A stretch of 64,000 bases of DNA from Bacillus sp. ISL-34 (GTDB taxonomy: Bacteria > Bacillota > Bacilli > Bacillales > DSM-1321): assembly GCF_018613325.1 (NCBI RefSeq), contig NZ_JAGGQJ010000017.1, forward strand, positions 1-64,000. The letters run 5' to 3'. Positions within the stretch are counted from its first letter, which is position 1; each line of letters starts with the position of its first letter. Shown here one piece after another: positions 1 through 64,000 of the stretch. The position numbers and the translations under genes are program-made. Under the pieces are notes generated by a model. It saw nothing but the letters and a program-made list of their open reading frames with translations. It was not told where the DNA came from and did not search any database.

Positions 1-406
1 AAGAAGTCAATAGTTATTATTATTTCTTTCAGCAATCAGCCAAAAGCGATGAAGTTTTTCGTTTGTCTTAGTTGGTGCTTATTTATATTAATCCCATTTC
101 ACTTTAAAGTCAACGCTTTTTCTTCATTTCTTATATTTATATCTTGGACCTGTTATTAGCTTGTTCAGTTAATCAACAAGACAGTACTTATAGTTAAGAA
201 TGGCAACCATACACGAAATAGACCTAATAAGTATCTTTATATCCTTTTTTAATGCTTCTTAATGATAATGAAGTTTGGAATATAACCAAGTTGACTTCAC
301 AATTTTTAGTATGCTATTATATAACCAAGTAAAATAATCGGAATAGTTAATTTTATTTATGAACTTTCTTTTAATAAAACTTAGCTAAATTAAAGGAGAT
401 GGGAAT
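1..406. other. Intergenic region upstream of the carboxylesterase
   Basis: No convincing gene is visible here. The stretch is AT-rich. A plausible sigma-A promoter for the esterase is TTGACT at 291-296 with TATTAT at 315-320 (18-base spacer). A ribosome site AAAGGAGATG lies just ahead of the ATG at 407. Confidence 0.5.
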
Positions 407-1165
407 ATGACAGCAGCAATGGTAATACCAGGTGCGGAATCTTTTTTCTTACCCGGCAATTCTATCGGCATTCTTATTTGCCATGGTTTTAACGGAACGC
501 CACAAAGCGTAAGGTATTTAGGTGAAAAGTTCGCTGCCAAAGGCTTTACTGTCTTCGCTCCTCGACTGGCGGGCCACGGAACGGATGAATATGAAATGGA
601 AAGAAGTAATTATCAGGAATGGATACAGGATGTTGAAATGGCTTATGCAAAATTAAAGCGAACTTGCACCCATGTATTCGCCATCGGACAATCAATGGGA
701 GGCGCCCTTGTTCTCGATTTAGCGACCAAAGTGGCTTGTGATGGAATTCTCACCATCAATGCCGCTCTCCAAGTTCCTGAATATGAAATATATCGCAACC
801 AATCGGTTCCACGCTTCGTTCCTGAAGGCAAGCCGGACATAAAAGACAATACAACTAAAGAAATCACATATGACCAAGTTCCATCACAAGCGATTAATCA
901 ATTGCTTGATATAATGGAACATACCAGTCAAAAACTAATAGACGTTTCGTGCCCGATACTTATCTTCCACTCTCCAGAAGATCACGTTGTACCAGACTCG
1001 TGTTCCTATCAGATTTACGATACTGTCATGTCCGGGGATAAGGAGATGGCGCCCCTTGAAAATTCATATCATGTGGCCTCGTTGGATCATGACAAAGACC
1101 TTATCATTGGAAGGTCATATCAATTCATTCAAAGGTTAAGTAAAAGGGTAATAATCGCTTCTTGA
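407..1165 (+). CDS. Carboxylesterase / alpha-beta hydrolase
   Basis: A cytoplasmic serine hydrolase of 252 residues in the Est30-like carboxylesterase family, expected to cleave short-chain esters. The catalytic triad can be read directly: Ser96 in the nucleophile elbow GQSMGG, Asp192 in SPEDHVV and His222 in SYHVAS. The HGFNGTP segment near residue 26 fits the oxyanion hole. No signal peptide is present. The start has a strong ribosome site (AAAGGAGATG). The gene stands alone and ends just before the sigma-B promoter of csbD. Family assignment is firm; the natural substrate is unknown. Confidence 0.85.
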   Translation: MTAAMVIPGAESFFLPGNSIGILICHGFNGTPQSVRYLGEKFAAKGFTVFAPRLAGHGTDEYEMERSNYQEWIQDVEMAYAKLKRTCTHVFAIGQSMGGALVLDLATKVACDGILTINAALQVPEYEIYRNQSVPRFVPEGKPDIKDNTTKEITYDQVPSQAINQLLDIMEHTSQKLIDVSCPILIFHSPEDHVVPDSCSYQIYDTVMSGDKEMAPLENSYHVASLDHDKDLIIGRSYQFIQRLSKRVIIAS

Positions 1166-1188
1166 ACTCCTTTCTCCATATAAATCAG

Positions 1189-1213
1189 GTTTATCCATAT
1201 ACTTCATGGGTAT
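1189..1213 (+). promoter_or_regulatory. Sigma-B promoter of csbD
   Basis: GTTTAT at 1189-1194 and GGGTAT at 1208-1213 are separated by 13 bases. This matches the sigma-B consensus GTTTAA-N12-14-GGGTAT closely. It lies 33 bases ahead of the CsbD start codon, and csbD is a classical sigma-B target in B. subtilis. Confidence 0.85.
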
Positions 1214-1245
1214 ATACAGTATATAAAGAAAAAGGAGGTAACATA

Positions 1246-1416
1246 ATGAGCGGTTTATCAGACAAAATAAAAAGTACTGTGAATAAAGTTAAAGGTGAAA
1301 CGAAAGACCAAGTCGGAAACGCGAAAAATGATCCTCACTTACAAGCAGAAGGTAAAGTCGATAAATTAAAAGGCAATCTCCAAGATGGCGTTAGTAAATT
1401 GAAAAATGACCGTTAA
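1246..1416 (+). CDS. csbD: CsbD family general stress protein
   Basis: A small hydrophilic protein of 56 residues with the CsbD-like pattern: an N-terminal KIKSTVNKVKGETKDQVG stretch followed by a second amphipathic repeat (AEGKVDKLKGNLQDG). An upstream in-frame start at 1162 is rejected because it precedes the promoter, and AAAGGAGGT lies correctly before the ATG at 1246. Biochemical function is unknown for the family; it is a stress-induced marker in bacilli. The sigma-B promoter immediately upstream supports the assignment. A long inverted repeat follows at 1496-1526. Confidence 0.85.
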   Translation: MSGLSDKIKSTVNKVKGETKDQVGNAKNDPHLQAEGKVDKLKGNLQDGVSKLKNDR

Positions 1417-1495
1417 TGGCAAATAGCCGAATACATGATTCACTCTCTTAACGAACATTCTCATTTCACATAAAAGTGATCCCCCCTTTTATAGA

Positions 1496-1526
1496 GAAGA
1501 GGCGGCAGATAATCTGCCGCCTCTTC
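1496..1526. terminator. Bidirectional hairpin between csbD and rsbY
   Basis: A perfect 15-base-pair stem (GAAGAGGCGGCAGAT against ATCTGCCGCCTCTTC) with a one-base loop separates the convergent csbD and rsbY genes. Flanking T-tracts are weak on both sides, so termination efficiency is uncertain. Confidence 0.65.
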
Positions 1527-1531
1527 CTTCT

Positions 1532-2674
1532 TCAATTTGCTTGAATAACAACAACACACATATCATCAGGTTGATCTTGCTGCATTTCCGGGGACATCAA
1601 AAAATCGATAGGGGGAGATTCTTTACAATCAAACCATCTCGTCGAGACCGCTTCTTTTATTTGGTCGAGTCCTTCCGTCCCTTCTCGATCTATCGCTTCC
1701 ATGACTCCATCCGTAAATAGCATAAGCTGAATCTTCTCTTCATAATGAATGACGGACTTCTCTATTTTCATCTCGGTGAAGAACCCAACAGGACATGTCC
1801 CTTTTGAAAGTGACGCCACTTTTCCATCGTCCATTAAAGCAAATCCCGGAGGATGTCCGGCATTCACATATTCCACTGTCTTTTGCTCTGTATCAATGAC
1901 CATATAAATTGCGGTAAAATAATAATGCACTGGATTATCTTCTTTATTAAGGGTACTCATCCAGCGATTCATTTCGTTTATCACTGCCACTGGATCCGTA
2001 TGTATCCTGATGGCATCCCTCAATACGGAGGAAATGAACATGCACACAAGTGAGGCGGAAATGCCATGCCCCATCATATCCAGCAGGATGATCCCATACC
2101 GACTTTCATCGATGCGGTGCCAATAATACATATCCCCTGCCAATTTATTCGCAGGTAAGTATGATGCCCTTATGGTTAAGTGGTCATTTATAATGGGTTC
2201 ACTTAATAAACCGCTTTGAACCTGCATGGAAAGATCCAATTCATTGCGGATTTTTTCATCCTGCATTTTATGCCAATCTTTTTCATATTTAAGTCTTAAC
2301 CCCACGCGAATCCTCGCAAGTAAATCTATTTTATTGATAGGCTTCATTATATAATCAATTCCGCCAACATCAAGTGCCTCGGCGACCTTGTTTGAATCTT
2401 CAAGGGCGGTCACAAAAATGACGGGTATATCTCTAAGGTGAGGAATACTTTGAAGTCTCCTGCACGCCTCTATCCCATCGATCTCCGGCATCATGATATC
2501 AAGCAGAATGATATCAACTGAAGTCTCTTTAGGTTGCGGACTATCCACCTGTAAATATTCAAACATCTCAACAGCTGAAGTTAATGATAGAAAATCCGTA
2601 TAGCCAGCTCGTTTTAGAATTTTCTCTATAACGAAAAGGTTAACCTGGTTATCATCTACGATTAAAATCGTCAT
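1532..2674 (-). CDS. rsbY: Response regulator with PP2C phosphatase domain (RsbY-like)
   Basis: A cytoplasmic protein of 380 residues. An N-terminal receiver domain (about 1-125) carries phospho-acceptor Asp59 in LLDIMMP and a conserved KP loop. A SpoIIE/RsbU-type PP2C serine phosphatase domain follows (about 180-380), with metal ligands in LAGDMYYW, DMMGHG and PDDMCVV. In B. cereus this architecture is RsbY, which dephosphorylates RsbV to release sigma-B. The ATG at 2674 is preferred over the upstream in-frame start because AAGGGG lies before it. It has its own sigma-B promoter, giving positive feedback, and lies beside the matching methyltransferase and hybrid kinase. rsbV, rsbW and sigB are not in the window. 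Confidence 0.8.
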   Translation of the reverse strand: MTILIVDDNQVNLFVIEKILKRAGYTDFLSLTSAVEMFEYLQVDSPQPKETSVDIILLDIMMPEIDGIEACRRLQSIPHLRDIPVIFVTALEDSNKVAEALDVGGIDYIMKPINKIDLLARIRVGLRLKYEKDWHKMQDEKIRNELDLSMQVQSGLLSEPIINDHLTIRASYLPANKLAGDMYYWHRIDESRYGIILLDMMGHGISASLVCMFISSVLRDAIRIHTDPVAVINEMNRWMSTLNKEDNPVHYYFTAIYMVIDTEQKTVEYVNAGHPPGFALMDDGKVASLSKGTCPVGFFTEMKIEKSVIHYEEKIQLMLFTDGVMEAIDREGTEGLDQIKEAVSTRWFDCKESPPIDFLMSPEMQQDQPDDMCVVVIQAN

Positions 2675-2850
2675 TCTTTCATTCCCCTTTTGGCTTATAT
2701 CGAGCGGCAACATTTATCTTTTTATATGGATCAGTACTTTCATAAAGCTCCCTTAATAGGGATTTTTCTATTATATTATAACGAAGTTCAGTCTCTTTTA
2801 ATAATAATAAACCACGATAGTGATGCTACATGGAGACCAACTCATTATTT

Positions 2851-2876
2851 ATACCCCTTCTTCCGATACCTCAAAC
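2851..2876 (-). promoter_or_regulatory. Sigma-B promoter of rsbY
   Basis: Read on the minus strand, GTTTGA (2876-2871) and GGGTAT (2856-2851) are separated by 14 bases, matching the sigma-B consensus. It lies about 180 bases ahead of the rsbY ATG and downstream of the rsbM terminator, so rsbY can be transcribed apart from rsbK-rsbM. Confidence 0.8.
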
Positions 2877-2916
2877 ATAGAAATGAAAAAAAAAACGAAA
2901 AATAATACACTAAATT

Positions 2917-2956
2917 AAAAAGAAAGAGTCCGCTTATATGCGAACTCTTTCTTTTT
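2917..2956 (-). terminator. Terminator after rsbM
   Basis: An inverted repeat with arms AAAGAAAGAGT and ACTCTTTCTTT around a CGC/GCG inner pair overlaps the rsbM stop codon. It separates rsbM from the rsbY promoter. Confidence 0.7.
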
Positions 2957-3788
2957 ACAATTTCCGATAAATTCGTTCCTTTGAGTCAAAGTCCTCATAA
3001 TCTTCCGAAAAGGATGATGTATGAAGTGTTTCCTTGCTGCCGACCGCAAGGAAGCCGTCTTTACAAAGACTGTCATAAAACAACTGATTAACATAGGTCT
3101 GTAATTCACTGGTAAAGTAAATCATCACATTCCGGCACATGATGATATGAAACTCATTGAACGAACCATCAGTAACTAAATTATGCTGGAAAAACACAAT
3201 GTTTTTAAGGAGATTCGGGTCAAGATAAGCATTTTGATAATCGGTTGTATAATACTCCGAAAATTCCTGGTTGCCACCAGCTTGCAAATAGTTTTTCGTA
3301 TAAGACTGCATTCTATTTAAAGGTAATATTCCCTTTTCCGCATGACGGAGGATTTCATCATTCATATCAGTGGCATAAATCCTCGCCTTATCATAAAGTC
3401 CTTCTTCCTTGAGGATGATCGCCATGGAAAAGGCTTCTTCACCGGTCGAACATCCCGCATGCCAAATTCTGATTTCAGGAAGTTTTTTCAGGAGCGGCAC
3501 AATATTTAAACGAAAGGATTTAAAGAAATCCGGATCGCGAAACATTTCAGTGACATTTATTGAAAAATCTTTCAAAAGCTTTTCAACATACCCTTTTTCA
3601 TATAAAACCATTTCAATCATTCCGCTAATCCTGCGAACATGGTCCAGTCTCATTCTATTTTCAACTCTTCTTTTTATTGAAGAACGCATATATTTGCGAA
3701 AGTCAAAGCCAGAAACGGAATATATGGCCTCTAACAATAATTCGATTTCTAAATCTTCTCTTTCCTCAATCGTTAAAGTATCCTTCAT
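2955..3788 (-). CDS. rsbM: CheR-type SAM-dependent methyltransferase (RsbM-like)
   Basis: A protein of 277 residues in the CheR family: an N-terminal helical domain (about 1-80) and a SAM-binding domain with HAGCSTGEEAFS near residue 108 and the CRNVMIYF motif near residue 217. No receptor-modification cheB and no flagellar genes lie nearby. Its partner is most likely the adjacent hybrid kinase. In B. cereus, RsbM methylates RsbK on glutamate and damps sigma-B activation. It starts 32 bases after the kinase gene with ribosome site AAGGAAGG and is probably cotranscribed with it. CheR membership is firm; the Rsb role rests on gene order. Confidence 0.8.
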   Translation of the reverse strand: MKDTLTIEEREDLEIELLLEAIYSVSGFDFRKYMRSSIKRRVENRMRLDHVRRISGMIEMVLYEKGYVEKLLKDFSINVTEMFRDPDFFKSFRLNIVPLLKKLPEIRIWHAGCSTGEEAFSMAIILKEEGLYDKARIYATDMNDEILRHAEKGILPLNRMQSYTKNYLQAGGNQEFSEYYTTDYQNAYLDPNLLKNIVFFQHNLVTDGSFNEFHIIMCRNVMIYFTSELQTYVNQLFYDSLCKDGFLAVGSKETLHTSSFSEDYEDFDSKERIYRKL

Positions 3789-3820
3789 GCAAAACCTTCC
3801 TTACCCGTACTATCTATCAA

Positions 3821-6622
3821 TCAATTAGTCAGCCATACTCTTAGGACGGATAGCAGCTGATCCAATTTTAACGGCTTGCTGACATAATCGGAAGCGCCGG
3901 CCTTCAGGCATTTTTCCCTATCGCCTTTCATCGCTTTCGCAGTTAACGCGATGATTGGAAGATCCTCGAACTTACTTTGCTCGCGAATCCTGGTCATCGT
4001 TTCGTAACCGTCCATGCCTGGCATCATGATATCCATCAAAATAACATCTATATCGTTTCCTTTTTCAAGGAGCTCCAAACATTCAAAGCCGTTTTCAGCT
4101 GTAAGGATTTCCATCCCCTCATGCTTCAGCGCATTTTTCAGAGCAAATATATTACGGTGATCATCATCGACGACCAGTACTGTTTTATTACAGAATGGTT
4201 TGGCCTTCTCCCGATCTTCTTCATCCATTATAACTACATCCTGTTCTCCCTGACCGTCAAAAGGCGCGGCAGAATCATCGTGGTTGGCTGCTGCCACTTC
4301 TGGAGAAGCAGCTATTGCTTCGCCGACATTTTTGAAGCCCTCTGGCATGCTTGGAATAAAGAAAGTAAAGGTACTGCCTTGCCCTTCCTCACTATCTACA
4401 ATGACCCAGCCTCCCAGAAGTTTGGCAAACTCCCGGCAAATCGATAGCCCTAGTCCTGTACCGCCATATTTTCTCATTGTAGCTCCGTCACCTTGCTGGA
4501 ACGCTTCAAAGATAAGCTTTTGCTTCTCTTTTGAAATTCCGATGCCCGTATCCGTCACCTTAATTTCAACCCAATTGCTAGCTCCTTTTGTCTGTATCCA
4601 TTGTGCTACATTTTCTTCATCAGCTTTTTTGATTTGTACAGTCACAGAGCCTTTTTCCGTGAATTTAAATGCATTGGATAACAGGTTTTTCAAAATTTGC
4701 TGGAAGCGCTGTTCATCCGTAAAGAAAATATCCGGAACGTTTTTACTTTTTTCTATTATAAAGTCAATGTTCTTTTTCTTCGCTACGTGATCGAAGTTAC
4801 GGTGCAATAACTCAGGAAGTTCACTCAAATTCATTTCGTCAAAGACCACTTCAAGCTTTCCGACTTCAACTTTGGATAAATCCAAAATGTCATTGATCAA
4901 CGTTAATAAGTCTTGGCCTGATGAATTAATGACACGAGCGAATTCCTGTTGCTCTTCATTTAATTTACTATCATTCGGATCTGAAAGCATTTCTGATAAA
5001 ATCAGGATACTATTGAGCGGTGTCCGCAATTCATGGGACATATTTGCCATGAACTCTGATTTATATTTGGAACTTAACTTCAATTCTTCCGCTTGTTTTT
5101 CAAGATTCAGTTTAGCGACTTGAAGCTCTTTCGATTTTTCTTCCGTTTCACGATTTCTCTCTTCTAATTGTTCATTGATCATTCGCAACTCTTCAGCCTG
5201 TGTTTGCAGTTCCTCCGATTGGGCTTGCATTTCCTCAGACTGTGATTGCAATTCTTCTGATTGAGCCTGTAACTCTTCGGTCTGTGCCTGAGATTCTTTC
5301 AATAAACGTTCTATTTCCATCCGGCCCTCTACATTATTAATCGTGATGCCCAGAGTATCAAGAACCTGGTTCAGGAAAGTTTTTTGCAGCTTCGTAAAGG
5401 TCTCCAAACTTGCCAGTTCAACCATCGCCACCACTTCATCCTCAAAAACGACCGGCGCAATGACAATGCTTTTCGGGTTTACTTCCCCTAATCCTGTCGT
5501 AACCAATTGAAAATCTTCAGGGATATCTTCAATGACTTTCGATTCCTTTTCAAGGGCGCATTGTCCGATCAAACCTTCGCCAAGACGGAATTCACGTCTG
5601 CCTGAATCTTCGCCATCTCCCGCAAAGCTGGCAAGCTTCACAAAACGCATATCCACGCCCTCGCCCCGTTTGACGTAAAAAGCTCCAATTGAAGCTCCCA
5701 TCATCGGTGCAAGTCTTGTAATGAACCGGTCTGCCAGAACTTCCACATCAACAATGCGCTGATACATTGTAGCTATATCTGCAACACGGGTCTGGATCCA
5801 GTTCTGTTCACTGATCTTTTCGGTGAATTCTTTCTCTTTTTGATTATAGATTTCAAGCGAGTCCGCCATATCGTTGAACGATCTTGCTATATCGCCAATT
5901 TCATCAGTAGTCCGAACCGGAACTCTTGGTATGACCGATAAATTTTTATAATCGATATTTTTGATGACCTTCGTAATCGATTGCAGATCTTTCGATGTAC
6001 CGCGGATCATCCAAACAACCGTTACCGAAATAACCAAAATGCTGAGAATAACAGCGAAAATTACAAAACCGATCATATCTTCATAGGTTTGTTTTGTATT
6101 GCTTAATGTATCTTTCATGACACCTTCTTGGTAATCCTTAAAGTCATCCATCGTACTGATGACTTTCGTTCGTTTTTCCCTTTGGTCCTCCATCAGGCTA
6201 GAGAGGTCATCCGAAGAGTTTCCCGATTTTATCTTTTGGATGATCTCAGCCTCCGTTATGGAGTAAGAAGCATATTGAGTCTCGAACTCTTTCAATAATT
6301 GCTTTGCTTTCGCCTTACTTAACGAACCTGATAACCCGGCAATTTTTGATTCAATCAAACTATGATTCTCGTTGATGATTTCGAGGCTCCCTGCTCTTTC
6401 TTCTTTGTTTGCATCATTAGCTGCAAACAGGATCTCACGGTCCGACCTGGAAAAAAGCTGACGGATTTCCATCGAAGCTGATACTTTTTCATAGCGATTT
6501 TCAACTATTTCAGTCATACTGCTCTTTAAATTATTAAGCGTAACCATCATGAAAGAAAGTAAAATAGCCAAGAAAAGCAAGATCAAACCAAATCCCAACA
6601 TTTGCTTCTTCTTAAAACCCAT
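3821..6622 (-). CDS. rsbK: Hybrid sensor histidine kinase (RsbK-like)
   Basis: A membrane-bound kinase of 933 residues. In order: a TM helix (about 10-30), an extracytoplasmic helical sensor of about 150 residues (CHASE3/4HB type), a second TM (about 185-207), HAMP, a GAF domain (about 290-430), a glutamine/glutamate-rich heptad coiled coil (about 445-515), HisKA with His530 in MSHELRTP, an HATPase domain (TDTGIGI, GGTGLGLS) and a C-terminal receiver with Asp864 in LMDIMMP. The architecture matches B. cereus RsbK, which signals to RsbY. The ATG at 6622 is chosen over a TTG six codons upstream because the only ribosome-site-like sequence lies between them. It is the first gene of a kinase-methyltransferase pair. 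Confidence 0.8.
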   Translation of the reverse strand: MGFKKKQMLGFGLILLFLAILLSFMMVTLNNLKSSMTEIVENRYEKVSASMEIRQLFSRSDREILFAANDANKEERAGSLEIINENHSLIESKIAGLSGSLSKAKAKQLLKEFETQYASYSITEAEIIQKIKSGNSSDDLSSLMEDQREKRTKVISTMDDFKDYQEGVMKDTLSNTKQTYEDMIGFVIFAVILSILVISVTVVWMIRGTSKDLQSITKVIKNIDYKNLSVIPRVPVRTTDEIGDIARSFNDMADSLEIYNQKEKEFTEKISEQNWIQTRVADIATMYQRIVDVEVLADRFITRLAPMMGASIGAFYVKRGEGVDMRFVKLASFAGDGEDSGRREFRLGEGLIGQCALEKESKVIEDIPEDFQLVTTGLGEVNPKSIVIAPVVFEDEVVAMVELASLETFTKLQKTFLNQVLDTLGITINNVEGRMEIERLLKESQAQTEELQAQSEELQSQSEEMQAQSEELQTQAEELRMINEQLEERNRETEEKSKELQVAKLNLEKQAEELKLSSKYKSEFMANMSHELRTPLNSILILSEMLSDPNDSKLNEEQQEFARVINSSGQDLLTLINDILDLSKVEVGKLEVVFDEMNLSELPELLHRNFDHVAKKKNIDFIIEKSKNVPDIFFTDEQRFQQILKNLLSNAFKFTEKGSVTVQIKKADEENVAQWIQTKGASNWVEIKVTDTGIGISKEKQKLIFEAFQQGDGATMRKYGGTGLGLSICREFAKLLGGWVIVDSEEGQGSTFTFFIPSMPEGFKNVGEAIAASPEVAAANHDDSAAPFDGQGEQDVVIMDEEDREKAKPFCNKTVLVVDDDHRNIFALKNALKHEGMEILTAENGFECLELLEKGNDIDVILMDIMMPGMDGYETMTRIREQSKFEDLPIIALTAKAMKGDREKCLKAGASDYVSKPLKLDQLLSVLRVWLTN

Positions 6623-6688
6623 TTTTCCGCCCACCTTCAATACTTATTTATACCAGCCCGAAAAAAAGCGGCTTTGCAAAATAAATCT

Positions 6689-6708
6689 TAATACTATCAT
6701 TAGTATTA
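6689..6708. promoter_or_regulatory. Palindrome in the rsbK upstream region
   Basis: TAATACTA and TAGTATTA form a perfect 8-base inverted repeat around a 4-base centre, about 70 bases upstream of the rsbK start. It could be a regulator site or an RNA hairpin. No regulator can be assigned. Confidence 0.35.
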
Positions 6709-6910
6709 CTTTTGAAGAATTTTCACTTATATTCTTTGAAACTTTAAAATGATATATAGATAGATTCATTGCTCAGAGTCATTTTAACATTTTCCAAGCA
6801 AAAATTGTTATCTACTGTGTTATTTTAAATGAATTCATTTTCCAATTAAGTAACAGTCTGCCTTGAACATTGTTATAAGTGCCATCGTTCGAAGCGAGGA
6901 ACATTAAAAA

Positions 6911-6932
6911 GCCGAAAGTTTCCACTTTCGGC
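6911..6932 (-). terminator. Terminator of the CorC-family gene
   Basis: Stem GCCGAAAGT / ACTTTCGGC with a 4-base loop, followed on the minus strand by TTTTTAAT. Confidence 0.85.
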
Positions 6933-6949
6933 CCTTGTTGTAATCCTGT

Positions 6950-8266
6950 TTATTTAATCTTCTTCACTTCAACATATAAAATATGGTGACCGTCCATTTC
7001 CTTTACAGTAAATTCATATCCGGCGTATTCGATTTTATCCCCGACAGCAATCTCAAATCTGCCTGTCAGGAACCATCCACCCAATGTATCGATATCTTCC
7101 TCCGGCAAATCGATCGCAAGGGTATCATTGACATCTTCAACCAATGTTTTTGCGTCGAATACATAGTGCCCTTCATCAATCTTTTGAATGAGCGGACGTT
7201 CATCCTGGTCAAATTCATCACGGATTTCCCCGACGATCTCTTCAAGGATGTCTTCAACCGTAACAAGACCCGCAGTTCCGCCATATTCATCAGTCAATAC
7301 TGCCATATGGATCCGTTCCTTCTGCATTTTCAGCAGCAGATCATGAATGGCGATCGTTTCAAGAACACGGATAATGGGTGTTACAAAGGAATCCACCGTC
7401 AAAGCTGTTACATTATCTTCTGTAATCGTCGCTGTATAAAGCCGCTTGATATTGACCATTCCCACGACATTATCTTTATCACCGTCTATGACCGGATATC
7501 TCGTGTATTGTTCTTCCTGAATCAGTTCAACAACTTCCAATAATGGCATGCCCTTTTCGATAACAGTCATTTCCGTACGCGGAACCATGATTTCATTGGC
7601 AATACGCTCATCAAATTCAAATATCTGATTAACATATTTGTATTCGGATTGGTTGATCTCACCGCTTTTATAGCTTTCCGATAAAATGATGCGCAGCTCT
7701 TCTTCAGAATGGGCCATTTCGGACTCAGACGCAGGCTTTAAACCGAACATGCCCGTCAGGAGTCGCGCTGAACCATTCAGTAACCAAATGAATGGGTACA
7801 AAATGCGGTAAAAGAGAATTAACGGCTTTGAAAAAAGCAAGGTTACCTCTTCTGCCTTTTGAATCGCAACCGTTTTCGGTGCCAGTTCGCCCACTACAAC
7901 ATGAAGGAATGTTACAGAACCGAAGGCGATCAGGAACGAGATGATGTGACTTACAGACTCTTCTAATCCCCATTTAGTGAACAATGGTTTTAAGATCGCC
8001 TCGACCGTCGGTTCACCCAACACCCCTAAACCTAAGGCGGTTACCGTAATCCCCAATTGACAGGCAGATAAGTACTCATCGATATGTGATGTCACTTTCT
8101 TGGCTGCAAGGGCATTTCTATGCCCTTCTTCAATCAACTGATTGATTCGGGAACTTCTGACTTTCACGATTGCAAATTCCGATGCAACGAAAAATGCGGT
8201 TAATGCTATTAATACAGCTACTGCTAATAATTTTATAAAAATCTCCAATATGTGTGGGTTCGCCAT
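6950..8266 (-). CDS. CNNM/CorC-family membrane transporter (HlyC/CorC, MpfA/YhdP-like)
   Basis: A membrane protein of 438 residues with an N-terminal DUF21/CNNM domain containing about four TM segments (1-180), a pair of CBS domains (about 210-335, including the MVPRTEM and RYPVIDG motifs) and a C-terminal CorC_HlyC domain (about 350-438). Family members such as B. subtilis MpfA export magnesium, and some are annotated as hemolysins without evidence of cytolysis. An upstream MerR gene on the same strand recalls the B. subtilis yhdP-yhdQ neighbourhood. The length is normal. Ion specificity cannot be read from the sequence. Confidence 0.8.
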
Positions 8267-8272
8267 ATTATG

Positions 8273-8414
8273 CCTATCCTTATTACCTTCGGATTAGACA
8301 TGTACGGCTTAATCCCAAGCACCTCCTGTATAAATGGTTATTTTCGTTTCAAAAAGCGATTTTTGCCTTATCAAAACCATTTAGCCTATATCGTTAATAT
8401 GCACCTTTGTGCAT
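8273..8414 (-). promoter_or_regulatory. Structured leader of the CorC-family gene
   Basis: Between the MerR stop and the transporter start lie a 6-bp hairpin (ATGCAC/GTGCAT, 8399-8414) and, on the minus strand, AGGAGGTGC followed by a TTG-initiated 11-codon frame ([11 protein letters not shown]). A GGATTA/TAATCC stem overlaps that frame. It may be a leader peptide or untranslated structure. It does not resemble the M-box. Confidence 0.3.
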
Positions 8415-8437
8415 AAAACTATAGGGATAAATTTTAA

Positions 8438-8869
8438 TCATACCAGCAACACTAGTAATGATTCGATCAAGGCCATGCTTTCGCGGGATATCTGTTTTTT
8501 TAGAAGGAACTCACTTTTTCCGTCCTTTTCAATCAAGCTGATGAATTCCTGGAGTTCCTCGTTTAGGCCATCCATTTTATTCTTGAGTTGAAGACCTTTT
8601 TCCTCAATTGCTGATGCGGCTTCCTTATCCTTTTTAAGTAATTCTTTAATATCTTCCAATGAAAGGTTTTCTCTTTTGTATCCCTCGATACGACGAAGCC
8701 TTTCAAGTTCACCGACTGAATAATAACGGTAATTAGAGGCGGAACGTTCTGCTTTAAGCAAGCCCAGGTTTGTATAATAATCTACAGTTCGTTTCGTAAC
8801 ATTCGCCATTTCCGCCAATTCGCCAATTTTTAAAGTCTCGTTCCCATTATAACCCCTCCTAACCGTCAC
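8438..8869 (-). CDS. MerR-family transcriptional regulator
   Basis: An N-terminal MerR winged-helix domain (LKIGELAEMANVTKRTVDYY) is followed by a long dimerisation helix and an amphipathic tail; about 143 residues from a GTG start. The protein has no cysteine, so it is unlikely to be a metal sensor of the CueR/ZntR type. It lies upstream of the CorC-family gene, probably in one unit. The start is uncertain: the well-placed AGGAGGGG serves an ATG at 8847 in another frame that ends after five codons, and no standard in-frame start follows the ribosome site. Confidence 0.7.
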   Translation of the reverse strand: MTVRRGYNGNETLKIGELAEMANVTKRTVDYYTNLGLLKAERSASNYRYYSVGELERLRRIEGYKRENLSLEDIKELLKKDKEAASAIEEKGLQLKNKMDGLNEELQEFISLIEKDGKSEFLLKKQISRESMALIESLLVLLV

Positions 8870-8997
8870 GTGATGGTTTGACTAACTGAAAGTATGTCTT
8901 TTCCTCCATGACGTTTTATTCTATTCCATAATCGTACATTATTTTAATGTAAATGAAAAATATTTATTATCCTCTTTACCCTTCATTGGAAAAACAA

Positions 8998-9024
8998 AAA
9001 CCGATTAATTTGATTAATCGGTTT
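8998..9024 (-). terminator. Distal copy of a duplicated terminator
   Basis: AAACCGATTAAT / ATTAATCGGTTT hairpin followed on the minus strand by TTTTTGTTTTT. It is nearly identical to the hairpin at 9270-9294, which is closer to the zinc-ribbon gene. The two copies bracket repeat elements. Confidence 0.75.
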
Positions 9025-9063
9025 CAGACTGTAGTCAAACTCGATAAAAATAAAGTTTGTCTC
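9025..9063. repeat. TAGACAAA-type hairpin element, copy A
   Basis: A degenerate copy of the short element found at 17020-17062, 22823-22868 and 33789-33826: CAGACTGTAGTCAAACTCG followed by a spacer and AAGTTTGTCTC. It directly abuts a terminator stem. Confidence 0.7.
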
Positions 9064-9090
9064 AATTTTTATGAGGGTTTATAAAACCTC

Positions 9091-9231
9091 GAACGTCGTC
9101 GATTTCCACTCCAGGCACTCGCTTTCCGCGGGCGGTCCGGGAGCCTCCTCGGCGCCTTGCGCCTGCGGGGTCTCCCACGACGCGCTTTTCCCGCAGGAGT
9201 CTCGCACCTTTTCGTTCCAATCAACTTTGTT
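9091..9231 (-). repeat. GC-rich intergenic repeat, copy A
   Basis: A GC-rich element in reverse orientation relative to copies at 27620-27757 and 33658-33770. Shared blocks include AACAAAGTTGATTG, GACTCCTGCGGGAAAAGCGC and CCGCCCGCGGAAAGCGAGTG. Its composition stands out sharply against AT-rich flanks. Open frames across it are not real genes. Confidence 0.85.
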
Positions 9232-9269
9232 TTGAATTTTTTGGTAAAACCCCTTTTGTCTAAAAACAA

Positions 9270-9294
9270 AAACCGATTAATTGATAATCGGTTT
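9270..9294 (-). terminator. Terminator of the zinc-ribbon peptide gene
   Basis: AACCGATTA hairpin with ATAATCGGTT, followed on the minus strand by TTTTTGTTTTTAGACAAA. It is the proximal copy of the duplicated terminator. Confidence 0.8.
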
Positions 9295-9319
9295 AATTTA
9301 TAATCTATACCATGGGATA

Positions 9320-9439
9320 TTATTTTTTTGTTTTAACTGAGAATTGATTGCTCAATATCTTAGGACCGCATTGGCATAGGGAAGAATGCTTTAGCTTTTT
9401 TATTGGTGTTCCGCATGTTTCACAAACTTTTGCTGCCAT
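9320..9439 (-). CDS. Small zinc-ribbon-like protein, Fur-boxed
   Basis: A 39-residue protein with a clear ribosome site (AGGAGG) and a CxxC (Cys6, Cys9) and CxC (Cys22, Cys24) pair that could bind one zinc ion. The C-terminus is basic. No named family is recognised. The promoter (-35 AATCAA and -10 ATTATA as written on the plus strand, 16-base spacer) is overlapped by a 15/19 match to the Fur box, so iron-repressed expression is expected. A terminator follows 26 bases after the stop. A role in iron-limited metabolism is inference only. Confidence 0.7.
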   Translation of the reverse strand: MAAKVCETCGTPIKKLKHSSLCQCGPKILSNQFSVKTKK

Positions 9440-9476
9440 TTATACGTCCTCCTCACTTTATTTGCTTGCTATACAT

Positions 9477-9508
9477 ATTATACTACTTTTATAATGATAA
9501 TCAATACT
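9477..9508 (-). promoter_or_regulatory. Promoter and Fur box of the zinc-ribbon peptide
   Basis: On the minus strand TTGATT (9504-9499) and TATAAT (9482-9477) are 16 bases apart. The 19-mer at 9490-9508, TATAATGATAATCAATACT, matches the Fur consensus GATAATGATAATCATTATC at 15 of 19 positions and covers the -35 and spacer. Confidence 0.7.
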
Positions 9509-9620
9509 AAATTAAAATTATTATAAATAAGGCGAGTTTTTGACTTTATTTTATTAGACTTCACAAGTGATTAAAATAAAGATAAAATATAATAAAACAC
9601 ATCAGGAAGGTTGGTGTTGT

Positions 9621-10046
9621 ATGTCGAGAGAAATTCGCTCCATCCCCCGTCCCTTAGTACGTACGAATCAATGGGTCATTTTGTTAAGCGTAGCCACCGC
9701 CTTATTGACGGGACAAATATGGATATTAGTGATTCCTCTAACAGCAGGACTTTTAGGTCTTCTCTTTAATTTCAATCCAGTGATGCGTCTCGCAAAGCTT
9801 TTTCTGAAAAAGAAACCGTCCGATTATATTCCTGAAGATCATTCACAGCAACAATTCAACCAGGCCATAGCAGTCGTTTGCTTAGGACTTGGATTCACTT
9901 CTTTTTTGCTTGGCTGGAATGTTACCGGTTATATATTCACCTTGATGGTCGGCTTGGCTTCCCTCATAGCCATTCTTGGATTCTGCATCGGCTGCTTTAT
10001 CCTTTATCAATGGAAGCAATATTCCTATCGGCGATCTATTCGCTAA
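9621..10046 (+). CDS. DUF4395-like membrane protein
   Basis: A hydrophobic protein of 141 residues with about four TM segments and an N-terminal MSREIRSIPRPLVRTNQW stretch typical of DUF4395 proteins. The ATG at 9621 is chosen over an in-frame start 18 codons upstream because AGGAAGG precedes it and the upstream part is lysine-rich and unlike the family. DUF4395 proteins often accompany thiol-redox or sulfur genes, but none is adjacent here. It converges on the decayed iron permease. Function unknown. Confidence 0.7.
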   Translation: MSREIRSIPRPLVRTNQWVILLSVATALLTGQIWILVIPLTAGLLGLLFNFNPVMRLAKLFLKKKPSDYIPEDHSQQQFNQAIAVVCLGLGFTSFLLGWNVTGYIFTLMVGLASLIAILGFCIGCFILYQWKQYSYRRSIR

Positions 10047-10058
10047 TACTGCACACAA

Positions 10059-10085
10059 ATGGGACTGACACATGTCAGTCCCATT
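10059..10085. terminator. Bidirectional terminator
   Basis: AATGGGACTGACA / TGTCAGTCCCATT with a 2-base loop lies between the convergent DUF4395 gene and the efeU pseudogene; TTATT follows on the plus strand. Confidence 0.8.
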
Positions 10086-10088
10086 TTA

Positions 10089-11309
10089 TTATTCGGTTGC
10101 ACGTAAGGAATTGCTCTTTTTGACCCAAATGGTGGCCAATGCGATCAGCAAAATTAATACAGCTTGCGGCACCAGCGTTTCCATTGTTGGATAAAGACCT
10201 ATCGTTTCTACAAAGGGAAAGGATGTGATCGTATTTGTCTGTATCACCTGCGAAACCTGAAGTGAATGGATGGAGACTCCAAGAATCTTGAAAGCAATGC
10301 ATATATGAGTACCGTTGCCACTTTAAAGAATAGGGTCATCGGTAATTTCACACTATAGCGCAGCATGATGAAACCAATTACCACTAAAATGAGGAAGGCA
10401 AGGAAAATCCCGCTCAGCAGCTGCTTTAATTCCATATAAGGAGCCATACCGGCATAAAAGATAATCGTCTCGGCACCTTCACGAAATATGGATAGAAAAC
10501 TGATCAAAGCGAAAGAGATGATGCTTCCTGTCGCATTGGCTTGGTTCATTTGCTTGTCGATATACCGGTTCCATGCATGAACATTCGATTTACCATGAAG
10601 CCAAAGACCAATTGTCAACATCATCGATACGGCTATTATCCCAGTGATTCCCTCAATATATTCCCGGCTTGACGCAGCCGTGATCTGAGAGAAAACGATA
10701 TTGATTATGACCGCCAATATGGAACTGGCAACTAAACCCGCCCAAACCCTGTCCAAATCCATTTTTGTTTGTCGCTTGCCCGATTTTCTTTAGGAAACAA
10801 TAATGTAGCTACAATCAAGAGTGCCTCCAACCCTTCCCGTAAAAGGATCAAAGCGGCATCCCATGTTGTATAACCCGTATCATCAATTAAAGGGAGTAAC
10901 CTTGTGTTTAAATCGGATACGATTCCCTTCGCTTCATCCGCATTTACCTTTTTCGATTGCAATAGGCTGATTGCTGCCGGGACTTTCGTTTCCATATCGC
11001 TGCAAAGCTTGCTGTCCCTTGTGGAGACCTCCCCTTCGACATTAGGCCAAATTGTTAATATTTCATTTAGCTGATCAACGGCAGATAAGTAACAAGAGTA
11101 CTTGATAATGCCGATAATCGCTTCTTGATTTCATCTGTGGAGGCTTGCTCTCACACAGCACTTTTTACCGCAGATAGCCTCTCGTCGACTTCCCTCGCAC
11201 TCTCGCTTTCCGTTTTTACCGTTTGCCAATCTTTCTCGAAAAGATCGATATTTTTCGATACTTCCTCAAGCTCTCCGGATTTTACCTTCATTTGAAATGA
11301 TAGATTCAT
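10089..11309 (-). pseudogene. efeU: Decayed FTR1/EfeU-family iron permease
   Basis: Both FTR1 signature motifs survive: REGLEALLIV (near 10840) and REGAETIIF (near 10480), with several hydrophobic segments. The reading frame is broken by frameshifts near 10750 and 10275 and by an in-frame TGA near 11145 in the extracytoplasmic N-terminal region. The signal peptide and ribosome site are missing: the Fur box ends 8 bases before the first recognisable codons, which implies a deletion. Intact bacillar relatives are about 480 residues and import ferric iron with EfeO/EfeB partners, neither of which is here. Several independent lesions argue against a single sequencing error. Confidence 0.85.
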
Positions 11310-11316
11310 ATTAGAA

Positions 11317-11335
11317 GATAATGAAAATCATTATA
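11317..11335 (-). promoter_or_regulatory. Fur box of the efeU pseudogene
   Basis: GATAATGAAAATCATTATA matches the 19-base Fur consensus at 17 of 19 positions. It still marks the decayed iron permease as a former Fur target. Confidence 0.8.
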
Positions 11336-11439
11336 AATATATATTTTAATGGAAACGTGACATTGTTCATCCTCTTCGAAAAAATTTCACTCTATCCCTT
11401 TTACTTTTGATAAGAAGCTCACAGATGGCTAAAAATAAA

Positions 11440-11467
11440 AAAGGCAGCCTACATATCGGCTACCTTT
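11440..11467 (-). terminator. Terminator overlapping the MarR gene end
   Basis: AAAGGCAGCC / GGCTACCTTT hairpin (one mismatch) followed on the minus strand by TTTTATTTTT. The stem includes the last codons of the MarR gene. Confidence 0.7.
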
Positions 11468-11939
11468 CCCGCTCACTCATTAATTTGTCATTTTCCTTGT
11501 CCATGATTTTTGTAATATCCTCAATGAATTGATTGATGAATTTTAGCTCTTGTTCATTATAAGCGGAACATAACTCCTTGGTGGCCATAGAGAGCGATTG
11601 ATAGTGTGATTTAATCTGTTCCTGCCTTTCAGGTATCGGTGCAATCATTACCCGTCTTCCGTCCAATTGATCTCGACCTCTTTTAACATAACCGGATTTC
11701 TCAAGGCGATTGATCAGTGCCGTAACCGATCCCGTGCTCAATCCTGTAAGTTTGGATAATTCACCAGCGGTAATCGGTCCTGTTTCATTCAATATTTCAG
11801 CACTCTTCAAGTCCGTATGGGACACCCCTATTTTCTGGGCCATATTTTGTTGAAATAAAACGGATCTCATTCCATACCGCTGCAATCTGTGTGTTAAACT
11901 CTCTAACAAAGCTGCATGCACCCTATTATCGCTTGACAT
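11460..11939 (-). CDS. MarR-family transcriptional regulator
   Basis: A 159-residue winged-helix regulator. The helix-turn-helix (about residues 65-90, GELSKLTGLSTGSVTALINRL) and the wing (GYVKRGRDQLDGRRVMI) are clear. It is transcribed away from the MFS exporter and the shared intergenic space holds a perfect 11+3+11 palindrome, so it very likely represses both genes and responds to an exporter substrate. The ligand is unknown. Confidence 0.88.
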   Translation of the reverse strand: MSSDNRVHAALLESLTHRLQRYGMRSVLFQQNMAQKIGVSHTDLKSAEILNETGPITAGELSKLTGLSTGSVTALINRLEKSGYVKRGRDQLDGRRVMIAPIPERQEQIKSHYQSLSMATKELCSAYNEQELKFINQFIEDITKIMDKENDKLMSERER

Positions 11940-11964
11940 AAAATGCCACCCCTTTTACACTTAA

Positions 11965-11989
11965 ATTTATCTTGATTTTCAAGATAAAT
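11965..11989. promoter_or_regulatory. MarR operator palindrome
   Basis: Perfect half-sites ATTTATCTTGA and TCAAGATAAAT are separated by 3 bases, between the divergent MarR and MFS genes. The form and position fit an autoregulatory MarR operator. Confidence 0.8.
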
Positions 11990-12068
11990 GTTTTGTTTCA
12001 TCTTAACGTTTATCCTTCAACCATGTAAAGGAAATTCATGAGCTGGTTGATACGAAGGAGGAAAATAA

Positions 12069-13583
12069 ATGAACGCTCAAAAAAAACAAAAATTCATTGT
12101 TGCCGGTTTACTATTGGGTATCTTGATGTCAGCAATGGATAATACGATTGTTGCGACTGCAATGGGAACGATCGTTTCTGATTTAGGCGGATTCGATAAG
12201 TTTGTATGGGTGACATCTGCCTATATGGTCGCCACGATGGCAAGCATGCCGATATTCGGTAAGCTTTCCGACATGTATGGAAGAAAGCGGTTTTTTATTT
12301 TTGGACTTATAGTCTTTTTAATCGGTTCCGCATTATGTGGTATGGCTCAGAGCATAGTGCAGTTAAGTATCTTCCGTGCAATCCAGGGGATAGGCGGAGG
12401 CGCTTTGATGCCTATAGCCTTTACGATCATTTTTGATATTTTCCCACCTGAAAAACGCGGAAAATTAACTGGCCTATTCGGCGCTGTATTTGGGGCCTCA
12501 AGCGTATTGGGACCACTTTTAGGTGCTTATATTACTGAATACTCCAGCTGGCACTGGATTTTTTACGTCAATGTTCCAATTGGGATCATTTCTTTATTTT
12601 TCATCTGGAATTATTACAAGGAGTCACCCAACACCCAAGAGCAAAAAGTTGATTGGGGTGGCGCAGCAACTCTCGTCATTGCGGTTATCAGCTTAATGTT
12701 CGCTCTCGAACTAGGCGGGGAGTATGGCTGGAGTTCTTCTCCTATCATAGGTCTGTTTGCCAGTTTTGTGGTTTTCTTCGTTTCATTTTTCTTTTTCGAA
12801 AAAAGAGCAAAAGATCCAATCATTTCATTATGGCTGTTTAAAAGGCGATTATTTGCCACTTCTCAGATTTTAGCCATTCTTTATGGCGGTACATTCATTA
12901 TATTAACCGTATATATCCCGATTTTCGTGCAGGCAGTTTACGGTGGTTCCGCAACAAATGCCGGATTGATCCTAACTCCCATGATGCTTGGTTCTGTATT
13001 CGGCAGTGCAGTTGGGGGGATATTCAATACAAAGACAAGCTTTCGCAACTTAATGACGATTTCCGTCATCTGTTATTTTGCAGGAATGCTTTTATTAGGG
13101 ACCATCACCCCTGATACCAGCAGGACTTTATTAACTTTGTACATGATTTTGACTGGATTTGGCATGGGCTTTTCCTTCTCCCTTTTGCCTATAGCATCCA
13201 TTCACAACCTGGAACCTAGATTCCGGGGGTCGGCCAACTCAACAAACTCATTCCTCCGTTCTTTTGGGATGACACTCGGTGTAACGATTTATGGAGCGAT
13301 TCAGACCAATGTATTCACAAGTAAAATGACGGAGGCGTTTAAAGGAATGCAAGGAAGTCCGGATACAGCCGGATTGATGGAGGACCCAAGACAGCTCTTC
13401 CAATCGGACGCACGTGCCGAGATTCCGGACTTTATCCTGGATAAAATCGTACATGCGATGTCCGATTCGATATCATTGATATTCACCTTGGCTCTCATTC
13501 CGATCGGTCTTGCAGCAATCACTGTGTTCTTCATGGGAAAAACAAGAGTGGAAACACCTTCAAAAAAGGAATACTTACAATAA
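12069..13583 (+). CDS. DHA2-type MFS drug exporter
   Basis: A 504-residue, 14-TM major facilitator of the DHA2 (EmrB/QacA) type. MDNTIV in TM1 is the motif D1 typical of the family, GKLSDMYGRKR is motif A after TM2, and GGGALMPIAF and GAVFGASSVLGPLLGA correspond to motifs B and C. It should export toxic compounds using the proton gradient. The ribosome site GAAGGAGG lies 7 bases before the ATG. Expression is probably controlled by the divergent MarR through the palindrome at 11965. The substrate is not predictable. Confidence 0.88.
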   Translation: MNAQKKQKFIVAGLLLGILMSAMDNTIVATAMGTIVSDLGGFDKFVWVTSAYMVATMASMPIFGKLSDMYGRKRFFIFGLIVFLIGSALCGMAQSIVQLSIFRAIQGIGGGALMPIAFTIIFDIFPPEKRGKLTGLFGAVFGASSVLGPLLGAYITEYSSWHWIFYVNVPIGIISLFFIWNYYKESPNTQEQKVDWGGAATLVIAVISLMFALELGGEYGWSSSPIIGLFASFVVFFVSFFFFEKRAKDPIISLWLFKRRLFATSQILAILYGGTFIILTVYIPIFVQAVYGGSATNAGLILTPMMLGSVFGSAVGGIFNTKTSFRNLMTISVICYFAGMLLLGTITPDTSRTLLTLYMILTGFGMGFSFSLLPIASIHNLEPRFRGSANSTNSFLRSFGMTLGVTIYGAIQTNVFTSKMTEAFKGMQGSPDTAGLMEDPRQLFQSDARAEIPDFILDKIVHAMSDSISLIFTLALIPIGLAAITVFFMGKTRVETPSKKEYLQ

Positions 13584-13609
13584 ACAAAAAGCCTTGCAGA
13601 GGAACTAAT

Positions 13610-13753
13610 GGTGCCATTGATCCGATATTCGACCCCATATTAAGTCGTCCTGCGACTTGGGTCGCTTGATACCTCACTTCAGAAGGATACCAGCAAATGA
13701 ACCTGGCCATATTCAGTGGTCTGCATATGGAAGAGGATATGCTTCCTAAGCCA
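13610..13753 (+). pseudogene. Possible coding remnant, unrecognised
   Basis: One frame reads as plausible protein (GAIDPIFDPILSRPATWVA, a TGA, then YLTSEGYQQMNLAIFSGLHM and MEEDMLPKPYN) with no start or ribosome site. It may be the worn end of a gene. I do not recognise the family. Confidence 0.3.
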
Positions 13754-13762
13754 TATAACAGT

Positions 13763-13793
13763 AAAAAGGCAAAGCATGGCGCTTTGCCTTTTT
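13763..13793. terminator. Terminator of the deformylase gene
   Basis: A 13-bp stem AAAAAGGCAAAGC / GCTTTGCCTTTTT with a 5-base loop gives T-runs on either strand, so it can serve transcription from both sides. Confidence 0.85.
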
Positions 13794-13796
13794 GGT

Positions 13797-14375
13797 TTAC
13801 AGACTTTTCACTTCCACGTTTTCCGGAAGCTTGAAAGGGTTTTCGGTATTGATCCGGTCATAAAACATGATCCCGTTTAAATGATCTAACTCATGTTGAA
13901 ACACGATTGCAGCAAAGCCCTTCAGCCGCATCTCTATTTCCTCACCATTACCGTCCAAAGCTTTAATTTTAACCCGTTCATAACGCGGTACATATCCTTT
14001 AATATCACGGTCGACTGAAAGGCAGCCTTCACTTTGAGGTAAATAGATCATTGTGGCAGAATGGCTGATGATTTTCGGATTCACAAGGGCATATTCAAAC
14101 AGCTTCCCCTTTTCGTCTGGAAAATACATGACGAACATGCGTTTATTCAAGCCTATCTGATTGGCAGACAACCCAACGCCTTCACGCAAATTGTACTTCT
14201 TTTGGAGTTTTGGGTCCTGGCTATTTTTCAGGTATTGCATCATGCATTCCAACGTTTCACGATCTTCATCCGAAATCGGCAGGCTGACTTCATCCGTTAC
14301 CTGACGCAGAATGGGATCTCCTTCTCTAACGATATCCTTCATCGTAATCATATAGTCTTTTATAAATTTACTCAT
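13797..14375 (-). CDS. def: Peptide deformylase (YkrB/DefB-like)
   Basis: Removes the formyl group from nascent proteins in the cytoplasm using a bound metal ion. All three motifs are intact: GVGLSANQIG, EGCLSV (metal-ligand Cys) and QHELDHLNG (two His ligands and catalytic Glu). At 192 residues with insertions before motif 2, it belongs to the larger Gram-positive type like B. subtilis YkrB. The start is either 14375 or the internal MITMKD at 14351, which matches the usual family start; neither has a strong ribosome site. It is a single-gene unit with its own terminator. Confidence 0.92.
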   Translation of the reverse strand: MSKFIKDYMITMKDIVREGDPILRQVTDEVSLPISDEDRETLECMMQYLKNSQDPKLQKKYNLREGVGLSANQIGLNKRMFVMYFPDEKGKLFEYALVNPKIISHSATMIYLPQSEGCLSVDRDIKGYVPRYERVKIKALDGNGEEIEMRLKGFAAIVFQHELDHLNGIMFYDRINTENPFKLPENVEVKSL

Positions 14376-14629
14376 AGAACTTCACACTCTTCTACCATTT
14401 TATTTTTTCATGACTTAGACCATTTCACTTTAGCATTTCGTATTTAAAAAGTCTAATATCCAGGTTAGATTAAATACTTCTAAATACCGGACTTCATTCT
14501 TTAATTTTTCACAAAATATGTAATTTCTTCACCTTTACATTATTTACCTTTAATTTAAGGTATAAAGGCCTATAGATTACATGTTTAAAAATTTTATACT
14601 GAATATATATACTTAAAGGAGATGAAAAA

Positions 14630-16363
14630 TTGAACTCGAACTCTAAATTAGTTTCGAAATTGCTGCCGTTCCTGACGGCTCTCATTGTGATAATTTCTGG
14701 AATCAGTTGGTATGTTGTCACTCAGTCAAAGGATATGGTCATTCCCTTTTCTTCGGTGGAAAAGACGATTAAAGCCCAAAATGGAGCCCTTGTCACCATT
14801 GAAGAAAAAAGAAATGGCACTCTTCACATCTCCACGCCAGATGGAGAATACGTTTCCAGTATTCCTCCCAACAGTCAAATGATCAATAAACTTGTCGAAA
14901 CTTATAACGTTCAATATTCTTTTTCATCAACTAATAAATCAGCATTATGGATTTTAGGCGGATTAATGGCGGCACTCGTCATAACCGCTGTCATTATACA
15001 AAAAAAATCAAAGGGCGGATTGCGGATCGGCAGTAAAAAACAAAGCCTTTCCACCCCAAAGCCCCTGCCAGAGATAACTTTGGATGATGTAGGCGGTTTG
15101 CAATCCGAAATCAAACAGGAAATCCTACAGACACTCACTACACTAAAGGAACCTGAACGTTCAGCTAAAATTGGAATTAAGCCGCCTCAAGGCATTTTAT
15201 TATACGGCCCCCCTGGAACGGGGAAAACCTTGCTTGCACAGGCAATCGCAAAAGAGCTTGGTGCAAACTTCTTCTCAACGAGCGGTTCAGCCTTCAACGA
15301 AATGTTTGTTGGAGTCGGTGCTGCCCGTGTCCGCAGCCTTTTCCAAAATGCACGTAAGCAATCGCCAGCTGTCATTTTCATTGATGAAGTCGACGCGTTG
15401 GCTGGTAAAAGGAAAGCTCATGGCGGGGAAGAAGGCGAAAAAACGTTAACTGAACTGCTTGTGCAATTGGATGGAGGCCATCCAAATGAAGGCATTTTAT
15501 TCATTGCAGCGACCAACCGGAAAGATATGCTCGATGAGGCATTTCTACGTCCGGGCAGGATCGATTTCTCTTTCCAAGTTCCACTTCCGGATACACAAGG
15601 AAGAAAGGAAATCATCAATATCCATACGAAGGGAAAGCGTCTAGCGACAGATGTCCTTGCTTCCCTGGATGAGTTGGCTGAAAGCACATCCGGTTTCTCC
15701 GGTGCTGACTTAAGCTCCCTGTTCGATACTGCATCACGTCATGCCCTGAGGAATGAACAGGATATGATTCGTAAACAGGATCTTGATTACGCCATTGACC
15801 GCACGATACTTGGAGCGACATCACGTACCTTGAATGATGTGGATACTAAGCGGCGCGTGGCCATTCATGAAAGTGGACATGCCCTGATTGCAGCTTTGAC
15901 AAAGCCCGGTTCCGTTCGAAAGGCGACCATCATTCCGCGTGGGGAAGCCCTTGGATATGTAGCGCCAATACCTAAAGAACTCCATCTGGCAACAGCCAGT
16001 GAATTGCTTGATCAAGTCAAAATGATTTTAGCAGGTGGCGTGGCGGAAAGAATGTATTTAGGAGAACATAGCATCGGTGTAGGCGGAGATGTGCAACAGG
16101 CGAAACATCTACTTGAACAAATGGTCGATACCGGAATGCTTCAAGATGGATTTACCCTCACCTTTAATAAAGGTGAGAAGGAGCAAAAGATGCAGGAATT
16201 ATTCACGAAAGCGATTTCTGAAACGGAAATGTTGATTGACTCGAATCGCCTACAGTATGAAGAGCTTGTTGAAGAGTTATTGAAAAAAGAGACACTTGAG
16301 GGATCTGAAGTTCAGCGTATCGTTGATGCTTCAGAAATAACCAGCATATGCTCAAATGCTTAA
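14630..16363 (+). CDS. FtsH-like AAA+ membrane metalloprotease
   Basis: A membrane protease of 577 residues. TM1 (about 9-30), a short extracytoplasmic domain, TM2 (about 104-124), an AAA+ module with Walker A GPPGTGKT (193-200), Walker B VIFIDEVD (248-255) and the SRH with RPGR, then an M41 peptidase domain with zinc motif HESGH (413-417). It starts with TTG after a strong AAAGGAGATG. It is about 60 residues shorter than housekeeping FtsH and is probably a paralogue, because ftsH normally lies in the tilS-hpt region. Substrates are unknown. Confidence 0.85.
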   Translation: MNSNSKLVSKLLPFLTALIVIISGISWYVVTQSKDMVIPFSSVEKTIKAQNGALVTIEEKRNGTLHISTPDGEYVSSIPPNSQMINKLVETYNVQYSFSSTNKSALWILGGLMAALVITAVIIQKKSKGGLRIGSKKQSLSTPKPLPEITLDDVGGLQSEIKQEILQTLTTLKEPERSAKIGIKPPQGILLYGPPGTGKTLLAQAIAKELGANFFSTSGSAFNEMFVGVGAARVRSLFQNARKQSPAVIFIDEVDALAGKRKAHGGEEGEKTLTELLVQLDGGHPNEGILFIAATNRKDMLDEAFLRPGRIDFSFQVPLPDTQGRKEIINIHTKGKRLATDVLASLDELAESTSGFSGADLSSLFDTASRHALRNEQDMIRKQDLDYAIDRTILGATSRTLNDVDTKRRVAIHESGHALIAALTKPGSVRKATIIPRGEALGYVAPIPKELHLATASELLDQVKMILAGGVAERMYLGEHSIGVGGDVQQAKHLLEQMVDTGMLQDGFTLTFNKGEKEQKMQELFTKAISETEMLIDSNRLQYEELVEELLKKETLEGSEVQRIVDASEITSICSNA

Positions 16364-16398
16364 TATTCTTATTCACCGAGTCTTAAGACCTAATATTT

Positions 16399-16436
16399 AG
16401 AGCCTGTTTGCGATAAAACAGGCTCTTTTTTTTTTT
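16399..16436 (+). terminator. Terminator of the FtsH-like gene
   Basis: AGAGCCTGTTT / AAACAGGCTCT with a 5-base loop, followed by a long T-run. Confidence 0.93.
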
Positions 16437-16499
16437 GACCATATATGTAAGCAAACCGGAAATGAATGCAGGGAAATTAACCTGATGGAAATCCTCATC

Positions 16500-16730
16500 C
16501 TAGTCAACACGATATGTTCCTTTACGGATTTCCCTTTCCTTGCTGCTGCAATCCAAAGAACAATATTTACTGTTTGCCTTTCTTGGTTTGTACTTCTTCC
16601 CGCATTGTTCACATTTCTTTAATTCATATTTTATGTAGGCTGTCCCTTTACAGCTCTGGGAACAGTATTTAGCATTTTCGTTATAACTTTTAAATCCACG
16701 ACCACATATCTGGCAAACGAAATTGGCCAT
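16500..16730 (-). CDS. Small zinc-finger protein
   Basis: A 76-residue protein with two similar treble-clef-like zinc motifs: CQICGRGF...YCSQSC in the first half and CEQCGKKY...YCSLDC in the second, so an internal duplication is likely. The linker is basic. GGAGG precedes the ATG correctly. Such domains bind nucleic acid or protein partners; none is indicated. It is a single-gene unit beside transporter remnants. I cannot assign a function. Confidence 0.7.
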   Translation of the reverse strand: MANFVCQICGRGFKSYNENAKYCSQSCKGTAYIKYELKKCEQCGKKYKPRKANSKYCSLDCSSKEREIRKGTYRVD

Positions 16731-16771
16731 TATATATCCTCCGTATCATGCTAACTAACATTAGCCTTCTA

Positions 16772-17012
16772 TCAATCTATCTTTTCGTACCGTTGTTGGA
16801 ACTCAATAGGGATCCTCGAACTGTTGTATTTATCCTGAATGAAAATTATTGCCACTGCTGCAATTAAGGCTGGAAGTGCAAAACTGATGAAATTCATATA
16901 AATGGGCACCTTTAACTCTATTAATACTCCGCCAATCGAAGGTCCCAGAATGGCACCGAACCTGCCGATTCCAAGTGCTCAGCCAAGAGAATCAACTGGA
17001 ACCTCTTTCAAA
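16772..17012 (-). pseudogene. C-terminal remnant of an AAHS-type aromatic acid MFS transporter
   Basis: The minus strand encodes ALGIGRFGAILGPSIGG, the conserved late motif of aromatic acid:H+ symporters, then a last TM helix and RYEKID with a stop. The codon just before ALGIGR, where relatives usually have tryptophan, is TGA. Everything upstream is missing and the sequence runs into a hairpin repeat at 17020. This is a truncated, dead transporter gene. Confidence 0.75.
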
Positions 17013-17019
17013 GAAAAAA

Positions 17020-17062
17020 ACTGCAGGCAAACTCGCTTTTCTTCGAGTTTGTCTACAGTCTG
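17020..17062. repeat. TAGACAAA-type hairpin element, copy B
   Basis: An inverted repeat: on the minus strand TGTAGACAAACTCG pairs with CGAGTTTGCCTGCAG and is followed by TTTTTTT. It directly abuts the ptsG-type terminator on the downstream side and is nearly identical to the copy at 22823-22868. Confidence 0.85.
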
Positions 17063-17097
17063 AAGGGATGTCGACAAAGTCGACATCCCTTTTTTTA
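17063..17097. terminator. Terminator of the GlcNAc PTS gene
   Basis: A 13-bp stem AAGGGATGTCGAC / GTCGACATCCCTT with a 3-base loop lies just after the nagE stop. The T-run is stronger in the plus direction. Confidence 0.75.
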
Positions 17098-17103
17098 CAC
17101 GTT

Positions 17104-19014
17104 TTATATTTTTTCCAACTGGATGATATCTGGTGCATTTTGTTTCTGGATCCCTGACTTTTGCAATTTCACTGCCGTTCCTTCAGGTAAGTTAGTGAAT
17201 ATAATAGGAGTGACCGTTGATGGCGCATTCCGCTTTATGAAATCTAAATCAATTTCCAAAAGAGGTGTTCCTTTTGTTATTCTTTGACCTTCTTGCACAA
17301 GAGGTGTAAATCCTTCTCCATTTAATTTAACTGTATCCAACCCAACATGGATCAGAATTTCCAGACCATTATCCATTTTCAATCCCAGTGCATGATTTGT
17401 CGGGAAGATGCTTAGAACTTCCCCATCGATTGGGGATACTAGTTTTCCGTTGACCGGCTCGATAGCAAAGCCATCCCCCATCATTTTCATGGCAAACACT
17501 TGATCGGGAACTTGTTCTATCGGTAAAACGGTTCCTTCAATTGGAAGGACAAAGTCATTTGCACCCAAAGCTTGGTTTTCTTCTACTGTATCCTCTGCCA
17601 CTTGTGCAGATGGACTTGTTTTCATTTGGCTTGGCTCGACGCCATTTTTGACAAGTTGTTTCATTGCATTTGCAACGAATTCAACATTCGTTCCAACAAT
17701 GACCTGCACACTTGATTTATTCAATTTCATGACACCGCGCGCACCATGCCGTTTTAAGGCTGCTTCATTCACATTTCCTGAATCGGCCACTTGTAAACGC
17801 AAGCGTGTTGCACAGTTATCAATTAGTTTAATATTCTCTTTACCGCCAAGATCTTGAATGAAAAGCGATCCCATATCGGTATATTTATCCCCTGTTTTCA
17901 CAATAGTTTCTTCTTCTACATCTTCCTCATCATCTTCACGGCCAGGTGTTTTTAAATCCATGATCTTGATGACAAAATAGAAAATCACGAAGTAAACTGC
18001 CGCGTATACTAAGCCAATCGGTATTAACCATAGCGGTTTTTGCGCAATACCAAAATTCAAGAAATAATCAATGGCTCCTGCGGAGAATCCAAAACCATGA
18101 TGGATATCCAATATAACAGCAAGTGCCAGAGAGACCCCGGTTAAAAGGGCATGTATTACATATAACACCGGTGCGATGAACATGAACAGAAATTCAATCG
18201 GCTCAGTGATTCCTGTAAGGAAAGAAGTGAAAGCTAACCCAACAAGCATCCCCGTCACCAATTTACGTTTCTCTTTCTTAGCAGCTGCAATCATCGCTAA
18301 CGCTGCAGCTGGAAGGCCGAACATCATGATCGGGAAAAAGCCGGTCATGAAGGGCCCAGCAGTCGGGTCCCCTGCGAAGAAACGGTTTATGTCACCTGTC
18401 GCTCCATTGTATTCACCAAAAACGAACCAAACCATACTATTCAAGACATGATGCAATCCTACTGGAAGCAATAAGCGATTCAATACGCCGAATACGCCGG
18501 CTCCCAATGCCCCTGCACCTGTAATCCAGTCTCCAACACTATTGATTACATCTTGAATCGGCGGCCAAACAAAACCGAATATTCCTGCAAGTATAATCAT
18601 CGCAAGCGAAGTGATGATCGGGACGAATCGTTTCCCTGAAAAGAATCCAAGCCATTCAGGGAGTCTTATGTCGGAGTATCTATTATATAGAAGAGCGGCA
18701 ACTATACCAGATATAATACCGCCTAAAACAGCCATGTTGATATCTTTATTAATCGCTTGTGTACCATTCGTTAGAACAAAGTAACCAACAAGACCTGCCA
18801 ATGCCGCAGCACCGCTTCCATCTTTGGATAATCCAATCGCAATACCTAAAGCGAACAATATGGCAAGATTATCAAAAATAGCTTGTCCCGAGGCAGCCAT
18901 AAATGGAATATCAAGTAAATCCGGTTGCCCTAAACGAAGCAATAAAGCCGCTGCTGGCAAAACAGCAATCGGTAACATTAATGCCTTCCCAATCTTTTGT
19001 AAAAAATTTAACAT
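17104..19014 (-). CDS. nagE: PTS N-acetylglucosamine permease EIICBA
   Basis: A membrane permease of 636 residues that imports and phosphorylates its sugar. It has an EIIC domain with about ten TM segments (1-370), an EIIB domain with phospho-Cys in IDNCATRLRL (near 403) and an EIIA domain with the active His in IHVGLDTVKLNG (near 560). Glucose and GlcNAc permeases share this fold. GlcNAc is favoured because the gene is divergent from nagA-nagB-nagR and shares NagR-type operators. The ATG at 19014 (MLNFLQ) is chosen because GGGAG lies 9 bases upstream; the ATG at 19023 is too close to it. A cre site predicts CcpA repression. Confidence 0.88.
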   Translation of the reverse strand: MLNFLQKIGKALMLPIAVLPAAALLLRLGQPDLLDIPFMAASGQAIFDNLAILFALGIAIGLSKDGSGAAALAGLVGYFVLTNGTQAINKDINMAVLGGIISGIVAALLYNRYSDIRLPEWLGFFSGKRFVPIITSLAMIILAGIFGFVWPPIQDVINSVGDWITGAGALGAGVFGVLNRLLLPVGLHHVLNSMVWFVFGEYNGATGDINRFFAGDPTAGPFMTGFFPIMMFGLPAAALAMIAAAKKEKRKLVTGMLVGLAFTSFLTGITEPIEFLFMFIAPVLYVIHALLTGVSLALAVILDIHHGFGFSAGAIDYFLNFGIAQKPLWLIPIGLVYAAVYFVIFYFVIKIMDLKTPGREDDEEDVEEETIVKTGDKYTDMGSLFIQDLGGKENIKLIDNCATRLRLQVADSGNVNEAALKRHGARGVMKLNKSSVQVIVGTNVEFVANAMKQLVKNGVEPSQMKTSPSAQVAEDTVEENQALGANDFVLPIEGTVLPIEQVPDQVFAMKMMGDGFAIEPVNGKLVSPIDGEVLSIFPTNHALGLKMDNGLEILIHVGLDTVKLNGEGFTPLVQEGQRITKGTPLLEIDLDFIKRNAPSTVTPIIFTNLPEGTAVKLQKSGIQKQNAPDIIQLEKI

Positions 19015-19070
19015 CGAACTCATCTCCCTTGTTCCTAACTTCTTTTGATTTTAGCAGAACGAAAAGACGT

Positions 19071-19085
19071 ATAAAGCGTTTTCAT
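19071..19085 (-). promoter_or_regulatory. cre site upstream of nagE
   Basis: ATGAAAACGCTTTAT on the minus strand fits the CcpA consensus WTGNAANCGNWNNCW closely, apart from the last position. It lies about 57 bases ahead of the nagE start. Confidence 0.7.
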
Positions 19086-19138
19086 TTTATCAATATAATA
19101 ACTTTTCTTTGGCTTATACTAGCACATAAAATATATAG

Positions 19139-19152
19139 ATGTCTATACCAAT
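19139..19152. promoter_or_regulatory. NagR-type operator 1
   Basis: ATGTCTATACCAAT (minus strand ATTGGTATAGACAT) resembles the DasR/NagR (YvoA) box built on TGGTCTAGACCA. It is on the nagE side of the divergent intergenic region. Confidence 0.75.
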
Positions 19153-19221
19153 TTGCTTAAAAATATACTATATTCTTCGAAAATAAAGCAAAAATAGCTT
19201 TTTCAGTCCTGATACACCCTA

Positions 19222-19237
19222 ACTGGTCTAGACAACT
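19222..19237. promoter_or_regulatory. NagR-type operator 2
   Basis: ACTGGTCTAGACAACT closely matches the DasR/NagR consensus ACTGGTCTAGACCACT. It is on the nagA side, about 90 bases before the nagA ATG, and pairs with the site at 19139. Confidence 0.85.
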
Positions 19238-19326
19238 TTTAATAAAAGCGATAAAATGAGGGCAAAATATATGAGACCATTTCATAACTCATTCATTAAG
19301 TTTTACTTTCATAAAGGAGATTATGT

Positions 19327-20505
19327 ATGAAAACATTCATTATTAATAATCTAATAGTTCATAGCGAAAAGGAAACATACAAAAATGGGTATATTAAAGT
19401 CGTGGATGGAAAAATTGCCGAAGTTGGTCCAGCCAGCCACTACAAACAGGACGATGACGCCAAGATAATTACTCTTTCACCGGATTATCAGGTAATTCCC
19501 GGTGCGATCGACATTCATATTCATGGAGCATCCAATTCCGATGCAATGGATGCCACACATGAAGCATTATCTACAATGGCAGAGACCCTTCCCAAAGAAG
19601 GAACCACCAGCTTTCTTGCCACTACAATGACTCAATCTACCGAAGCCATTGAATCAGCGCTTCTTAATGCTGGTAAATATATCGATAATCAAACTCAAGA
19701 ATATGCTGAAATAGTTGGGATCCATTTAGAAGGTCCTTTCATTTCACCGATCCGTAAAGGAGCACAGCCTGAAGAGCATATCGTTGACCCTGATGTCACT
19801 CTATTTAAAAGGTGGCAGGAAAAGGCCCAAAATCAAATCAAGCTTGTAACGCTTGCGCCTGAACAACCAAACGGATTAGATCTTGCCGCACACTTAAAGG
19901 CAACTGGCGTCGTCGCTTCCATTGGACATTCAGATGCAACATATGACCAAATCGATGAAGCAATCCAAGCAGGGACCACCCACGTTACACATCTTTATAA
20001 TGGGATGCGGGGACTCCATCACCGCGAACCTGGTGTTTTGGGAGCTGCTTATCTTCGAGACGAGCTATATGTTGAACTTATTGCTGACGGCATTCACTGC
20101 AGGCCGGAAATGGTGAAACTGGCATATAACCAAATTACCAGTGAACGCATGATTTTGATAACGGACTCGCTTCGTGCCAAATGGCTTGAAAAGGGAACCT
20201 ATGATTTAGGCGGTCAGCCTGTGTATGTTAACGAAACGAAAGCAACGCTTTCAAACGGTACACTAGCCGGCAGTATATTGAAAATGAACGATGCCATCAA
20301 GAACACAATGGAATATACCGATTGTTCCATGACTGACATTATAAAAATGACGGCAGAAAACCCTGCCAAACAGCTTCGGATTTTTGACAGAAAAGGAAGC
20401 ATCCGGGTCGGCAAAGACGCCGATCTAGTAATATTGAATGACCGCTTGGACGTTGAAATGACGTTCTGCAGAGGAAATTTAGCTTTTAAAAAGGAGAATG
20501 TATAA
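19327..20505 (+). CDS. nagA: N-acetylglucosamine-6-phosphate deacetylase
   Basis: Hydrolyses GlcNAc-6-P to glucosamine-6-P and acetate, the first cytoplasmic step after PTS import. It has 392 residues with amidohydrolase features: DIHIHGA, HLEGPFI (metal-ligand Glu), IGHSDAT, THLYNGM and LITDSLRA (catalytic Asp). The ribosome site is AAAGGAG. It overlaps nagB by one base (TAATG), so translation is coupled. Control by NagR and by the upstream operator is expected. Confidence 0.95.
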   Translation: MKTFIINNLIVHSEKETYKNGYIKVVDGKIAEVGPASHYKQDDDAKIITLSPDYQVIPGAIDIHIHGASNSDAMDATHEALSTMAETLPKEGTTSFLATTMTQSTEAIESALLNAGKYIDNQTQEYAEIVGIHLEGPFISPIRKGAQPEEHIVDPDVTLFKRWQEKAQNQIKLVTLAPEQPNGLDLAAHLKATGVVASIGHSDATYDQIDEAIQAGTTHVTHLYNGMRGLHHREPGVLGAAYLRDELYVELIADGIHCRPEMVKLAYNQITSERMILITDSLRAKWLEKGTYDLGGQPVYVNETKATLSNGTLAGSILKMNDAIKNTMEYTDCSMTDIIKMTAENPAKQLRIFDRKGSIRVGKDADLVILNDRLDVEMTFCRGNLAFKKENV

Positions 20506-21239
20506 TGAATATCATACAAGTGCAGGATTACATGGAAATGAGCCGGACAGCCGCAGAAATAGTGATCGGAAAAGTCAAAGGAAATCCAAATATCAAATTA
20601 GGCCTTGCAACAGGCGGTACCCCAAAAGGAATGTACGATAATTTGATTGAAGATCACGTGCGTAATCATACTTCTTATGAAAATGTAACATCTTTTAATC
20701 TTGACGAGTATATAGGCTTAAAACCAAATGATCCAAACAGTTACCATTATTATATGGATGACTCCTTATTCACTCACATCAATATAAATAAAGAGCATAC
20801 TCACCTGCCAAATGGCACAGCCGATGACACTAATGGAGAATGTAAACGGTATGACGAAATGATTGATTCCGTGGGAGGGATCGATCTTCAGATACTCGGT
20901 ATTGGGCAAAATGGCCATATTGGTTTTAATGAGCCTGGAACTTCCTTCACATCCGGTACACATGTCGTGACACTTGAAGATTCAACGCGCCAAGCGAATG
21001 CACGTTATTTCGATTCCATAGACGAAGTTCCTACACATGCCGTTACGATGGGCATTTCAACAATCATGAAAAGCAAAGAAATTCTGCTGCTGATATCTGG
21101 TGAAGAAAAAGCCGAAACCTTGAAGAAATTGATACACGGTGACATTTCAGAGGATTTCCCTGCATCTATCCTAAAAAAACATAATAATGTTACAATTATC
21201 GCAGACCAAAAAGCGTTATCGGGAGTAATAATACCCTAA
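20505..21239 (+). CDS. nagB: Glucosamine-6-phosphate deaminase
   Basis: Converts glucosamine-6-P to fructose-6-P and ammonia, feeding glycolysis and opposing GlmS. It has 244 residues, the usual length for bacillar NagB. Conserved parts include LATGGTPKGMY, FNLDEYIGL and GIGQNGHIGFNEPG. The start overlaps the nagA stop. nagR follows 15 bases later with AAAGGAG. Confidence 0.95.
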   Translation: MNIIQVQDYMEMSRTAAEIVIGKVKGNPNIKLGLATGGTPKGMYDNLIEDHVRNHTSYENVTSFNLDEYIGLKPNDPNSYHYYMDDSLFTHININKEHTHLPNGTADDTNGECKRYDEMIDSVGGIDLQILGIGQNGHIGFNEPGTSFTSGTHVVTLEDSTRQANARYFDSIDEVPTHAVTMGISTIMKSKEILLLISGEEKAETLKKLIHGDISEDFPASILKKHNNVTIIADQKALSGVIIP

Positions 21240-21254
21240 AAGGAGCGAAAGTCG

Positions 21255-21977
21255 ATGATTGATAAAAACTCACCTCTTCCGATTTATTTTCAAATCGAAG
21301 AACAAATAAAAAGACAAATAGAAAACGGTGAGTTCCAAGCGCACGATGCCCTTCCATCTGAACGTGAATATGCCGAGAAATTCGAAATTAGCCGGATGAC
21401 CGTCCGGCAAGCCATAAATAATTTGGTGAATGACGGATACTTATACCGTCAAAAAGGAAGGGGAACCTTTGTCGCCGATAAGAAGTTGGAGCAGCAGCTC
21501 AATGGGTTGACCAGTTTTACCGAGGACATGAAAGCCAGGGGATTAAAACCAAGCAGTAAGCTGCTGAGCTTTGAAATCATTCCGGCGGATAAGAAGATTG
21601 CCAGTGAATTGCACATTTCCCTTTATGCTCCCGTTTATGAAATAAAACGCATTCGGTTGGCTGATGATGTTCCAATGGCGCTCGAGACCGTGTACATGTC
21701 TGCCAATTTAATTAAAGGATTAACGGAAGAAATCATTAACCTTTCCCTTTACCAATATGTGGAGAATTACGTTAAACTTAAAATAGACTATGCTACACAA
21801 ACGTTGGAATCATCGATTGCTTCTGAATTAGAAGTCACCCATTTAGCGATACCAAAGCACTCACCCATATTATTCATTCAAAGGCATACGTTCCTAATAG
21901 ATGGAACTCCCCTTGAATATGTTAAATCGGCTTATCGTGCGGACAGGTATAAGTTCAGTATCAATATAAGCAGATAA
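21255..21977 (+). CDS. nagR: GntR/HutC-family repressor of GlcNAc use
   Basis: A 240-residue regulator of the YvoA/NagR/DasR type: an N-terminal winged helix-turn-helix (SEREYAEKFEISRMTVRQA) and a C-terminal UTRA effector domain. YvoA is released from DNA by amino-sugar phosphates. It is the third gene of the nagA-nagB-nagR operon, and two matching operators lie in the nagE-nagA space. The start follows AAAGGAGCG. Confidence 0.92.
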   Translation: MIDKNSPLPIYFQIEEQIKRQIENGEFQAHDALPSEREYAEKFEISRMTVRQAINNLVNDGYLYRQKGRGTFVADKKLEQQLNGLTSFTEDMKARGLKPSSKLLSFEIIPADKKIASELHISLYAPVYEIKRIRLADDVPMALETVYMSANLIKGLTEEIINLSLYQYVENYVKLKIDYATQTLESSIASELEVTHLAIPKHSPILFIQRHTFLIDGTPLEYVKSAYRADRYKFSINISR

Positions 21978-22040
21978 AATTGAATATTTTCATCACTATA
22001 GTCTTTTAAATGCCAAAGGTAATCGGAGGGTGTCACATAT

Positions 22041-22763
22041 ATGAACTCATACTTTGAAGAAGTGCAGGCTTTACTTACAATTGTGGGAGAACAGGAAAAG
22101 CAATCAATTAAGGAATCTGTTGAACATATCGCAAAAGCGGTGATGTCAGACGGAATCATCCATCTATTCGGAAGCGGACACTCTCATATTTTGACCGAAG
22201 AGGTATTCTACCGGGCAGGTGGGTTAGCCGCAATTCGTCCTATTTTCGTTGAAGATTTGATGCTTTTTAAGGGAGCTTCAAGATCATCCCAACTTGAACG
22301 GCAAAATGACCTATCAGAGAAATTCATGCATGATGAGGATATCCGTCCTGGTGATGTCTGTATCGTCATTTCATCATCCGGCGTAAATCCCGTTCCCATA
22401 GATGTCGCCACCATCGCAAAAGAAAAAGGGGCCTTCGTCATTGGACTAACATCACCGGAGTATGCAAAAAGTTGTCCTTCACGGCATAAACAGAAGCATT
22501 ATCTCCATGATGTCGTTGATTTGGTCATAGACAATCATATTGCCAAAGGTGACACATTACTGAAATCAAATAATATACCTTTTGGTTCTGGATCGACGGT
22601 GGTCGGAGCCGTTCTCCTCAATATGATTTTCACGCAAGTCATCCAAACGATTATTGAATCAGGGGAAACCCCTCCCGTATTCCTAAGCAGTAATATCGAA
22701 GGGGCAGATGAACACAATCAAAAGATCATTGCGAAATATAAAACAAGAATCCCCCAATTATGA
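22041..22763 (+). CDS. SIS-domain sugar isomerase-like protein (UPF0309)
   Basis: A 240-residue protein with one SIS domain: LFGSGHSHILTEEVFYRAGG (phosphosugar-binding loop) and VCIVISSSGVNPVPIDVA. Family members are annotated UPF0309 and bind sugar phosphates. It follows nagR by 63 bases without an evident terminator and has its own ribosome site (GGAGGGTG), so a role in amino-sugar or N-acetylmuramate phosphate metabolism is reasonable but unproven. A terminator with a CATCCATGCGGATG core follows 30 bases later. Confidence 0.8.
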   Translation: MNSYFEEVQALLTIVGEQEKQSIKESVEHIAKAVMSDGIIHLFGSGHSHILTEEVFYRAGGLAAIRPIFVEDLMLFKGASRSSQLERQNDLSEKFMHDEDIRPGDVCIVISSSGVNPVPIDVATIAKEKGAFVIGLTSPEYAKSCPSRHKQKHYLHDVVDLVIDNHIAKGDTLLKSNNIPFGSGSTVVGAVLLNMIFTQVIQTIIESGETPPVFLSSNIEGADEHNQKIIAKYKTRIPQL

Positions 22764-22795
22764 TTCGATTCAGCCATAAAGGAATACATAATTAA

Positions 22796-22822
22796 AGAAG
22801 GCATCCATGCGGATGCCTTCTT
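22796..22822 (+). terminator. Terminator of the SIS gene (first copy)
   Basis: A hairpin with the core CATCCATGCGGATG and CCTTCTT downstream. A near-identical hairpin occurs at 23178-23200, with repeats between them. Confidence 0.8.
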
Positions 22823-22868
22823 ACTGTAGACAAACTCGAAGAAAAGCGAGTTTGCCTGCAGTTTTTTT
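22823..22868 (+). repeat. TAGACAAA-type hairpin element, copy C
   Basis: ACTGTAGACAAACTCG and CGAGTTTGCCTGCAG form an imperfect hairpin followed by TTTTTTT. It abuts the first terminator copy. It matches copy B almost exactly. Confidence 0.88.
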
Positions 22869-22894
22869 ATTTGAAAATGTTTCAGTTGATTTCA

Positions 22895-23010
22895 GCCGGA
22901 GCACTTTTTTCGGCCGCACGCGCAGTTTTTTCGACCGTTCACGATTTTATTCGACCTACCCCGCACTTTATTCGACCGTTCACGATTTTTATTCAACCTT
23001 CACCTCATTA
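22895..23010. repeat. Degenerate short tandem repeats (TTCGACC units)
   Basis: Units of about 20-22 bases recur, for example TTCGACCGTTCACGATTTTA (twice), with related TTCGACCTACC and TTCAACCTTCACC variants. A long open frame across this stretch starts inside the terminator and has no family likeness. I regard it as non-coding repeat DNA. Confidence 0.65.
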
Positions 23011-23177
23011 TTCGGACTCCGGAGCATTTATTTTGCGGACCACTCATTAAATTCGCTCCCTTTTTCGCAGACTGTCTGCCAACTCCTCCCCCAAGCATCT
23101 AGCGGGGTTATTCGGCGAGGAGTGTCGCAAATTCATTCAATCCAGGGAGGTTCCATCCATATTTATTCGACAAACTA

Positions 23178-23200
23178 AAAGGCATCCATGCGGATGCCTT
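23178..23200. terminator. Second copy of the duplicated terminator
   Basis: AAGGCATCC / GGATGCCTT hairpin just beyond the stop of the MMPL exporter on the opposite strand; it can terminate both convergent units. Confidence 0.8.
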
Positions 23201-23213
23201 CTTTAATTTAAGT

Positions 23214-26200
23214 TCATTCTTTATTTTTCAAAAACGGCCACCAATTCGCGTTTCCAAACGTCGCAACCATAACCGGAATAAACAATGGCAATACGACAAA
23301 CGCATATAAAGCAAGCCCCACCAATATTAAAGTGGCTATCTCCAAGAGCGATAAAACTCCTGCTGGCATCATGGCAGCAAAGGTTCCTCCCAATATGACA
23401 GCCGCTGAGATGATCACCGTTCCCATTTTTCTCATGGACAGTAACATCGCTTCCTTGACCGGTTTATCTTTCCATTCGTTAAAGCGATCCATCAAGAAAA
23501 TGCTATAGTCAATGCCAAGAGCAATCAAGATGACGAAAGCAAAGAAAGGAACTGCCCAGCCGATGCCGGCATAACCGAGAATATTAACAAAAATCAACTC
23601 GGTAATGGCTGCCGCTGTATAGTAAGTCAAAACGAGCGACACAATCAAATAGACCGGCATGACCAGGGATCGCAGCATGAAAAAGAGAATGATTGCGATA
23701 CCCGACAGCATCAAAACGACCGTCCGTGAGAAATCCTCCTCAGACATCATGCCCAAGTCATGATGTGTACTTGTGATTCCCCCTATCGCCACCTGCGCAT
23801 TTTCAAGCTTTGTATCTTTCGTTACTCTTTCGACGGTTGCCTCAATCGAATCGATTTGCTCGATTGCTTCATTGGAATATGGATTCGCCTTGAACACCAC
23901 ATCCATGGTCATGATTTTACCATCTTCAGATAAATACGCGTTCAATGCTTCCCCGAATTCTTCGCTTTCGACCACTTCTTTGGGAATGTACATGCCTGTT
24001 ACCGTTTTATCCGTTTTTGCCAGCCCTGATAAATAGCCCTGTGCGGACGATAGTCCATCATGGACTTCATTCAGACCATCCGCACCTTCATTTAAGCCAT
24101 CTGTCAAATCAGTAAGTTGCCCGCCGAGGCTTGAAAAACCATTTAGGAGTTCTTGCTGCCCATTACTTAAGCTGGTAAGGCCACCTTTAAATCCTGACAG
24201 ATTATTTATGACTTCCCCCTGGCCATTGGCCATCGTGCTTAAACCTTTTTGTAAAGTGTCAACACCTGAAATCAATTGGTTAAGGCCCTGCCCAAGAGAA
24301 GTTTGACCCTTTACGATCTCTGCCATATTTTCGTTCGCCGTATTCAAACCGCCGGACACTGAACCAAGATTCCTATTGAGCTCGGAAAGGCCTGCGGCCA
24401 TGGGCTCCAAGCCACCCTGTGCCCCTTGCACTGTTTGCTTGATCGTTTGATAGGACTGATCCGCCTGTAATTCTGGATGAGTGGCTTCCATTTGCTTAAA
24501 GGAAGGATTTAAACCAGCAAGGCTTTGTGATACGCCCGTAAGATTAGTTTGAATCTCATTGTATCCAGCTGTGAGCTTACTTAGCCCATTAGCTGATTGT
24601 TTATAGCCTTCGAGGAGCTGTCCACTTCCGGTGGCGAGCTTCTCCAAGTTTGCCTTGACCTCATTCAGTCCGTTTTTTATGTCCCCAGTCCCTGACGACC
24701 CATCGCGAATGCCTGCTTCAATGCTTGTTAACGCCTTCTCCACCTGACCTACGCCGCTCTTTAATTCATTGGTCCCGGATATGAGACCCCCTATTCCGTC
24801 CGTCGCTTGCTTCAAGCGCGGTCCTGAATCGGAAAGCTCACTGCCTGCCGTTTTTAATCCATCACTGATTTGTTTAATGCCTTCATTTCCTTCCCCGATT
24901 CCCTTTTCCAAAGTTTCGGCCTGGTTCGCGACAAATAAGTCCTTAATTGGTTCACCTGTCGGGCGGGTCATCGATCGAACTACATCGACTTCATCCACCT
25001 TGACGACTTCCTGGCTGATTTTTTCAGCAAGTGCTACATAATCCTCCGAATCCATGCGTTCGTCATTTTTTATGACAATCTGTGTTGGCATGGATTGTCC
25101 TGGCCCGAATTCATCGGAAATGATATTAAATGCCATAATGGAAGGAACATCATCACCCGCTTCTTCAAGGGAGTTATAAGAAATCTTCCCATCATACATA
25201 AACAAAAAGGGAACACAGACGATTGCAACGATCATCAGCGCCAACAACGGGCGGTTCATGGAGAAGTTACCGAGAATTCCCCATAGTTTACTTTCACTAT
25301 GCGCAAGCTTGCCTTTTGCCGGCCAGAATAGCTTTTTGCCAAGAACCGCCATGAAAAATGGAACGATTGTATAAAGGGCGATCATTAAAATAAAAACCCC
25401 TATGGCAACGGCTGCCGCAGATTGATAGAGCTTAAAAGTAGAAAAACCGATTGCCGCAAAGCCAATCATTACGGTCAGCCCACTGAAGAAGACAGTCTTA
25501 CCCGCAGTTCGGTATGTCTCAACGATCGCTTCAGGCAAGGACTCCTGTGACGATAATTCTTCCTTGAAACGACTAAGCAGCAGGATGCAATAATCAGTCC
25601 CGATTCCAAATAAAATACCTACCAGGAATATTTGGGTGTAAGACGAAATCGGAAAGTCCCATTTATCCACCAGGAATGAGACGATGGATTGTGAACATAA
25701 ATAAGTGAAACCTACTGTTACTAACGGAATGACCGGTGTCACCACTGAACGGAAGACTATCAGCAATACAGCCAGAATGAAGACAACCGTGATGCCTTCA
25801 GTTTTCTTCAGCCCCTCTTGGGAATTGGCATTAAGATCCTCATCGATCATCCAGCTGCTTGTGTAATAATGCTCGACATCCACTTGTTCCAACTCTTTAT
25901 AAAGGGCATCGATCACTTCCTTAGCTTCCCGGTCACCCTTGACCATCGTGATGGATGTCAAAACCGTGGTTTCATTATCCGAGACCAACTGACCTTTTAG
26001 CGAGGGCTCTTTAAAATGGGTCATGACCTCTTTGATGCCAAGCTCTGCTTTATTCTTTTCAAGCTTTTGGATCGCTACCTCAATCTCATTCAATTCCGAG
26101 GAGGACAGCTTCTTATCACCATGAAATACGAGAGCCACTTGTGACTCATCCTTATCCTGGATCTCTTTCAGCAGCTCATTGGCCATCCCAGAGGAATACT

Positions 26201-26330
26201 CTGCCGGTACATCCAGCTGTCCCTTATTCCGGACAAGGTCCGCCATATTCGGTGCCGCAAACAATAAACCTGCAGTAATTGCAACCCAAGCGATAATGAC
26301 CAGCCATCTTCCCTTTATGATCCCCCTCAT
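23214..26330 (-). CDS. MMPL-family RND exporter (YdgH-like)
   Basis: A 1038-residue membrane exporter with two RND halves. There is one TM at the N-terminus, a block of about five TM (about 180-340) with GIGTDYCILLLSRF, and a second block (about 850-1020) with ALGIDYSIFLMDRF. Between them lies a long extracytoplasmic coiled-coil region (about 430-760) with many short GL/LSNG-type repeats. Relatives export lipids or amphiphiles. The gene starts directly after the MarR stop (TAAATG), and the pair matches B. subtilis ydgG-ydgH in order. Substrate unknown. Confidence 0.85.
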   Translation of the reverse strand: MRGIIKGRWLVIIAWVAITAGLLFAAPNMADLVRNKGQLDVPAEYSSGMANELLKEIQDKDESQVALVFHGDKKLSSSELNEIEVAIQKLEKNKAELGIKEVMTHFKEPSLKGQLVSDNETTVLTSITMVKGDREAKEVIDALYKELEQVDVEHYYTSSWMIDEDLNANSQEGLKKTEGITVVFILAVLLIVFRSVVTPVIPLVTVGFTYLCSQSIVSFLVDKWDFPISSYTQIFLVGILFGIGTDYCILLLSRFKEELSSQESLPEAIVETYRTAGKTVFFSGLTVMIGFAAIGFSTFKLYQSAAAVAIGVFILMIALYTIVPFFMAVLGKKLFWPAKGKLAHSESKLWGILGNFSMNRPLLALMIVAIVCVPFLFMYDGKISYNSLEEAGDDVPSIMAFNIISDEFGPGQSMPTQIVIKNDERMDSEDYVALAEKISQEVVKVDEVDVVRSMTRPTGEPIKDLFVANQAETLEKGIGEGNEGIKQISDGLKTAGSELSDSGPRLKQATDGIGGLISGTNELKSGVGQVEKALTSIEAGIRDGSSGTGDIKNGLNEVKANLEKLATGSGQLLEGYKQSANGLSKLTAGYNEIQTNLTGVSQSLAGLNPSFKQMEATHPELQADQSYQTIKQTVQGAQGGLEPMAAGLSELNRNLGSVSGGLNTANENMAEIVKGQTSLGQGLNQLISGVDTLQKGLSTMANGQGEVINNLSGFKGGLTSLSNGQQELLNGFSSLGGQLTDLTDGLNEGADGLNEVHDGLSSAQGYLSGLAKTDKTVTGMYIPKEVVESEEFGEALNAYLSEDGKIMTMDVVFKANPYSNEAIEQIDSIEATVERVTKDTKLENAQVAIGGITSTHHDLGMMSEEDFSRTVVLMLSGIAIILFFMLRSLVMPVYLIVSLVLTYYTAAAITELIFVNILGYAGIGWAVPFFAFVILIALGIDYSIFLMDRFNEWKDKPVKEAMLLSMRKMGTVIISAAVILGGTFAAMMPAGVLSLLEIATLILVGLALYAFVVLPLFIPVMVATFGNANWWPFLKNKE

Positions 26331-26795
26331 TTATATTTCCTCCCATTCCTCATTCTTCATTTGAATGAAAATGTGTGAAAGCTTCTCATATGTATCAAGG
26401 AATCTAACGATCTCTTCATAATCGAATTTCGTCATGATGGTCTCTACCAATTTATGAATCTTATTTTCCGTTTCCTGTAACAATGCTTCTCCCTCTTTGG
26501 AAAGCTTCAAGTGAAAGACCCTTCGGTCAACCAGGTCCTGTTCACGTTCTATCAACCCTTTGCCTTCCAGCCTGTTGATGTTGGAAGTGACGGCACTCTT
26601 ATTAATATAAAAGGCATCACTTATTTCCGTCGATGTACACAGCCGCTGTTGTTGAATGAATCGTAAAGTATAGTATTGTTCGTTCGTCAGCACATCACAA
26701 ATCTGGTCTTTTATTAAAAGCTCACCCATCTTATTGACATAGAAGGATACCCTCATATATCGATCAATCAATCCAGAAACTTTGTCATTAGTCAT
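26331..26795 (-). CDS. MarR-family repressor (YdgG-like)
   Basis: A 154-residue winged-helix regulator with helix-turn-helix STEISDAFYINKSAVTSNIN and wing GLIEREQDLVDRRVF. The ATG at 26795 follows GGGAGGTG; an upstream TTG is rejected as it is part of the ribosome site. It is cotranscribed with and abuts the MMPL exporter. A palindrome at 26815-26833, immediately ahead of the start, is the probable operator. Confidence 0.85.
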   Translation of the reverse strand: MTNDKVSGLIDRYMRVSFYVNKMGELLIKDQICDVLTNEQYYTLRFIQQQRLCTSTEISDAFYINKSAVTSNINRLEGKGLIEREQDLVDRRVFHLKLSKEGEALLQETENKIHKLVETIMTKFDYEEIVRFLDTYEKLSHIFIQMKNEEWEEI

Positions 26796-26814
26796 CGGTG
26801 CACCTCCCAAAAAA

Positions 26815-26833
26815 TAGTTCAGTCATTTAACTA
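26815..26833. promoter_or_regulatory. Probable MarR operator
   Basis: TAGTTCAGTCATTTAACTA is an inverted repeat with arms TAGTT and AACTA and partly symmetric centre, 20 bases ahead of the MarR start. Confidence 0.6.
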
Positions 26834-26892
26834 TATGTAGATTACTATTGTTTTATTTATTATGTCAATCCCATGACAGTTTATTATTTCCA

Positions 26893-26918
26893 GTTTAACT
26901 TATGGTAAATAAGGGAAA
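26893..26918 (+). promoter_or_regulatory. Sigma-B-type promoter of the YtxH-like gene
   Basis: GTTTAA (26893-26898) and GGGAAA (26913-26918) are 14 bases apart. The -35 is a perfect sigma-B match and the -10 is a good one. It lies 47 bases before the start codon. Confidence 0.7.
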
Positions 26919-26964
26919 ACCCAAAGTAAGCAAATAATCTACTATTCTAAAGGAGGAAATATAA

Positions 26965-27507
26965 ATGAATCAATCAACTATCGAAAATCAATCGACTATC
27001 GAAACTCAACCGAATAGCAAACTTTTAAAAGGGATTCTGATTGGGGGGCTTGTTGGTGGTGCGTTGACCTTGCTTGACTCCAATACAAGAAATAAAGTAA
27101 AGCGTTCAGCCGTCCTTTTAAAAGACAACTCCATGAATATGATTGAACAGGTCAAGCAAAATCCAGGCGAAATGAAGGAACAGATGGTATCAGGGGTCAA
27201 AGGGGCAACGGAGACGATTAAAGAGGCAATAAATGACGTCGAAACACTATATGAAACCGTCAATGAAGACGTTGTCGGTAAAGTATCCGAAGTAAAGGAT
27301 ATCTCCACTGAAGCCCTTGGTACAGCTAAAGACGCAACAAGTGAATTGAAAGACATCAGTTCCAAAGTGGTCGTTGCCGGTAAACAGCTGAAAGAAACGC
27401 CATCACAATCATTGAAATCCGGTAATGATAAAGGTGAAAAAGAGAGTGATGAAATCGTTAAAAAATCAGGATTATCCAATCAAAAATCCATTTCATCCAA
27501 CTTCTAA
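26965..27507 (+). CDS. YtxH-like general stress protein
   Basis: A 180-residue protein. A short hydrophobic glycine-rich segment (LLKGILIGGLVGGALTLL, about 19-36) is followed by a long hydrophilic amphipathic helical region with repeats of KD/KE and ATSELKD motifs. This is the YtxH/YhaH layout known from sigma-B regulons. AAAGGAGG precedes the ATG. A sigma-B-type promoter supports a stress role, though molecular function is unknown. The gene is monocistronic, with a terminator ten bases after its stop. Confidence 0.75.
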   Translation: MNQSTIENQSTIETQPNSKLLKGILIGGLVGGALTLLDSNTRNKVKRSAVLLKDNSMNMIEQVKQNPGEMKEQMVSGVKGATETIKEAINDVETLYETVNEDVVGKVSEVKDISTEALGTAKDATSELKDISSKVVVAGKQLKETPSQSLKSGNDKGEKESDEIVKKSGLSNQKSISSNF

Positions 27508-27516
27508 TATATAAAA

Positions 27517-27541
27517 AAGCTGAGGCATGATGCCTCAGCTT
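27517..27541 (+). terminator. Terminator of the YtxH-like gene (first copy)
   Basis: AAGCTGAGGCAT / ATGCCTCAGCTT hairpin. A near copy with a mismatch lies at 27780-27810. Confidence 0.85.
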
Positions 27542-27545
27542 CACT

Positions 27546-27562
27546 TTGTAGACAAAAGGGGT
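27546..27562 (+). repeat. TAGACAAA-type element, short copy D
   Basis: TTGTAGACAAAAGGGGTT lies directly after the terminator stem. The same TAGACAAAAGGGGTT block occurs on the minus strand next to the terminator at 9270. Confidence 0.65.
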
Positions 27563-27619
27563 TCGGAACACGTATTAACACCTTCAACTCCTTAGATATG
27601 GTTTCTATCTATATTTAAT

Positions 27620-27757
27620 AACAAAGTTGATTGAGTGGAAGGTGCGAGAATCCTGCGGGGAAAGCGCGTCTAGGGAAGACCCCGCGGGCGCATGCCGAGG
27701 AGGCTCCCTGACCGCCCGCGGAAAGCGAGTGCCTGGGGCAGAAATCAACGTCCAAAT
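27620..27757 (+). repeat. GC-rich intergenic repeat, copy D
   Basis: A full-length copy of the GC-rich element: AACAAAGTTGATTG at the left edge, CCTGCGGGGAAAGCGCGTC, CCGAGGAGGCTCCCTGACC, CCGCCCGCGGAAAGCGAGTG, and GAAATCAACGTCC at the right edge. The ends carry GTTGATT and AATCAAC, a terminal inverted repeat. Confidence 0.88.
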
Positions 27758-27779
27758 TGTATAAGCCATAAAAAAACAA

Positions 27780-27810
27780 AAGCTGAGGCATTAAGCCCCA
27801 GCTTTTTTTT
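27780..27810. terminator. Second copy of the duplicated terminator
   Basis: AAGCTGAGGCATTAAGCCCC with AGCTT and an eight-base T-run; shares its stem with 27517-27541. It also lies at the 3' end of the convergent prsA-like gene. Confidence 0.8.
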
Positions 27811-27835
27811 CCATATATCATTTCACTCGATGTTC

Positions 27836-28726
27836 TTAGTTAGAACTCTCTAATTTATTCGTTATCTCATGGTCTTTTTTCACTTCAGCCAACCAAACTG
27901 GATATTCCTCTTGTAATTTTTCAGAAAGAAGCGTTTCTTTAATTACATCTTTACTGTCTTCTAAATTAGCTTTTTTCGCTTCCTTCTTACCGGTTACTTT
28001 TATGATATGGTAACCATAATCAGTTTTGACTGGATCACTGACTTTATTTATATCAAGATCAAAGGCAACATCCTCAAACTCAGCAACCATATCGCCTTTC
28101 CCAAAATATCCTAGGCTTCCACCGTTATCCGCCGTTTCAGTATCCGTGGAATATTCAGCCGCCAATTTAGCGAAATCACCGCCATCTGCGATTTCTTTTG
28201 CAACTTTTTTAGCCGTTTTTTCGTCTTCGACTAAAATATGACTGGCTTCCACTTGTTCCGCTTGAGCAAATGTTTCTTTATTATCCTCAAAATAAGTACT
28301 GATTTCATCGTCCGTCACGGTAATTCTCGGTTCGACCAGTTTTTTCGTTTGCAGATAAACCACGATGTCCTTTTTTAAGGCTTCCATGGAAGAACCGCTT
28401 GCTTCCAATTGCTTTTTTAATGCCTTTTCATCACCATAGGACTCAGCCATAACATCGATTTCTTTCTGGATTTCTTCATCCTTAATTTTAATTCCTGCTT
28501 TTTCCGCTTCCATTTCAACCAGTTTATTCGTAATTAAAAGGTCTAAAGTATCTGCTCCGTATCCCGCAACAAGCGCGTCATACAGCTCATCCTTATTGAT
28601 TTTCTTGCCATCGATACTAGCCATTGTCTTATCACTGGACGAAATCATCGCAAATGCCATGATCCCGGCAATGATTAAAATGCTCCCTGCCCAAATATAT
28701 GCCTTCGTGCTTCTTAAAAGTTTCAT
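27836..28726 (-). CDS. PrsA-like peptidyl-prolyl isomerase / foldase
   Basis: A membrane-anchored extracytoplasmic foldase of 296 residues. An N-terminal TM (about 10-30) is followed by a SurA-like N-domain (about 38-130), a parvulin rotamase domain (about 140-235; SHILV, GGDFAKLAAEYSTD, GGSLGYFGKGDMV and GYHIIKV) and a helical C-terminus. It helps fold secreted proteins. No lipobox cysteine follows the hydrophobic segment, so it looks like a YacD-like TM-anchored form, not the PrsA lipoprotein. The single-gene unit converges on the YtxH-like gene. Confidence 0.85.
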   Translation of the reverse strand: MKLLRSTKAYIWAGSILIIAGIMAFAMISSSDKTMASIDGKKINKDELYDALVAGYGADTLDLLITNKLVEMEAEKAGIKIKDEEIQKEIDVMAESYGDEKALKKQLEASGSSMEALKKDIVVYLQTKKLVEPRITVTDDEISTYFEDNKETFAQAEQVEASHILVEDEKTAKKVAKEIADGGDFAKLAAEYSTDTETADNGGSLGYFGKGDMVAEFEDVAFDLDINKVSDPVKTDYGYHIIKVTGKKEAKKANLEDSKDVIKETLLSEKLQEEYPVWLAEVKKDHEITNKLESSN

Positions 28727-28977
28727 GAATACTCTCCCTTAATTTTTCTATTATGATAGCTTGGAAATATTAATTAATCCTTAAGATTTTAGTTCCGCGC
28801 TCACTATTCACTAATCCAATCATTATACTAACATACTTAAATCTCTACAGATATTTTAGAGTATTTCTCTTCTACCAATTTGCATTGAGATTTTGGTTAC
28901 TCATTACAAAAAACGTAATTATTCCGTTATATCGATTTTTGATATATAGGTAACAGAGTGCCAAAAACACAGAAACG

Positions 28978-29022
28978 AAAAAGCATGGTGTACGGAGGGA
29001 ATTCCTACACCATGCTTTTTTC
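28978..29022 (-). terminator. Terminator of the polyamine operon
   Basis: A 15-bp stem AAAAAGCATGGTGTA / TACACCATGCTTTTT just beyond potD; T-runs occur on both sides. Confidence 0.88.
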
Positions 29023-29026
29023 TGTG

Positions 29027-30100
29027 TTATTTACGATGCATCTTGAATTCAAGGAAGAGTTCGTTGTAATGGGCCAAGTTTTTCTTCCCCAGGTTTTCGT
29101 ACACTTCCAGTTTCTTTGTCAGTTCCGGCGATGGATAGAAACGTTCATCCTTCACCACTTCTTCCGGCATATATTTCAGTGCTTCTTTATTAGGTGTCGA
29201 GTAACTTACATATTCAGCATTCTGTGCCGCAACTTTCGGGTCCAGCATGAAGTTGATGAACTGGTGAGCCGCATCGACATTTTTGGTTGTTTTCGGGATG
29301 ACCATATTATCAAACCATAAATTGGACCCCTCTTTTGGAACAACGTATTCGAGATCTTCATTTTCAGCCATGATTTCTGAAGCAACACCTGACCAAACCA
29401 GACCAATCGCCGCTTCCTGGGCTTCCAATAGCATGCGGCTTTCATCTCCGACGATCGCTTTAATATTCGGGGTGAGGGCATCAAGCTTGGCTTTTGCCTC
29501 TTGAAGGTGTTCTTCATTTATATCATTCAATGAATATTTCAAAGAGTTCAGGCCCATGCCCATCACTTCTCTAGCTCCATCCGTCAAAAGGATTTCATTT
29601 TTTAAATCTTTATCCCATAAATCCGCCCATGCCGTTATTTCCTTTCCACCGAGCATCTTGGAATTGTAAACAATTCCAACCGTTCCCCAGAAATACGGCA
29701 CGGAATATTTATTCTCCGGATCAAATGGCAGATCGATGAATCGCTCATCGATATTTTTCAAATTCGGAAGCTTGGAATGATCCAAGGGAACGAGCAAGTC
29801 TTCTTGCCTCATCTTATCGATCATGTACTCAGACGGAATGGCAATATCATAAGTCGTACCGCCCTGTTCGATCTTTGTCATCATGGCCTCATTCGAATCA
29901 AATGTCTCATAAATGACCTTTATGCCCGTCTCTTCTTCGAAACGTTCGATTAGATCGGTATCGATGTAATCGCCCCAATTATAGATGGTAAGCGTATTGC
30001 TGCTCGTAAATCCCTGCGATGAATTCAATCTTGAAATCGCATATAGCAGCAAAGCGGATACGAGGGAAATGATCAAAAACATTTGGACAAGCCTTTTCAT
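29027..30100 (-). CDS. potD: Spermidine/putrescine-binding protein
   Basis: The extracytoplasmic solute receptor of the polyamine ABC importer, 357 residues. The PotD/PotF fold signatures are clear: TIYNWGDYIDTDLIERFEEETG near residue 37 and the YDIAIPSEYMI segment. The N-terminal hydrophobic segment (5-24) has no lipobox cysteine, so anchoring as an uncleaved helix is likely. It overlaps potC by 4 bases and is the last gene of the potABCD operon. Confidence 0.92.
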   Translation of the reverse strand: MKRLVQMFLIISLVSALLLYAISRLNSSQGFTSSNTLTIYNWGDYIDTDLIERFEEETGIKVIYETFDSNEAMMTKIEQGGTTYDIAIPSEYMIDKMRQEDLLVPLDHSKLPNLKNIDERFIDLPFDPENKYSVPYFWGTVGIVYNSKMLGGKEITAWADLWDKDLKNEILLTDGAREVMGMGLNSLKYSLNDINEEHLQEAKAKLDALTPNIKAIVGDESRMLLEAQEAAIGLVWSGVASEIMAENEDLEYVVPKEGSNLWFDNMVIPKTTKNVDAAHQFINFMLDPKVAAQNAEYVSYSTPNKEALKYMPEEVVKDERFYPSPELTKKLEVYENLGKKNLAHYNELFLEFKMHRK

Positions 30101-30900
30101 CGTTTCCCCCCCATTCCCGTTTGCCTTAAACGTTGAGTTATAAAGTAATAAACGACAACCAACAGCAGTGTCACGACGAACAGCAGTGTCGATAGTGCAT
30201 TGATATTCAATGAAATTCCACGGCGTGCCAATGAATAGATTTCCACAGAAAGAGTGGAGAAACCATTACCGGTCACAAAGAATGTAACCGCAAAATCATC
30301 AAGCGAATAAGTCAATGCCATAAAAAAACCAGCAAAGATACCTGGTGAGATATATGGAAGGATGACCTTCGTCAATACATCCAACCGGCTTGCCCCTAAA
30401 TCTCGGGCCGCATCAATTAAAGTAGGGCTCATTTCCTGAAGTTTCGGAAGGACCAGCAGCACAACGATCGGGATACTGAAGGCGATATGCGACAACAGTA
30501 CCGAGTAGAATCCAAGCTTGATCCCGGCCATCGTGAATAAAATCAGGAAGGAAGCACCGATGATCACATCGGGACTGACAATCAAAACATTATTCAATGA
30601 CAATACCGTATTCTTAGCTTTGCTGCTCGTAAAGGACCGAATTCCAATCGCCCCTATCACCCCGATGATCGTTGCAATCAGGGCAGATAATAAAGCAATC
30701 ACAAGAGTATTCAATACAATGATCAACAGCCTTGTATCTTGGAATAGCTCCTTGTACCAATCCATCGTGAACCCTTTAAAGTCATACATCGTTCCACCGC
30801 TGTTAAAAGAGTAGAAGACTAAAAAGAAAATCGGTGCATAGAGTATGAGAAAAATCAAAACGAGAAACGCTTTTGATATTGGTGATAATTTAGTACCCAT
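30097..30900 (-). CDS. potC: Polyamine ABC transporter permease PotC
   Basis: A 267-residue membrane permease with six TM segments and the EAA-loop-type motif DAARDLGASRLDVLTKVILP near residue 170. The ATG at 30900 follows potB by a single base; the in-frame GTG three codons upstream sits in the ribosome site. It forms the translocation channel with PotB. Confidence 0.92.
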   Translation of the reverse strand: MGTKLSPISKAFLVLIFLILYAPIFFLVFYSFNSGGTMYDFKGFTMDWYKELFQDTRLLIIVLNTLVIALLSALIATIIGVIGAIGIRSFTSSKAKNTVLSLNNVLIVSPDVIIGASFLILFTMAGIKLGFYSVLLSHIAFSIPIVVLLVLPKLQEMSPTLIDAARDLGASRLDVLTKVILPYISPGIFAGFFMALTYSLDDFAVTFFVTGNGFSTLSVEIYSLARRGISLNINALSTLLFVVTLLLVVVYYFITQRLRQTGMGGKR

Positions 30901-30901
30901 T

Positions 30902-31705
30902 TTACACACCCTGCTTTCGGTTACCCGTTACAAACATAATCAGGAACATTATAATAATCAAAAATACCGCGATTGTGGAACCCATTCCCCAATCCTGTGT
31001 CACAAGGAAGTGCTGCTCGATAGCCGTACCAAGCGTAATGACGCGGTTACCGGCAATCAGTCTTGTAAGCATGAACAATGAAAGTGCCGGAATGAAGACT
31101 ACCTGGCATCCCGTCTTTACACCATCCATCGTCAATGGAAAAATGACTCGGCGGAATGTCATCCATCGGGACGCCCCCAAGTCATTGGCCGCATCAAGAA
31201 GGGTTGGATTCATTTCATCAAGCGCATTGAATATCGGTAAGATCATGAACGGGATGAAAATATAAACCGAAACGAATATGAAGCTGAAATCCGTAAAAAG
31301 AATCTGCTGCTTTCCGATTCCTACCGCCTCCAGAAAACCATTCGCCACACCATACGTGCCAAAAATACCAATGAAGGCATAAGCCTTCAAAAGTAAATTG
31401 ATCCAGGAAGGTACGATGATCAGCAAAAGCCACAACTGCTTATGCTTGGTTTTCGTTAACAAATATGCTGTCGGGTAAGCAACTAAAAGGGATATTCCCG
31501 TAATCAGGAACGCATACCAAAATGAGCTTAAAGTCATTTTTAAATATACTGGCGTAAAGAACTTTTGATAGTTAATCAAAGATAGATTGCCTTCAATATC
31601 AAAGAAGGAATAGTAAAGGATCAACAAAATGGGTGCGATCACGAATAAAGCAATCCATAGGACATAGGGTATGAAGTAAATATTGCGGGATATTTTATTC
31701 TTCAT
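30902..31705 (-). CDS. potB: Polyamine ABC transporter permease PotB
   Basis: A 267-residue permease with six TM segments and the coupling motif [19 protein letters not shown]. The ATG at 31705 is used: it has GGGGAAAG upstream, overlaps the potA end by 11 bases and matches the family N-terminus. The longer in-frame start at 31777 would sit deep inside potA. Confidence 0.92.
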
Positions 31706-32804
31706 GACTTTCCCCATCATGATACGCTTCCAGACGCTTGTCGAATTCCTCTTCAGTTTCGCCCAATCGCATGACATGGATAGATTCTGGATCGAAATAA
31801 AGACCTATTTCATCTCCAACTGCCACTTTTCTCGTCGATTGGACAAGCCATTCATTTCCATCATGGTCATAGCAGCTGATTTCATAATGAACACCGCGAA
31901 ATAGCTGGGAGTCCACCCGAACTTGCAGTTTCCCGCGATTGACGGTAGTAATCTCTAAATCTTCCGGGCGGATGACAATATCGACAGCTTCATTACTGTT
32001 CAATCCTTGGTCGACACATTCGAACTGTCTGCCGACGAATTCCACGAGGTAATCTTCAATCATTTTTCCTTTTACAATATTGGACTCACCGATGAAATCG
32101 GCAACAAATCGATTCAGCGGTTCATCATAAATATCCGTAGGGGTCCCGCTTTGCTGTATTTTCCCTTTGTTAAGGACAAAAATCTCATCTGACATCGCTA
32201 ATGCTTCCTCTTGGTCATGAGTGACGAAGATAAACGTGATTCCAAGCCTCTGTTGCAGCTCCCGCAATTCATATTGCATTTCTGTACGCAATTTCAAATC
32301 GAGGGCAGATAGTGGTTCATCAAGAAGGATGACTTCCGGTTCATTAACGATCGCCCTGGCAATCGCTACCCGTTGCCGCTGACCCCCGGACATTTCCCTG
32401 ATCTCCCGTTTTTCATAACCCTCCAAATTAACAAAGCTGAGGGCTTCCTTCACCTTTAATTCCACTTCCGAATTTTTCATTTTTTTTATCCGAAGACCAA
32501 ATGCTACATTTTCAAACACATTTAAATGCGGAAAAAGTGCATAATCTTGAAATACCGTATTCACTTGCCTTTTATTGGCTGGCACATCATTGATCTTTTT
32601 TCCTTCAAAGTAAATATCACCTTTGGAGGCTTCCGTAAAACCGGCAATCAAGCGAAGGATCGTCGTCTTCCCACACCCAGAAGGACCCAAGAGCGTATAG
32701 AACTTCCCCCTCTCGATTTCAAAACTAACATTATCGAGAACTACCGTATCATCATCGAATTGCTTCGTAACCTGATCGAAGCGTATTATATTCCCGTTTG
32801 CCAT
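31695..32804 (-). CDS. potA: Polyamine ABC transporter ATP-binding protein
   Basis: The cytoplasmic ATPase of the importer, 369 residues. Walker [10 protein letters not shown] (near 39), signature [14 protein letters not shown], Walker [13 protein letters not shown] and a C-terminal TOBE domain (about 285-350) are present. It is the second gene after the XRE-cupin regulator and leads the transport genes. Confidence 0.94.
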
Positions 32805-32867
32805 AGCTTCTTCCCTCTCTCCATTACCTTACTCATCACTCTTCAACGATTGCATTTGTTTTGAATT

Positions 32868-33413
32868 CTATAAGTAAGATTCCGTCACCACGAGTAATAA
32901 CTCGGACGGACCTTCAAAATCATTGATGATTTGATGTTCATCTGAAGCATGAAAATAAATCGATTCCCCTGCTTTGACGAAATACGTATGTTTACCAAGC
33001 TTTACAATGATTCTTCCGCTTAATACATAGCCGAACGTTTCCGACAAGGATGGTTCAAATTGTTTGAACTCCCCTTTTTCCTGGAGAGTCAGTCGTATAG
33101 GTTCCATTTCCTTCTCATTCGATTCAGGCACGAGCCACTGGATTTGATACCCGCGTTCTTCATCGATGAAAAATGTTTGTGCCTCTTCTTCATACACTAC
33201 TTTTTGGACCTGATCCTCTTCATCGAAGAACTGCTTCGGCTTGCAGCCAAGCACTTCTAAAATATTGAAAAGAGTTTCAATTGAAGGGGAACTAAGATCC
33301 CTTTCCAACTGTGAAATATATCCTTTGCTTAAATCCGTTCTTTCCCCCAATTCTTCCTGGGTCAATCCTTTTTTCAAGCGAAGATTCTTTATTTTTTTTC
33401 CAATTTGCATCAT
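32868..33413 (-). CDS. XRE-family regulator with cupin domain
   Basis: A 181-residue PuuR-like regulator with an N-terminal XRE helix-turn-helix (IKNLRLKKGLTQEELGERTDLSKGYISQLE) and a C-terminal cupin (about 105-181) that likely senses a small ligand. It is 63 bases ahead of potA on the same strand and probably controls the polyamine operon. Two GTTTAC-type repeats lie upstream as candidate operators. The start may be the first or second of two adjacent ATG codons. Confidence 0.85.
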   Translation of the reverse strand: MMQIGKKIKNLRLKKGLTQEELGERTDLSKGYISQLERDLSSPSIETLFNILEVLGCKPKQFFDEEDQVQKVVYEEEAQTFFIDEERGYQIQWLVPESNEKEMEPIRLTLQEKGEFKQFEPSLSETFGYVLSGRIIVKLGKHTYFVKAGESIYFHASDEHQIINDFEGPSELLLVVTESYL

Positions 33414-33426
33414 ATTACCCTCAATC

Positions 33427-33477
33427 GGTTTACTTATAGTAAACCCAAAGTAGATAAAGTTTTATATAAGTAAACTT
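33427..33477. promoter_or_regulatory. Operator region of the XRE-pot operon
   Basis: The perfect palindrome GGTTTACTTATAGTAAACC (33427-33445) is followed by a second, imperfect site with half-sites AAGTTTTA and AAGTAAACTT (33457-33477). Both lie just upstream of the regulator gene and fit autoregulation. Confidence 0.7.
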
Positions 33478-33550
33478 TCAGTTTAATTTTACGAATATCA
33501 TTATACAGGAAATGATGGAAACTTCAAACAGAATTTCCAGTCATGATAAA

Positions 33551-33576
33551 AAAGGACCGCCACATGGCAGTCCTTT
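33551..33576 (-). terminator. Distal copy of the hemY terminator
   Basis: AAAGGACCGCC / GGCAGTCCTTT hairpin, with T-rich sequence on the minus strand. A degraded copy lies at 33826-33847, nearer to hemY. Confidence 0.75.
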
Positions 33577-33657
33577 CTGATTTACTATTCATGTTTAGAA
33601 AGTATCTTTATCACCTTAATTTTAAAAATAGGTAAAAGGGTTTTATCTATAAGGTAA

Positions 33658-33770
33658 AACAAAGTTGATTGGAGCGTAAGGTACGAGACTCCTGCGGGAA
33701 AGCGCGCCGAGGAGGTTCCCGTACCGCCCGCGGAAAGCGAGTGCCTGGGGTAGAAATCAACGTTCCAATT
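33658..33770 (+). repeat. GC-rich intergenic repeat, copy E
   Basis: A shorter copy (113 bases) of the GC-rich element, lacking about 25 bases between AAAGCGCG and CCGAGGAGG that are present in copies A and D. The edges AACAAAGTTGATTGG and GAAATCAACGTTCC are conserved. Confidence 0.87.
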
Positions 33771-33788
33771 TTACAAACACTCAAAAAA

Positions 33789-33826
33789 ACTGTAGATAAT
33801 TTTCCCCGAGTTTGTCTAAAGTCTGA
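33789..33826. repeat. TAGACAAA-type hairpin element, copy E
   Basis: ACTGTAGATAATTTTCCCC and CGAGTTTGTCTAAAGTCTGA abut the proximal hemY terminator arm; a degenerate copy of the element at 17020. Confidence 0.7.
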
Positions 33827-33847
33827 GACCGCTACCTGGCAGTCCCC
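33826..33847 (-). terminator. Proximal copy of the hemY terminator, degraded arm
   Basis: On the minus strand GGACTGCCAGGTAGCGGTC then CAGACTTTAGACAAA, compared with GGACTGCCATGTGGCGGTCC then TTTTTT at the distal copy. The 3' arm and T-run are replaced by the hairpin element. Confidence 0.6.
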
Positions 33848-33850
33848 CTT

Positions 33851-35236
33851 TTACAGCTTCAGACATATCTCTTGCGCTTTCTTTTCCCCATCTGCAATAC
33901 AGTCCGGGATTCCGACACCATTGTATGAACAGCCCGCAAGTAAAACATTCGGATAATTCTCGGAGATTTTCGCCTCCAGGGATTCAACGATTTGAGGATG
34001 TTTTATATGGTAGTTCGGCATATTTTCATGCCACTTCGTCACTTCACTCGTAATTGGTTCCCCAGAAATACTTAGACTGTTTTTAATATCGCGTAAAGCC
34101 ACAGAGATCAATTCCTGGTTTGTAAGGGACCGTAATCGTTCATAGTCCGGACTTGAGCTTTTATAAAAAAGCCTGACCAAAAGCTGACTGTTTTCAGAAG
34201 TATGCTCCCATTTCCGGCTTGTCCAAGTACATGCATTGCAGATCAAATCACTATTGTCACCTGCAATGAAACCTGTCCCGTCCTTAGGAAGCATGCTGTC
34301 CGGGATATCGAATCCAAGATAAACGCTAATCATCGAACTATTGATCAAGCTGTCGAAGTCCTCATCCAAGTCCCGATCACCCAATAATTTCTGGGCAATT
34401 GTATGCGGTGTACTCAATACGATAAAGTCAGTTTCCAGCGTTTCACCGTTTGCCAAAGAAATGATATACCTCTCATCATTTCTTCCAATTTCATCTACAC
34501 TGACCCCTTTTAAAATCTCGACACTATCGAGGCTTTCCTCAATTCGTTCAATCAATGTTGATAAGCCATTTTTAAACGAAAGGAATTTCTTATTTCCCTT
34601 GCTTTGGTATTTCTGCTTATTTTCCGATAGACCGCGTATTATACTGCCATATTGATTTTTATAATCCAGCATCTCTGGCAGTGTTTTGGCAATGGTCAAT
34701 TCATTTAATTTTCCTGAGTAAACGCCAGATAGGACAGGCGATATCTGCTTTTGCACCAATTCCTTACCTAAGAAGCTTTCAAGAAATAAACCGATTGAGT
34801 CATTCTTCGTAAAGGTCTCATTTTTTGTATAGAAATCCTTTAAGGCGTCAACCTTCCCTTGGGCGGAAATCAGATCACTTTTCGCCAGCGACTCCAAGCT
34901 CATTGGTATTCCGAATAGGGCATCTTCGGGGATTCCCTTCAGCATCCCATCTGTATGGATAAATGATTTTCCCGTCGCATTATAGACAACTTGATCCTCT
35001 AGGTTCAATTCTTTAAGAAATGGTTGTATATTCTGTTTCCTGGCGACAATCGAATCGGCTCCGGCTTCAATTTTAAAAGGACCATCATGCACAGTCCTTA
35101 TTTTACCGCCTAGTTCCTCATTTCCTTCTATTAATATTAATCGTACGGAGAGACTCCTCGCTTTAACTGTTTTTTGTATATAATACATGGTTGATAAACC
35201 GGTAATTCCTCCACCTACGACTACGACCGTTTTCAT
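33851..35236 (-). CDS. hemY: Coproporphyrinogen/protoporphyrinogen oxidase
   Basis: An FAD enzyme of 461 residues in haem synthesis. In Gram-positive bacteria this family oxidises coproporphyrinogen III (CgoX). The N-terminal dinucleotide motif VVVGGGITGLS and a C-terminal FAD motif (LLAGCSYNGVGIPDC) are intact. The ATG at 35236 follows GAGGTG and places GGGITG at the proper distance; the longer frame adds an unrelated 28 residues. It lies away from hemE and hemH, which usually accompany it. Confidence 0.9.
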   Translation of the reverse strand: MKTVVVVGGGITGLSTMYYIQKTVKARSLSVRLILIEGNEELGGKIRTVHDGPFKIEAGADSIVARKQNIQPFLKELNLEDQVVYNATGKSFIHTDGMLKGIPEDALFGIPMSLESLAKSDLISAQGKVDALKDFYTKNETFTKNDSIGLFLESFLGKELVQKQISPVLSGVYSGKLNELTIAKTLPEMLDYKNQYGSIIRGLSENKQKYQSKGNKKFLSFKNGLSTLIERIEESLDSVEILKGVSVDEIGRNDERYIISLANGETLETDFIVLSTPHTIAQKLLGDRDLDEDFDSLINSSMISVYLGFDIPDSMLPKDGTGFIAGDNSDLICNACTWTSRKWEHTSENSQLLVRLFYKSSSPDYERLRSLTNQELISVALRDIKNSLSISGEPITSEVTKWHENMPNYHIKHPQIVESLEAKISENYPNVLLAGCSYNGVGIPDCIADGEKKAQEICLKL

Positions 35237-35418
35237 TAGGACTACACCTCGATTAACGAATTTTGCATTAAGTAAAGTGTACCATAAGGCAGCGGCATTT
35301 ATTAAAAGCGGCCCCTCCAAATCAATGGTTTCATAATGAAACCTGTAACAAATTGGACAAAAAAAGACCTCCCCTCTTTGGAAAAAGTCTACATGCCAAC
35401 AATATTTATTATTCGTCC

Positions 35419-35931
35419 TTATTCCTTGTTAAGCGTTTCTAATCTATATTCCATTATCTCCATCAACCCGCTTCTGCCTACCTTTCGAATCCCTGTATCC
35501 TGATACCCCGATTTCGAATAAAGCGTTTTTGCAATCACGTTCATGACGTTCACTGCCAGAATGATCGAATCCTTGTTTGGAAAAATCCCTTTTGCGTATC
35601 CCGGAAGGATTTGCAAGGCTTTCTTCGCAATCCCTTTGCCTTGATGTTTTTGATCAACAAGAAATCCACGGAGTAATATCGCTTTTTCATCGCTGGTGAA
35701 AGGGGTGATGTTCTCGCCAATGTGTAAAACGAAAAAGCCAACCGGAATACCCTCAGCCAATATTACGATAGGATGCCTGTCGCAATCTTCCCGGCAATAT
35801 TTGAGTGACTCTTCCGGCAGAGCTGAAAAAGGGGTTTGTGTATCCGGTAAATAAAACTGGGAAAGCTGGTGAAGATGTTCCGGTAAATAAGGCGTTAAGG
35901 TGATGGTCTCGATATCCTTGTCCTGTTTCAT
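35419..35931 (-). CDS. GNAT-family N-acetyltransferase
   Basis: A 170-residue acetyltransferase with acetyl-CoA-binding motif A (RGFLVDQKHQGKGIAKKAL) and motif B (NVMNVIAKTLYSKSGYQDTG). The ATG at 35931 follows AGAGGGTG; the upstream start extends into unrelated sequence. Substrate unknown. It is a single-gene unit. Confidence 0.82.
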   Translation of the reverse strand: MKQDKDIETITLTPYLPEHLHQLSQFYLPDTQTPFSALPEESLKYCREDCDRHPIVILAEGIPVGFFVLHIGENITPFTSDEKAILLRGFLVDQKHQGKGIAKKALQILPGYAKGIFPNKDSIILAVNVMNVIAKTLYSKSGYQDTGIRKVGRSGLMEIMEYRLETLNKE

Positions 35932-36011
35932 TAAGTGACACCCTCTTTCATCAATTATTGGATACAATAATGATTCGATGCCCCGTCCGATATTCCCTTC
36001 ACAAACCGGAA

Positions 36012-36042
36012 GGAGCACTGCCGAATATATCGGCAGTGCTCC
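36012..36042. terminator. Terminator of the antiporter gene
   Basis: GGAGCACTGCCGA / TCGGCAGTGCTCC, a 13-bp stem just beyond the antiporter stop. There is no clear T-run. Confidence 0.75.
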
Positions 36043-36051
36043 CTCTGTTAA

Positions 36052-38085
36052 TCAATGTGTATTTTCATTGATTGTCAGTGCTTCTCGTAAATTGATTTGC
36101 TGGCGGAGTATGTTGGCAACATCACGGGAGATTTGTCGTTTTTCAAACATATCCTGCACTTCGTCCCGTTCTGCCTGGATCGCTTTATAGAATAGCTCTC
36201 TTTCATATTCGGCCATTTTACTCGGGGTACGGCCTCTATTTTCACGTTTGCACTTTAAAATCAACACTTTATACTCTTCTATGATCATCGAGGATGTCTT
36301 ATGATTATCGGCTGTAATTCCGGCTTGTATCTCTTGGATGGCAGCTTTATACATCCTGATTTTAAGATCTCTGACCTTTTCCAACCTCTCAAGATTGATT
36401 TTTCTTATTTCATTTTTATTAGGGAAAAATAATTTTAAAACCCTCAGCATACTTCTTCTGAAAAGCGTAACTGTCCTGAAAAAACGGAACTTCAGTCGAT
36501 TTGTTACGGCACCTTCCATACGCTGGATGTATTCCTTGCATATATACGCCGTTTCCCGGTCCACTTTTTCATCCTTAATAAGTTTATCCAGGAATCTTTG
36601 CTCTGCTTCAAGGGCCTTAAAGCGAAGGTCCTTCTCTTCCTCCCTTAATGCAGCTGGTTCTTTCTCTTGTTCTACATAGGACAGTTCATTGATCTTGGTA
36701 CAGTACCTCGAAATGATCGATAAAGCCGCTTCCCGGTTTTCATCTGTCATTTGGGACTCAATCACGCGAATAGCAGCTTGATGTGAGTGAATGGCAGCAG
36801 CTTTCGTTTTGTCAGCCTGCTTGTCCACCACTTCCTCTTCTTCGGACCGTGCCACGATTGGCAGGAATACACTAGCAACAATCAAGGTCAGCAATATGAC
36901 ACCTGCTGCAATGAAAATGATTAACGAACGCTCAGGAAAAGGACTTCCATCCGCCAACACATATGGAATCGAGAACGAACCCGCTAACGTAACAGCTCCG
37001 CGAACACCGGAAATGGTAATGATTCCAGCAGCTTTGAAATCTGGTTTTTGGGCTCCCGCTTTTTTCGTCATCCAACCAATCGACCAGGCAGCCGTAAGCC
37101 AAATGAATCGTAAAGCGAAGAGGAAAAGTGTAATGATCACGATATAAAGGATCACTTGTCCATTATTGAAGGCTGGATCTTGAAAGATAGTTTTCGCAAC
37201 GCTTGGGATTTGCAGGCCAAGCAAAACGAATACAAGACCATTCAATACATATAAAATGACGGACCATGTACTCTTTGAAACGACCTGAAGTTCTACAGTT
37301 GGTGATATTTCCCGATCTCGTTCAATGGCATGGACAATTCCCCCAGCCACGACCGCTAAAATCCCAGAAAGGTGGAAATGTTCCACAGCGAGGAAAATAA
37401 TAAAAGGAGTTAGGATTTGGATCAGCATATGCATCGTGACATCTTCCATCCCTAAACGGCGAAGAAATACACGAAGCCTGATAATGATGAAAGCTATTAT
37501 TGCTCCACCTACAAACCCACCAATTGCAATCCATATGAAACTGAAAGTTGCGTCGACTAAGGAGAAAACACCAGTGACTGTAGCTGCAACGGCAAACTTA
37601 AAGGCAACTAAACCTGAGGCATCATTCATTAGCCCTTCGCCCTCGAGAAGGTGCATGATGCTCTTCGGTAACTTGACCCGGCTCGCCAAAGCGCTTACTG
37701 CCACTACATCCGTAGGTGACAAAATGGCCGCTAAAGCGAACGCTGCCGGCAATGGTATCGAGGGGATCATCCAATTAATTAAATAACCGCCTGCCCAAAC
37801 CGTTATGAATACCAGGCCTAGTGCAAGCATTAGAATGGGTGCTCTCAACTTCCATAGTGCTGTTCGGGGTACATTTTTGCCATCATTGAATAATAGGGGT
37901 GCGATGAATAGTAGCAAAAATAATTCCGTCTCCATCTCAACATGCATACCGAGGGGTAAAAGTGCCAAAATGACACCCAGTGCTATTTGTATCAATGGTA
38001 CAGGTATAAAGGGTATAAAATGGTTAATTACATTAGACACTCCAATCAATATAAGAAGAGCTAATATAACAAGAAAAAACTCCAT
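36052..38085 (-). CDS. nhaK: CPA1-type Na+/H+ antiporter (NhaK/YvgP-like)
   Basis: A membrane antiporter of 677 residues with 11-12 TM segments (1-410) and a long cytoplasmic tail rich in charged helices (410-677). The ion-binding segment ILSPTDVVAVSALASR is conserved, as are GEGLMNDASGLVAFKFA and ISGVRGAVTLAGSFSIP. Length and tail match B. subtilis NhaK, which exchanges Na+, K+, Li+ or Rb+ for protons. It is monocistronic. Confidence 0.88.
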   Translation of the reverse strand: MEFFLVILALLILIGVSNVINHFIPFIPVPLIQIALGVILALLPLGMHVEMETELFLLLFIAPLLFNDGKNVPRTALWKLRAPILMLALGLVFITVWAGGYLINWMIPSIPLPAAFALAAILSPTDVVAVSALASRVKLPKSIMHLLEGEGLMNDASGLVAFKFAVAATVTGVFSLVDATFSFIWIAIGGFVGGAIIAFIIIRLRVFLRRLGMEDVTMHMLIQILTPFIIFLAVEHFHLSGILAVVAGGIVHAIERDREISPTVELQVVSKSTWSVILYVLNGLVFVLLGLQIPSVAKTIFQDPAFNNGQVILYIVIITLFLFALRFIWLTAAWSIGWMTKKAGAQKPDFKAAGIITISGVRGAVTLAGSFSIPYVLADGSPFPERSLIIFIAAGVILLTLIVASVFLPIVARSEEEEVVDKQADKTKAAAIHSHQAAIRVIESQMTDENREAALSIISRYCTKINELSYVEQEKEPAALREEEKDLRFKALEAEQRFLDKLIKDEKVDRETAYICKEYIQRMEGAVTNRLKFRFFRTVTLFRRSMLRVLKLFFPNKNEIRKINLERLEKVRDLKIRMYKAAIQEIQAGITADNHKTSSMIIEEYKVLILKCKRENRGRTPSKMAEYERELFYKAIQAERDEVQDMFEKRQISRDVANILRQQINLREALTINENTH

Positions 38086-38227
38086 ACAAACATCAAACTT
38101 CCTCTCTCATCTATAATCATAACTATAAGCGTAACATATGTATACCAAGTCATTCATGCATTAACTATTCTAACCCTGAATCCTCCTGAATAATGATACC
38201 TTTTATAAAAGGGAAGGAGCTTACGTT

Positions 38228-38302
38228 GTGCACGATGAACATCACAAATCAACTCCATCAACAAACTTGGATAACCGCATAGAAAAAAAGCTGATTGGCT
38301 AA
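38228..38302 (+). CDS. Possible 24-residue peptide
   Basis: GGAAGGAG lies 7 bases before a GTG that opens a 24-codon frame, MHDEHHKSTPSTNLDNRIEK then KLIG. The stop lies inside the lipid-kinase terminator. It resembles small hydrophilic bacillar peptides in composition, but I do not recognise a family. Confidence 0.35.
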   Translation: MHDEHHKSTPSTNLDNRIEKKLIG

Positions 38303-38320
38303 CCCATAATCAGCTTTTCC
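38283..38320 (-). terminator. Terminator of the lipid kinase gene
   Basis: AAAAAGCTGATT / AATCAGCTTTT stem with an 11-base loop; minus-strand T-run TTTTTTTC follows. Confidence 0.85.
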
Positions 38321-38354
38321 CACATGATAAATGACAATGAACCCACATAACAAG

Positions 38355-39245
38355 TTATTTAGTTCCCGGGACAAAGAGACGAAGATGTTTGTGCAGTACA
38401 TTTGCCTGGAAAGGAAGAAGAATGCCTTCATCGCCATCGATATTGACTGCAAGTTCCTCTGATGTCGTTAAATGGAGCTTGGATGTTTTAATATATTCAA
38501 CTTCGTCATTCCCCATGATCTCCCCCCTAATCAAACTGGGAATGATCTTGACGATGAGAGGAAGAGATAAATCCTTAATGATGAATGTGTGCAGCTTTCC
38601 ATCATTCACTTCCGCCTCTGGTGCAAGTTGTTCGAAACCGCCGACAGAGTTAGTCATTGTTGCAATTAGTAAATGAGCCTCGCCCATCCACTTTCCCTGA
38701 TCATGTTCAACCGTTAAAGGAAACGGAGTCTTTTTAATGATCGCTTTTGCTCCTTCAATGAAATATGCAAAAGATCCCAGGCGGGTTTTTTGTTCAACGG
38801 TAACATTATAGGTGGCCTCGGCGATCGCCCCTACTGCCAACACATTCATGAAGTAACGGTCATTGATCTTCCCTATGTCCGATTCCTTAATATGCATATC
38901 CTTCAATATCTCGATGGCTGCATTGGGATTCAGGGGTATTCCCAAAGATCTAGCGAAATCATTGATGGTTCCTAATGGAATGATTCCGAAAATTGGCCGA
39001 TGCTGCTGCTCGCCCAAGCCATTCACTATCTCGTTCACCGTTCCATCCCCACCCATGGAAATGACTGCATCGAACCTCTCTGAACAGGCCTCCTTGGCAA
39101 AACCCGTAGCATCCCCCTCTCCTTCCGTTTTACGAACGCATACCTCATCAAAAATTTCACCAAGTGCCTTTTCCGCTTTCGGCAAAATCTTTCCTGCCTT
39201 CTCCTTACCTGAAGATGGATTGACTATAATCATCGCTTTCGACAT
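38355..39245 (-). CDS. YegS/BmrU-family lipid (diacylglycerol) kinase
   Basis: A 296-residue DAGK-catalytic-domain protein. NPSSGKEKAGK near residue 9 and GGDGTVNEIVNGL near residue 65 form the nucleotide site, and the C-terminal beta-sandwich ends with the NIDGDEG motif. Members phosphorylate diacylglycerol or related lipids at the membrane; BmrU and YerQ are B. subtilis relatives. Lipid specificity is not predictable. It is a single-gene unit with its own terminator. Confidence 0.85.
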   Translation of the reverse strand: MSKAMIIVNPSSGKEKAGKILPKAEKALGEIFDEVCVRKTEGEGDATGFAKEACSERFDAVISMGGDGTVNEIVNGLGEQQHRPIFGIIPLGTINDFARSLGIPLNPNAAIEILKDMHIKESDIGKINDRYFMNVLAVGAIAEATYNVTVEQKTRLGSFAYFIEGAKAIIKKTPFPLTVEHDQGKWMGEAHLLIATMTNSVGGFEQLAPEAEVNDGKLHTFIIKDLSLPLIVKIIPSLIRGEIMGNDEVEYIKTSKLHLTTSEELAVNIDGDEGILLPFQANVLHKHLRLFVPGTK

Positions 39246-39367
39246 ATGCTACCTCCCATTATTGTACTTCTACTAGCAAGTTACCTCTTTACTGATGTAT
39301 TAAAACCACACAGACAGGAACTTACACATAATCGCTGCCGCTTGGCTGACATATTAGAACAAGCTCT

Positions 39368-39522
39368 TATATGTTACATGCACTGTGAAACAGGCATTCA
39401 TTGATCACTTCTTCCTGTTTCTCATCTGTTACATTAATGCCTATCTCAATCGATTGAAAATTGCCTGTCCCTTTCACTCCCTCTTTGTTTTTTCCTTTTA
39501 TAAAAAGCATTATATCTTCCAT
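39368..39522 (-). pseudogene. Frameshifted coding remnant
   Basis: The minus strand reads MEDIMLFIKGKNKEGVKGTG, NFQSIEIGINVTDE, then needs a one-base shift to continue QEEVINECLFHSACNI before a stop. Both halves look coding, with an OsmC-like flavour in the second, so this is probably the end of a decayed gene. Assignment is tentative. Confidence 0.35.
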
Positions 39523-39716
39523 TTCCTACTTGCCGTGAAGAAAAACAAAAAAGTAAATAGATGATAAACCCCTTCCCTATAGGGTTTTCAGACTGTCCGC
39601 GAAATAAATTTCAAATTTTCTGTAAAATACCTATACATTTTCCAAATTCGGGTATATACTGTATTATAACAACAAGCAAACAGGAAAAACTGTACTATAA
39701 AGAGGGGGAGCGAGAC

Positions 39717-39851
39717 ATGCAAGCAAATCAATCAGATCTACTCATAATCGATACATTTAAACATTGCCCGGAATGTGGTGAAACACATGTGGACCACTCA
39801 GATTCCTATCTGATGGAATGCGATCGCTGCCTTTCCAAACGTGAAGAATAA
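39717..39851 (+). CDS. YhfH-family peptide, tandem copy 1
   Basis: A 44-residue peptide with the YhfH pattern CPECG followed by a SYLMECDRCLSKREE tail; the four cysteines form a probable zinc knuckle. AGAGGGGGAGCG precedes the ATG. Its N-terminus (MQANQSDLLIIDTFKH) differs from the other four copies, so it is the most diverged. A promoter-like TTCCAA/TATTAT pair, 16 bases apart, lies at about 39640-39665. Family function is unknown. Confidence 0.8.
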   Translation: MQANQSDLLIIDTFKHCPECGETHVDHSDSYLMECDRCLSKREE

Positions 39852-39889
39852 AGCGATCGGAAAATATATATTAAAAGGAGGAAATCATC

Positions 39890-40027
39890 ATGCAACGGAA
39901 AAAATCCATTGAGTTTTTTAACAATATCCCTGCTAAACATTGCCCCGAGTGCGGTGACCATATTATTGAGCATGCTGAATCCTACTTAATGGAATGTGAC
40001 CGCTGCCTTTCCAGACGCGAAGACTGA
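39890..40027 (+). CDS. YhfH-family peptide, tandem copy 2
   Basis: A 45-residue peptide: N-terminal IEFFNNIPAKH, then CPECG and SYLMECDRCLSRRED. AAAAGGAGG precedes the ATG. It starts 38 bases after copy 1 and shares its ribosome-site spacer with copies 3-5. Confidence 0.82.
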   Translation: MQRKKSIEFFNNIPAKHCPECGDHIIEHAESYLMECDRCLSRRED

Positions 40028-40056
40028 TTAAACCAAATCAAAAAGGAGGAACCATC

Positions 40057-40194
40057 ATGCAAACTATAAATCCACTGGAATTCTTCAGGACGCTGCCGCC
40101 TAAACAATGTACGGAATGCGGAACCCATATCACTGAACAAGCTGAATCCTACTTAATGGAATGTGACCACTGCCTTTCCAAACGCGAAGACTGA
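40057..40194 (+). CDS. YhfH-family peptide, tandem copy 3
   Basis: A 45-residue peptide: MQTINPLEFFRTLPPKQ, CTECG, SYLMECDHCLSKRED. It is nearly identical to copy 4. The first knuckle has Thr where copies 1 and 2 have Pro, and Asp-His replaces Asp-Arg in the second knuckle. AAAAAGGAGG precedes the ATG. Confidence 0.82.
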   Translation: MQTINPLEFFRTLPPKQCTECGTHITEQAESYLMECDHCLSKRED

Positions 40195-40223
40195 TTAAAC
40201 CAAATCAAAAAGGAGGAATCATC

Positions 40224-40361
40224 ATGCAAACCAAAAACCCATTGGAATTCTTCAGGACACTTCCGCCTAAACAATGTACGGAGTGCGGAACCCATATCAC
40301 TGAACAAGCTGAATCCTACTTGATGGAATGTGATCACTGCCTTTCCAAACAAGAAGACTGA
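40224..40361 (+). CDS. YhfH-family peptide, tandem copy 4
   Basis: A 45-residue peptide: MQTKNPLEFFRTLPPKQ, CTECG, SYLMECDHCLSKQED. It differs from copy 3 at only two residues. The intergenic spacer ATTAAACCAAATCA with AAAAAGGAGG is also conserved, so whole gene-plus-spacer units were duplicated recently. Confidence 0.82.
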   Translation: MQTKNPLEFFRTLPPKQCTECGTHITEQAESYLMECDHCLSKQED

Positions 40362-40389
40362 TTAAACCAAATCATAAGGAGGAATCATC

Positions 40390-40530
40390 ATGCAAACTAA
40401 AAACCCATTGGAATTCTTCAGGACACTTCCGCCTAAACAATGTACGGAATGCGGGACCCATATCATTGAACAAGCTGAATCCTACCTCTTGGAATGTGAC
40501 CGCTGCCTTTCCAAAAAAGATGAATATTAA
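40390..40530 (+). CDS. YhfH-family peptide, tandem copy 5
   Basis: A 46-residue peptide: MQTKNPLEFFRTLPPKQ, CTECG, SYLLECDRCLSKKDEY. The tail has changed relative to copies 3 and 4. It is the last of the array, with a hairpin (ATGCTGACATCA / TGATGTCAGCAT) 6 bases after the stop. Confidence 0.82.
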   Translation: MQTKNPLEFFRTLPPKQCTECGTHIIEQAESYLLECDRCLSKKDEY

Positions 40531-40536
40531 TAAAAG

Positions 40537-40580
40537 ATGCTGACATCAATAAGCTATATAGGCGATTTTGATGTCAGCAT
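40537..40580 (+). terminator. Hairpin after the YhfH array
   Basis: A 12-bp stem ATGCTGACATCA / TGATGTCAGCAT with a 20-base loop. It lacks a strong T-run but is well placed to end the array transcript. Confidence 0.65.
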
Positions 40581-40619
40581 TACCTTGTTATCTGCCTCCC
40601 TTTCCTTGCATTCAAAAAA

Positions 40620-40638
40620 GGATGTCCTCGGGACACCC
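40620..40638 (-). terminator. Terminator of the PucR gene
   Basis: GGATGTCC / GGACACCC hairpin, followed on the minus strand by TTTTTTG. Confidence 0.8.
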
Positions 40639-40656
40639 TTCAGCCGTACTTATTTT

Positions 40657-42291
40657 TTATCTCCCAATATAATTGTCTACATATTTTCCACTGATCTTCC
40701 TGCTGCTGTATTGTAAGAAGTCCAATGCAAAAATCATGAATTCAAGGCCTAGACGCTTATCTGAACGCATAAAATCAGAACCTAGCAGTTTCTCCAATTT
40801 TTCAAGCCTATGATATAGCGTTTGCCTGACAATGAATAGTTGTTTCGATGTTTCCTGTTTAGAACCGTTACAGGCAAGGTAGGTCTTTAAGGTAGGCATT
40901 AGCTCACCATTGTTTTGCTTGTCATATTCAATGACAGGCCCTAAATATTCGTACACCGTTTCCTCCAGATTACCATGTTTATTTATCAGCGAAATCATGC
41001 GATGCATATGTAAGTCCTGATAAAAGAAGCTCCTGTTATCCTCTGGTAACGTATCCTGAAGCAGCAAGGTCTCACGGGCCGTTTCATAACTTTTATAAAT
41101 CTCACTTAACTTTTGAACATGCTTTCCAAAACCAATGGAAAGCAGACCCATACGATTACGACCGCTTGCATCCATTTTCATGATTCGATCCACCGCGCTT
41201 GTAACCCTTGATTTCCAATCTTCAGATGAACGATTATCACCCAAAATAAAAACAAGATGCTGATGTACTTCCATGGAAAATATCTGAAAGCCGTACTGTT
41301 CAAAAATCGTTCTAAACATTATCTTAAAATAAGTTCCATCTAATTTGGTGGAACTTTTATTATACTTTGGGTGTTGTTTGCAAATGCAAACAATTCCGCC
41401 ATCCAACTGCATTTTCGGATCAATATAGGAAAGCCTCTCCCGGATTGCTTCGTCACTATATTCACCTTCAATCCAATTTGTAAGCCATTTACTTTCTTCC
41501 GACATTTTCTTTTCTTCTATATATAACTCCCTTAATAGATGCTGTGCCAATGCGGTAGCCGTTCGATCCAAGATCAGTGAATCAAAATCAGTCAATTCTC
41601 TGTCGTTGCTGCAAATGAGCAGTTCCGCATAATTTTCACCGAGCACTTGAATCGGCTGTCCAAGAACGGTTTTATCCAATTTCCGCTTCTCTTCGTATAT
41701 GTCCGCTACCATTTGATAGGTTATTTTTTTCTTTATTTTTGGAATGCTGGCTATATCATTTTCATTAAAGATAAGAATAACCTGTACATTTAAATAGCTG
41801 TGGAGAAATTTTAGAATTGGTTCATAATGGTCAATTTCGAGGAGATTTTTATTTAGCTGCTGGGAGTAGTTTTCTAAGTTGGAGATCATCTGATATTGTT
41901 TATTGATGATAAGGGAATGAATATCCTGGGTGATTTCTACGAAAGGGACTTCTTCATGAAATAGGATGATAGGGAATTGCCGTTCATTTGCGAGATCAAT
42001 GGCACATTTCGGCACTTCCATGATGTTGGCGCCAATCTCTATACAGAGTCCAGCTGCATCGCATTCAATTAACTGCCTTAAGTAGGATAGAAATGTGTCA
42101 TCGCAATCTTTCCACCCTAAACCGGTAGTCAGAATCAGTTCGTTTCCATTTAACAAATGGCTGATTTGGGTGACTTCCATGCAGTGTACCCACTTCACTT
42201 GACGCTTTATCCCACTTCTTCCTGCAATTATATCCGTCAGATTAAAATGCTTGCGTGTTAGAATTTCCTCGATTGTAATCGATGTATTCAT
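40657..42291 (-). CDS. PucR-family transcriptional regulator
   Basis: A 544-residue regulator. An N-terminal PucR sensor domain (about 1-130), a GGDEF-related central region and a C-terminal helix-turn-helix (about 470-530, TLKTYLACNGSKQETSKQLF) fit the purine/pyrimidine catabolism activator family. It lies directly downstream of the pyrimidine operon on the same strand, separated by a terminator, and is the obvious candidate to control it. Confidence 0.85.
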   Translation of the reverse strand: MNTSITIEEILTRKHFNLTDIIAGRSGIKRQVKWVHCMEVTQISHLLNGNELILTTGLGWKDCDDTFLSYLRQLIECDAAGLCIEIGANIMEVPKCAIDLANERQFPIILFHEEVPFVEITQDIHSLIINKQYQMISNLENYSQQLNKNLLEIDHYEPILKFLHSYLNVQVILIFNENDIASIPKIKKKITYQMVADIYEEKRKLDKTVLGQPIQVLGENYAELLICSNDRELTDFDSLILDRTATALAQHLLRELYIEEKKMSEESKWLTNWIEGEYSDEAIRERLSYIDPKMQLDGGIVCICKQHPKYNKSSTKLDGTYFKIMFRTIFEQYGFQIFSMEVHQHLVFILGDNRSSEDWKSRVTSAVDRIMKMDASGRNRMGLLSIGFGKHVQKLSEIYKSYETARETLLLQDTLPEDNRSFFYQDLHMHRMISLINKHGNLEETVYEYLGPVIEYDKQNNGELMPTLKTYLACNGSKQETSKQLFIVRQTLYHRLEKLEKLLGSDFMRSDKRLGLEFMIFALDFLQYSSRKISGKYVDNYIGR

Positions 42292-42409
42292 CCATCCACA
42301 TCCTTTTATAAAACTGCTTTAAAACCTATTATAAACGGACAACCCTTAAATCTCCAGACACTTGTTAGAAAATCTAACGTCAAAATTCTACAAAAAACTC
42401 GAACAAAAA

Positions 42410-42438
42410 GGACCCATTCGTGAGGAATAGGCCCGGTC
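42410..42438 (-). terminator. Terminator of the pyrimidine operon
   Basis: GGACC/GGTCC outer arms with an ATTC/GAAT inner pair; TTTTTG follows on the minus strand. The stem is imperfect. Confidence 0.6.
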
Positions 42439-42448
42439 CATAACTATT

Positions 42449-42667
42449 TCAATTCAATTTTTTTTTGAAAAGCAATGTAGAGAAGTATTTCCTTCCTTCC
42501 GGGGTTTTGATGTTCAATTGCTTCCATTCCTGCTTCGTTCCTTCAATCAGTTCAAAATCGAGAAAGGCTCCACTTAAACTTTCGGAAACCCGGGTGATTC
42601 GATATCCTCTTTCAAGTAAAAAATCGATTTGTTCCCTTTCTAAGCGATACTCTTGATATTCGGACAT
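42449..42667 (-). CDS. Small protein of the pyrimidine operon, unknown
   Basis: A 72-residue hydrophilic protein (MSEYQEYRLEREQIDFLLER at the start) with no cysteine or membrane segment. The ATG at 42667 has AAAGGGGGA upstream; in-frame starts further up fall inside the permease gene. It starts 16 bases after the permease stop and so belongs to the pre/hyd operon. I do not recognise a family. A role in pyrimidine uptake or reduction is only suggested by position. Confidence 0.65.
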   Translation of the reverse strand: MSEYQEYRLEREQIDFLLERGYRITRVSESLSGAFLDFELIEGTKQEWKQLNIKTPEGRKYFSTLLFKKKLN

Positions 42668-42683
42668 TTCCATTCCCCCTTTT

Positions 42684-44168
42684 TCACACGTTCTCCTTGC
42701 CGGTTGAAGCCGTAAAAACCATCTCTTCCTCAAGTCCTGGACCTTTTTCGATTTTCCAATCCCTGCCGACGGAAATACCTAAATATTTCTCATCGCTGGG
42801 ATCAATGATTTCAGCTTGTTCATATTGCTTGAACCACCAATACTTGGCTAATATATAATAACTTGCACCGCCGAGAACAAAGCCAACAATAAACGAATAA
42901 TTTGAAAAAACCATTGCACCGATTCCTCCAATCACCCAAGAAATGATTCCTGCCCAATTCACTCCATTCAAGTATTTATACTGGCCTTCGCTCTCATAGA
43001 GTTCTTGTACATTCACTCGCCGTTTACGGAGGAAATAGTAATCCGCTACCAGGATGCCGACAATGGATGCCAGGATTCCGCCTATTATTAATAAAACTTC
43101 TATGATGATGCCGAACAGGCTCCATGGCTGAACTACTATCCCAATCACCCCCGCTACAACGACCCCCGCCCAAAATGGCATTTTAGGACCCATGACATTG
43201 GAGAAAATGGTAGCTGCTGGAATGACGTTGGCCGTAGTATTCGTCGACCATTGAGCAAATACGATCATGATTAAAAGGACGCCGAGAGCAATTCCGCTTG
43301 CAGATCCTTGTATGGCAACTACAGGATCATAATTGGAAACGGCCATATAAGAAACCGCTCCGATAATCACCATGAACGTCTGAGTGATGGGATAGGTGAT
43401 AATATTCCCAATTATTTGCCCCTTATTGCGCTTGAACCAATTTTTTTCATTTTTTGGTGCCTTTATATAGCGGGAAAGCGTGGGCATATCTGCAGTCAAC
43501 GTGCCCCAAAATCCCATATTTGCCATAATGACGACCATGAAAGCCGTGCCGGCAGCCCCGCCGGTGACCGGACTTTCAATCCAGGACCATACATCTCTTC
43601 CTTGGGCTACAGCCTGATCGGATAGAGTGAAATACATCCAGCCGGAAATTAAAATGATGACGGGCGCAGCCAAGTCGGCGAATCGTTCTATCGACTTTAT
43701 TCCCATTGCCGTATTCACTAATTGTAAAACGGCAAAAATGAGGAAGCAGATAAACCAATTATCAAAATCAAAAAGGGTTGTGAAGATAGCATTCATGGCA
43801 GTAGCTCCAAAGTAAGTATTCAGGCCGAACCAGCATGACGCTACAAAACCCCGTACAACCGAAGGGATGTGGGTGCCAATCGTACCGAACGGCGCCCTCA
43901 TATAGACTGGAAAGGATATTCCATGTTCAACACCAATATCCCCTGTCATTGTCATCAAAAAGCCGAGAACCACACAGGCAATGACCGTTGCAAGAACGAC
44001 CCAGCCTAAGGATAAACTTTGGACACCGTTCCCACCGATTGCGAAGGCTGCCAATACTACAGCCATCCCCACCCAAATGAAACCAAATCCGGCTGCACTT
44101 ATGTTTTTCTCACTATGAGGTATAGGCAGCAAATCGGGAGACTTTAAATAATCTTTCTTCTCACCCAT
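42684..44168 (-). CDS. NCS1-family pyrimidine/hydantoin permease
   Basis: A membrane symporter of 494 residues with about 12 TM segments and NCS1 hallmarks (VRGFVASCWFGLNTYFGA, and ADYYFLRKRRVNVQELYESEG near the end). The ATG at 44168 follows AGGGGG. It lies between hydA and the small gene in one operon, so uracil, thymine, dihydropyrimidines or hydantoins are likely substrates. Confidence 0.88.
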   Translation of the reverse strand: MGEKKDYLKSPDLLPIPHSEKNISAAGFGFIWVGMAVVLAAFAIGGNGVQSLSLGWVVLATVIACVVLGFLMTMTGDIGVEHGISFPVYMRAPFGTIGTHIPSVVRGFVASCWFGLNTYFGATAMNAIFTTLFDFDNWFICFLIFAVLQLVNTAMGIKSIERFADLAAPVIILISGWMYFTLSDQAVAQGRDVWSWIESPVTGGAAGTAFMVVIMANMGFWGTLTADMPTLSRYIKAPKNEKNWFKRNKGQIIGNIITYPITQTFMVIIGAVSYMAVSNYDPVVAIQGSASGIALGVLLIMIVFAQWSTNTTANVIPAATIFSNVMGPKMPFWAGVVVAGVIGIVVQPWSLFGIIIEVLLIIGGILASIVGILVADYYFLRKRRVNVQELYESEGQYKYLNGVNWAGIISWVIGGIGAMVFSNYSFIVGFVLGGASYYILAKYWWFKQYEQAEIIDPSDEKYLGISVGRDWKIEKGPGLEEEMVFTASTGKENV

Positions 44169-44210
44169 AGAAAATCCCCCTAAATTAATTTGCAAGATTC
44201 CTTACCGAAG

Positions 44211-45629
44211 TTAGACTGGAAGCTTTTTCCCTGCATCTGGCTTCAGCGCCGCATTATATTTTGCCCTTTTCAGGAATTGCCCTTTTCCAGCTTCGCCTAC
44301 AAATTGTTTGTCTTTAATGACGAATTGACCTCTCGATAAAACGGAAACAGGTTCACCTGTAATTTCCATACCTTCAAACGCATTATAATCCACAGCCATA
44401 TGATGGGTTTCAGCAGAAATGGCCCTTTCAACTTTCGGGTCAAAAATGACAATATCAGCATCCGAACCTACTGCAATCGTCCCTTTCTTAGGGAATAACC
44501 CAAATAGTTTGGCAGCACGCGTAGAGGTCATGTCGACGAATTGATTCAAGGTAATACGCTCTTTCATGACCCCTTCAGAAAAGAGGATACTCATGCGGTC
44601 CTCAATCGTTGGGCCACCGTTCGGTATTTTCGTGAAATCTTCACGCCCAAGTTCCTTCTGTCCCTTAAAATCAAAAGAGCATTGATCGGAGCCGATCGTT
44701 TGCAGCTGTCCCGTTTTCAAAGCATTCCATAGCACTTCCTGGTTTTTCTTCTCCCTTAAAGGCGGGGACCATACATACTTAGATCCTTCGAAATGGGGCT
44801 TTTCAAGATAAGACTGGTCAAGGACCAAATATTGCGGACAAGTCTCCCCCCAAATATCCACCCCTTTATTTCTTGCCTCAGTGATCTTTTCAACCGCATC
44901 TTCACAGGTGACATGAACGACATAGAGCTGGCCATTTGCCATTTCCGTCAGTTTAGCAGCCCGTCCGGTTGCTTCCCCTTCAAGCTCCGGAGGCCTTGTT
45001 AATGCATGGTAAATTGGATCGGTGTTACCTTCAGCTAGCGCCTGCTTTGTAAGATAATCGATGACATCACCATTTTCAGCATGAACCATGACAAGTGCGC
45101 CAAGTTCCTTTGCTTGCAACAGAGTGCGGTATAGCGTGGCATCATCAGCTTGAAAAACATTCTTGTAAGCCATGAACACTTTAAAGGAAGAAATCCCTTC
45201 ATTATCGATGATACTTGGCAGCTCAGCCAATACATCATCATTAATCTCACTGATCATTAAATGAAAACCATAATCTATGGCCGCTTTTTCATTTGCCTTT
45301 TCATGCCATGTTTCTATCGCTTTCTTTAACGGCACCCCTTTTTCGGTCAAACAAAAGTCGATGATCGTTGTCGTGCCTCCATATGCAGCAGCAATCGTAC
45401 CCGTTTCATAATCATCCTTTGTCGTTGTCCCGCCAAACGGCATATCAAGATGTGTATGCGGATCAATGCCCCCCGGAAAAATATAAGCGCCTTTTGCATC
45501 AATGATTTCGGCCCCCACAGCCTGCAGATCCTTGCCAATCATTGCAATCTTCTCATTTTCAATCAATATATCGGCTTGATACGTATCTGCAGCCGTTGCA
45601 ATCGTTCCATTTTTAATGATTTTCTTCAT
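44211..45629 (-). CDS. hydA: Dihydropyrimidinase
   Basis: A cyclic amidohydrolase of 472 residues that opens dihydrouracil or dihydrothymine to the N-carbamoyl beta-amino acid. Metal ligands are visible in GGIDPHTHLDMPFGG, the carbamylated Lys in SSFKVFMAYKN, MVHAENGD and YVVHVTCE, and the catalytic Asp in TIGSDQCSF. The ATG at 45629 is chosen because GGAGGGG sits 8 bases before it. It lies 14 bases downstream of preA in a tight operon. Confidence 0.93.
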   Translation of the reverse strand: MKKIIKNGTIATAADTYQADILIENEKIAMIGKDLQAVGAEIIDAKGAYIFPGGIDPHTHLDMPFGGTTTKDDYETGTIAAAYGGTTTIIDFCLTEKGVPLKKAIETWHEKANEKAAIDYGFHLMISEINDDVLAELPSIIDNEGISSFKVFMAYKNVFQADDATLYRTLLQAKELGALVMVHAENGDVIDYLTKQALAEGNTDPIYHALTRPPELEGEATGRAAKLTEMANGQLYVVHVTCEDAVEKITEARNKGVDIWGETCPQYLVLDQSYLEKPHFEGSKYVWSPPLREKKNQEVLWNALKTGQLQTIGSDQCSFDFKGQKELGREDFTKIPNGGPTIEDRMSILFSEGVMKERITLNQFVDMTSTRAAKLFGLFPKKGTIAVGSDADIVIFDPKVERAISAETHHMAVDYNAFEGMEITGEPVSVLSRGQFVIKDKQFVGEAGKGQFLKRAKYNAALKPDAGKKLPV

Positions 45630-45643
45630 ATTCATCCCCTCCA

Positions 45644-46930
45644 TCATTTTACGAAATCAACACTTTCACTGCTTATGCCCCCAAGGAACGATTGGCGTTC
45701 ATTCCACGTCATTGGCGGTAATTCATTTGTCAATTCGATCATATCGATCGCCCCATCGGCCGGACAGACGATCGAGCAAAGATTACAGCCTACGCAATCT
45801 TCTTCGCGCACTCTCAAAAAGGAGCTGCCTGACGTGTCCTTTAACATATCTATACATTGATGAGAAGTATCTTCACAGGCAATATGGCATTTATTGCAGT
45901 TAATGCACACATCATTATTGATGCGCGCAACGACCTTATAATTAAGATCTAAATTCCCCCAGTCGGAATAGCGCGGTACGGACTTACCGACAATATCCAT
46001 CACGGAGGAAATCCCTTTTTCATCAAGGTAATTGGAAAGTCCATCAATCAAGTCTTCTACTATTCTAAAACCGTGATGCATGGCAGCCGTACAAATTTGC
46101 ACTCCAGTCGAACCCATCAATAAAAATTCCACCGTATCCTGCCAATTTGAAATCCCGCCTATTCCGGAAATGGGAACATTTATCTTTTTATTCCTTGCAC
46201 ACTCTGCCACCATATTCAAAGCAATCGGTTTCACAGCGGGACCACAATACCCTCCGTGAGCCCCCTTGCCGCCAACATGGGGAATCGTATTCCATGAATG
46301 GATATCCACTCCTGCCAAGCTATTGATCGTATTGATCATGCTTATTGCATCCGCACCGCCGCGCACCGCCGCTTCAGCCGTAACCGTAATGTCGGTTATA
46401 TTCGGTGTAAGCTTGACGATGACAGGTTTGGATGCAGCTTCCTTCGCCCAGTATGTTTGCTTTTCCACAAGTTCTGGAACCTGTCCCGAAGCAGCTCCCA
46501 TCCCACGCTCTGCCATACCGTGCGGGCAGCCAAAGTTCAACTCGTAACCATCGACCCCTACATCTTCTATACGCTTGATGATTTCATGCCACTTTTCCTG
46601 TTGCGGCTCCACCATCACCGATGCAATGATTGCATGATCAGGGAACCTTTTCTTCGTTTCATATATTTCCTTCAGATTCACTTCAAGCGGACGATCCGTA
46701 ATCAATTCTATATTGTTGAACCCGGCAACTCTTTGTCCATTAAAGCTGACCGCTGCAAAACGTGATGAGACATTCAGGATGGGATCACCCAATGTCTTCC
46801 AAACAGCTCCTCCCCAGCCAGCTTCAAATGCGCGCTGAACTTGATAACCCGAATTAGTAGGTGGTGCTGAAGCAAGCCAAAAAGGATTGGGAGATTTAAT
46901 ACCTGCAAGATCAATTGATAAATCAGCCAT
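45644..46930 (-). CDS. preA: Dihydropyrimidine dehydrogenase subunit PreA
   Basis: Reduces uracil or thymine to the dihydro form with electrons from PreT. It has 428 residues: an FMN-binding DHOD-like barrel (about 1-310, NFGCPHGMAERGMG) and a C-terminal ferredoxin domain with two 4Fe-4S motifs (CINCNKCHIAC and CVGCNLCSIVCP). The ATG at 46930 follows AGGAGG. It starts 26 bases after preT. Confidence 0.93.
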   Translation of the reverse strand: MADLSIDLAGIKSPNPFWLASAPPTNSGYQVQRAFEAGWGGAVWKTLGDPILNVSSRFAAVSFNGQRVAGFNNIELITDRPLEVNLKEIYETKKRFPDHAIIASVMVEPQQEKWHEIIKRIEDVGVDGYELNFGCPHGMAERGMGAASGQVPELVEKQTYWAKEAASKPVIVKLTPNITDITVTAEAAVRGGADAISMINTINSLAGVDIHSWNTIPHVGGKGAHGGYCGPAVKPIALNMVAECARNKKINVPISGIGGISNWQDTVEFLLMGSTGVQICTAAMHHGFRIVEDLIDGLSNYLDEKGISSVMDIVGKSVPRYSDWGNLDLNYKVVARINNDVCINCNKCHIACEDTSHQCIDMLKDTSGSSFLRVREEDCVGCNLCSIVCPADGAIDMIELTNELPPMTWNERQSFLGGISSESVDFVK

Positions 46931-46956
46931 GATAAGCCTCCTAATTTTCATAGTTA

Positions 46957-48321
46957 TTAAGCAATATCCACCGATTCGCCATTTAAAATCGAGTCAATTT
47001 CATAGGCTGTCTTCTTCCCTTGCTGGGCAGCTGAAACAACCATTGCCTCACCTTGGCCTTTTCCGAAGATCACGTCACCGCACGCAAAGACCTTTTCATT
47101 CGATGTCCTGTAGGAATCCCCCTCCAATGTAACGACACCATCATCATGTTGAATGCCGAACTGTTCAATCAATCCTACATACCTGGATTGGCCTATAGCA
47201 CGAATGACCCCATCGACCGGTATGACGAACTCCGATCCGGAAATTTGGACTGGACGGCGCCGGCCATCTTCCCCTGCCTCGCTAAGCACCATCTTCACGC
47301 ACTCGATGCCCGTAACCTGACCGCTTTCATCCGATAGGATCCTGGAGGGATTAGTCAGCCAGTGAAACCCGACACCATCTTGTTTGGCAAACTCATATTC
47401 AAAATCATAGGCTGTCATTTCCTTTTGGGTACGACGATAAATAATGCTCACCTGTTCGGCGCCCAGGCGTACAGAACAGGTCGCGGCATCGATCGCCGTG
47501 TTTCCAGCCCCTATTACCGCCATCTTCTTCCCAATGAATTTATCAGTGATTGCCCCTGTTTTCGTTGCTTTTACGAAATCTATCGCATCATAAACTTCAG
47601 CCAAATCCTCCCCTTCAATTCCAAGCTTAGGGACATCGGACATGCCGATAGCTAAAATGACCGCATCATAGTCGGCAGTCAGCTGATTTGCGGAAACATC
47701 CACTCCAACCCGTGTATTCGTTTTAATATCAACATCCAAACTCTTTACTTGTTCAACTTCCCAATAAGAAATGCTCTGAGGCAAACGGAACGATACAATT
47801 CCGTAAGTATTCAATCCGCCTGGATTCTTTTCAGCTTCGAAAATGGTTACACTGTAGCCAAGCAAGGCTAACTCCCTTGCTGCAGACAAACCCGCCGGAC
47901 CGCTTCCTACAATGGCAACTTTTTTGCCATTCTGCTTCCCGGCCTTGAATAGGGCTTGTTTATTTTGGATGGCCCAATCTGTGGAATAACGCTGGAGATT
48001 GCCAATCATGATTGGCTTTGTAGAATGGTTCAGGACACAAGCCCCCTCACATAACTCTTCAGTCGGACATACCCGCGCACAGCTGGCACCGACAGGATTG
48101 GCCGTCATGATCGTCTTGGCCGACCCCTTAAAATTTCCTGAAGCTATCTTCTTGATAAAACCTGGAATATCTATTCCGGTCGGACAGGCTTGGATACATG
48201 GGGCATCATAGCAGTATAAACACCGATTCGATTCTTCCAAAGCTTCCCTTGGGGATAAACCCCTCTCCGCTTCCTGAAAGTTAATCTCTAGGCCACCTTT
48301 TAACTGGCTCGTCATACTCAT
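46957..48321 (-). CDS. preT: Dihydropyrimidine dehydrogenase subunit PreT
   Basis: The NAD(P)H-oxidising flavoprotein partner of PreA, 454 residues. It has an N-terminal cysteine cluster (CLYCYDAPCIQACPTG), an FAD motif (VAIVGSGPAGLSAA) and an NAD(P)H motif (MAVIGAGNTAIDAA). The first gene of the preT-preA-hydA-permease operon. GAAGGAG lies upstream of the ATG. Confidence 0.93.
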   Translation of the reverse strand: MSMTSQLKGGLEINFQEAERGLSPREALEESNRCLYCYDAPCIQACPTGIDIPGFIKKIASGNFKGSAKTIMTANPVGASCARVCPTEELCEGACVLNHSTKPIMIGNLQRYSTDWAIQNKQALFKAGKQNGKKVAIVGSGPAGLSAARELALLGYSVTIFEAEKNPGGLNTYGIVSFRLPQSISYWEVEQVKSLDVDIKTNTRVGVDVSANQLTADYDAVILAIGMSDVPKLGIEGEDLAEVYDAIDFVKATKTGAITDKFIGKKMAVIGAGNTAIDAATCSVRLGAEQVSIIYRRTQKEMTAYDFEYEFAKQDGVGFHWLTNPSRILSDESGQVTGIECVKMVLSEAGEDGRRRPVQISGSEFVIPVDGVIRAIGQSRYVGLIEQFGIQHDDGVVTLEGDSYRTSNEKVFACGDVIFGKGQGEAMVVSAAQQGKKTAYEIDSILNGESVDIA

Positions 48322-48797
48322 CCACTATTTCTCCTTCCAAAAATTTATTTTAAAAAATAAAAAGGGAGGAATTGCATGCATTTCTCTCTACTGTCCTCAT
48401 ATTAAAATCATTGCCAACATTGTTTTTCAATTTATTCAACAAACAGTCATGGCGATTTCCTAGCCAAAATTCTCTCATTCCGTTTATTATTTTCTATCAT
48501 TCTCTCACTGGCCACGCCTCGGTCCCTGCTTCCTCCGGCCATAAAAAGCCCCCCTACTAATCTTAAAAACTCAAATCCTGATGATTATCAGAGAAATGAG
48601 TATTCTTTATTTTATAATGTTAAAAAGCAAGTTACATTATACAAAGTGTAAAGCATTTCCAGATGCTAGATATGCAATATGTAATATTCATGTTATATTT
48701 CCTAACAATAAACGATAAACATCGGCATTTTTCTACATCAAACGTACTTTTCATCATACTTACTGATATTCTTTGGATGATTTGTTCTGATACCTGC
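48322..48797. other. Intergenic region upstream of preT
   Basis: No convincing gene. A good sigma-54 site is absent, and no sigma-A promoter stands out. Two open frames in it have no ribosome sites or family likeness. Confidence 0.4.
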
Positions 48798-49002
48798 TTA
48801 TCAACACTTTGTCCACATAAAAAAAGCCCAGAAACTCATTTCAAGGTTTCCTGGGGCTTTTCGCTTTTATCCACAACTTATTCACATATTATATGGCAGT
48901 ATTCTCTTTTTCTGTGCATAGCAGAAGCATTTTAACAAAAGTTATCCACACTATCGAATCTACTTTTCCACTTATCAACAAGCCGTTAACACTTTATCAA
49001 CA
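48798..49002 (+). other. DnaA-box cluster
   Basis: Seven DnaA-box-like nonamers lie on one strand within 205 bases. TTATCCACA at 48867 and 48942 and TTATTCACA at 48878 match the TTATNCACA consensus perfectly. TTATCAACA at 48798, 48972 and 48994 and TTGTCCACA at 48809 have one mismatch. An eighth, opposite-strand near match is at 48913-48921. There is no dnaA or dnaN here, so a titration or regulatory cluster is more likely than the origin. Confidence 0.65.
48821..48861 (-). terminator. Terminator of hflX
   Basis: AAAAAGCCCAGAAAC / GTTTCCTGGGGCTTTT stem with one bulge, embedded in the DnaA-box cluster; the minus strand continues with TTTTTATG. Confidence 0.78.
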
Positions 49003-49009
49003 GAAAGGT

Positions 49010-50275
49010 TCATTCTGGATGAATAACGTATCGTTTATATTTCTCATAATCCGTTTTCTTGCACTCAAGCTTAATTCGATATCCGTTTGACTCATATTCA
49101 GTTTCCGTTATGTGTCCATTTTCATTGAAATAGGAAACCAGCTGCCCTTGATCATATGGAATCAGCATTTCACAGTGAGCATAGTCGACAAAAATATGCT
49201 TGCGAATTTGATTTATCAATTCCTCGATGCCGACTTTGTTTTTTGCTGACATATATACAGAGTCACGATTCACCTGAGGGATTTCCAAATCGGTAAGGTC
49301 CGCTTTATTATAGGCAAAAATCGTTGGAATCCCTTTAATGCCTATCTCATTTAAAGTCTTATCCGTTATCTCTATTTGCTGCTCATGATTTGGATTGGAA
49401 AAATCGACAACATGGATCAACAAATCCGCTTCTACCACCTCTTCCAATGTGGATCGGAATGCTTTCACGAGATGATGGGGCAATTTAGACACAAATCCCA
49501 CCGTATCCGTCAATAAAAATTCCTTATTATCCGGCAGCGGAATGTTTCGGACGGATGTTTCAAGCGTAGCGAACAGCATATCCTTCTCAAACACCTGCTT
49601 CTCGGCTGTTGGATGGAACACCTCGATCAATGCATTCATGATTGAAGATTTGCCTGCATTGGTATAACCGACTAAGGATACGACAGGGATGGCATTCTTT
49701 TTCCGCTGTTTCCTCTGCGTTTGCCGGTGCGCAACAAGGTCTTCCAATTCTTTATTCAAAACACTTATATTTTCCTCGATTCTCCTGCGGTCAAGCTCTA
49801 GCTGCTTTTCACCTGCACCTTTGTTTGTACCGACTCCGCCACTCTGACGACCTAATGACTCCCTCAAACCTACAAGACGCGGGAGCATATACTGAAGCTT
49901 CGCCACTTCTACCTGAAGCTGTGCTTCCTTCGTTTTCGCCCGATGCGCGAAGATGTCCAGAATCAAGATTGTCCGATCGATCACCTTGCAATCCATGTCC
50001 CTCTCCAGATTACGAAGTTGCGAAGGGGAGAGCTGATCATTAAAAATGACGACATTAGCTTCTTTATACTCAACGAGATTCTTTACTTCCTCGATCTTCC
50101 CGGTACCGATAAAATGTGATGAGTTCACCCGATGCAAATTTTGTGTGATGGTCCCTGCAACCTCTACCTCACATGCTTCCGTCAAATTGGCCAATTCCTC
50201 CATTGAATACTCAAAATCCTTTTGACCGTTGAGATTAACTCCAACCAAGATTGCCCTCTGCTGTAATTCCATCAT
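49010..50275 (-). CDS. hflX: HflX ribosome-associated GTPase
   Basis: A 421-residue GTPase that binds and splits stalled ribosomes. An N-terminal HflX domain (about 20-180, with GTNKGAGEKQLELDRR) is followed by a G domain with GYTNAGKSS (P-loop), DTVGFV and NKAD. The stop lies 8 bases from the nearest DnaA box. It is monocistronic. Confidence 0.93.
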   Translation of the reverse strand: MMELQQRAILVGVNLNGQKDFEYSMEELANLTEACEVEVAGTITQNLHRVNSSHFIGTGKIEEVKNLVEYKEANVVIFNDQLSPSQLRNLERDMDCKVIDRTILILDIFAHRAKTKEAQLQVEVAKLQYMLPRLVGLRESLGRQSGGVGTNKGAGEKQLELDRRRIEENISVLNKELEDLVAHRQTQRKQRKKNAIPVVSLVGYTNAGKSSIMNALIEVFHPTAEKQVFEKDMLFATLETSVRNIPLPDNKEFLLTDTVGFVSKLPHHLVKAFRSTLEEVVEADLLIHVVDFSNPNHEQQIEITDKTLNEIGIKGIPTIFAYNKADLTDLEIPQVNRDSVYMSAKNKVGIEELINQIRKHIFVDYAHCEMLIPYDQGQLVSYFNENGHITETEYESNGYRIKLECKKTDYEKYKRYVIHPE

Positions 50276-50502
50276 TTCAAATCCCTTCCGTACACACCTT
50301 ACTCCCTATATTATCCTTAAAATAACCTATCATGCTGCCTAAAAGCCAGCACATTGTAGCATACCAGACATCGCTTGCATAACGATCGCCGCCAAATCTA
50401 AGTGTTTTTATCGGACTTCCTTTTACTCAACAAAAAAATAACAGGACCGATTAATTTTTTTCAAAGTTTCACATGAAACAATTGGAAAGCCGATAAATAA
50501 AA

Positions 50503-50536
50503 GCTCCCTGGTGCACCTTAAGATGCACCAGGGAGC
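50503..50536 (-). terminator. Terminator of the cadCA operon
   Basis: A 13-bp stem GCTCCCTGGTGCA / TGCACCAGGGAGC, with TTTTATTT following on the minus strand. Confidence 0.9.
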
Positions 50537-50546
50537 CCATATTATT

Positions 50547-52670
50547 CTATTCTTTTATTCTCAATAACCTAAGACTGTTCAATGTAACTAATAACGTCGC
50601 ACCCATGTCGGCAAAAATCGCCATCCAAAGTGTTAACCAGCCTGGAGCTATCAATAATAAGGCCAGGATTTTAATCACCAATGAAAACGTGATGTTCTGC
50701 TTAATGATTTTTAATGTTTTCCTGCTTAAGCGGATTGTATACGGCAGCTTCGATAAGTCATCACCCATTAAGGCGATATCGGCAGTTTCAAGGGCCGTAT
50801 CTGTACCCGCCCCGCACATTGCGATTCCTACCGTGGAAGCTGCCAAGGCCGGAGCATCATTGACACCATCGCCTACCATGGCCACTCGATCATATTTTTG
50901 TTTCCATCGTTTGATGATGGTCAATTTATCCTGCGGCAATAGCTCCGCCTCAATCTCATAAACGCCAGCTGCCGCTCCAATTGCTTTAGCTGTTCCGATA
51001 TTATCGCCTGTCAGCATGATCGTTTTTTCAATGCCCAATGCATGCAGTTTCCGAATAGCTTCCTTACTGCTTTCCCTTATTTCATCAGACACTGCGATGA
51101 GTGCCAGTAGCTTCACTTGATCGCCAAGCACCATCACCGTTTTCCCTGTATTTTGAAAGCCGCCAATTAATTCAAGCACATCATCAGAGAAAACAAAGCC
51201 TGCCTCTTCTTCAAAAAGATGGGGTTTACCAATGTAATAGATTTCTTGATTGATTTTCCCTTTTATGCCTTTACCGGTGATCGCAGTAAAATCCTCTACC
51301 AATAAAGAATGATAGTCCACATCGTGGGTTTCCGCCTTTTGAAGAATGGCCGTGGCAAGAGGGTGCTGTGATCTGCTTTCTAAAGCAGCAGCGATAACCA
51401 GCACGTCCTGTTCATTCAACACATCAGATAACACCTTGAAATCAGTCACTACAGGTACGCCCTTTGTTAAAGTACCCGTTTTATCAAACGCGATCGCCTT
51501 TAAGGCTCCCGCTTCCTCCAAATGGACCCCGCCTTTAATCAGCACCCCATGTTTCGCAGCATTTCCGATAGCCGTCACGATGGCGATGGGCGTAGAAATG
51601 ACCAAAGCACAAGGACAGCCGACAACCAGTACAGCCAATCCCCGGTAAATCCATTCACTCCAATCACCGTTCATCGCAATCGGGGGTAACACGGCAATCC
51701 CCAAGGCAATGAGCATAATGGCCGGCGTATAGAATTTTGCGAATTTATCCACGAAGGCTTGGGAAGGGGCCTTTTCGGCCTGTGCTTCTTCAACAAGGTG
51801 GATGATTTTTGCAATCGTCGTATCCTCGACTCGCTTCGTGACCTCCACTTCGAGCAACCCTTCACCATTTAAGGTTCCGGCAAACACTTCACCCTCAACC
51901 GTTTTATAAACCGGCTCGGATTCCCCAGTAATGGCTGCTTGATTAAGTGTCGAGGCCCCTTTCATGATCCTTCCATCCATGGCAAGCTTTTGACCCGGTT
52001 TAACGATCATGATGTCGCCCACTTCAATCTCATCAACAGCAACCATCATTTCGTGATGCCCCCTGCGGATCAAGGCTTCTTTAGGTGCGATGTTCATTAA
52101 TGATTCGATGGAATTACGGGCTTTATCCATCGAATATTTTTCCAGCGCTTCACTTATCGCAAATAGAATGACAACGGTCGCGCCCTCGCCCCATTCACCA
52201 AGCACGGCCGCTCCGATGATGGCAACCGTCATAAGTGTGTGCATATCAAAGCGAAGCCTTACAAGGTTTTTCAATCCATTGACAAATAATGAATATCCTC
52301 CAATTATGATTGCAGCCGCATAACCGATTACTGGCATGATGCTTCCATCAGGATATCGATTATCCAATATCCAGCTGACCAGCAATAGGATAACCGAGAA
52401 CACCACTTTAATATTTTCTTTTTGCTTCCAAAATGGTTCCTTTTGCTTTACCTGTTCCTGTTCACCACGTATCTTCAGGTTATCAAAAGCCCCCGCCTTT
52501 TCAATCTCTTCGATAGTCGCGCTGCCCTGTACCGAAATCTTCGAGGCACCAAAGTTGATTTTGGCATCCTTCACACCCTCTAGTTCACGGACATTGTTCT
52601 CAAATTTAGCCGCACAATTCGTGCAGGATAGACCCTGGATACGATATGTTTTCAATGGGGACTCAGCCAT
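50547..52670 (-). CDS. cadA: Heavy-metal P1B-type ATPase (CadA/ZntA-like)
   Basis: A membrane ATPase of 707 residues exporting soft divalent metals. An N-terminal HMA domain with GLSCTNCA (Cys16, Cys19) is followed by about eight TM segments, the CPC metal site (GCPCALVIS), phospho-Asp motif DKTGTLTKG and hinge [12 protein letters not shown] with an adjacent CadC regulator points to Cd2+/Zn2+/Pb2+, not copper. It overlaps the regulator gene by 8 bases. Confidence 0.9.
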
Positions 52671-53034
52671 CGACCCTTACCTCCTGCTGATGTTCTAATG
52701 CAATCAGAATCAATTGCTTTATATGGTGATCATCCAAAGAATAAAAAGCCAACTTTCCTTCTTTCCGGTATTTTACAATTGCGTGTTTATAAAGGGTACG
52801 AAGGTGATGTGACGTTGTCGCCATCGAAGCACCAATGATATTGGCCAGATCGCACACACACAATTCCTCGTCCGTACAGAGCGCATAAGCTATCTTCGCC
52901 CTATTTTCATCGCCTATAACTTTAAACAGCTTCGACATGCTGGATATATCCACCTGGCTCATTTCTTCTTGAATGCGATTAACCTTCACTTCATCATGCA
53001 GGTGAACATCACATATATCTTTCAGTTCCGTCAT
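52663..53034 (-). CDS. cadC: ArsR/SmtB-family metal sensor (CadC-like)
   Basis: A 123-residue winged-helix repressor. Cys8 near the N-terminus and Cys59/Cys61 in ELCVCDLA match the CadC metal site (Cys7, Cys58, Cys60), and C-terminal DDHHIKQL holds possible zinc ligands. The DNA-binding helix is [14 protein letters not shown]. The ATG at 53034 is chosen for its GAGAGGTG upstream. It precedes and overlaps cadA, and TTCAAAT-type repeats lie upstream as operators. Confidence 0.88.
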
Positions 53035-53051
53035 CTTCTCACACCTCTCAT

Positions 53052-53113
53052 TCAAATCTTCGTTTGATTATAATATAACACAATTCCCTGAATATTCAAA
53101 TCCATATTTGAAT
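53052..53113. promoter_or_regulatory. CadC operator region
   Basis: Two dyads lie upstream of cadC: TCAAATCTTCGTTTGA (53052-53067) and ATTCAAATCCATATTTGAAT (53094-53113). Both carry the TTCAAAT core known from CadC boxes. Confidence 0.7.
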
Positions 53114-53352
53114 GTTTTGGAATCTTTTCTCCTTCCTTCAAGTTAGTGAAAGTGCCCTATATGTCTTTATATGTGGGTTTTTTTGGAGTGGCTCCCCTGG
53201 AATTTGCCGAGATGTCCTCTTTCCTATATTCAGGCGAAAAAAAAAGGGAGATAAATTTCTTTACGCCCCTTCAATCCAATGATTTCAGTAATTACCTATT
53301 GATAACTTGGTAAGTATAATATATTTAATTTAGTATTTTTTAGAAAAACTAT
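53114..53352. other. Intergenic region between the cadC operator and the sRNA candidate
   Basis: AT-rich; no gene or clear repeat can be supported here. Confidence 0.4.
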
Positions 53353-53354
53353 GA

Positions 53355-53431
53355 TATACTTAGTCAAACCTTTTTAAGCGTTTTACTTTACTTGTACCAT
53401 TTACCCTGCTTAACGTTGAGCAGGGTTTTTT
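53355..53431 (+). ncRNA. Candidate small RNA with intrinsic terminator
   Basis: A TATACT -10 element (53355-53360) precedes about 60 bases without a ribosome site, ending in a good terminator (ACCCTGCT / AGCAGGGT then TTTTTTG, 53403-53431). No plus-strand gene upstream needs this terminator, since cadC runs the other way. The -35 match is weak. The transcript would be about 65-70 nt. Confidence 0.4.
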
Positions 53432-53452
53432 GTTATGCATTTTCACAAACCA

Positions 53453-53492
53453 AAAAAAAGACGGACCCTTTTACAAGGATCCGTCTTTTTTT
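53453..53492 (-). terminator. Terminator of the cold-shock gene
   Basis: AAAAAAAGACGGA / TCCGTCTTTTTTT with an inner CCTTTTACAAGG; excellent T-run on the minus strand. Confidence 0.9.
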
Positions 53493-53502
53493 GTTATTGA
53501 AA

Positions 53503-53703
53503 TTATGCTTTTTGAACGTTAGAAGCTTGAGGTCCGCGTTGACCTTGTTCTACTTCAAAAGTAACTTCTTGACCTTCGTCTAAAGATTTGAAACCTTCGC
53601 TTTGGATAGCTGAGAAATGTACGAATACGTCGTCTCCGTTTTCGCGTTCGATGAATCCAAAACCTTTTTCTGCGTTAAACCATTTTACTTTACCTTGTTC
53701 CAT
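53503..53703 (-). CDS. cspD: Cold-shock protein (CspD-like)
   Basis: A 66-residue single-stranded nucleic-acid-binding OB-fold protein. RNP1 (KGFGFI) and RNP2 (VFVHF) are intact. The sequence is closest to B. subtilis CspD/CspB. AGGAGG lies 9 bases before the ATG. A long leader of over 100 bases, usual for csp genes, lies upstream. It works as an RNA chaperone. Confidence 0.93.
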
Positions 53704-53982
53704 TGTTGTTGCCTCCTAGTGCATCTAAGCACAATGTATTACTATCCTTGCTCTAAGTCATCATCGAAAACGAAAAGTAGTACTTTTAGTATCCTTAGTA
53801 CCGAACAAAAATAATTAAGACTAAGCATAACATTAAATGGTAGCGATTGCAAATAGTTTGGGTAAACTTTTTTCCAGCAATTTTTAATAATCTCTAAATT
53901 CGTTTAAAATTAAGCAGTAACCAATGGACTCTATCTATTCAGAAAATGGCTTCATTACCTCTCACATGCATTCATCCAAGCA

Positions 53983-54016
53983 AAAACCTCTCGTATACAA
54001 AGTTAAGAGAGGATTT
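53983..54016 (-). terminator. Terminator of the chemoreceptor operon
   Basis: AAAACCTCTC and GAGAGGATTTT arms; T-rich sequence follows on the minus strand. Confidence 0.75.
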
Positions 54017-54034
54017 TGTAGATGTTTACTTTTT

Positions 54035-55729
54035 TCATTTTTCGGTAATGAACTTTTCTACCATTTCTTCTAAAATGGCCGATTCTTTTGCTAAATCTTC
54101 ATTTTGTTCCTTCAATCCAGTCATTATGGTACTTTGTTGAATGGCAGCTGCCGAGATTTGCTCCGTTGTTGCGACTCCTTCTTCTGATATCGCCGCAATT
54201 TCCTGAATGGATGCCAGGCTTTCATCCGAAGACTCATTGATTTTTTTCGAATGGGCGGCTAATTGTTCTGTTCCTTTCAGCAATTTCTCTACGGATTCAA
54301 AGATCTTATTGAAAATCTCGCCATTGTTTTCCACTAAGGAAACACCATTTAATATATCCTGAAAACTCTCATCATTATTTTGGATGACTTTGGCTGTTTG
54401 TTCATTAATCCGCATAATGGATTCTGAAATGATATCGATGGATTCATCTGTTTGCACGGCCAGTTTTTGCACCTCTTGAGCGACTACGGCAAAGCCTCTG
54501 CCCGCATCCCCCGCCCGTGCCGCTTCAATGGAGGCATTAAGGGATAGCAGGTTCGTTTGAGAAGCAATCATCCTTATTAGTCCGATCACTTCATTTATCT
54601 TCACTACATCCTCTTCCAGGCTCACCAAATTGGCTTTATTCGCTTGGCCGTTTTCCATGATTTTATCCATCTGGCTCGTTACATCTTGCACTTGCTTACT
54701 TCCTTGTTCAGCAAGTGTATTCGTATGCATGGTAAATTCATTCATTTCATTCGTTTGCTCGTTCATTAAACGGATTGTATCCGATAAGTCACTGATCATA
54801 TTGGATATTCGGTCAATATGATGGGCACGTTCTTCTGAAGCTTTTGCTTCTTCCGTTGTCCCAGTCACTATCTGGCCATAGGATTCCACCATCTCTTCAA
54901 AGGATTGTTGAATGGACACTGTCGTTTGATTCATCGTTTGAGCATGTTCACGGACATTTTTGATAATATGGGCCAAACTTAATCTCATATCTTCAAACCC
55001 ATTTGAAAGGTCCCCAATCTCATCTCGTCTATCAACGGGAATCGATTTACTTAAGTCCCCTTTTGCCATTTCATTCGTGTAACCGACAAGTTCATTGACG
55101 GGTCCCGAGATCTTTTTCCCGATGACAACGGAGCATAGCACCCCCAATATAATGGCACTTGCAAGAAATAAGATATTGTAGAATATCATTGTGCTTTTCA
55201 ATTCATCAATGAATTTTGCATCCATATCGATTCCGACAATCGCGTCCGTTCCTTCGATTGGTGTAAAGTATGACTTGTGTGTACCCCACTTATCTTTATA
55301 TACTTCACTTAATACATCTTCTTTCCCATTTATCGATTTTGCCTGCTCCGGCGTGAAGGGGGATTCCACCATGTAGTCCTCGCTGCCGTTCAAGGCTACA
55401 ATCATGTCGGTATCATTCTCCCGCTTCAAAACATAAACATATTCGATTCCCTTTTTATCTTTAACGAAGGCATCTAACTTCCGCTTGATCTCTTCTCCCC
55501 GTACCGAAGCTTTGTTTATCAAAGTGGGATTGAGGCTTGCTGCCAAACTGTGGGCATTTTCAGAAAGACGATCATCGAATTGCGGAAGGACATTCTCATT
55601 GATCATTTTATTAGTAATATAGGAAAAGCAAAGACCCATGGCCCCTGCGAAAAGTACGAAAGGAATAATATAAAACAAGAATAGTTTTGCCAATAGAGAT
55701 TTTTTAGGATTCAGCTTTGAATATCTCAT
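54035..55729 (-). CDS. Methyl-accepting chemotaxis protein
   Basis: A transmembrane chemoreceptor of 564 residues. TM1 (about 17-38), an extracytoplasmic Cache-like sensor (about 40-185), TM2 (about 188-210), HAMP (about 210-262) and a long coiled-coil signalling domain with the hairpin tip [21 protein letters not shown]. No C-terminal tethering motif. The second of two near ATG codons (55729) has the better spacing from AGGGGG. It starts 12 bases after an ATP-grasp gene and forms an operon with it. The ligand is unknown. Confidence 0.88.
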
Positions 55730-55741
55730 TTCCATGCCCCC

Positions 55742-56911
55742 TTAGTTAAAAACCAGATGTTTTATAGTCAAATATGGTATTAAGTCCAAATGAAGCAATT
55801 GGAGATTTTTATTCAAATCCTCACTTCTATAAAAGATGATTGCCATGCTCCGGTCATTTTGCAAAGGAAGCTGCCTATATTCCATGACATGTTCGAATTC
55901 ATGGCGAAGTCCGTCATGATCAATGCGTGCAACATCTTCCAGATTTATTTCCAGCGGAACCTCTGCAAAGAAAAAGCTATATATATGATCGTCCATCTCT
56001 TCCAATATCCGATTCCAATCGGGTTTCGTCCCAGAAAAATAGTGTTCGTACATATTCATTCCATAGGCATGGTAACCTAGATCCGTTGTACCCGCCCCAG
56101 CAAAACGCAAGGGATTGATTTCGATCGGTATCACCCGGTTTCCTTTTTTGCGAATTTCAAAGTGTACAGGGTAATTCCTAAGTGGAAGGACCGTTTGGAT
56201 ATTCCTCATGAACTTTAGTGCATCATGATAGATTTCATTAATGGCCAGCTTGGAAGTATAATAAATTCGATCGGAAGTATCGTAATCATCCTTGAATAAT
56301 CGTTTGAAGACATTCAAAATGACCGGTTCACCATCTTGATTGTAATAACCATCAATGGCATACTCTTCACCCTGAATCCACTCTTCTATTAAAACGGTCT
56401 GGGAACCGATCACCTCTGAATCATATAATCCATCCGAATGAAGTAAATCCGCTTTAAGCTGGTTCACGGCTATATCCCAATCCTGCTCATTCTTGACTTT
56501 GTGCACCCCTACACTTGAATAGCCAATATTGGGTTTGATAACTACCGGAAACGGTATTTGATTTTTATCCAGGTCACTTATTATGGATAAATCAATATCT
56601 TGGAAATAGAAATCAGGATATATAGATTTCGTCAAATTTCGTACCTGACTCTTATCCTTCAATAACTTTGACCATATGTATTCATTGCTATTCGGTTGAA
56701 AATGACCTAATAATGTTATGCCATTTTCGGAGTTTGTTAGAATTCTTTTGTCCATTTCCATGGACTTGAAAAATTCGGTATCCTTTTGAATGTTTAGCTT
56801 TTCTGATGTGAATCCGTCTCCCCATTGCCCTTGTTCCAATACTGGAATTTGCCTTTCCTCTAACACCTTTAGAAGAATTGGCGACACAATGGACTCATTC
56901 AAAATAATCAT
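55742..56911 (-). CDS. ATP-grasp domain protein
   Basis: A 389-residue ATP-grasp ligase-like protein. The nucleotide-binding region shows VVIKPNIGYSSVGVHKV, LIEEWIQGEEYAIDGYY and metal-binding EINPLRFAGAGTTD near residue 265. Family members join carboxylates to amines or other nucleophiles, including amino-acid ligases. The ATG at 56911 follows AGGTGG; a GTG three codons upstream overlaps that site. It is the first gene of a two-gene operon with the chemoreceptor. Substrate unknown. Confidence 0.8.
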   Translation of the reverse strand: MIILNESIVSPILLKVLEERQIPVLEQGQWGDGFTSEKLNIQKDTEFFKSMEMDKRILTNSENGITLLGHFQPNSNEYIWSKLLKDKSQVRNLTKSIYPDFYFQDIDLSIISDLDKNQIPFPVVIKPNIGYSSVGVHKVKNEQDWDIAVNQLKADLLHSDGLYDSEVIGSQTVLIEEWIQGEEYAIDGYYNQDGEPVILNVFKRLFKDDYDTSDRIYYTSKLAINEIYHDALKFMRNIQTVLPLRNYPVHFEIRKKGNRVIPIEINPLRFAGAGTTDLGYHAYGMNMYEHYFSGTKPDWNRILEEMDDHIYSFFFAEVPLEINLEDVARIDHDGLRHEFEHVMEYRQLPLQNDRSMAIIFYRSEDLNKNLQLLHLDLIPYLTIKHLVFN

Positions 56912-57159
56912 TTTTTCCACCTAACTTATACTGTTTTTTGTATCTCCATATTTAATCGGTTAAAACCGGTAAGTTTTTAGCGTAAATAGGTATTTATTAT
57001 TAAAAAGGAATTAAAAAGCAAGATTTAACTGTGCCTTTTTACCTATACCACTTGACATAATGGTCATTTGGGACATGAAAAAAAGCCCAGATCTAGCCTT
57101 GAGGTCCTTACACATACCATCGAATATTTAATTTTCTTGTATCTTCATTAAAAAAAGCC

Positions 57160-57177
57160 GACACTATTTTAAGTGTC
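57160..57177 (-). terminator. Terminator-like hairpin
   Basis: GACACT / AGTGTC stem, then GGCTTTTTTT on the minus strand. It would end minus-strand transcription coming from the 57.3-57.8 kb fragment. Confidence 0.55.
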
Positions 57178-57336
57178 CGCCGCATTTTTTCAACTTTATC
57201 ATTCAGAAAAGGTTCACACGAATTTTCGTGGAATAACTAAGACTAAATAGAAAAAATGCTCAGGAGTTCATATTCAATTCATAACTTCTTTATATACTTA
57301 TCCTGTAATAAATATCAAGAAAGGATGTATTTACAT

Positions 57337-57405
57337 ATGTCAGAAGAAAAATCAAAAAGGATGGCGGATAACTCATTAAAGATAACCCTTTACCCTCAAT
57401 TTTAA
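57337..57405 (+). pseudogene. 5' remnant of a small gene
   Basis: AAGAAAGGATG precedes an ATG that opens MSEEKSKRMADNSLK and then runs into unrelated sequence and a stop after 22 codons. It looks like the intact start of a hydrophilic protein gene whose remainder was replaced. Confidence 0.4.
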
Positions 57406-57770
57406 CCCCTCTACTCCATTCACGAGTGATTTTCAATTCATTATTTATGGTGGATATTGTGAGCTCTCCCTCTTTCTCATAAATTTTAGAGGAATTCTCA
57501 TCATACACCTTTAATACAGTTGTGTATGTGTAATCTATTGTTCCATTCTCATTTATACTTTGTTCTTCAAGATTCACATCTAGTACTTCAATGCTTTTTT
57601 TAAGTTCTTTTGCTACCAGATCTGGTATTTGATATTTACGGTCAGCGATTTCAGCTTTAAATTGTTCTTCGGATACATATCCTTTAATATTATCTGCTAT
57701 TTCATCAAAAGTTGGAGGATTGGATGGATCTTTAATGGTATATAGTGCTGTATAGTAAGGGTTTTGCTGT
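57377..57770 (-). pseudogene. Fragment of an unrecognised protein gene
   Basis: The minus strand encodes about 130 plausible residues (TFDEIADNIKGYVSEEQFKA at the start; ELKITREWSRGVKIEGKG near the end). The frame continues past both ends only into neighbouring fragments, so start and end are missing. The composition suggests an extracytoplasmic beta-rich domain. I do not recognise it. Confidence 0.5.
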
Positions 57771-58023
57771 AACAAGGGACCACAAAACCCAAGCATTAAT
57801 TAAGAAATTAGGTGGTTGGTATAAATGTGCTTATGGAGAACGATTTATTTGCGAAGGTAGTCCGCACTGGAAAGGTTGGAGTATCTTAGATTACGTAACT
57901 GAAGGGGCAACTAAAAAGGTACAGGTAATCAAGGGACAAGCGTCGTATATGATAGATAGAAATTTAATTCGTCATACTAAAAACTCCACTTTATCTGGAT
58001 ATGTATTCTACTATAACGGATAA
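57771..58023 (+). pseudogene. 3' fragment of an unrecognised gene
   Basis: About 83 residues (TRDHKTQALIKKLGGWYKCA at the start, ending in a YVFYYNG stretch and TAA) without a ribosome site or proper start. It begins where the opposite-strand fragment ends. It is probably the C-terminus of a gene truncated by rearrangement. Confidence 0.45.
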
Positions 58024-58152
58024 AAAAAGCGGTTTGTAATATTCAAACCAAGGCTATTAATCTGCACTGTTCCCGTTGTAGGACATATCTTCAAGAATCG
58101 GGCGCTATAATGGAATAGAAATGAACAAACTTCTTTATTAAAAAGTAACTTG

Positions 58153-58209
58153 ATATATTAGGAGCGTGTTTTAATCAATCTTTTTTTTCAACACACGCTC
58201 CTAATATAT
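58153..58209. repeat. Perfect 17-bp inverted repeat with T-rich loop
   Basis: ATATATTAGGAGCGTGT and ACACGCTCCTAATATAT are perfect complements separated by 23 bases containing TTTTTTTT. It could be a strong RNA hairpin or the fused ends of a lost element. Confidence 0.7.
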
Positions 58210-58459
58210 GTGCTTTAGACGAATAATTTATAGAGTAACTCATCCAAGAATTATTTTTTAAATTTACGTTTGGACCCAATTGATACTATTAACCTAAATG
58301 AACAAATTTTTTTATCTTTCATAAACAGGACATCTAAAATTAAAAAATGGATAAAAGTAGGCTGAAGCACAAAGAAAAATACCGATATTATAATCTAATT
58401 AAAGCAAACTTACAATTATAAGGAGTTTCCACACCACTCCTCTTTTGGCCTAATGAAAC

Positions 58460-58531
58460 TTACCCATTGTTCTTAGTCCGCACCTGTTCCAGAGCGAGGT
58501 TATCTTTAATTCATTTCTCTATCGTAGACAT
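58460..58531 (-). pseudogene. Short coding remnant with a stop
   Basis: The minus strand reads MSTIEK, TGA, then IKDNLALEQVRTKNNG and a stop. A tryptophan-to-stop change would explain the TGA. Too short to name. Confidence 0.25.
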
Positions 58532-58687
58532 TCTTTTTAGACATAAAAATACCCCTATAGAGAATATTATCTAAAGGGATATTTTCAATGTTACATAACA
58601 TGATGATTTAGAATAAAGTTTGATTAAAACACTTTTAAAAAGGTAAGTAGGCCTATTGGGTTCAGCTCACCTAATAATCCGCTTTTT

Positions 58688-59059
58688 TTATTTCCGCCAA
58701 AAAGTTGAACAGTCTTCCTTATCCAAAATATTAAACTCGATCATTTTTTCAAGTAATGAGTAATCAACCGGACTATCCCACTTGATACGTACCAACTGCT
58801 TGGTATGATCATAGCCAGCCTGCAAGATTTCATCAGAAAAATGATCAATCCCTGCCTTTTCAGGGGCAACAGCCAAATGATGTTTGGCTACACTAAAGCC
58901 AATAATATATGTGCCATGATCGGTAAACATAGGCTGATTCCACGCAATTTTCGGCATTAAATTTGGAAATTTCTTAGTTACCCAAGCCAAAACTTCTTCC
59001 GTTCGGTCCCTATGTTGCGGGTTATCAATATTCGCTAAAAATTCTGCAAAAGATTCCAT
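58688..59059 (-). CDS. fra: Frataxin-like iron chaperone (Fra/YdhG, DUF1801)
   Basis: A 123-residue cytoplasmic protein of the DUF1801 fold, with the length and pattern of B. subtilis Fra (YdhG), which delivers iron to Fe-S cluster and haem assembly. Recognisable segments are PKIAWNQPMFTDHGTYIIGF and HLAVAPEKAGIDHF. The ATG at 59059 has GGAGG upstream. It is a single-gene unit. Confidence 0.8.
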   Translation of the reverse strand: MESFAEFLANIDNPQHRDRTEEVLAWVTKKFPNLMPKIAWNQPMFTDHGTYIIGFSVAKHHLAVAPEKAGIDHFSDEILQAGYDHTKQLVRIKWDSPVDYSLLEKMIEFNILDKEDCSTFWRK

Positions 59060-59315
59060 GTCATTCCTCCTAAAATTAATAATTATTTATGAAATATGTA
59101 ATTTTTCATGCCAATTCGCCATTTCATCAATTGAACCATTCGAAACATCATCCGTATCATCAATAATTTAATGCCTTATGGATTATGCTCTTAAAGATGC
59201 CGTGATTACCTACCGATGGATTCTTTATATACATTGCCCACCGATTTCTATTCCTCGGCCTGCTTTAAATCACTTGTCAACTTGAGAGGTTCTCGTTCTT
59301 TTAGACATAAAAAAA
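59060..59315. other. Intergenic region upstream of fra
   Basis: No gene can be supported. It contains the fra promoter area and faint coding-like traces on the minus strand that I could not assign. Confidence 0.4.
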
Positions 59316-59347
59316 CACCCCTTTAGCTAATCATAGCCAAAGGGGTG
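59316..59347 (-). terminator. Terminator of glmS
   Basis: CACCCCTTT / AAAGGGGTG with an inner GCTA/TAGC pair; minus-strand TTTTTTTATG follows. Confidence 0.9.
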
Positions 59348-59417
59348 AAGCTTCACAACTTTTTTATAAACAGTCAAACTTTAAAATCTACATAACATAC
59401 ATTGCATTCATTCCAAC

Positions 59418-61220
59418 TTACTCAACCGTTACACTTTTCGCAAGATTACGTGGTTTATCCACGTCACATTCGCGGTGCAAGGCTGCGTAGTAAGCAATGA
59501 GCTGCAGCGGGATAACAGAGATAAGGGGTGTTAATAGTTCATTCACTTCCGGGATGACGAAACGGTCATCCTCTTCTTCCAGCCCCTTCATGGAAATGAT
59601 GCAAGGGTTGGCGCCACGGGCAACCACTTCCTTTACATTACCACGGATGCTTAGGTTGACACCCGCTTGCGTAGCAAGGGCGATGACAGGTGTACCTTCT
59701 TCAATCAAGGCGATCGTTCCATGTTTAAGCTCACCGCCAGCAAAGCCCTCCGCCTGGATGTATGAAATTTCCTTCAGCTTAAGGGCCCCTTCAAGCACAA
59801 CATAGTAGTCAAGGGAACGGCCGATGAAGAAGCAGTTTCTCGTAACTGACAAATATTCACGTGCAATGTCTTCCATCTCTTCTTTCGAATCACATAGGGC
59901 TTCCATTGCCGTCGCAACGATTCCAAGCTCTTTTACAAGGTCGAAATCATACTCCATGTTACGGAATTGGCCAGTCACATTCGCTAAGATCGATAAGACT
60001 GCCACTTGGGCTGTGTAGGCCTTTGTAGAGGCAACGGCAATTTCAGGGCCAGCATGCAGCAAGAGCGTGTAATCCGCTTCACGTGACAATGTAGAGCCAG
60101 GTACGTTCGTGATAGTCAGGGCTTTATGACCAAGCGCTTTGATGGACACTAACACGGCACGGCTGTCTGCAGTTTCACCACTTTGTGAAATGAAGATGAA
60201 TAACGGTTTTTTCGATAATAACGGCATATTGTAAGTGAATTCAGATGCCACATGGACTTCAACCGGAATTTCAGTCATTTTTTCGATGAATTGCTTACCA
60301 ATCAACCCTGCATGATAGCTGGTTCCGCAAGCAATGATATAAATACGGTCAGCCTCACTTACGGCCTCAGTAATGTTATAATCGATTGCAAGTTTACCTT
60401 CTTCATTTTGGTATGCTTGAATGATTTTACGTATTACCGCTGGCTGCTCGTCGACTTCTTTGAGCATATAGTGAGGATACGTACCTTTTTCAATATCACT
60501 TGCATCCAGTTCAGCAGTGTATGGAGCACGCATAACTTCTTCGTTGGAAAGGTTCTTGATCGTTACCTTTTCATTTGTCACGATAACCATTTCCTTATCC
60601 ATCAGTTCAAGGAATTGATCTGTGACTTGCAACATGGCCATTGCATCCGAAGCGACAACGTTAAAGTCTTTTCCGACACCGATTAGCAGCGGGCTTTTAT
60701 TTTTTGCGACTAAGATGGTTTCATCGTTTTCAGCATCCAATAGGGCAATGGCATATGACCCCTCTAATAGAGTGAGTGTTTGACGGAACGCCTCTTCCAC
60801 TTCCATGCCCTCGTTTACGAACTTCTCTATGAGTTGAACGATGACTTCCGTATCCGTTTCACTTTTAAAGGCAACATCCTTCAAATATTCACGTTTTAGA
60901 ATCGCATAGTTTTCAATGACCCCATTATGAACTAAAGTCAATCGACCTGAATTACTTTGGTGAGGATGGGCATTTTCACGGCTTGGCACACCATGGGTGG
61001 CCCAGCGCGTATGTCCTATTCCAGTATGTGCCATAGTATTTTCATCAACGGCTTCGCGTAAGTCCGCGATTCTTCCCTTTTCCTTAAAGATTGTAACGCC
61101 TGCTTCATTTCTCACAGCAATCCCTGAGGAGTCATAACCGCGATATTCAAGTTTTTCAAGACCTTTTAATAAAATTTCCTTTGCATCGTTAAGTCCAATA
61201 TATCCAACAATTCCACACAT
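59418..61220 (-). CDS. glmS: Glutamine--fructose-6-phosphate aminotransferase
   Basis: Makes glucosamine-6-P for cell-wall synthesis. It has 600 residues: a glutaminase domain starting MCGIVGYIG, whose Cys becomes N-terminal after Met removal, and two SIS domains (about 280-590). The ATG at 61220 with GGAGGAG is correct; the frame extends upstream by 14 unrelated codons. A glmS ribozyme lies 90-270 bases upstream and gives feedback by glucosamine-6-P. Confidence 0.97.
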
Positions 61221-61313
61221 AATTTCTGCTCCTCCAACCGATTCGAGGGAACAGGAATGCACGGGGGCATCCCTGCCCCCTCATCTCTGATATATATTTT
61301 TATAAAGGAAATG

Positions 61314-61491
61314 CCTTAAAGCACTTTTTCCCTTTGTGCATTTCCAACCCTTTGTGCAGTAAGTTGCCCTACTGTTTTAAGATTGGAATTACTGCGGCTG
61401 TGCACTTCAGCCGGGAGGTATCCGCCGATCATTCGATAAACCTCCTCCTCGTCAACTAAGCCATTTCTCGTCCAGACTTAGTTCAGGCGCT
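61314..61491 (-). ncRNA. glmS ribozyme-riboswitch
   Basis: On the minus strand the region begins AGCGCCTGAACTAAGTCTGG and contains GACGAGGAGGAGGTTTATCG, GGATACCTCCCGGCTGA, CAGTAGGGCAACTTACTG and a closing GGGAAAAAGTGCTTTAAGG. These are the conserved P1, core, P2, P3 and P4 parts of the glmS ribozyme. Glucosamine-6-P triggers self-cleavage at the 5' edge and lowers glmS expression. Confidence 0.95.
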
Positions 61492-61642
61492 TTTGTGAAT
61501 CCGTTTCTCCTTGCCTACCCTCCTTTTTAACACAACCCTTTTCAGAATATGAGTTGTAAATCAGGATAATCATACCTTAAACAAGGGACATAGGTCAATT
61601 CTTTATTACCTAGACCTAAAAAAAAGAACTTCTTTATAAAAA

Positions 61643-61678
61643 TATGCATAAAAGGAAATTTCGTTCCTTTTATGCATA
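61643..61678 (-). terminator. Terminator of glmM
   Basis: A 15-bp stem TATGCATAAAAGGAA / TTCCTTTTATGCATA with a 6-base loop, then TTTTTATAAAG on the minus strand. Confidence 0.88.
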
Positions 61679-61685
61679 GGATTGG

Positions 61686-63035
61686 TTATTCGTTTATTCC
61701 CATTTCCGCTCTTACAACTGCGACGATGCGATCTACATAATTAGTGCATTCCTCAGCTGTCGGTGCTTCAGCCATAACACGGACTAGCGGTTCAGTACCG
61801 GATGGTCTCACCAAAATACGACCGTTTCCGTTCATTTCCCCTTCAACTGCCTTGATGACTTCCTGTACCTTTTCATTATCGGTTACAGCGTGTTTATCGG
61901 TAACTCTGACATTGATCAGCGTTTGTGGATATTTCTTCATCTCGCCAGCAAGCTCCGATAAGGTTTTTTGGGTATCACTCATGATGTTCACAAGCTGTAA
62001 GCCCGTCAATAAGCCATCACCTGTCGTGTTATAGTCCAGGAAGATGATATGTCCGGATTGTTCGCCGCCAAGGTTATAGCCGCCTTTTCGCATCTCCTCG
62101 ACCACATAGCGATCCCCCACTGCCGTTTGGGCGCTTTGTATACCATGCTCTTCAAGACCTTTATAAAAGCCAAGGTTGCTCATGATCGTAGAAACCACTG
62201 TTCCCTGTTTCAGGCGGTTATTTTCTTTCAAGTATTTCGCACAAATATACATGATTTGGTCGCCGTCCACTATATTTCCTTTTTCATCTATTGCAATGAC
62301 ACGGTCTCCGTCACCATCGAAAGCAAGTCCAACATCCGCACCTTTTTCTTTTAAGAATTCAGCAAGTGCTTCAGGGTGGGTGGAACCTACCTTATCATTA
62401 ATGTTCAAGCCATTGGGCGATGCCCCCATTGTAGAGATGTCTGCATCAAGATCTGCAAACAGATGCATGGCCAAGGCAGATGTCGCCCCATGTGCACAAT
62501 CAAGAGCGACATGAATGCCTGTAAAGTCTTCATCCACTGATTGTTTCAAGTACTGGAGATACTTTTGCCCTCCTTCGAAATAATCGTTCAAATGGCCTAA
62601 ATCTCCGCCAACCGGGCGTGGAAGTTCATCCTTTTCCATATCTAATAGTGCTTCAATTTCGGCTTCTTGATCATCGGATAACTTAAACCCATCCGGTCCA
62701 AAGAACTTAATGCCATTATCCGCTACCGGATTATGCGAAGCGGAAATCATGACACCTGCTTCAGCACTTAAGGCCTTTGTTAAATAGGCAACTCCCGGTG
62801 TCGAAATGACACCAAGGCGCATCACTTCAGCCCCAATGGATAAAAGTCCGGCAACAAGCGCACCTTCCAGCATTTCACCTGAAATACGAGTATCGCGCCC
62901 TATCAGCACTTTGGGTTTTTCTGTATTTCTAGTAAGAACATAGCCACCAAAACGGCCTAGTTTAAATGCCAACTCCGGTGTTAATTCGCTATTCGCTATA
63001 CCCCTGACTCCGTCTGTTCCAAAATATTTACCCAT
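61686..63035 (-). CDS. glmM: Phosphoglucosamine mutase
   Basis: Interconverts glucosamine-6-P and glucosamine-1-P for UDP-GlcNAc synthesis. It has 449 residues: [11 protein letters not shown] at the start, the phosphoserine loop [15 protein letters not shown] (Ser near 101), the metal loop DGDGDR and the C-terminal [11 protein letters not shown]. It also binds and inhibits CdaA in B. subtilis. It starts 56 bases after cdaR. Confidence 0.97.
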
Positions 63036-63091
63036 CTTTATCGCTCCTTCTTCGAATCGTTACTGAATTAAATGATGATGTTAAAGGAAGG

Positions 63092-64000
63092 TCATGTCTC
63101 TTCGTCTTTTTGTGTGATGGTGACCGAAATCGTTTTAGAATCCAGTTCCCATTCCACTCCCTCTGGCACTGATACCGCCAAATCCACATCATGCGTACCT
63201 TCATCTAAATTACTCACATCTACTGTAAGATTAATGTCGTCTTTAGTTATTTTCTTCAAATCATCCGCCTCACCAAGCAAAGTGATGCTAGTTACATCGG
63301 ATTCCAATTCGGCCTCTTGGTCATCCTGTATGCCCACAGGCACTATTTGTATATTGTTGAATGTTTTAGACTCAATGGCAGCCGGTTCATCTTTTTCTGC
63401 TTCTTCTTCGACCACTTGTTCTTCTTGTTTTTGTTCAGTTTCAGTTTCTGGTTCTTCCTCTTCTACGACTGGCTCTGCATTCTCTTCATCTACATCAACT
63501 TTCTCTGTGCGAATCTTGACCTTTACCTTACCCAAGGACATTTTTTGTACACTTTCCGGTTTATTAAGATCGAGTTCCAGTTCTGTATCACCATCAATTT
63601 TCGAGATATTTACAGGAAGATTTATTTCATCTATTTTCTCCAGATCCGTTTCCGAACCAAATAAGGTGACCTCTTTTGGGTCGACACTCATACTCGTGAT
63701 CCTGATGCCATCCTTAGCCTTGCCAGTTTGCTTCGGTGCTATCGACACCGTCTTGGAAGGAATGCTCACTTTTAAGGAAACGTCAACGGAAGATGGCTCG
63801 ATCGTGACATCCAGCTTATTCAAGTCCCTGTCTAGGGCTTTAACGGTTGCCTTGCCGTTCACCGTTTCGTTAAGTCCCTTACTTATTTCAAGGTTTGCCT
63901 TTACATAGGAAATTTGTTCAATCGCATCTTTAGCACCCGTTATTTTGACAGTTTTCGGGCTGACTGTTGGCTGACCAGCGGTATATCCCTCTTCAAGTAA
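63092..64000 (-). CDS. cdaR: CdaR (YbbR) regulator of c-di-AMP cyclase, partial
   Basis: The C-terminal 302 residues of CdaR; the gene runs off the right edge of the window. The visible part holds several YbbR repeats (VKITGAKDAI, ITSMSVDPKEVTLFGSETDLEKI). A glutamate-rich insert (about 40 residues, near 63400-63520) interrupts the third repeat. CdaR is a membrane-anchored extracytoplasmic regulator of CdaA. Gene order cdaR-glmM-glmS is conserved in bacilli. Confidence 0.9.
   Translation of the reverse strand, partial: LLEEGYTAGQPTVSPKTVKITGAKDAIEQISYVKANLEISKGLNETVNGKATVKALDRDLNKLDVTIEPSSVDVSLKVSIPSKTVSIAPKQTGKAKDGIRITSMSVDPKEVTLFGSETDLEKIDEINLPVNISKIDGDTELELDLNKPESVQKMSLGKVKVKIRTEKVDVDEENAEPVVEEEEPETETEQKQEEQVVEEEAEKDEPAAIESKTFNNIQIVPVGIQDDQEAELESDVTSITLLGEADDLKKITKDDINLTVDVSNLDEGTHDVDLAVSVPEGVEWELDSKTISVTITQKDEET

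What the first reader, a model, noticed from the sequence alone, without database searches (positions are those of the whole stretch)
8998..33847. Repeat payloads bracketed by duplicated terminators at four loci
At 8998/9270, 22796/23178, 27517/27780 and 33551/33826 two near-identical copies of a locus-specific terminator hairpin flank a repeat payload. The terminator sequence differs between loci, so the repeat does not carry it; each locus's own terminator was duplicated. In each case a TAGACAAA-type sequence abuts the terminator. At 17020-17097 a single terminator is followed by the same hairpin. This looks like a small element that targets terminator stems and leaves a long target duplication, or one copied with its target.
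Basis: partly seen in the sequence, partly recalled or inferred. Interest (0 to 1): 0.75.

Follow-up and report, generated by a model that had tools for sequence, protein, structure and literature searches.

The report
Jumping genes that duplicate whole terminators
These repeats are decayed relatives of a bacterial jumping gene of the IS1182 family that lands on transcription-terminator hairpins and leaves a complete copy of the hairpin on each side, so the target's shape appears to set the length of the duplication.

Summary
At four window loci, two near-identical copies of a locus-specific terminator hairpin bracket an element with IS-like ends (CAGACTGTAGACAAA...TTTGTCTACAAACTG); a fifth copy is truncated. 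They are transposase-less or decayed relatives of an IS1182-family insertion sequence (an intact relative scores 460 bits against NF033551, cut-off 270). Relatives lacking the element carry one terminator: 10 of 13, 4 of 14 and 7 of 13 genomes at three window loci, and 8 of 16 and 13 of 15 at two intact IS copies. Of 70 copies analysed (80 fetched), 66 have direct duplications of at least 15 bp, 58 exact, 16-35 bp long. In 56 of 58 the duplication is centred exactly on the hairpin dyad; 54 of 58 are palindromic against 109 of 200,000 random windows. In a transposase tree the trait clusters in one branch. I infer that the transposase joins its ends at both 5' feet of an extruded hairpin or cruciform. 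The relative IS1272 is published as deleting its target hairpin; whole-hairpin duplication appears in that paper as a hypothetical pathway. Hairpin targeting is known; this outcome is a new variant.

The parts
8998..9024 (.). site 1, left copy of terminator hairpin (AAACCGATTAAT...ATTAATCGGTTT)
9025..9269 (+). site 1, transposase-less IS1182-family element: left end CAGACTGTAGTCAAACTCG, payload module, right-end remnant CCCCTTTTGTCTA
   Evidence: ends compared with intact copies
9270..9294 (.). site 1, right copy of terminator hairpin
17018..17062 (-). site 5, truncated copy: only the left-end hairpin remains
17063..17096 (.). site 5, single terminator hairpin with T-run
22794..22822 (.). site 2, left copy of terminator hairpin
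   Evidence: (D14); single in 10 of 13 relatives
22824..23176 (+). site 2, decayed element: left end CTGTAGACAAACTCG, 41-bp repeat array, eroded right end
   Evidence: (D5)
23177..23204 (.). site 2, right copy of terminator hairpin
27513..27541 (.). site 3, first copy of terminator hairpin
   Evidence: (D4); single in 4 of 14 relatives
27542..27777 (-). site 3, element with the IS right end first (TTTGTAGACAAAAGGGGTTCGG) and payload module; left end eroded
27778..27805 (.). site 3, second copy of terminator hairpin
33550..33576 (.). site 4, first copy of terminator hairpin
   Evidence: single in 7 of 13 relatives
33577..33825 (-). site 4, element with payload module and left end CAGACTTTAGACAAACTCG (reverse strand); right end eroded
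33826..33851 (.). site 4, second, diverged copy of terminator hairpin

Best explanation
The payloads are transposase-less or decayed relatives of an IS1182-family insertion sequence (intact copies about 1.55-1.75 kb). The element inserts at intrinsic-terminator hairpins of any sequence. SHOWN by comparison: insertion adds the element plus one extra full copy of the hairpin, as a direct duplication centred on the hairpin's dyad; empty sites have one hairpin; duplication length varies with the hairpin. INFERRED: the DDE transposase recognises the extruded hairpin or cruciform as a structure and joins the element's two 3' ends at the two 5' feet of the stems, which lie side by side at the four-way junction whatever the stem length; repair of the two single-stranded hairpins gives two complete copies. 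INFERRED: the window copies do not move by themselves and were mobilised by, or decayed from, full copies. PREDICTED: the element's left end is itself a strong hairpin followed by a T-run, so it may restore termination on the side whose T-run was displaced.
For: Family: NF033551 460.1 bits, cut-off 270; Pfam DDE models. Link to window: same ends run into a transposase start or flank a deleted transposase in the window's own genome. Empty sites. Duplications: 58 of 70 exact, 66 of 70 with up to 2 mismatches, 16-35 bp. None of the 66 is inverted, although 64 of 66 hairpins are asymmetric enough to tell. Pairing at least 0.8 in 54 of 58 against 109 of 200,000 random windows and 0 of 116 own-flank windows; centre on the blind hairpin centre in 56 of 58. 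Length follows hairpin core: r 0.77, n 57, 0 of 10,000 permutations as high; r 0.84, n 51. A- or T-tract at 56 of 58 targets against 3577 of 50,000 random windows. Breadth.
Against: No experiment. Four of 70 copies lack the duplication; two have different hairpins at the two ends. A cruder hairpin measure correlates only 0.44, and the full symmetric stem 0.35. In 39 of 51 cases more A:T pairs were available outside the joins, so the joins are not at the foot of the longest possible stem. In L347 the second hairpin copy is the reverse complement of the first, which plain duplication does not explain. At site 3, 4 of 9 filled relatives have a single hairpin.
Confidence: 0.8

Rival explanations
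1. The transposase reads a linear dyad: a dimer binds A-tract and T-tract half-sites, no hairpin is extruded, and palindromes are hit only because terminators have such tracts.
For: Joins fall in A/T tracts, and 56 of 58 targets have an A- or T-tract.
Against: Spacing between joins varies from 16 to 35 bp yet stays centred on the dyad in 56 of 58; a fixed dimer on linear DNA would not give this. Stem symmetry extends through the core.
Confidence: 0.12
2. Fixed-length stagger: the enzyme cuts about 26 bp apart and prefers sites near hairpins.
For: Lengths cluster at 22-28 bp; length varies less than expected if core and added pairs were independent (17 of 10,000 permutations as low).
Against: Range 16-35 bp, tracking the core, with exact centring in 56 of 58.
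Confidence: 0.03
3. Pre-existing double terminators, or tandem duplication by slippage, into which the repeat later moved.
For: Convergent gene pairs sometimes have two terminators (general knowledge).
Against: Relatives without the element have one hairpin at five loci.
Confidence: 0.02
4. The hairpin is met as single-stranded DNA at the replication fork, or as a transcription-linked structure, and not as an extruded cruciform.
For: Terminators also fold in single strands; orientation and replication strand were not tested here.
Against: Joining on both strands, needed for a direct duplication, is simpler on a cruciform; elements occur in both orientations at the same terminator.
Confidence: 0.2

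Closest known systems
IS1272 and TnSha1 (IS1182 family, staphylococci; PMC5678879, PMC4923244)
   Same: Same transposase family by name; target hairpins, often terminators, of unrelated sequence (sections and passages read).
   Different: Reported to delete the target hairpin wholly or in part, without target duplication. Here the hairpin is duplicated whole. Wan et al. draw duplication by attack at the 5' feet as pathway b of a model figure, as a possibility.
ISEfa7 (IS1182-like, Enterococcus faecium)
   Same: Its copies give 54-55% identity to L140; a copy annotated only as IS1182 family (L358) has the same end motif and is flanked by AATAGAGCTTTTCAGCTCTATT on both sides. So a close kin of a named IS behaves alike.
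   Different: L358 itself is not annotated ISEfa7; whether ISfinder records the duplication could not be checked.
ISPse1 (IS1182 family, Paracoccus; PMC3281130)
   Same: Named member of the family.
   Different: Listed with a 4-bp repeat (table passage), so the outcome is not family-wide.
Bacterial MITEs (review PMC10969869, passages)
   Same: Short, transposase-less, with the ends of an autonomous element.
   Different: The passages seen do not mention IS1182-derived MITEs or whole-terminator duplication.
Group IIC introns (recalled)
   Same: Insert next to terminators (recalled).
   Different: Retroelements with a ribozyme; no group II intron match in the window at Rfam gathering thresholds.

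Membership tests
IS1182 family insertion sequence (full copies) | Transposase over the curated family cut-off | tested here: met
   L140 protein: NF033551 460.1 bits, cut-off 270; window genome itself: PF13751 over cut-off in 5 of 7 matches
IS1182 family insertion sequence (full copies) | Terminal inverted repeats of about 15-16 bp | tested here: met
   CAGACTGTAGACAAA / CAGTTTGTAGACAAA at the two ends
IS1182 family insertion sequence (full copies) | Palindromic targets, reported for some members | tested here: met
   54 of 58 exact duplications palindromic
MITE of an IS1182-family element (window copies) | Short, no transposase, ends of an autonomous element in the same genome | tested here: met
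   236-353 bp, no transposase; the same ends with transposase pieces in the same genome. An end is eroded at sites 2-4, so decayed full copies cannot be told from true MITEs there
MITE of an IS1182-family element (window copies) | Mobilised in trans by the full element | not testable with these tools
   needs an experiment
IS1272-type stem-loop replacement | Target hairpin deleted, no target duplication | tested here: not met
   66 of 70 copies have the duplicated hairpin; empty sites
Group II intron at terminators | Group II intron RNA | tested here: not met
   no match in the window at gathering threshold nor in four loci

The most novel reading that the evidence does not exclude
A clade of DDE transposases integrates by DNA shape: it grips an extruded hairpin or cruciform at its four-way junction and joins both element ends at the 5' feet, so the length of the target duplication is programmed by the target and not by the enzyme. 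The element brings its own terminators, so landing in terminators costs the host little. Duplication here and deletion in IS1272 would be two outcomes of one junction-directed chemistry (5' feet against 3' feet).
Probability: 0.5. Interest if true: 0.75.

Novelty: new variant of a known kind. Interest (0 to 1): 0.6.

Why it matters
DDE transposons are usually recognised by a short target duplication of nearly fixed length (general knowledge). Here it runs from 16 to 35 bp and follows the target's hairpin. A pathway drawn as a possibility for IS1272 thereby gains many natural examples, in a branch of the same family. How a transposase reads DNA shape becomes testable with simple stem mutants. 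It also explains terminator-flanked repeats in Bacillaceae genomes, which can otherwise look like locus-specific duplications.

Tried and rejected
Considered and rejected: the repeat carries its terminator (hairpins are locus-specific); pre-existing double terminators (empty sites have one); known structured RNA (window matches only glmS and cspA; none in four element loci); fixed-length stagger.

Led nowhere or gave less: empty sites for two intact copies, L140 and L153, could not be read in any of 18 and 14 relatives' loci because the flanks lie in variable regions. Site 5's left flank is rearranged, and site 1 has both flanks in one relative only. A first pass over 58 diverse IS1182 loci missed reverse-oriented loci and was redone. 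In the tree L241 sits on a branch of length 10, probably a wrong reading frame, several other long branches are unsure, and the root is arbitrary. The partner copies expected if L144 and L195 were recombinants were not among the fetched loci. IS1272 was not fetched or placed on the tree. Two IS reviews are not held; I know what they say about this family only through citing papers. ISfinder is not on hand; I recall, from no call, that it lists the family with very variable repeat lengths.
Full report
WHAT IS THERE. The window is contig 9, bases 1-64000, of a 5.38-Mb genome in 54 contigs. At the four named loci two copies of a locus-specific hairpin bracket an element of 236-353 bp; at the fifth a truncated left end abuts one terminator. 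GTAGACAAACTCG has 48 exact matches in the genome, the reversed pattern 0; within the window alone and with 3 mismatches the motif is not above chance. The 48 lie in 37 distinct sites; at 30 of 37 a hairpin of at least 6 bp ends within 4 nt of the element edge, against 290 of 5000 random positions. Of the seven misses, by eye, L024 and L069 matched on the inner arm and have a hairpin beside the outer arm, L001 is imperfect, and L006, L007, L022 and L081 show no clear hairpin.

WHAT IT IS. At contig ends L010, L018 and L029 the same left end runs into a transposase start. The copy at contig 10 near 112.4-113.5 kb has both ends, an internally deleted transposase and a duplicated hairpin. PF13751 gives 7 matches in the genome, 5 over the cut-off. 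An intact relative (L140, 455 aa) matches NF033551, the IS1182-family transposase, with 460.1 bits, cut-off 270, and Pfam DDE models. So the window elements are transposase-less or decayed relatives of an IS1182-family IS. The 118-aa C-terminal fragment has matches in 34 of 36 same-genus genomes.

EMPTY SITES. Fourteen relatives (91-97% identical over the 1509-base query) were fetched over the window region. Where both flanks were found (junctions read by eye): site 2, 10 of 13 have one hairpin and no element, 2 are filled with two hairpins, 1 has an IS remnant; site 3, 4 of 14 have one hairpin and no element, 9 are filled (5 with two hairpins, 4 with one), 1 has a different insert; site 4, 7 of 13 have one hairpin and no element, and 6 of 6 filled ones have two copies (one degenerate in G008); site 1, the one informative relative is filled, with two hairpins; site 5 is not informative. 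Elements at sites 3 and 4 occur in both orientations among relatives, so a terminator can be hit more than once. For two intact IS copies of G016: at L219, 8 of 16 relatives with both flanks have one hairpin and no insert, the window's own genome among them, and 8 carry inserts; at L218, 13 of 15 have one hairpin and no IS, the other two being diverged. The L140 and L153 sites were uninformative.

THE DUPLICATION IS THE HAIRPIN. Eighty copies from six genomes were fetched. Ten were dropped before the count because the exact end motif was missing at an end (L184, L191, and L210-L217 from G012). Of the 70 left, from five genomes, 58 have an exact duplication of at least 15 bp and 66 one with up to 2 mismatches; exact lengths 16-35 bp, median 26. 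The four failures: L144 and L195 have different hairpins at the two ends, L201 has a 1-base indel, L199 is degenerate. Because 64 of the 66 hairpins are not perfect palindromes, direct and inverted copies can be told apart: all are direct. Symmetric pairing of at least 0.8 holds in 54 of 58, against 109 of 200,000 random windows and 0 of 116 windows from their own flanks; a hairpin finder blind to the duplication puts the hairpin centre exactly on the duplication centre in 56 of 58; a second finder did so in 55 of 58. Length follows the hairpin core: r 0.77 in 57 (0 of 10,000 permutations as high) and 0.84 in 51 symmetric cases. Cruder measures gave 0.44 and 0.35. Joins lie in the A- and T-tracts, most often 1 or 3 A:T pairs outside the core on each side. 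In 39 of 51 more A:T pairs were available outside, and shorter cores carry more added pairs (r -0.41; length spread as low in 17 of 10,000 permutations), so the joins are not simply at the foot of the longest stem. Of 58 targets, 56 have an A- or T-tract, 41 both, against 3577 of 50,000 random windows, as expected of intrinsic terminators.

HOW WIDE. A scan of named genomes gave 362 related loci, of which the best 80 are kept (Peribacillus, Cytobacillus, Mesobacillus, Metabacillus, Priestia, Neobacillus, Pseudoneobacillus, Ureibacillus, Lysinibacillus, Domibacillus, Sporosarcina and unplaced Bacillus; some overlap the G genomes). Of these 80, 73 have an exact repeat of at least 16 bp, and 61 are palindromic by the strict centred test; several others look like palindromes shifted by a chance base, by eye. 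Of 58 more diverse IS1182 loci, 9 had a long repeat with inverted repeats by script, with symmetry 0.69-1.0. Reading the ends of seven others: L300 has an exact hairpin duplication; L347 has a hairpin at both ends whose second copy is the reverse complement of the first; L309 and L335 have different hairpins at the two ends; L329, L334 and L337 show a hairpin at the one end visible. In the tree of 76 transposases, 26 of 27 rows labelled palindromic lie on one side of a supported branch (99/89) with 33 rows; the odd one, L241, is on an artefactually long branch. The seven unlabelled rows there (L300, L309, L329, L334, L335, L337, L358) have a hairpin at each end that could be read. Outside it, seven elements with ends like GAGRCCACTGAAAAA gave 8-9-bp repeats, four of them GGACGGTTC-like. 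For the remaining loci outside, ends were not found, so absence of the trait there is not shown. A Peribacillus plasmid copy (L360) and an E. faecium plasmid copy (L358) also have whole-hairpin duplications; ISCfr1 (L359) showed none by eye.

HOW IT WORKS. Shown: target type, whole-hairpin direct duplication, dyad centring, empty sites. Inferred: in a cruciform the two 5' feet of the stems lie side by side at the junction whatever the stem length; a DDE transposase joining its two 3' ends there would leave each flank with one single-stranded copy of the hairpin, and repair makes both double-stranded. Wan et al. 2017 (PMC5678879; abstract, sections 22-24, part 1 of section 29 and passages seen) draw this as pathway b while reporting deletion for IS1272. 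Furi et al. 2016 (PMC4923244; passages) report partial deletion of hairpins without duplication. A 2025 paper (PMC12056078; passages) says IS1182-related elements transpose with or without duplication or deletion of the target. Both earlier papers cite Siguier et al. for palindromic targets; the reviews I tried are not held. Ten full-text searches listed no further paper that I recognised as describing whole-hairpin duplication, but for most hits I saw listings only. The IS left end folds as a 20-bp hairpin with a T5 run (-33.6 kcal/mol, z -10.5), the right end as a weaker one (z -3.95); that they act as terminators is a prediction.

VERDICT. It is a member of a known family with a known taste for hairpins, and a new variant in its outcome.

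Noticed in passing
window 9090-9233, 27625-27750, 33656-33762; left ends of L220, L230, L263, L271, L272: The payload (GC-rich, GTTGATT...CCGCGGGCGG...CTCCTGCGGG...AATCAAC) is a module in the left untranslated end of some full IS copies (length class about 1.71-1.76 kb) and absent from others (about 1.55-1.58 kb); its place relative to the transposase start differs between Lysinibacillus and Peribacillus copies. Its core has 50 matches in the window's genome, reversed control 0. What it does is unknown.
   Followed up: partly
window 22905-22986 and the site 2 orthologues in G024 and G025: 41-bp tandem TTATTCGACC-type units inside the site 2 payload; more units in G024 and G025.
   Followed up: no
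window 39758-40523: Four to five tandem repeats of about 167 bp, 67-93% alike to the reference copies, probably coding.
   Followed up: no
L322, L323, L342, L346: Another IS1182 branch (ends GAGRCCACTGAAAAA) is bracketed by GGACGGTTC / GAACCGTCC-like 9-mers, which suggests a preferred target of its own.
   Followed up: no
L347; possibly L025 of the window's genome: The hairpin copy on one side of L347 is the exact reverse complement of the other; L025 looks similar by eye. Plain duplication does not predict this.
   Followed up: partly
L144, L195, L309, L335: Different hairpins at the two ends of one IS copy, perhaps recombination between copies; partners were not found for L144 and L195.
   Followed up: partly
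sites 3 and 4 in relatives; L454, L455, L466: The same terminator carries elements in opposite orientations in different relatives, so it was hit more than once.
   Followed up: partly
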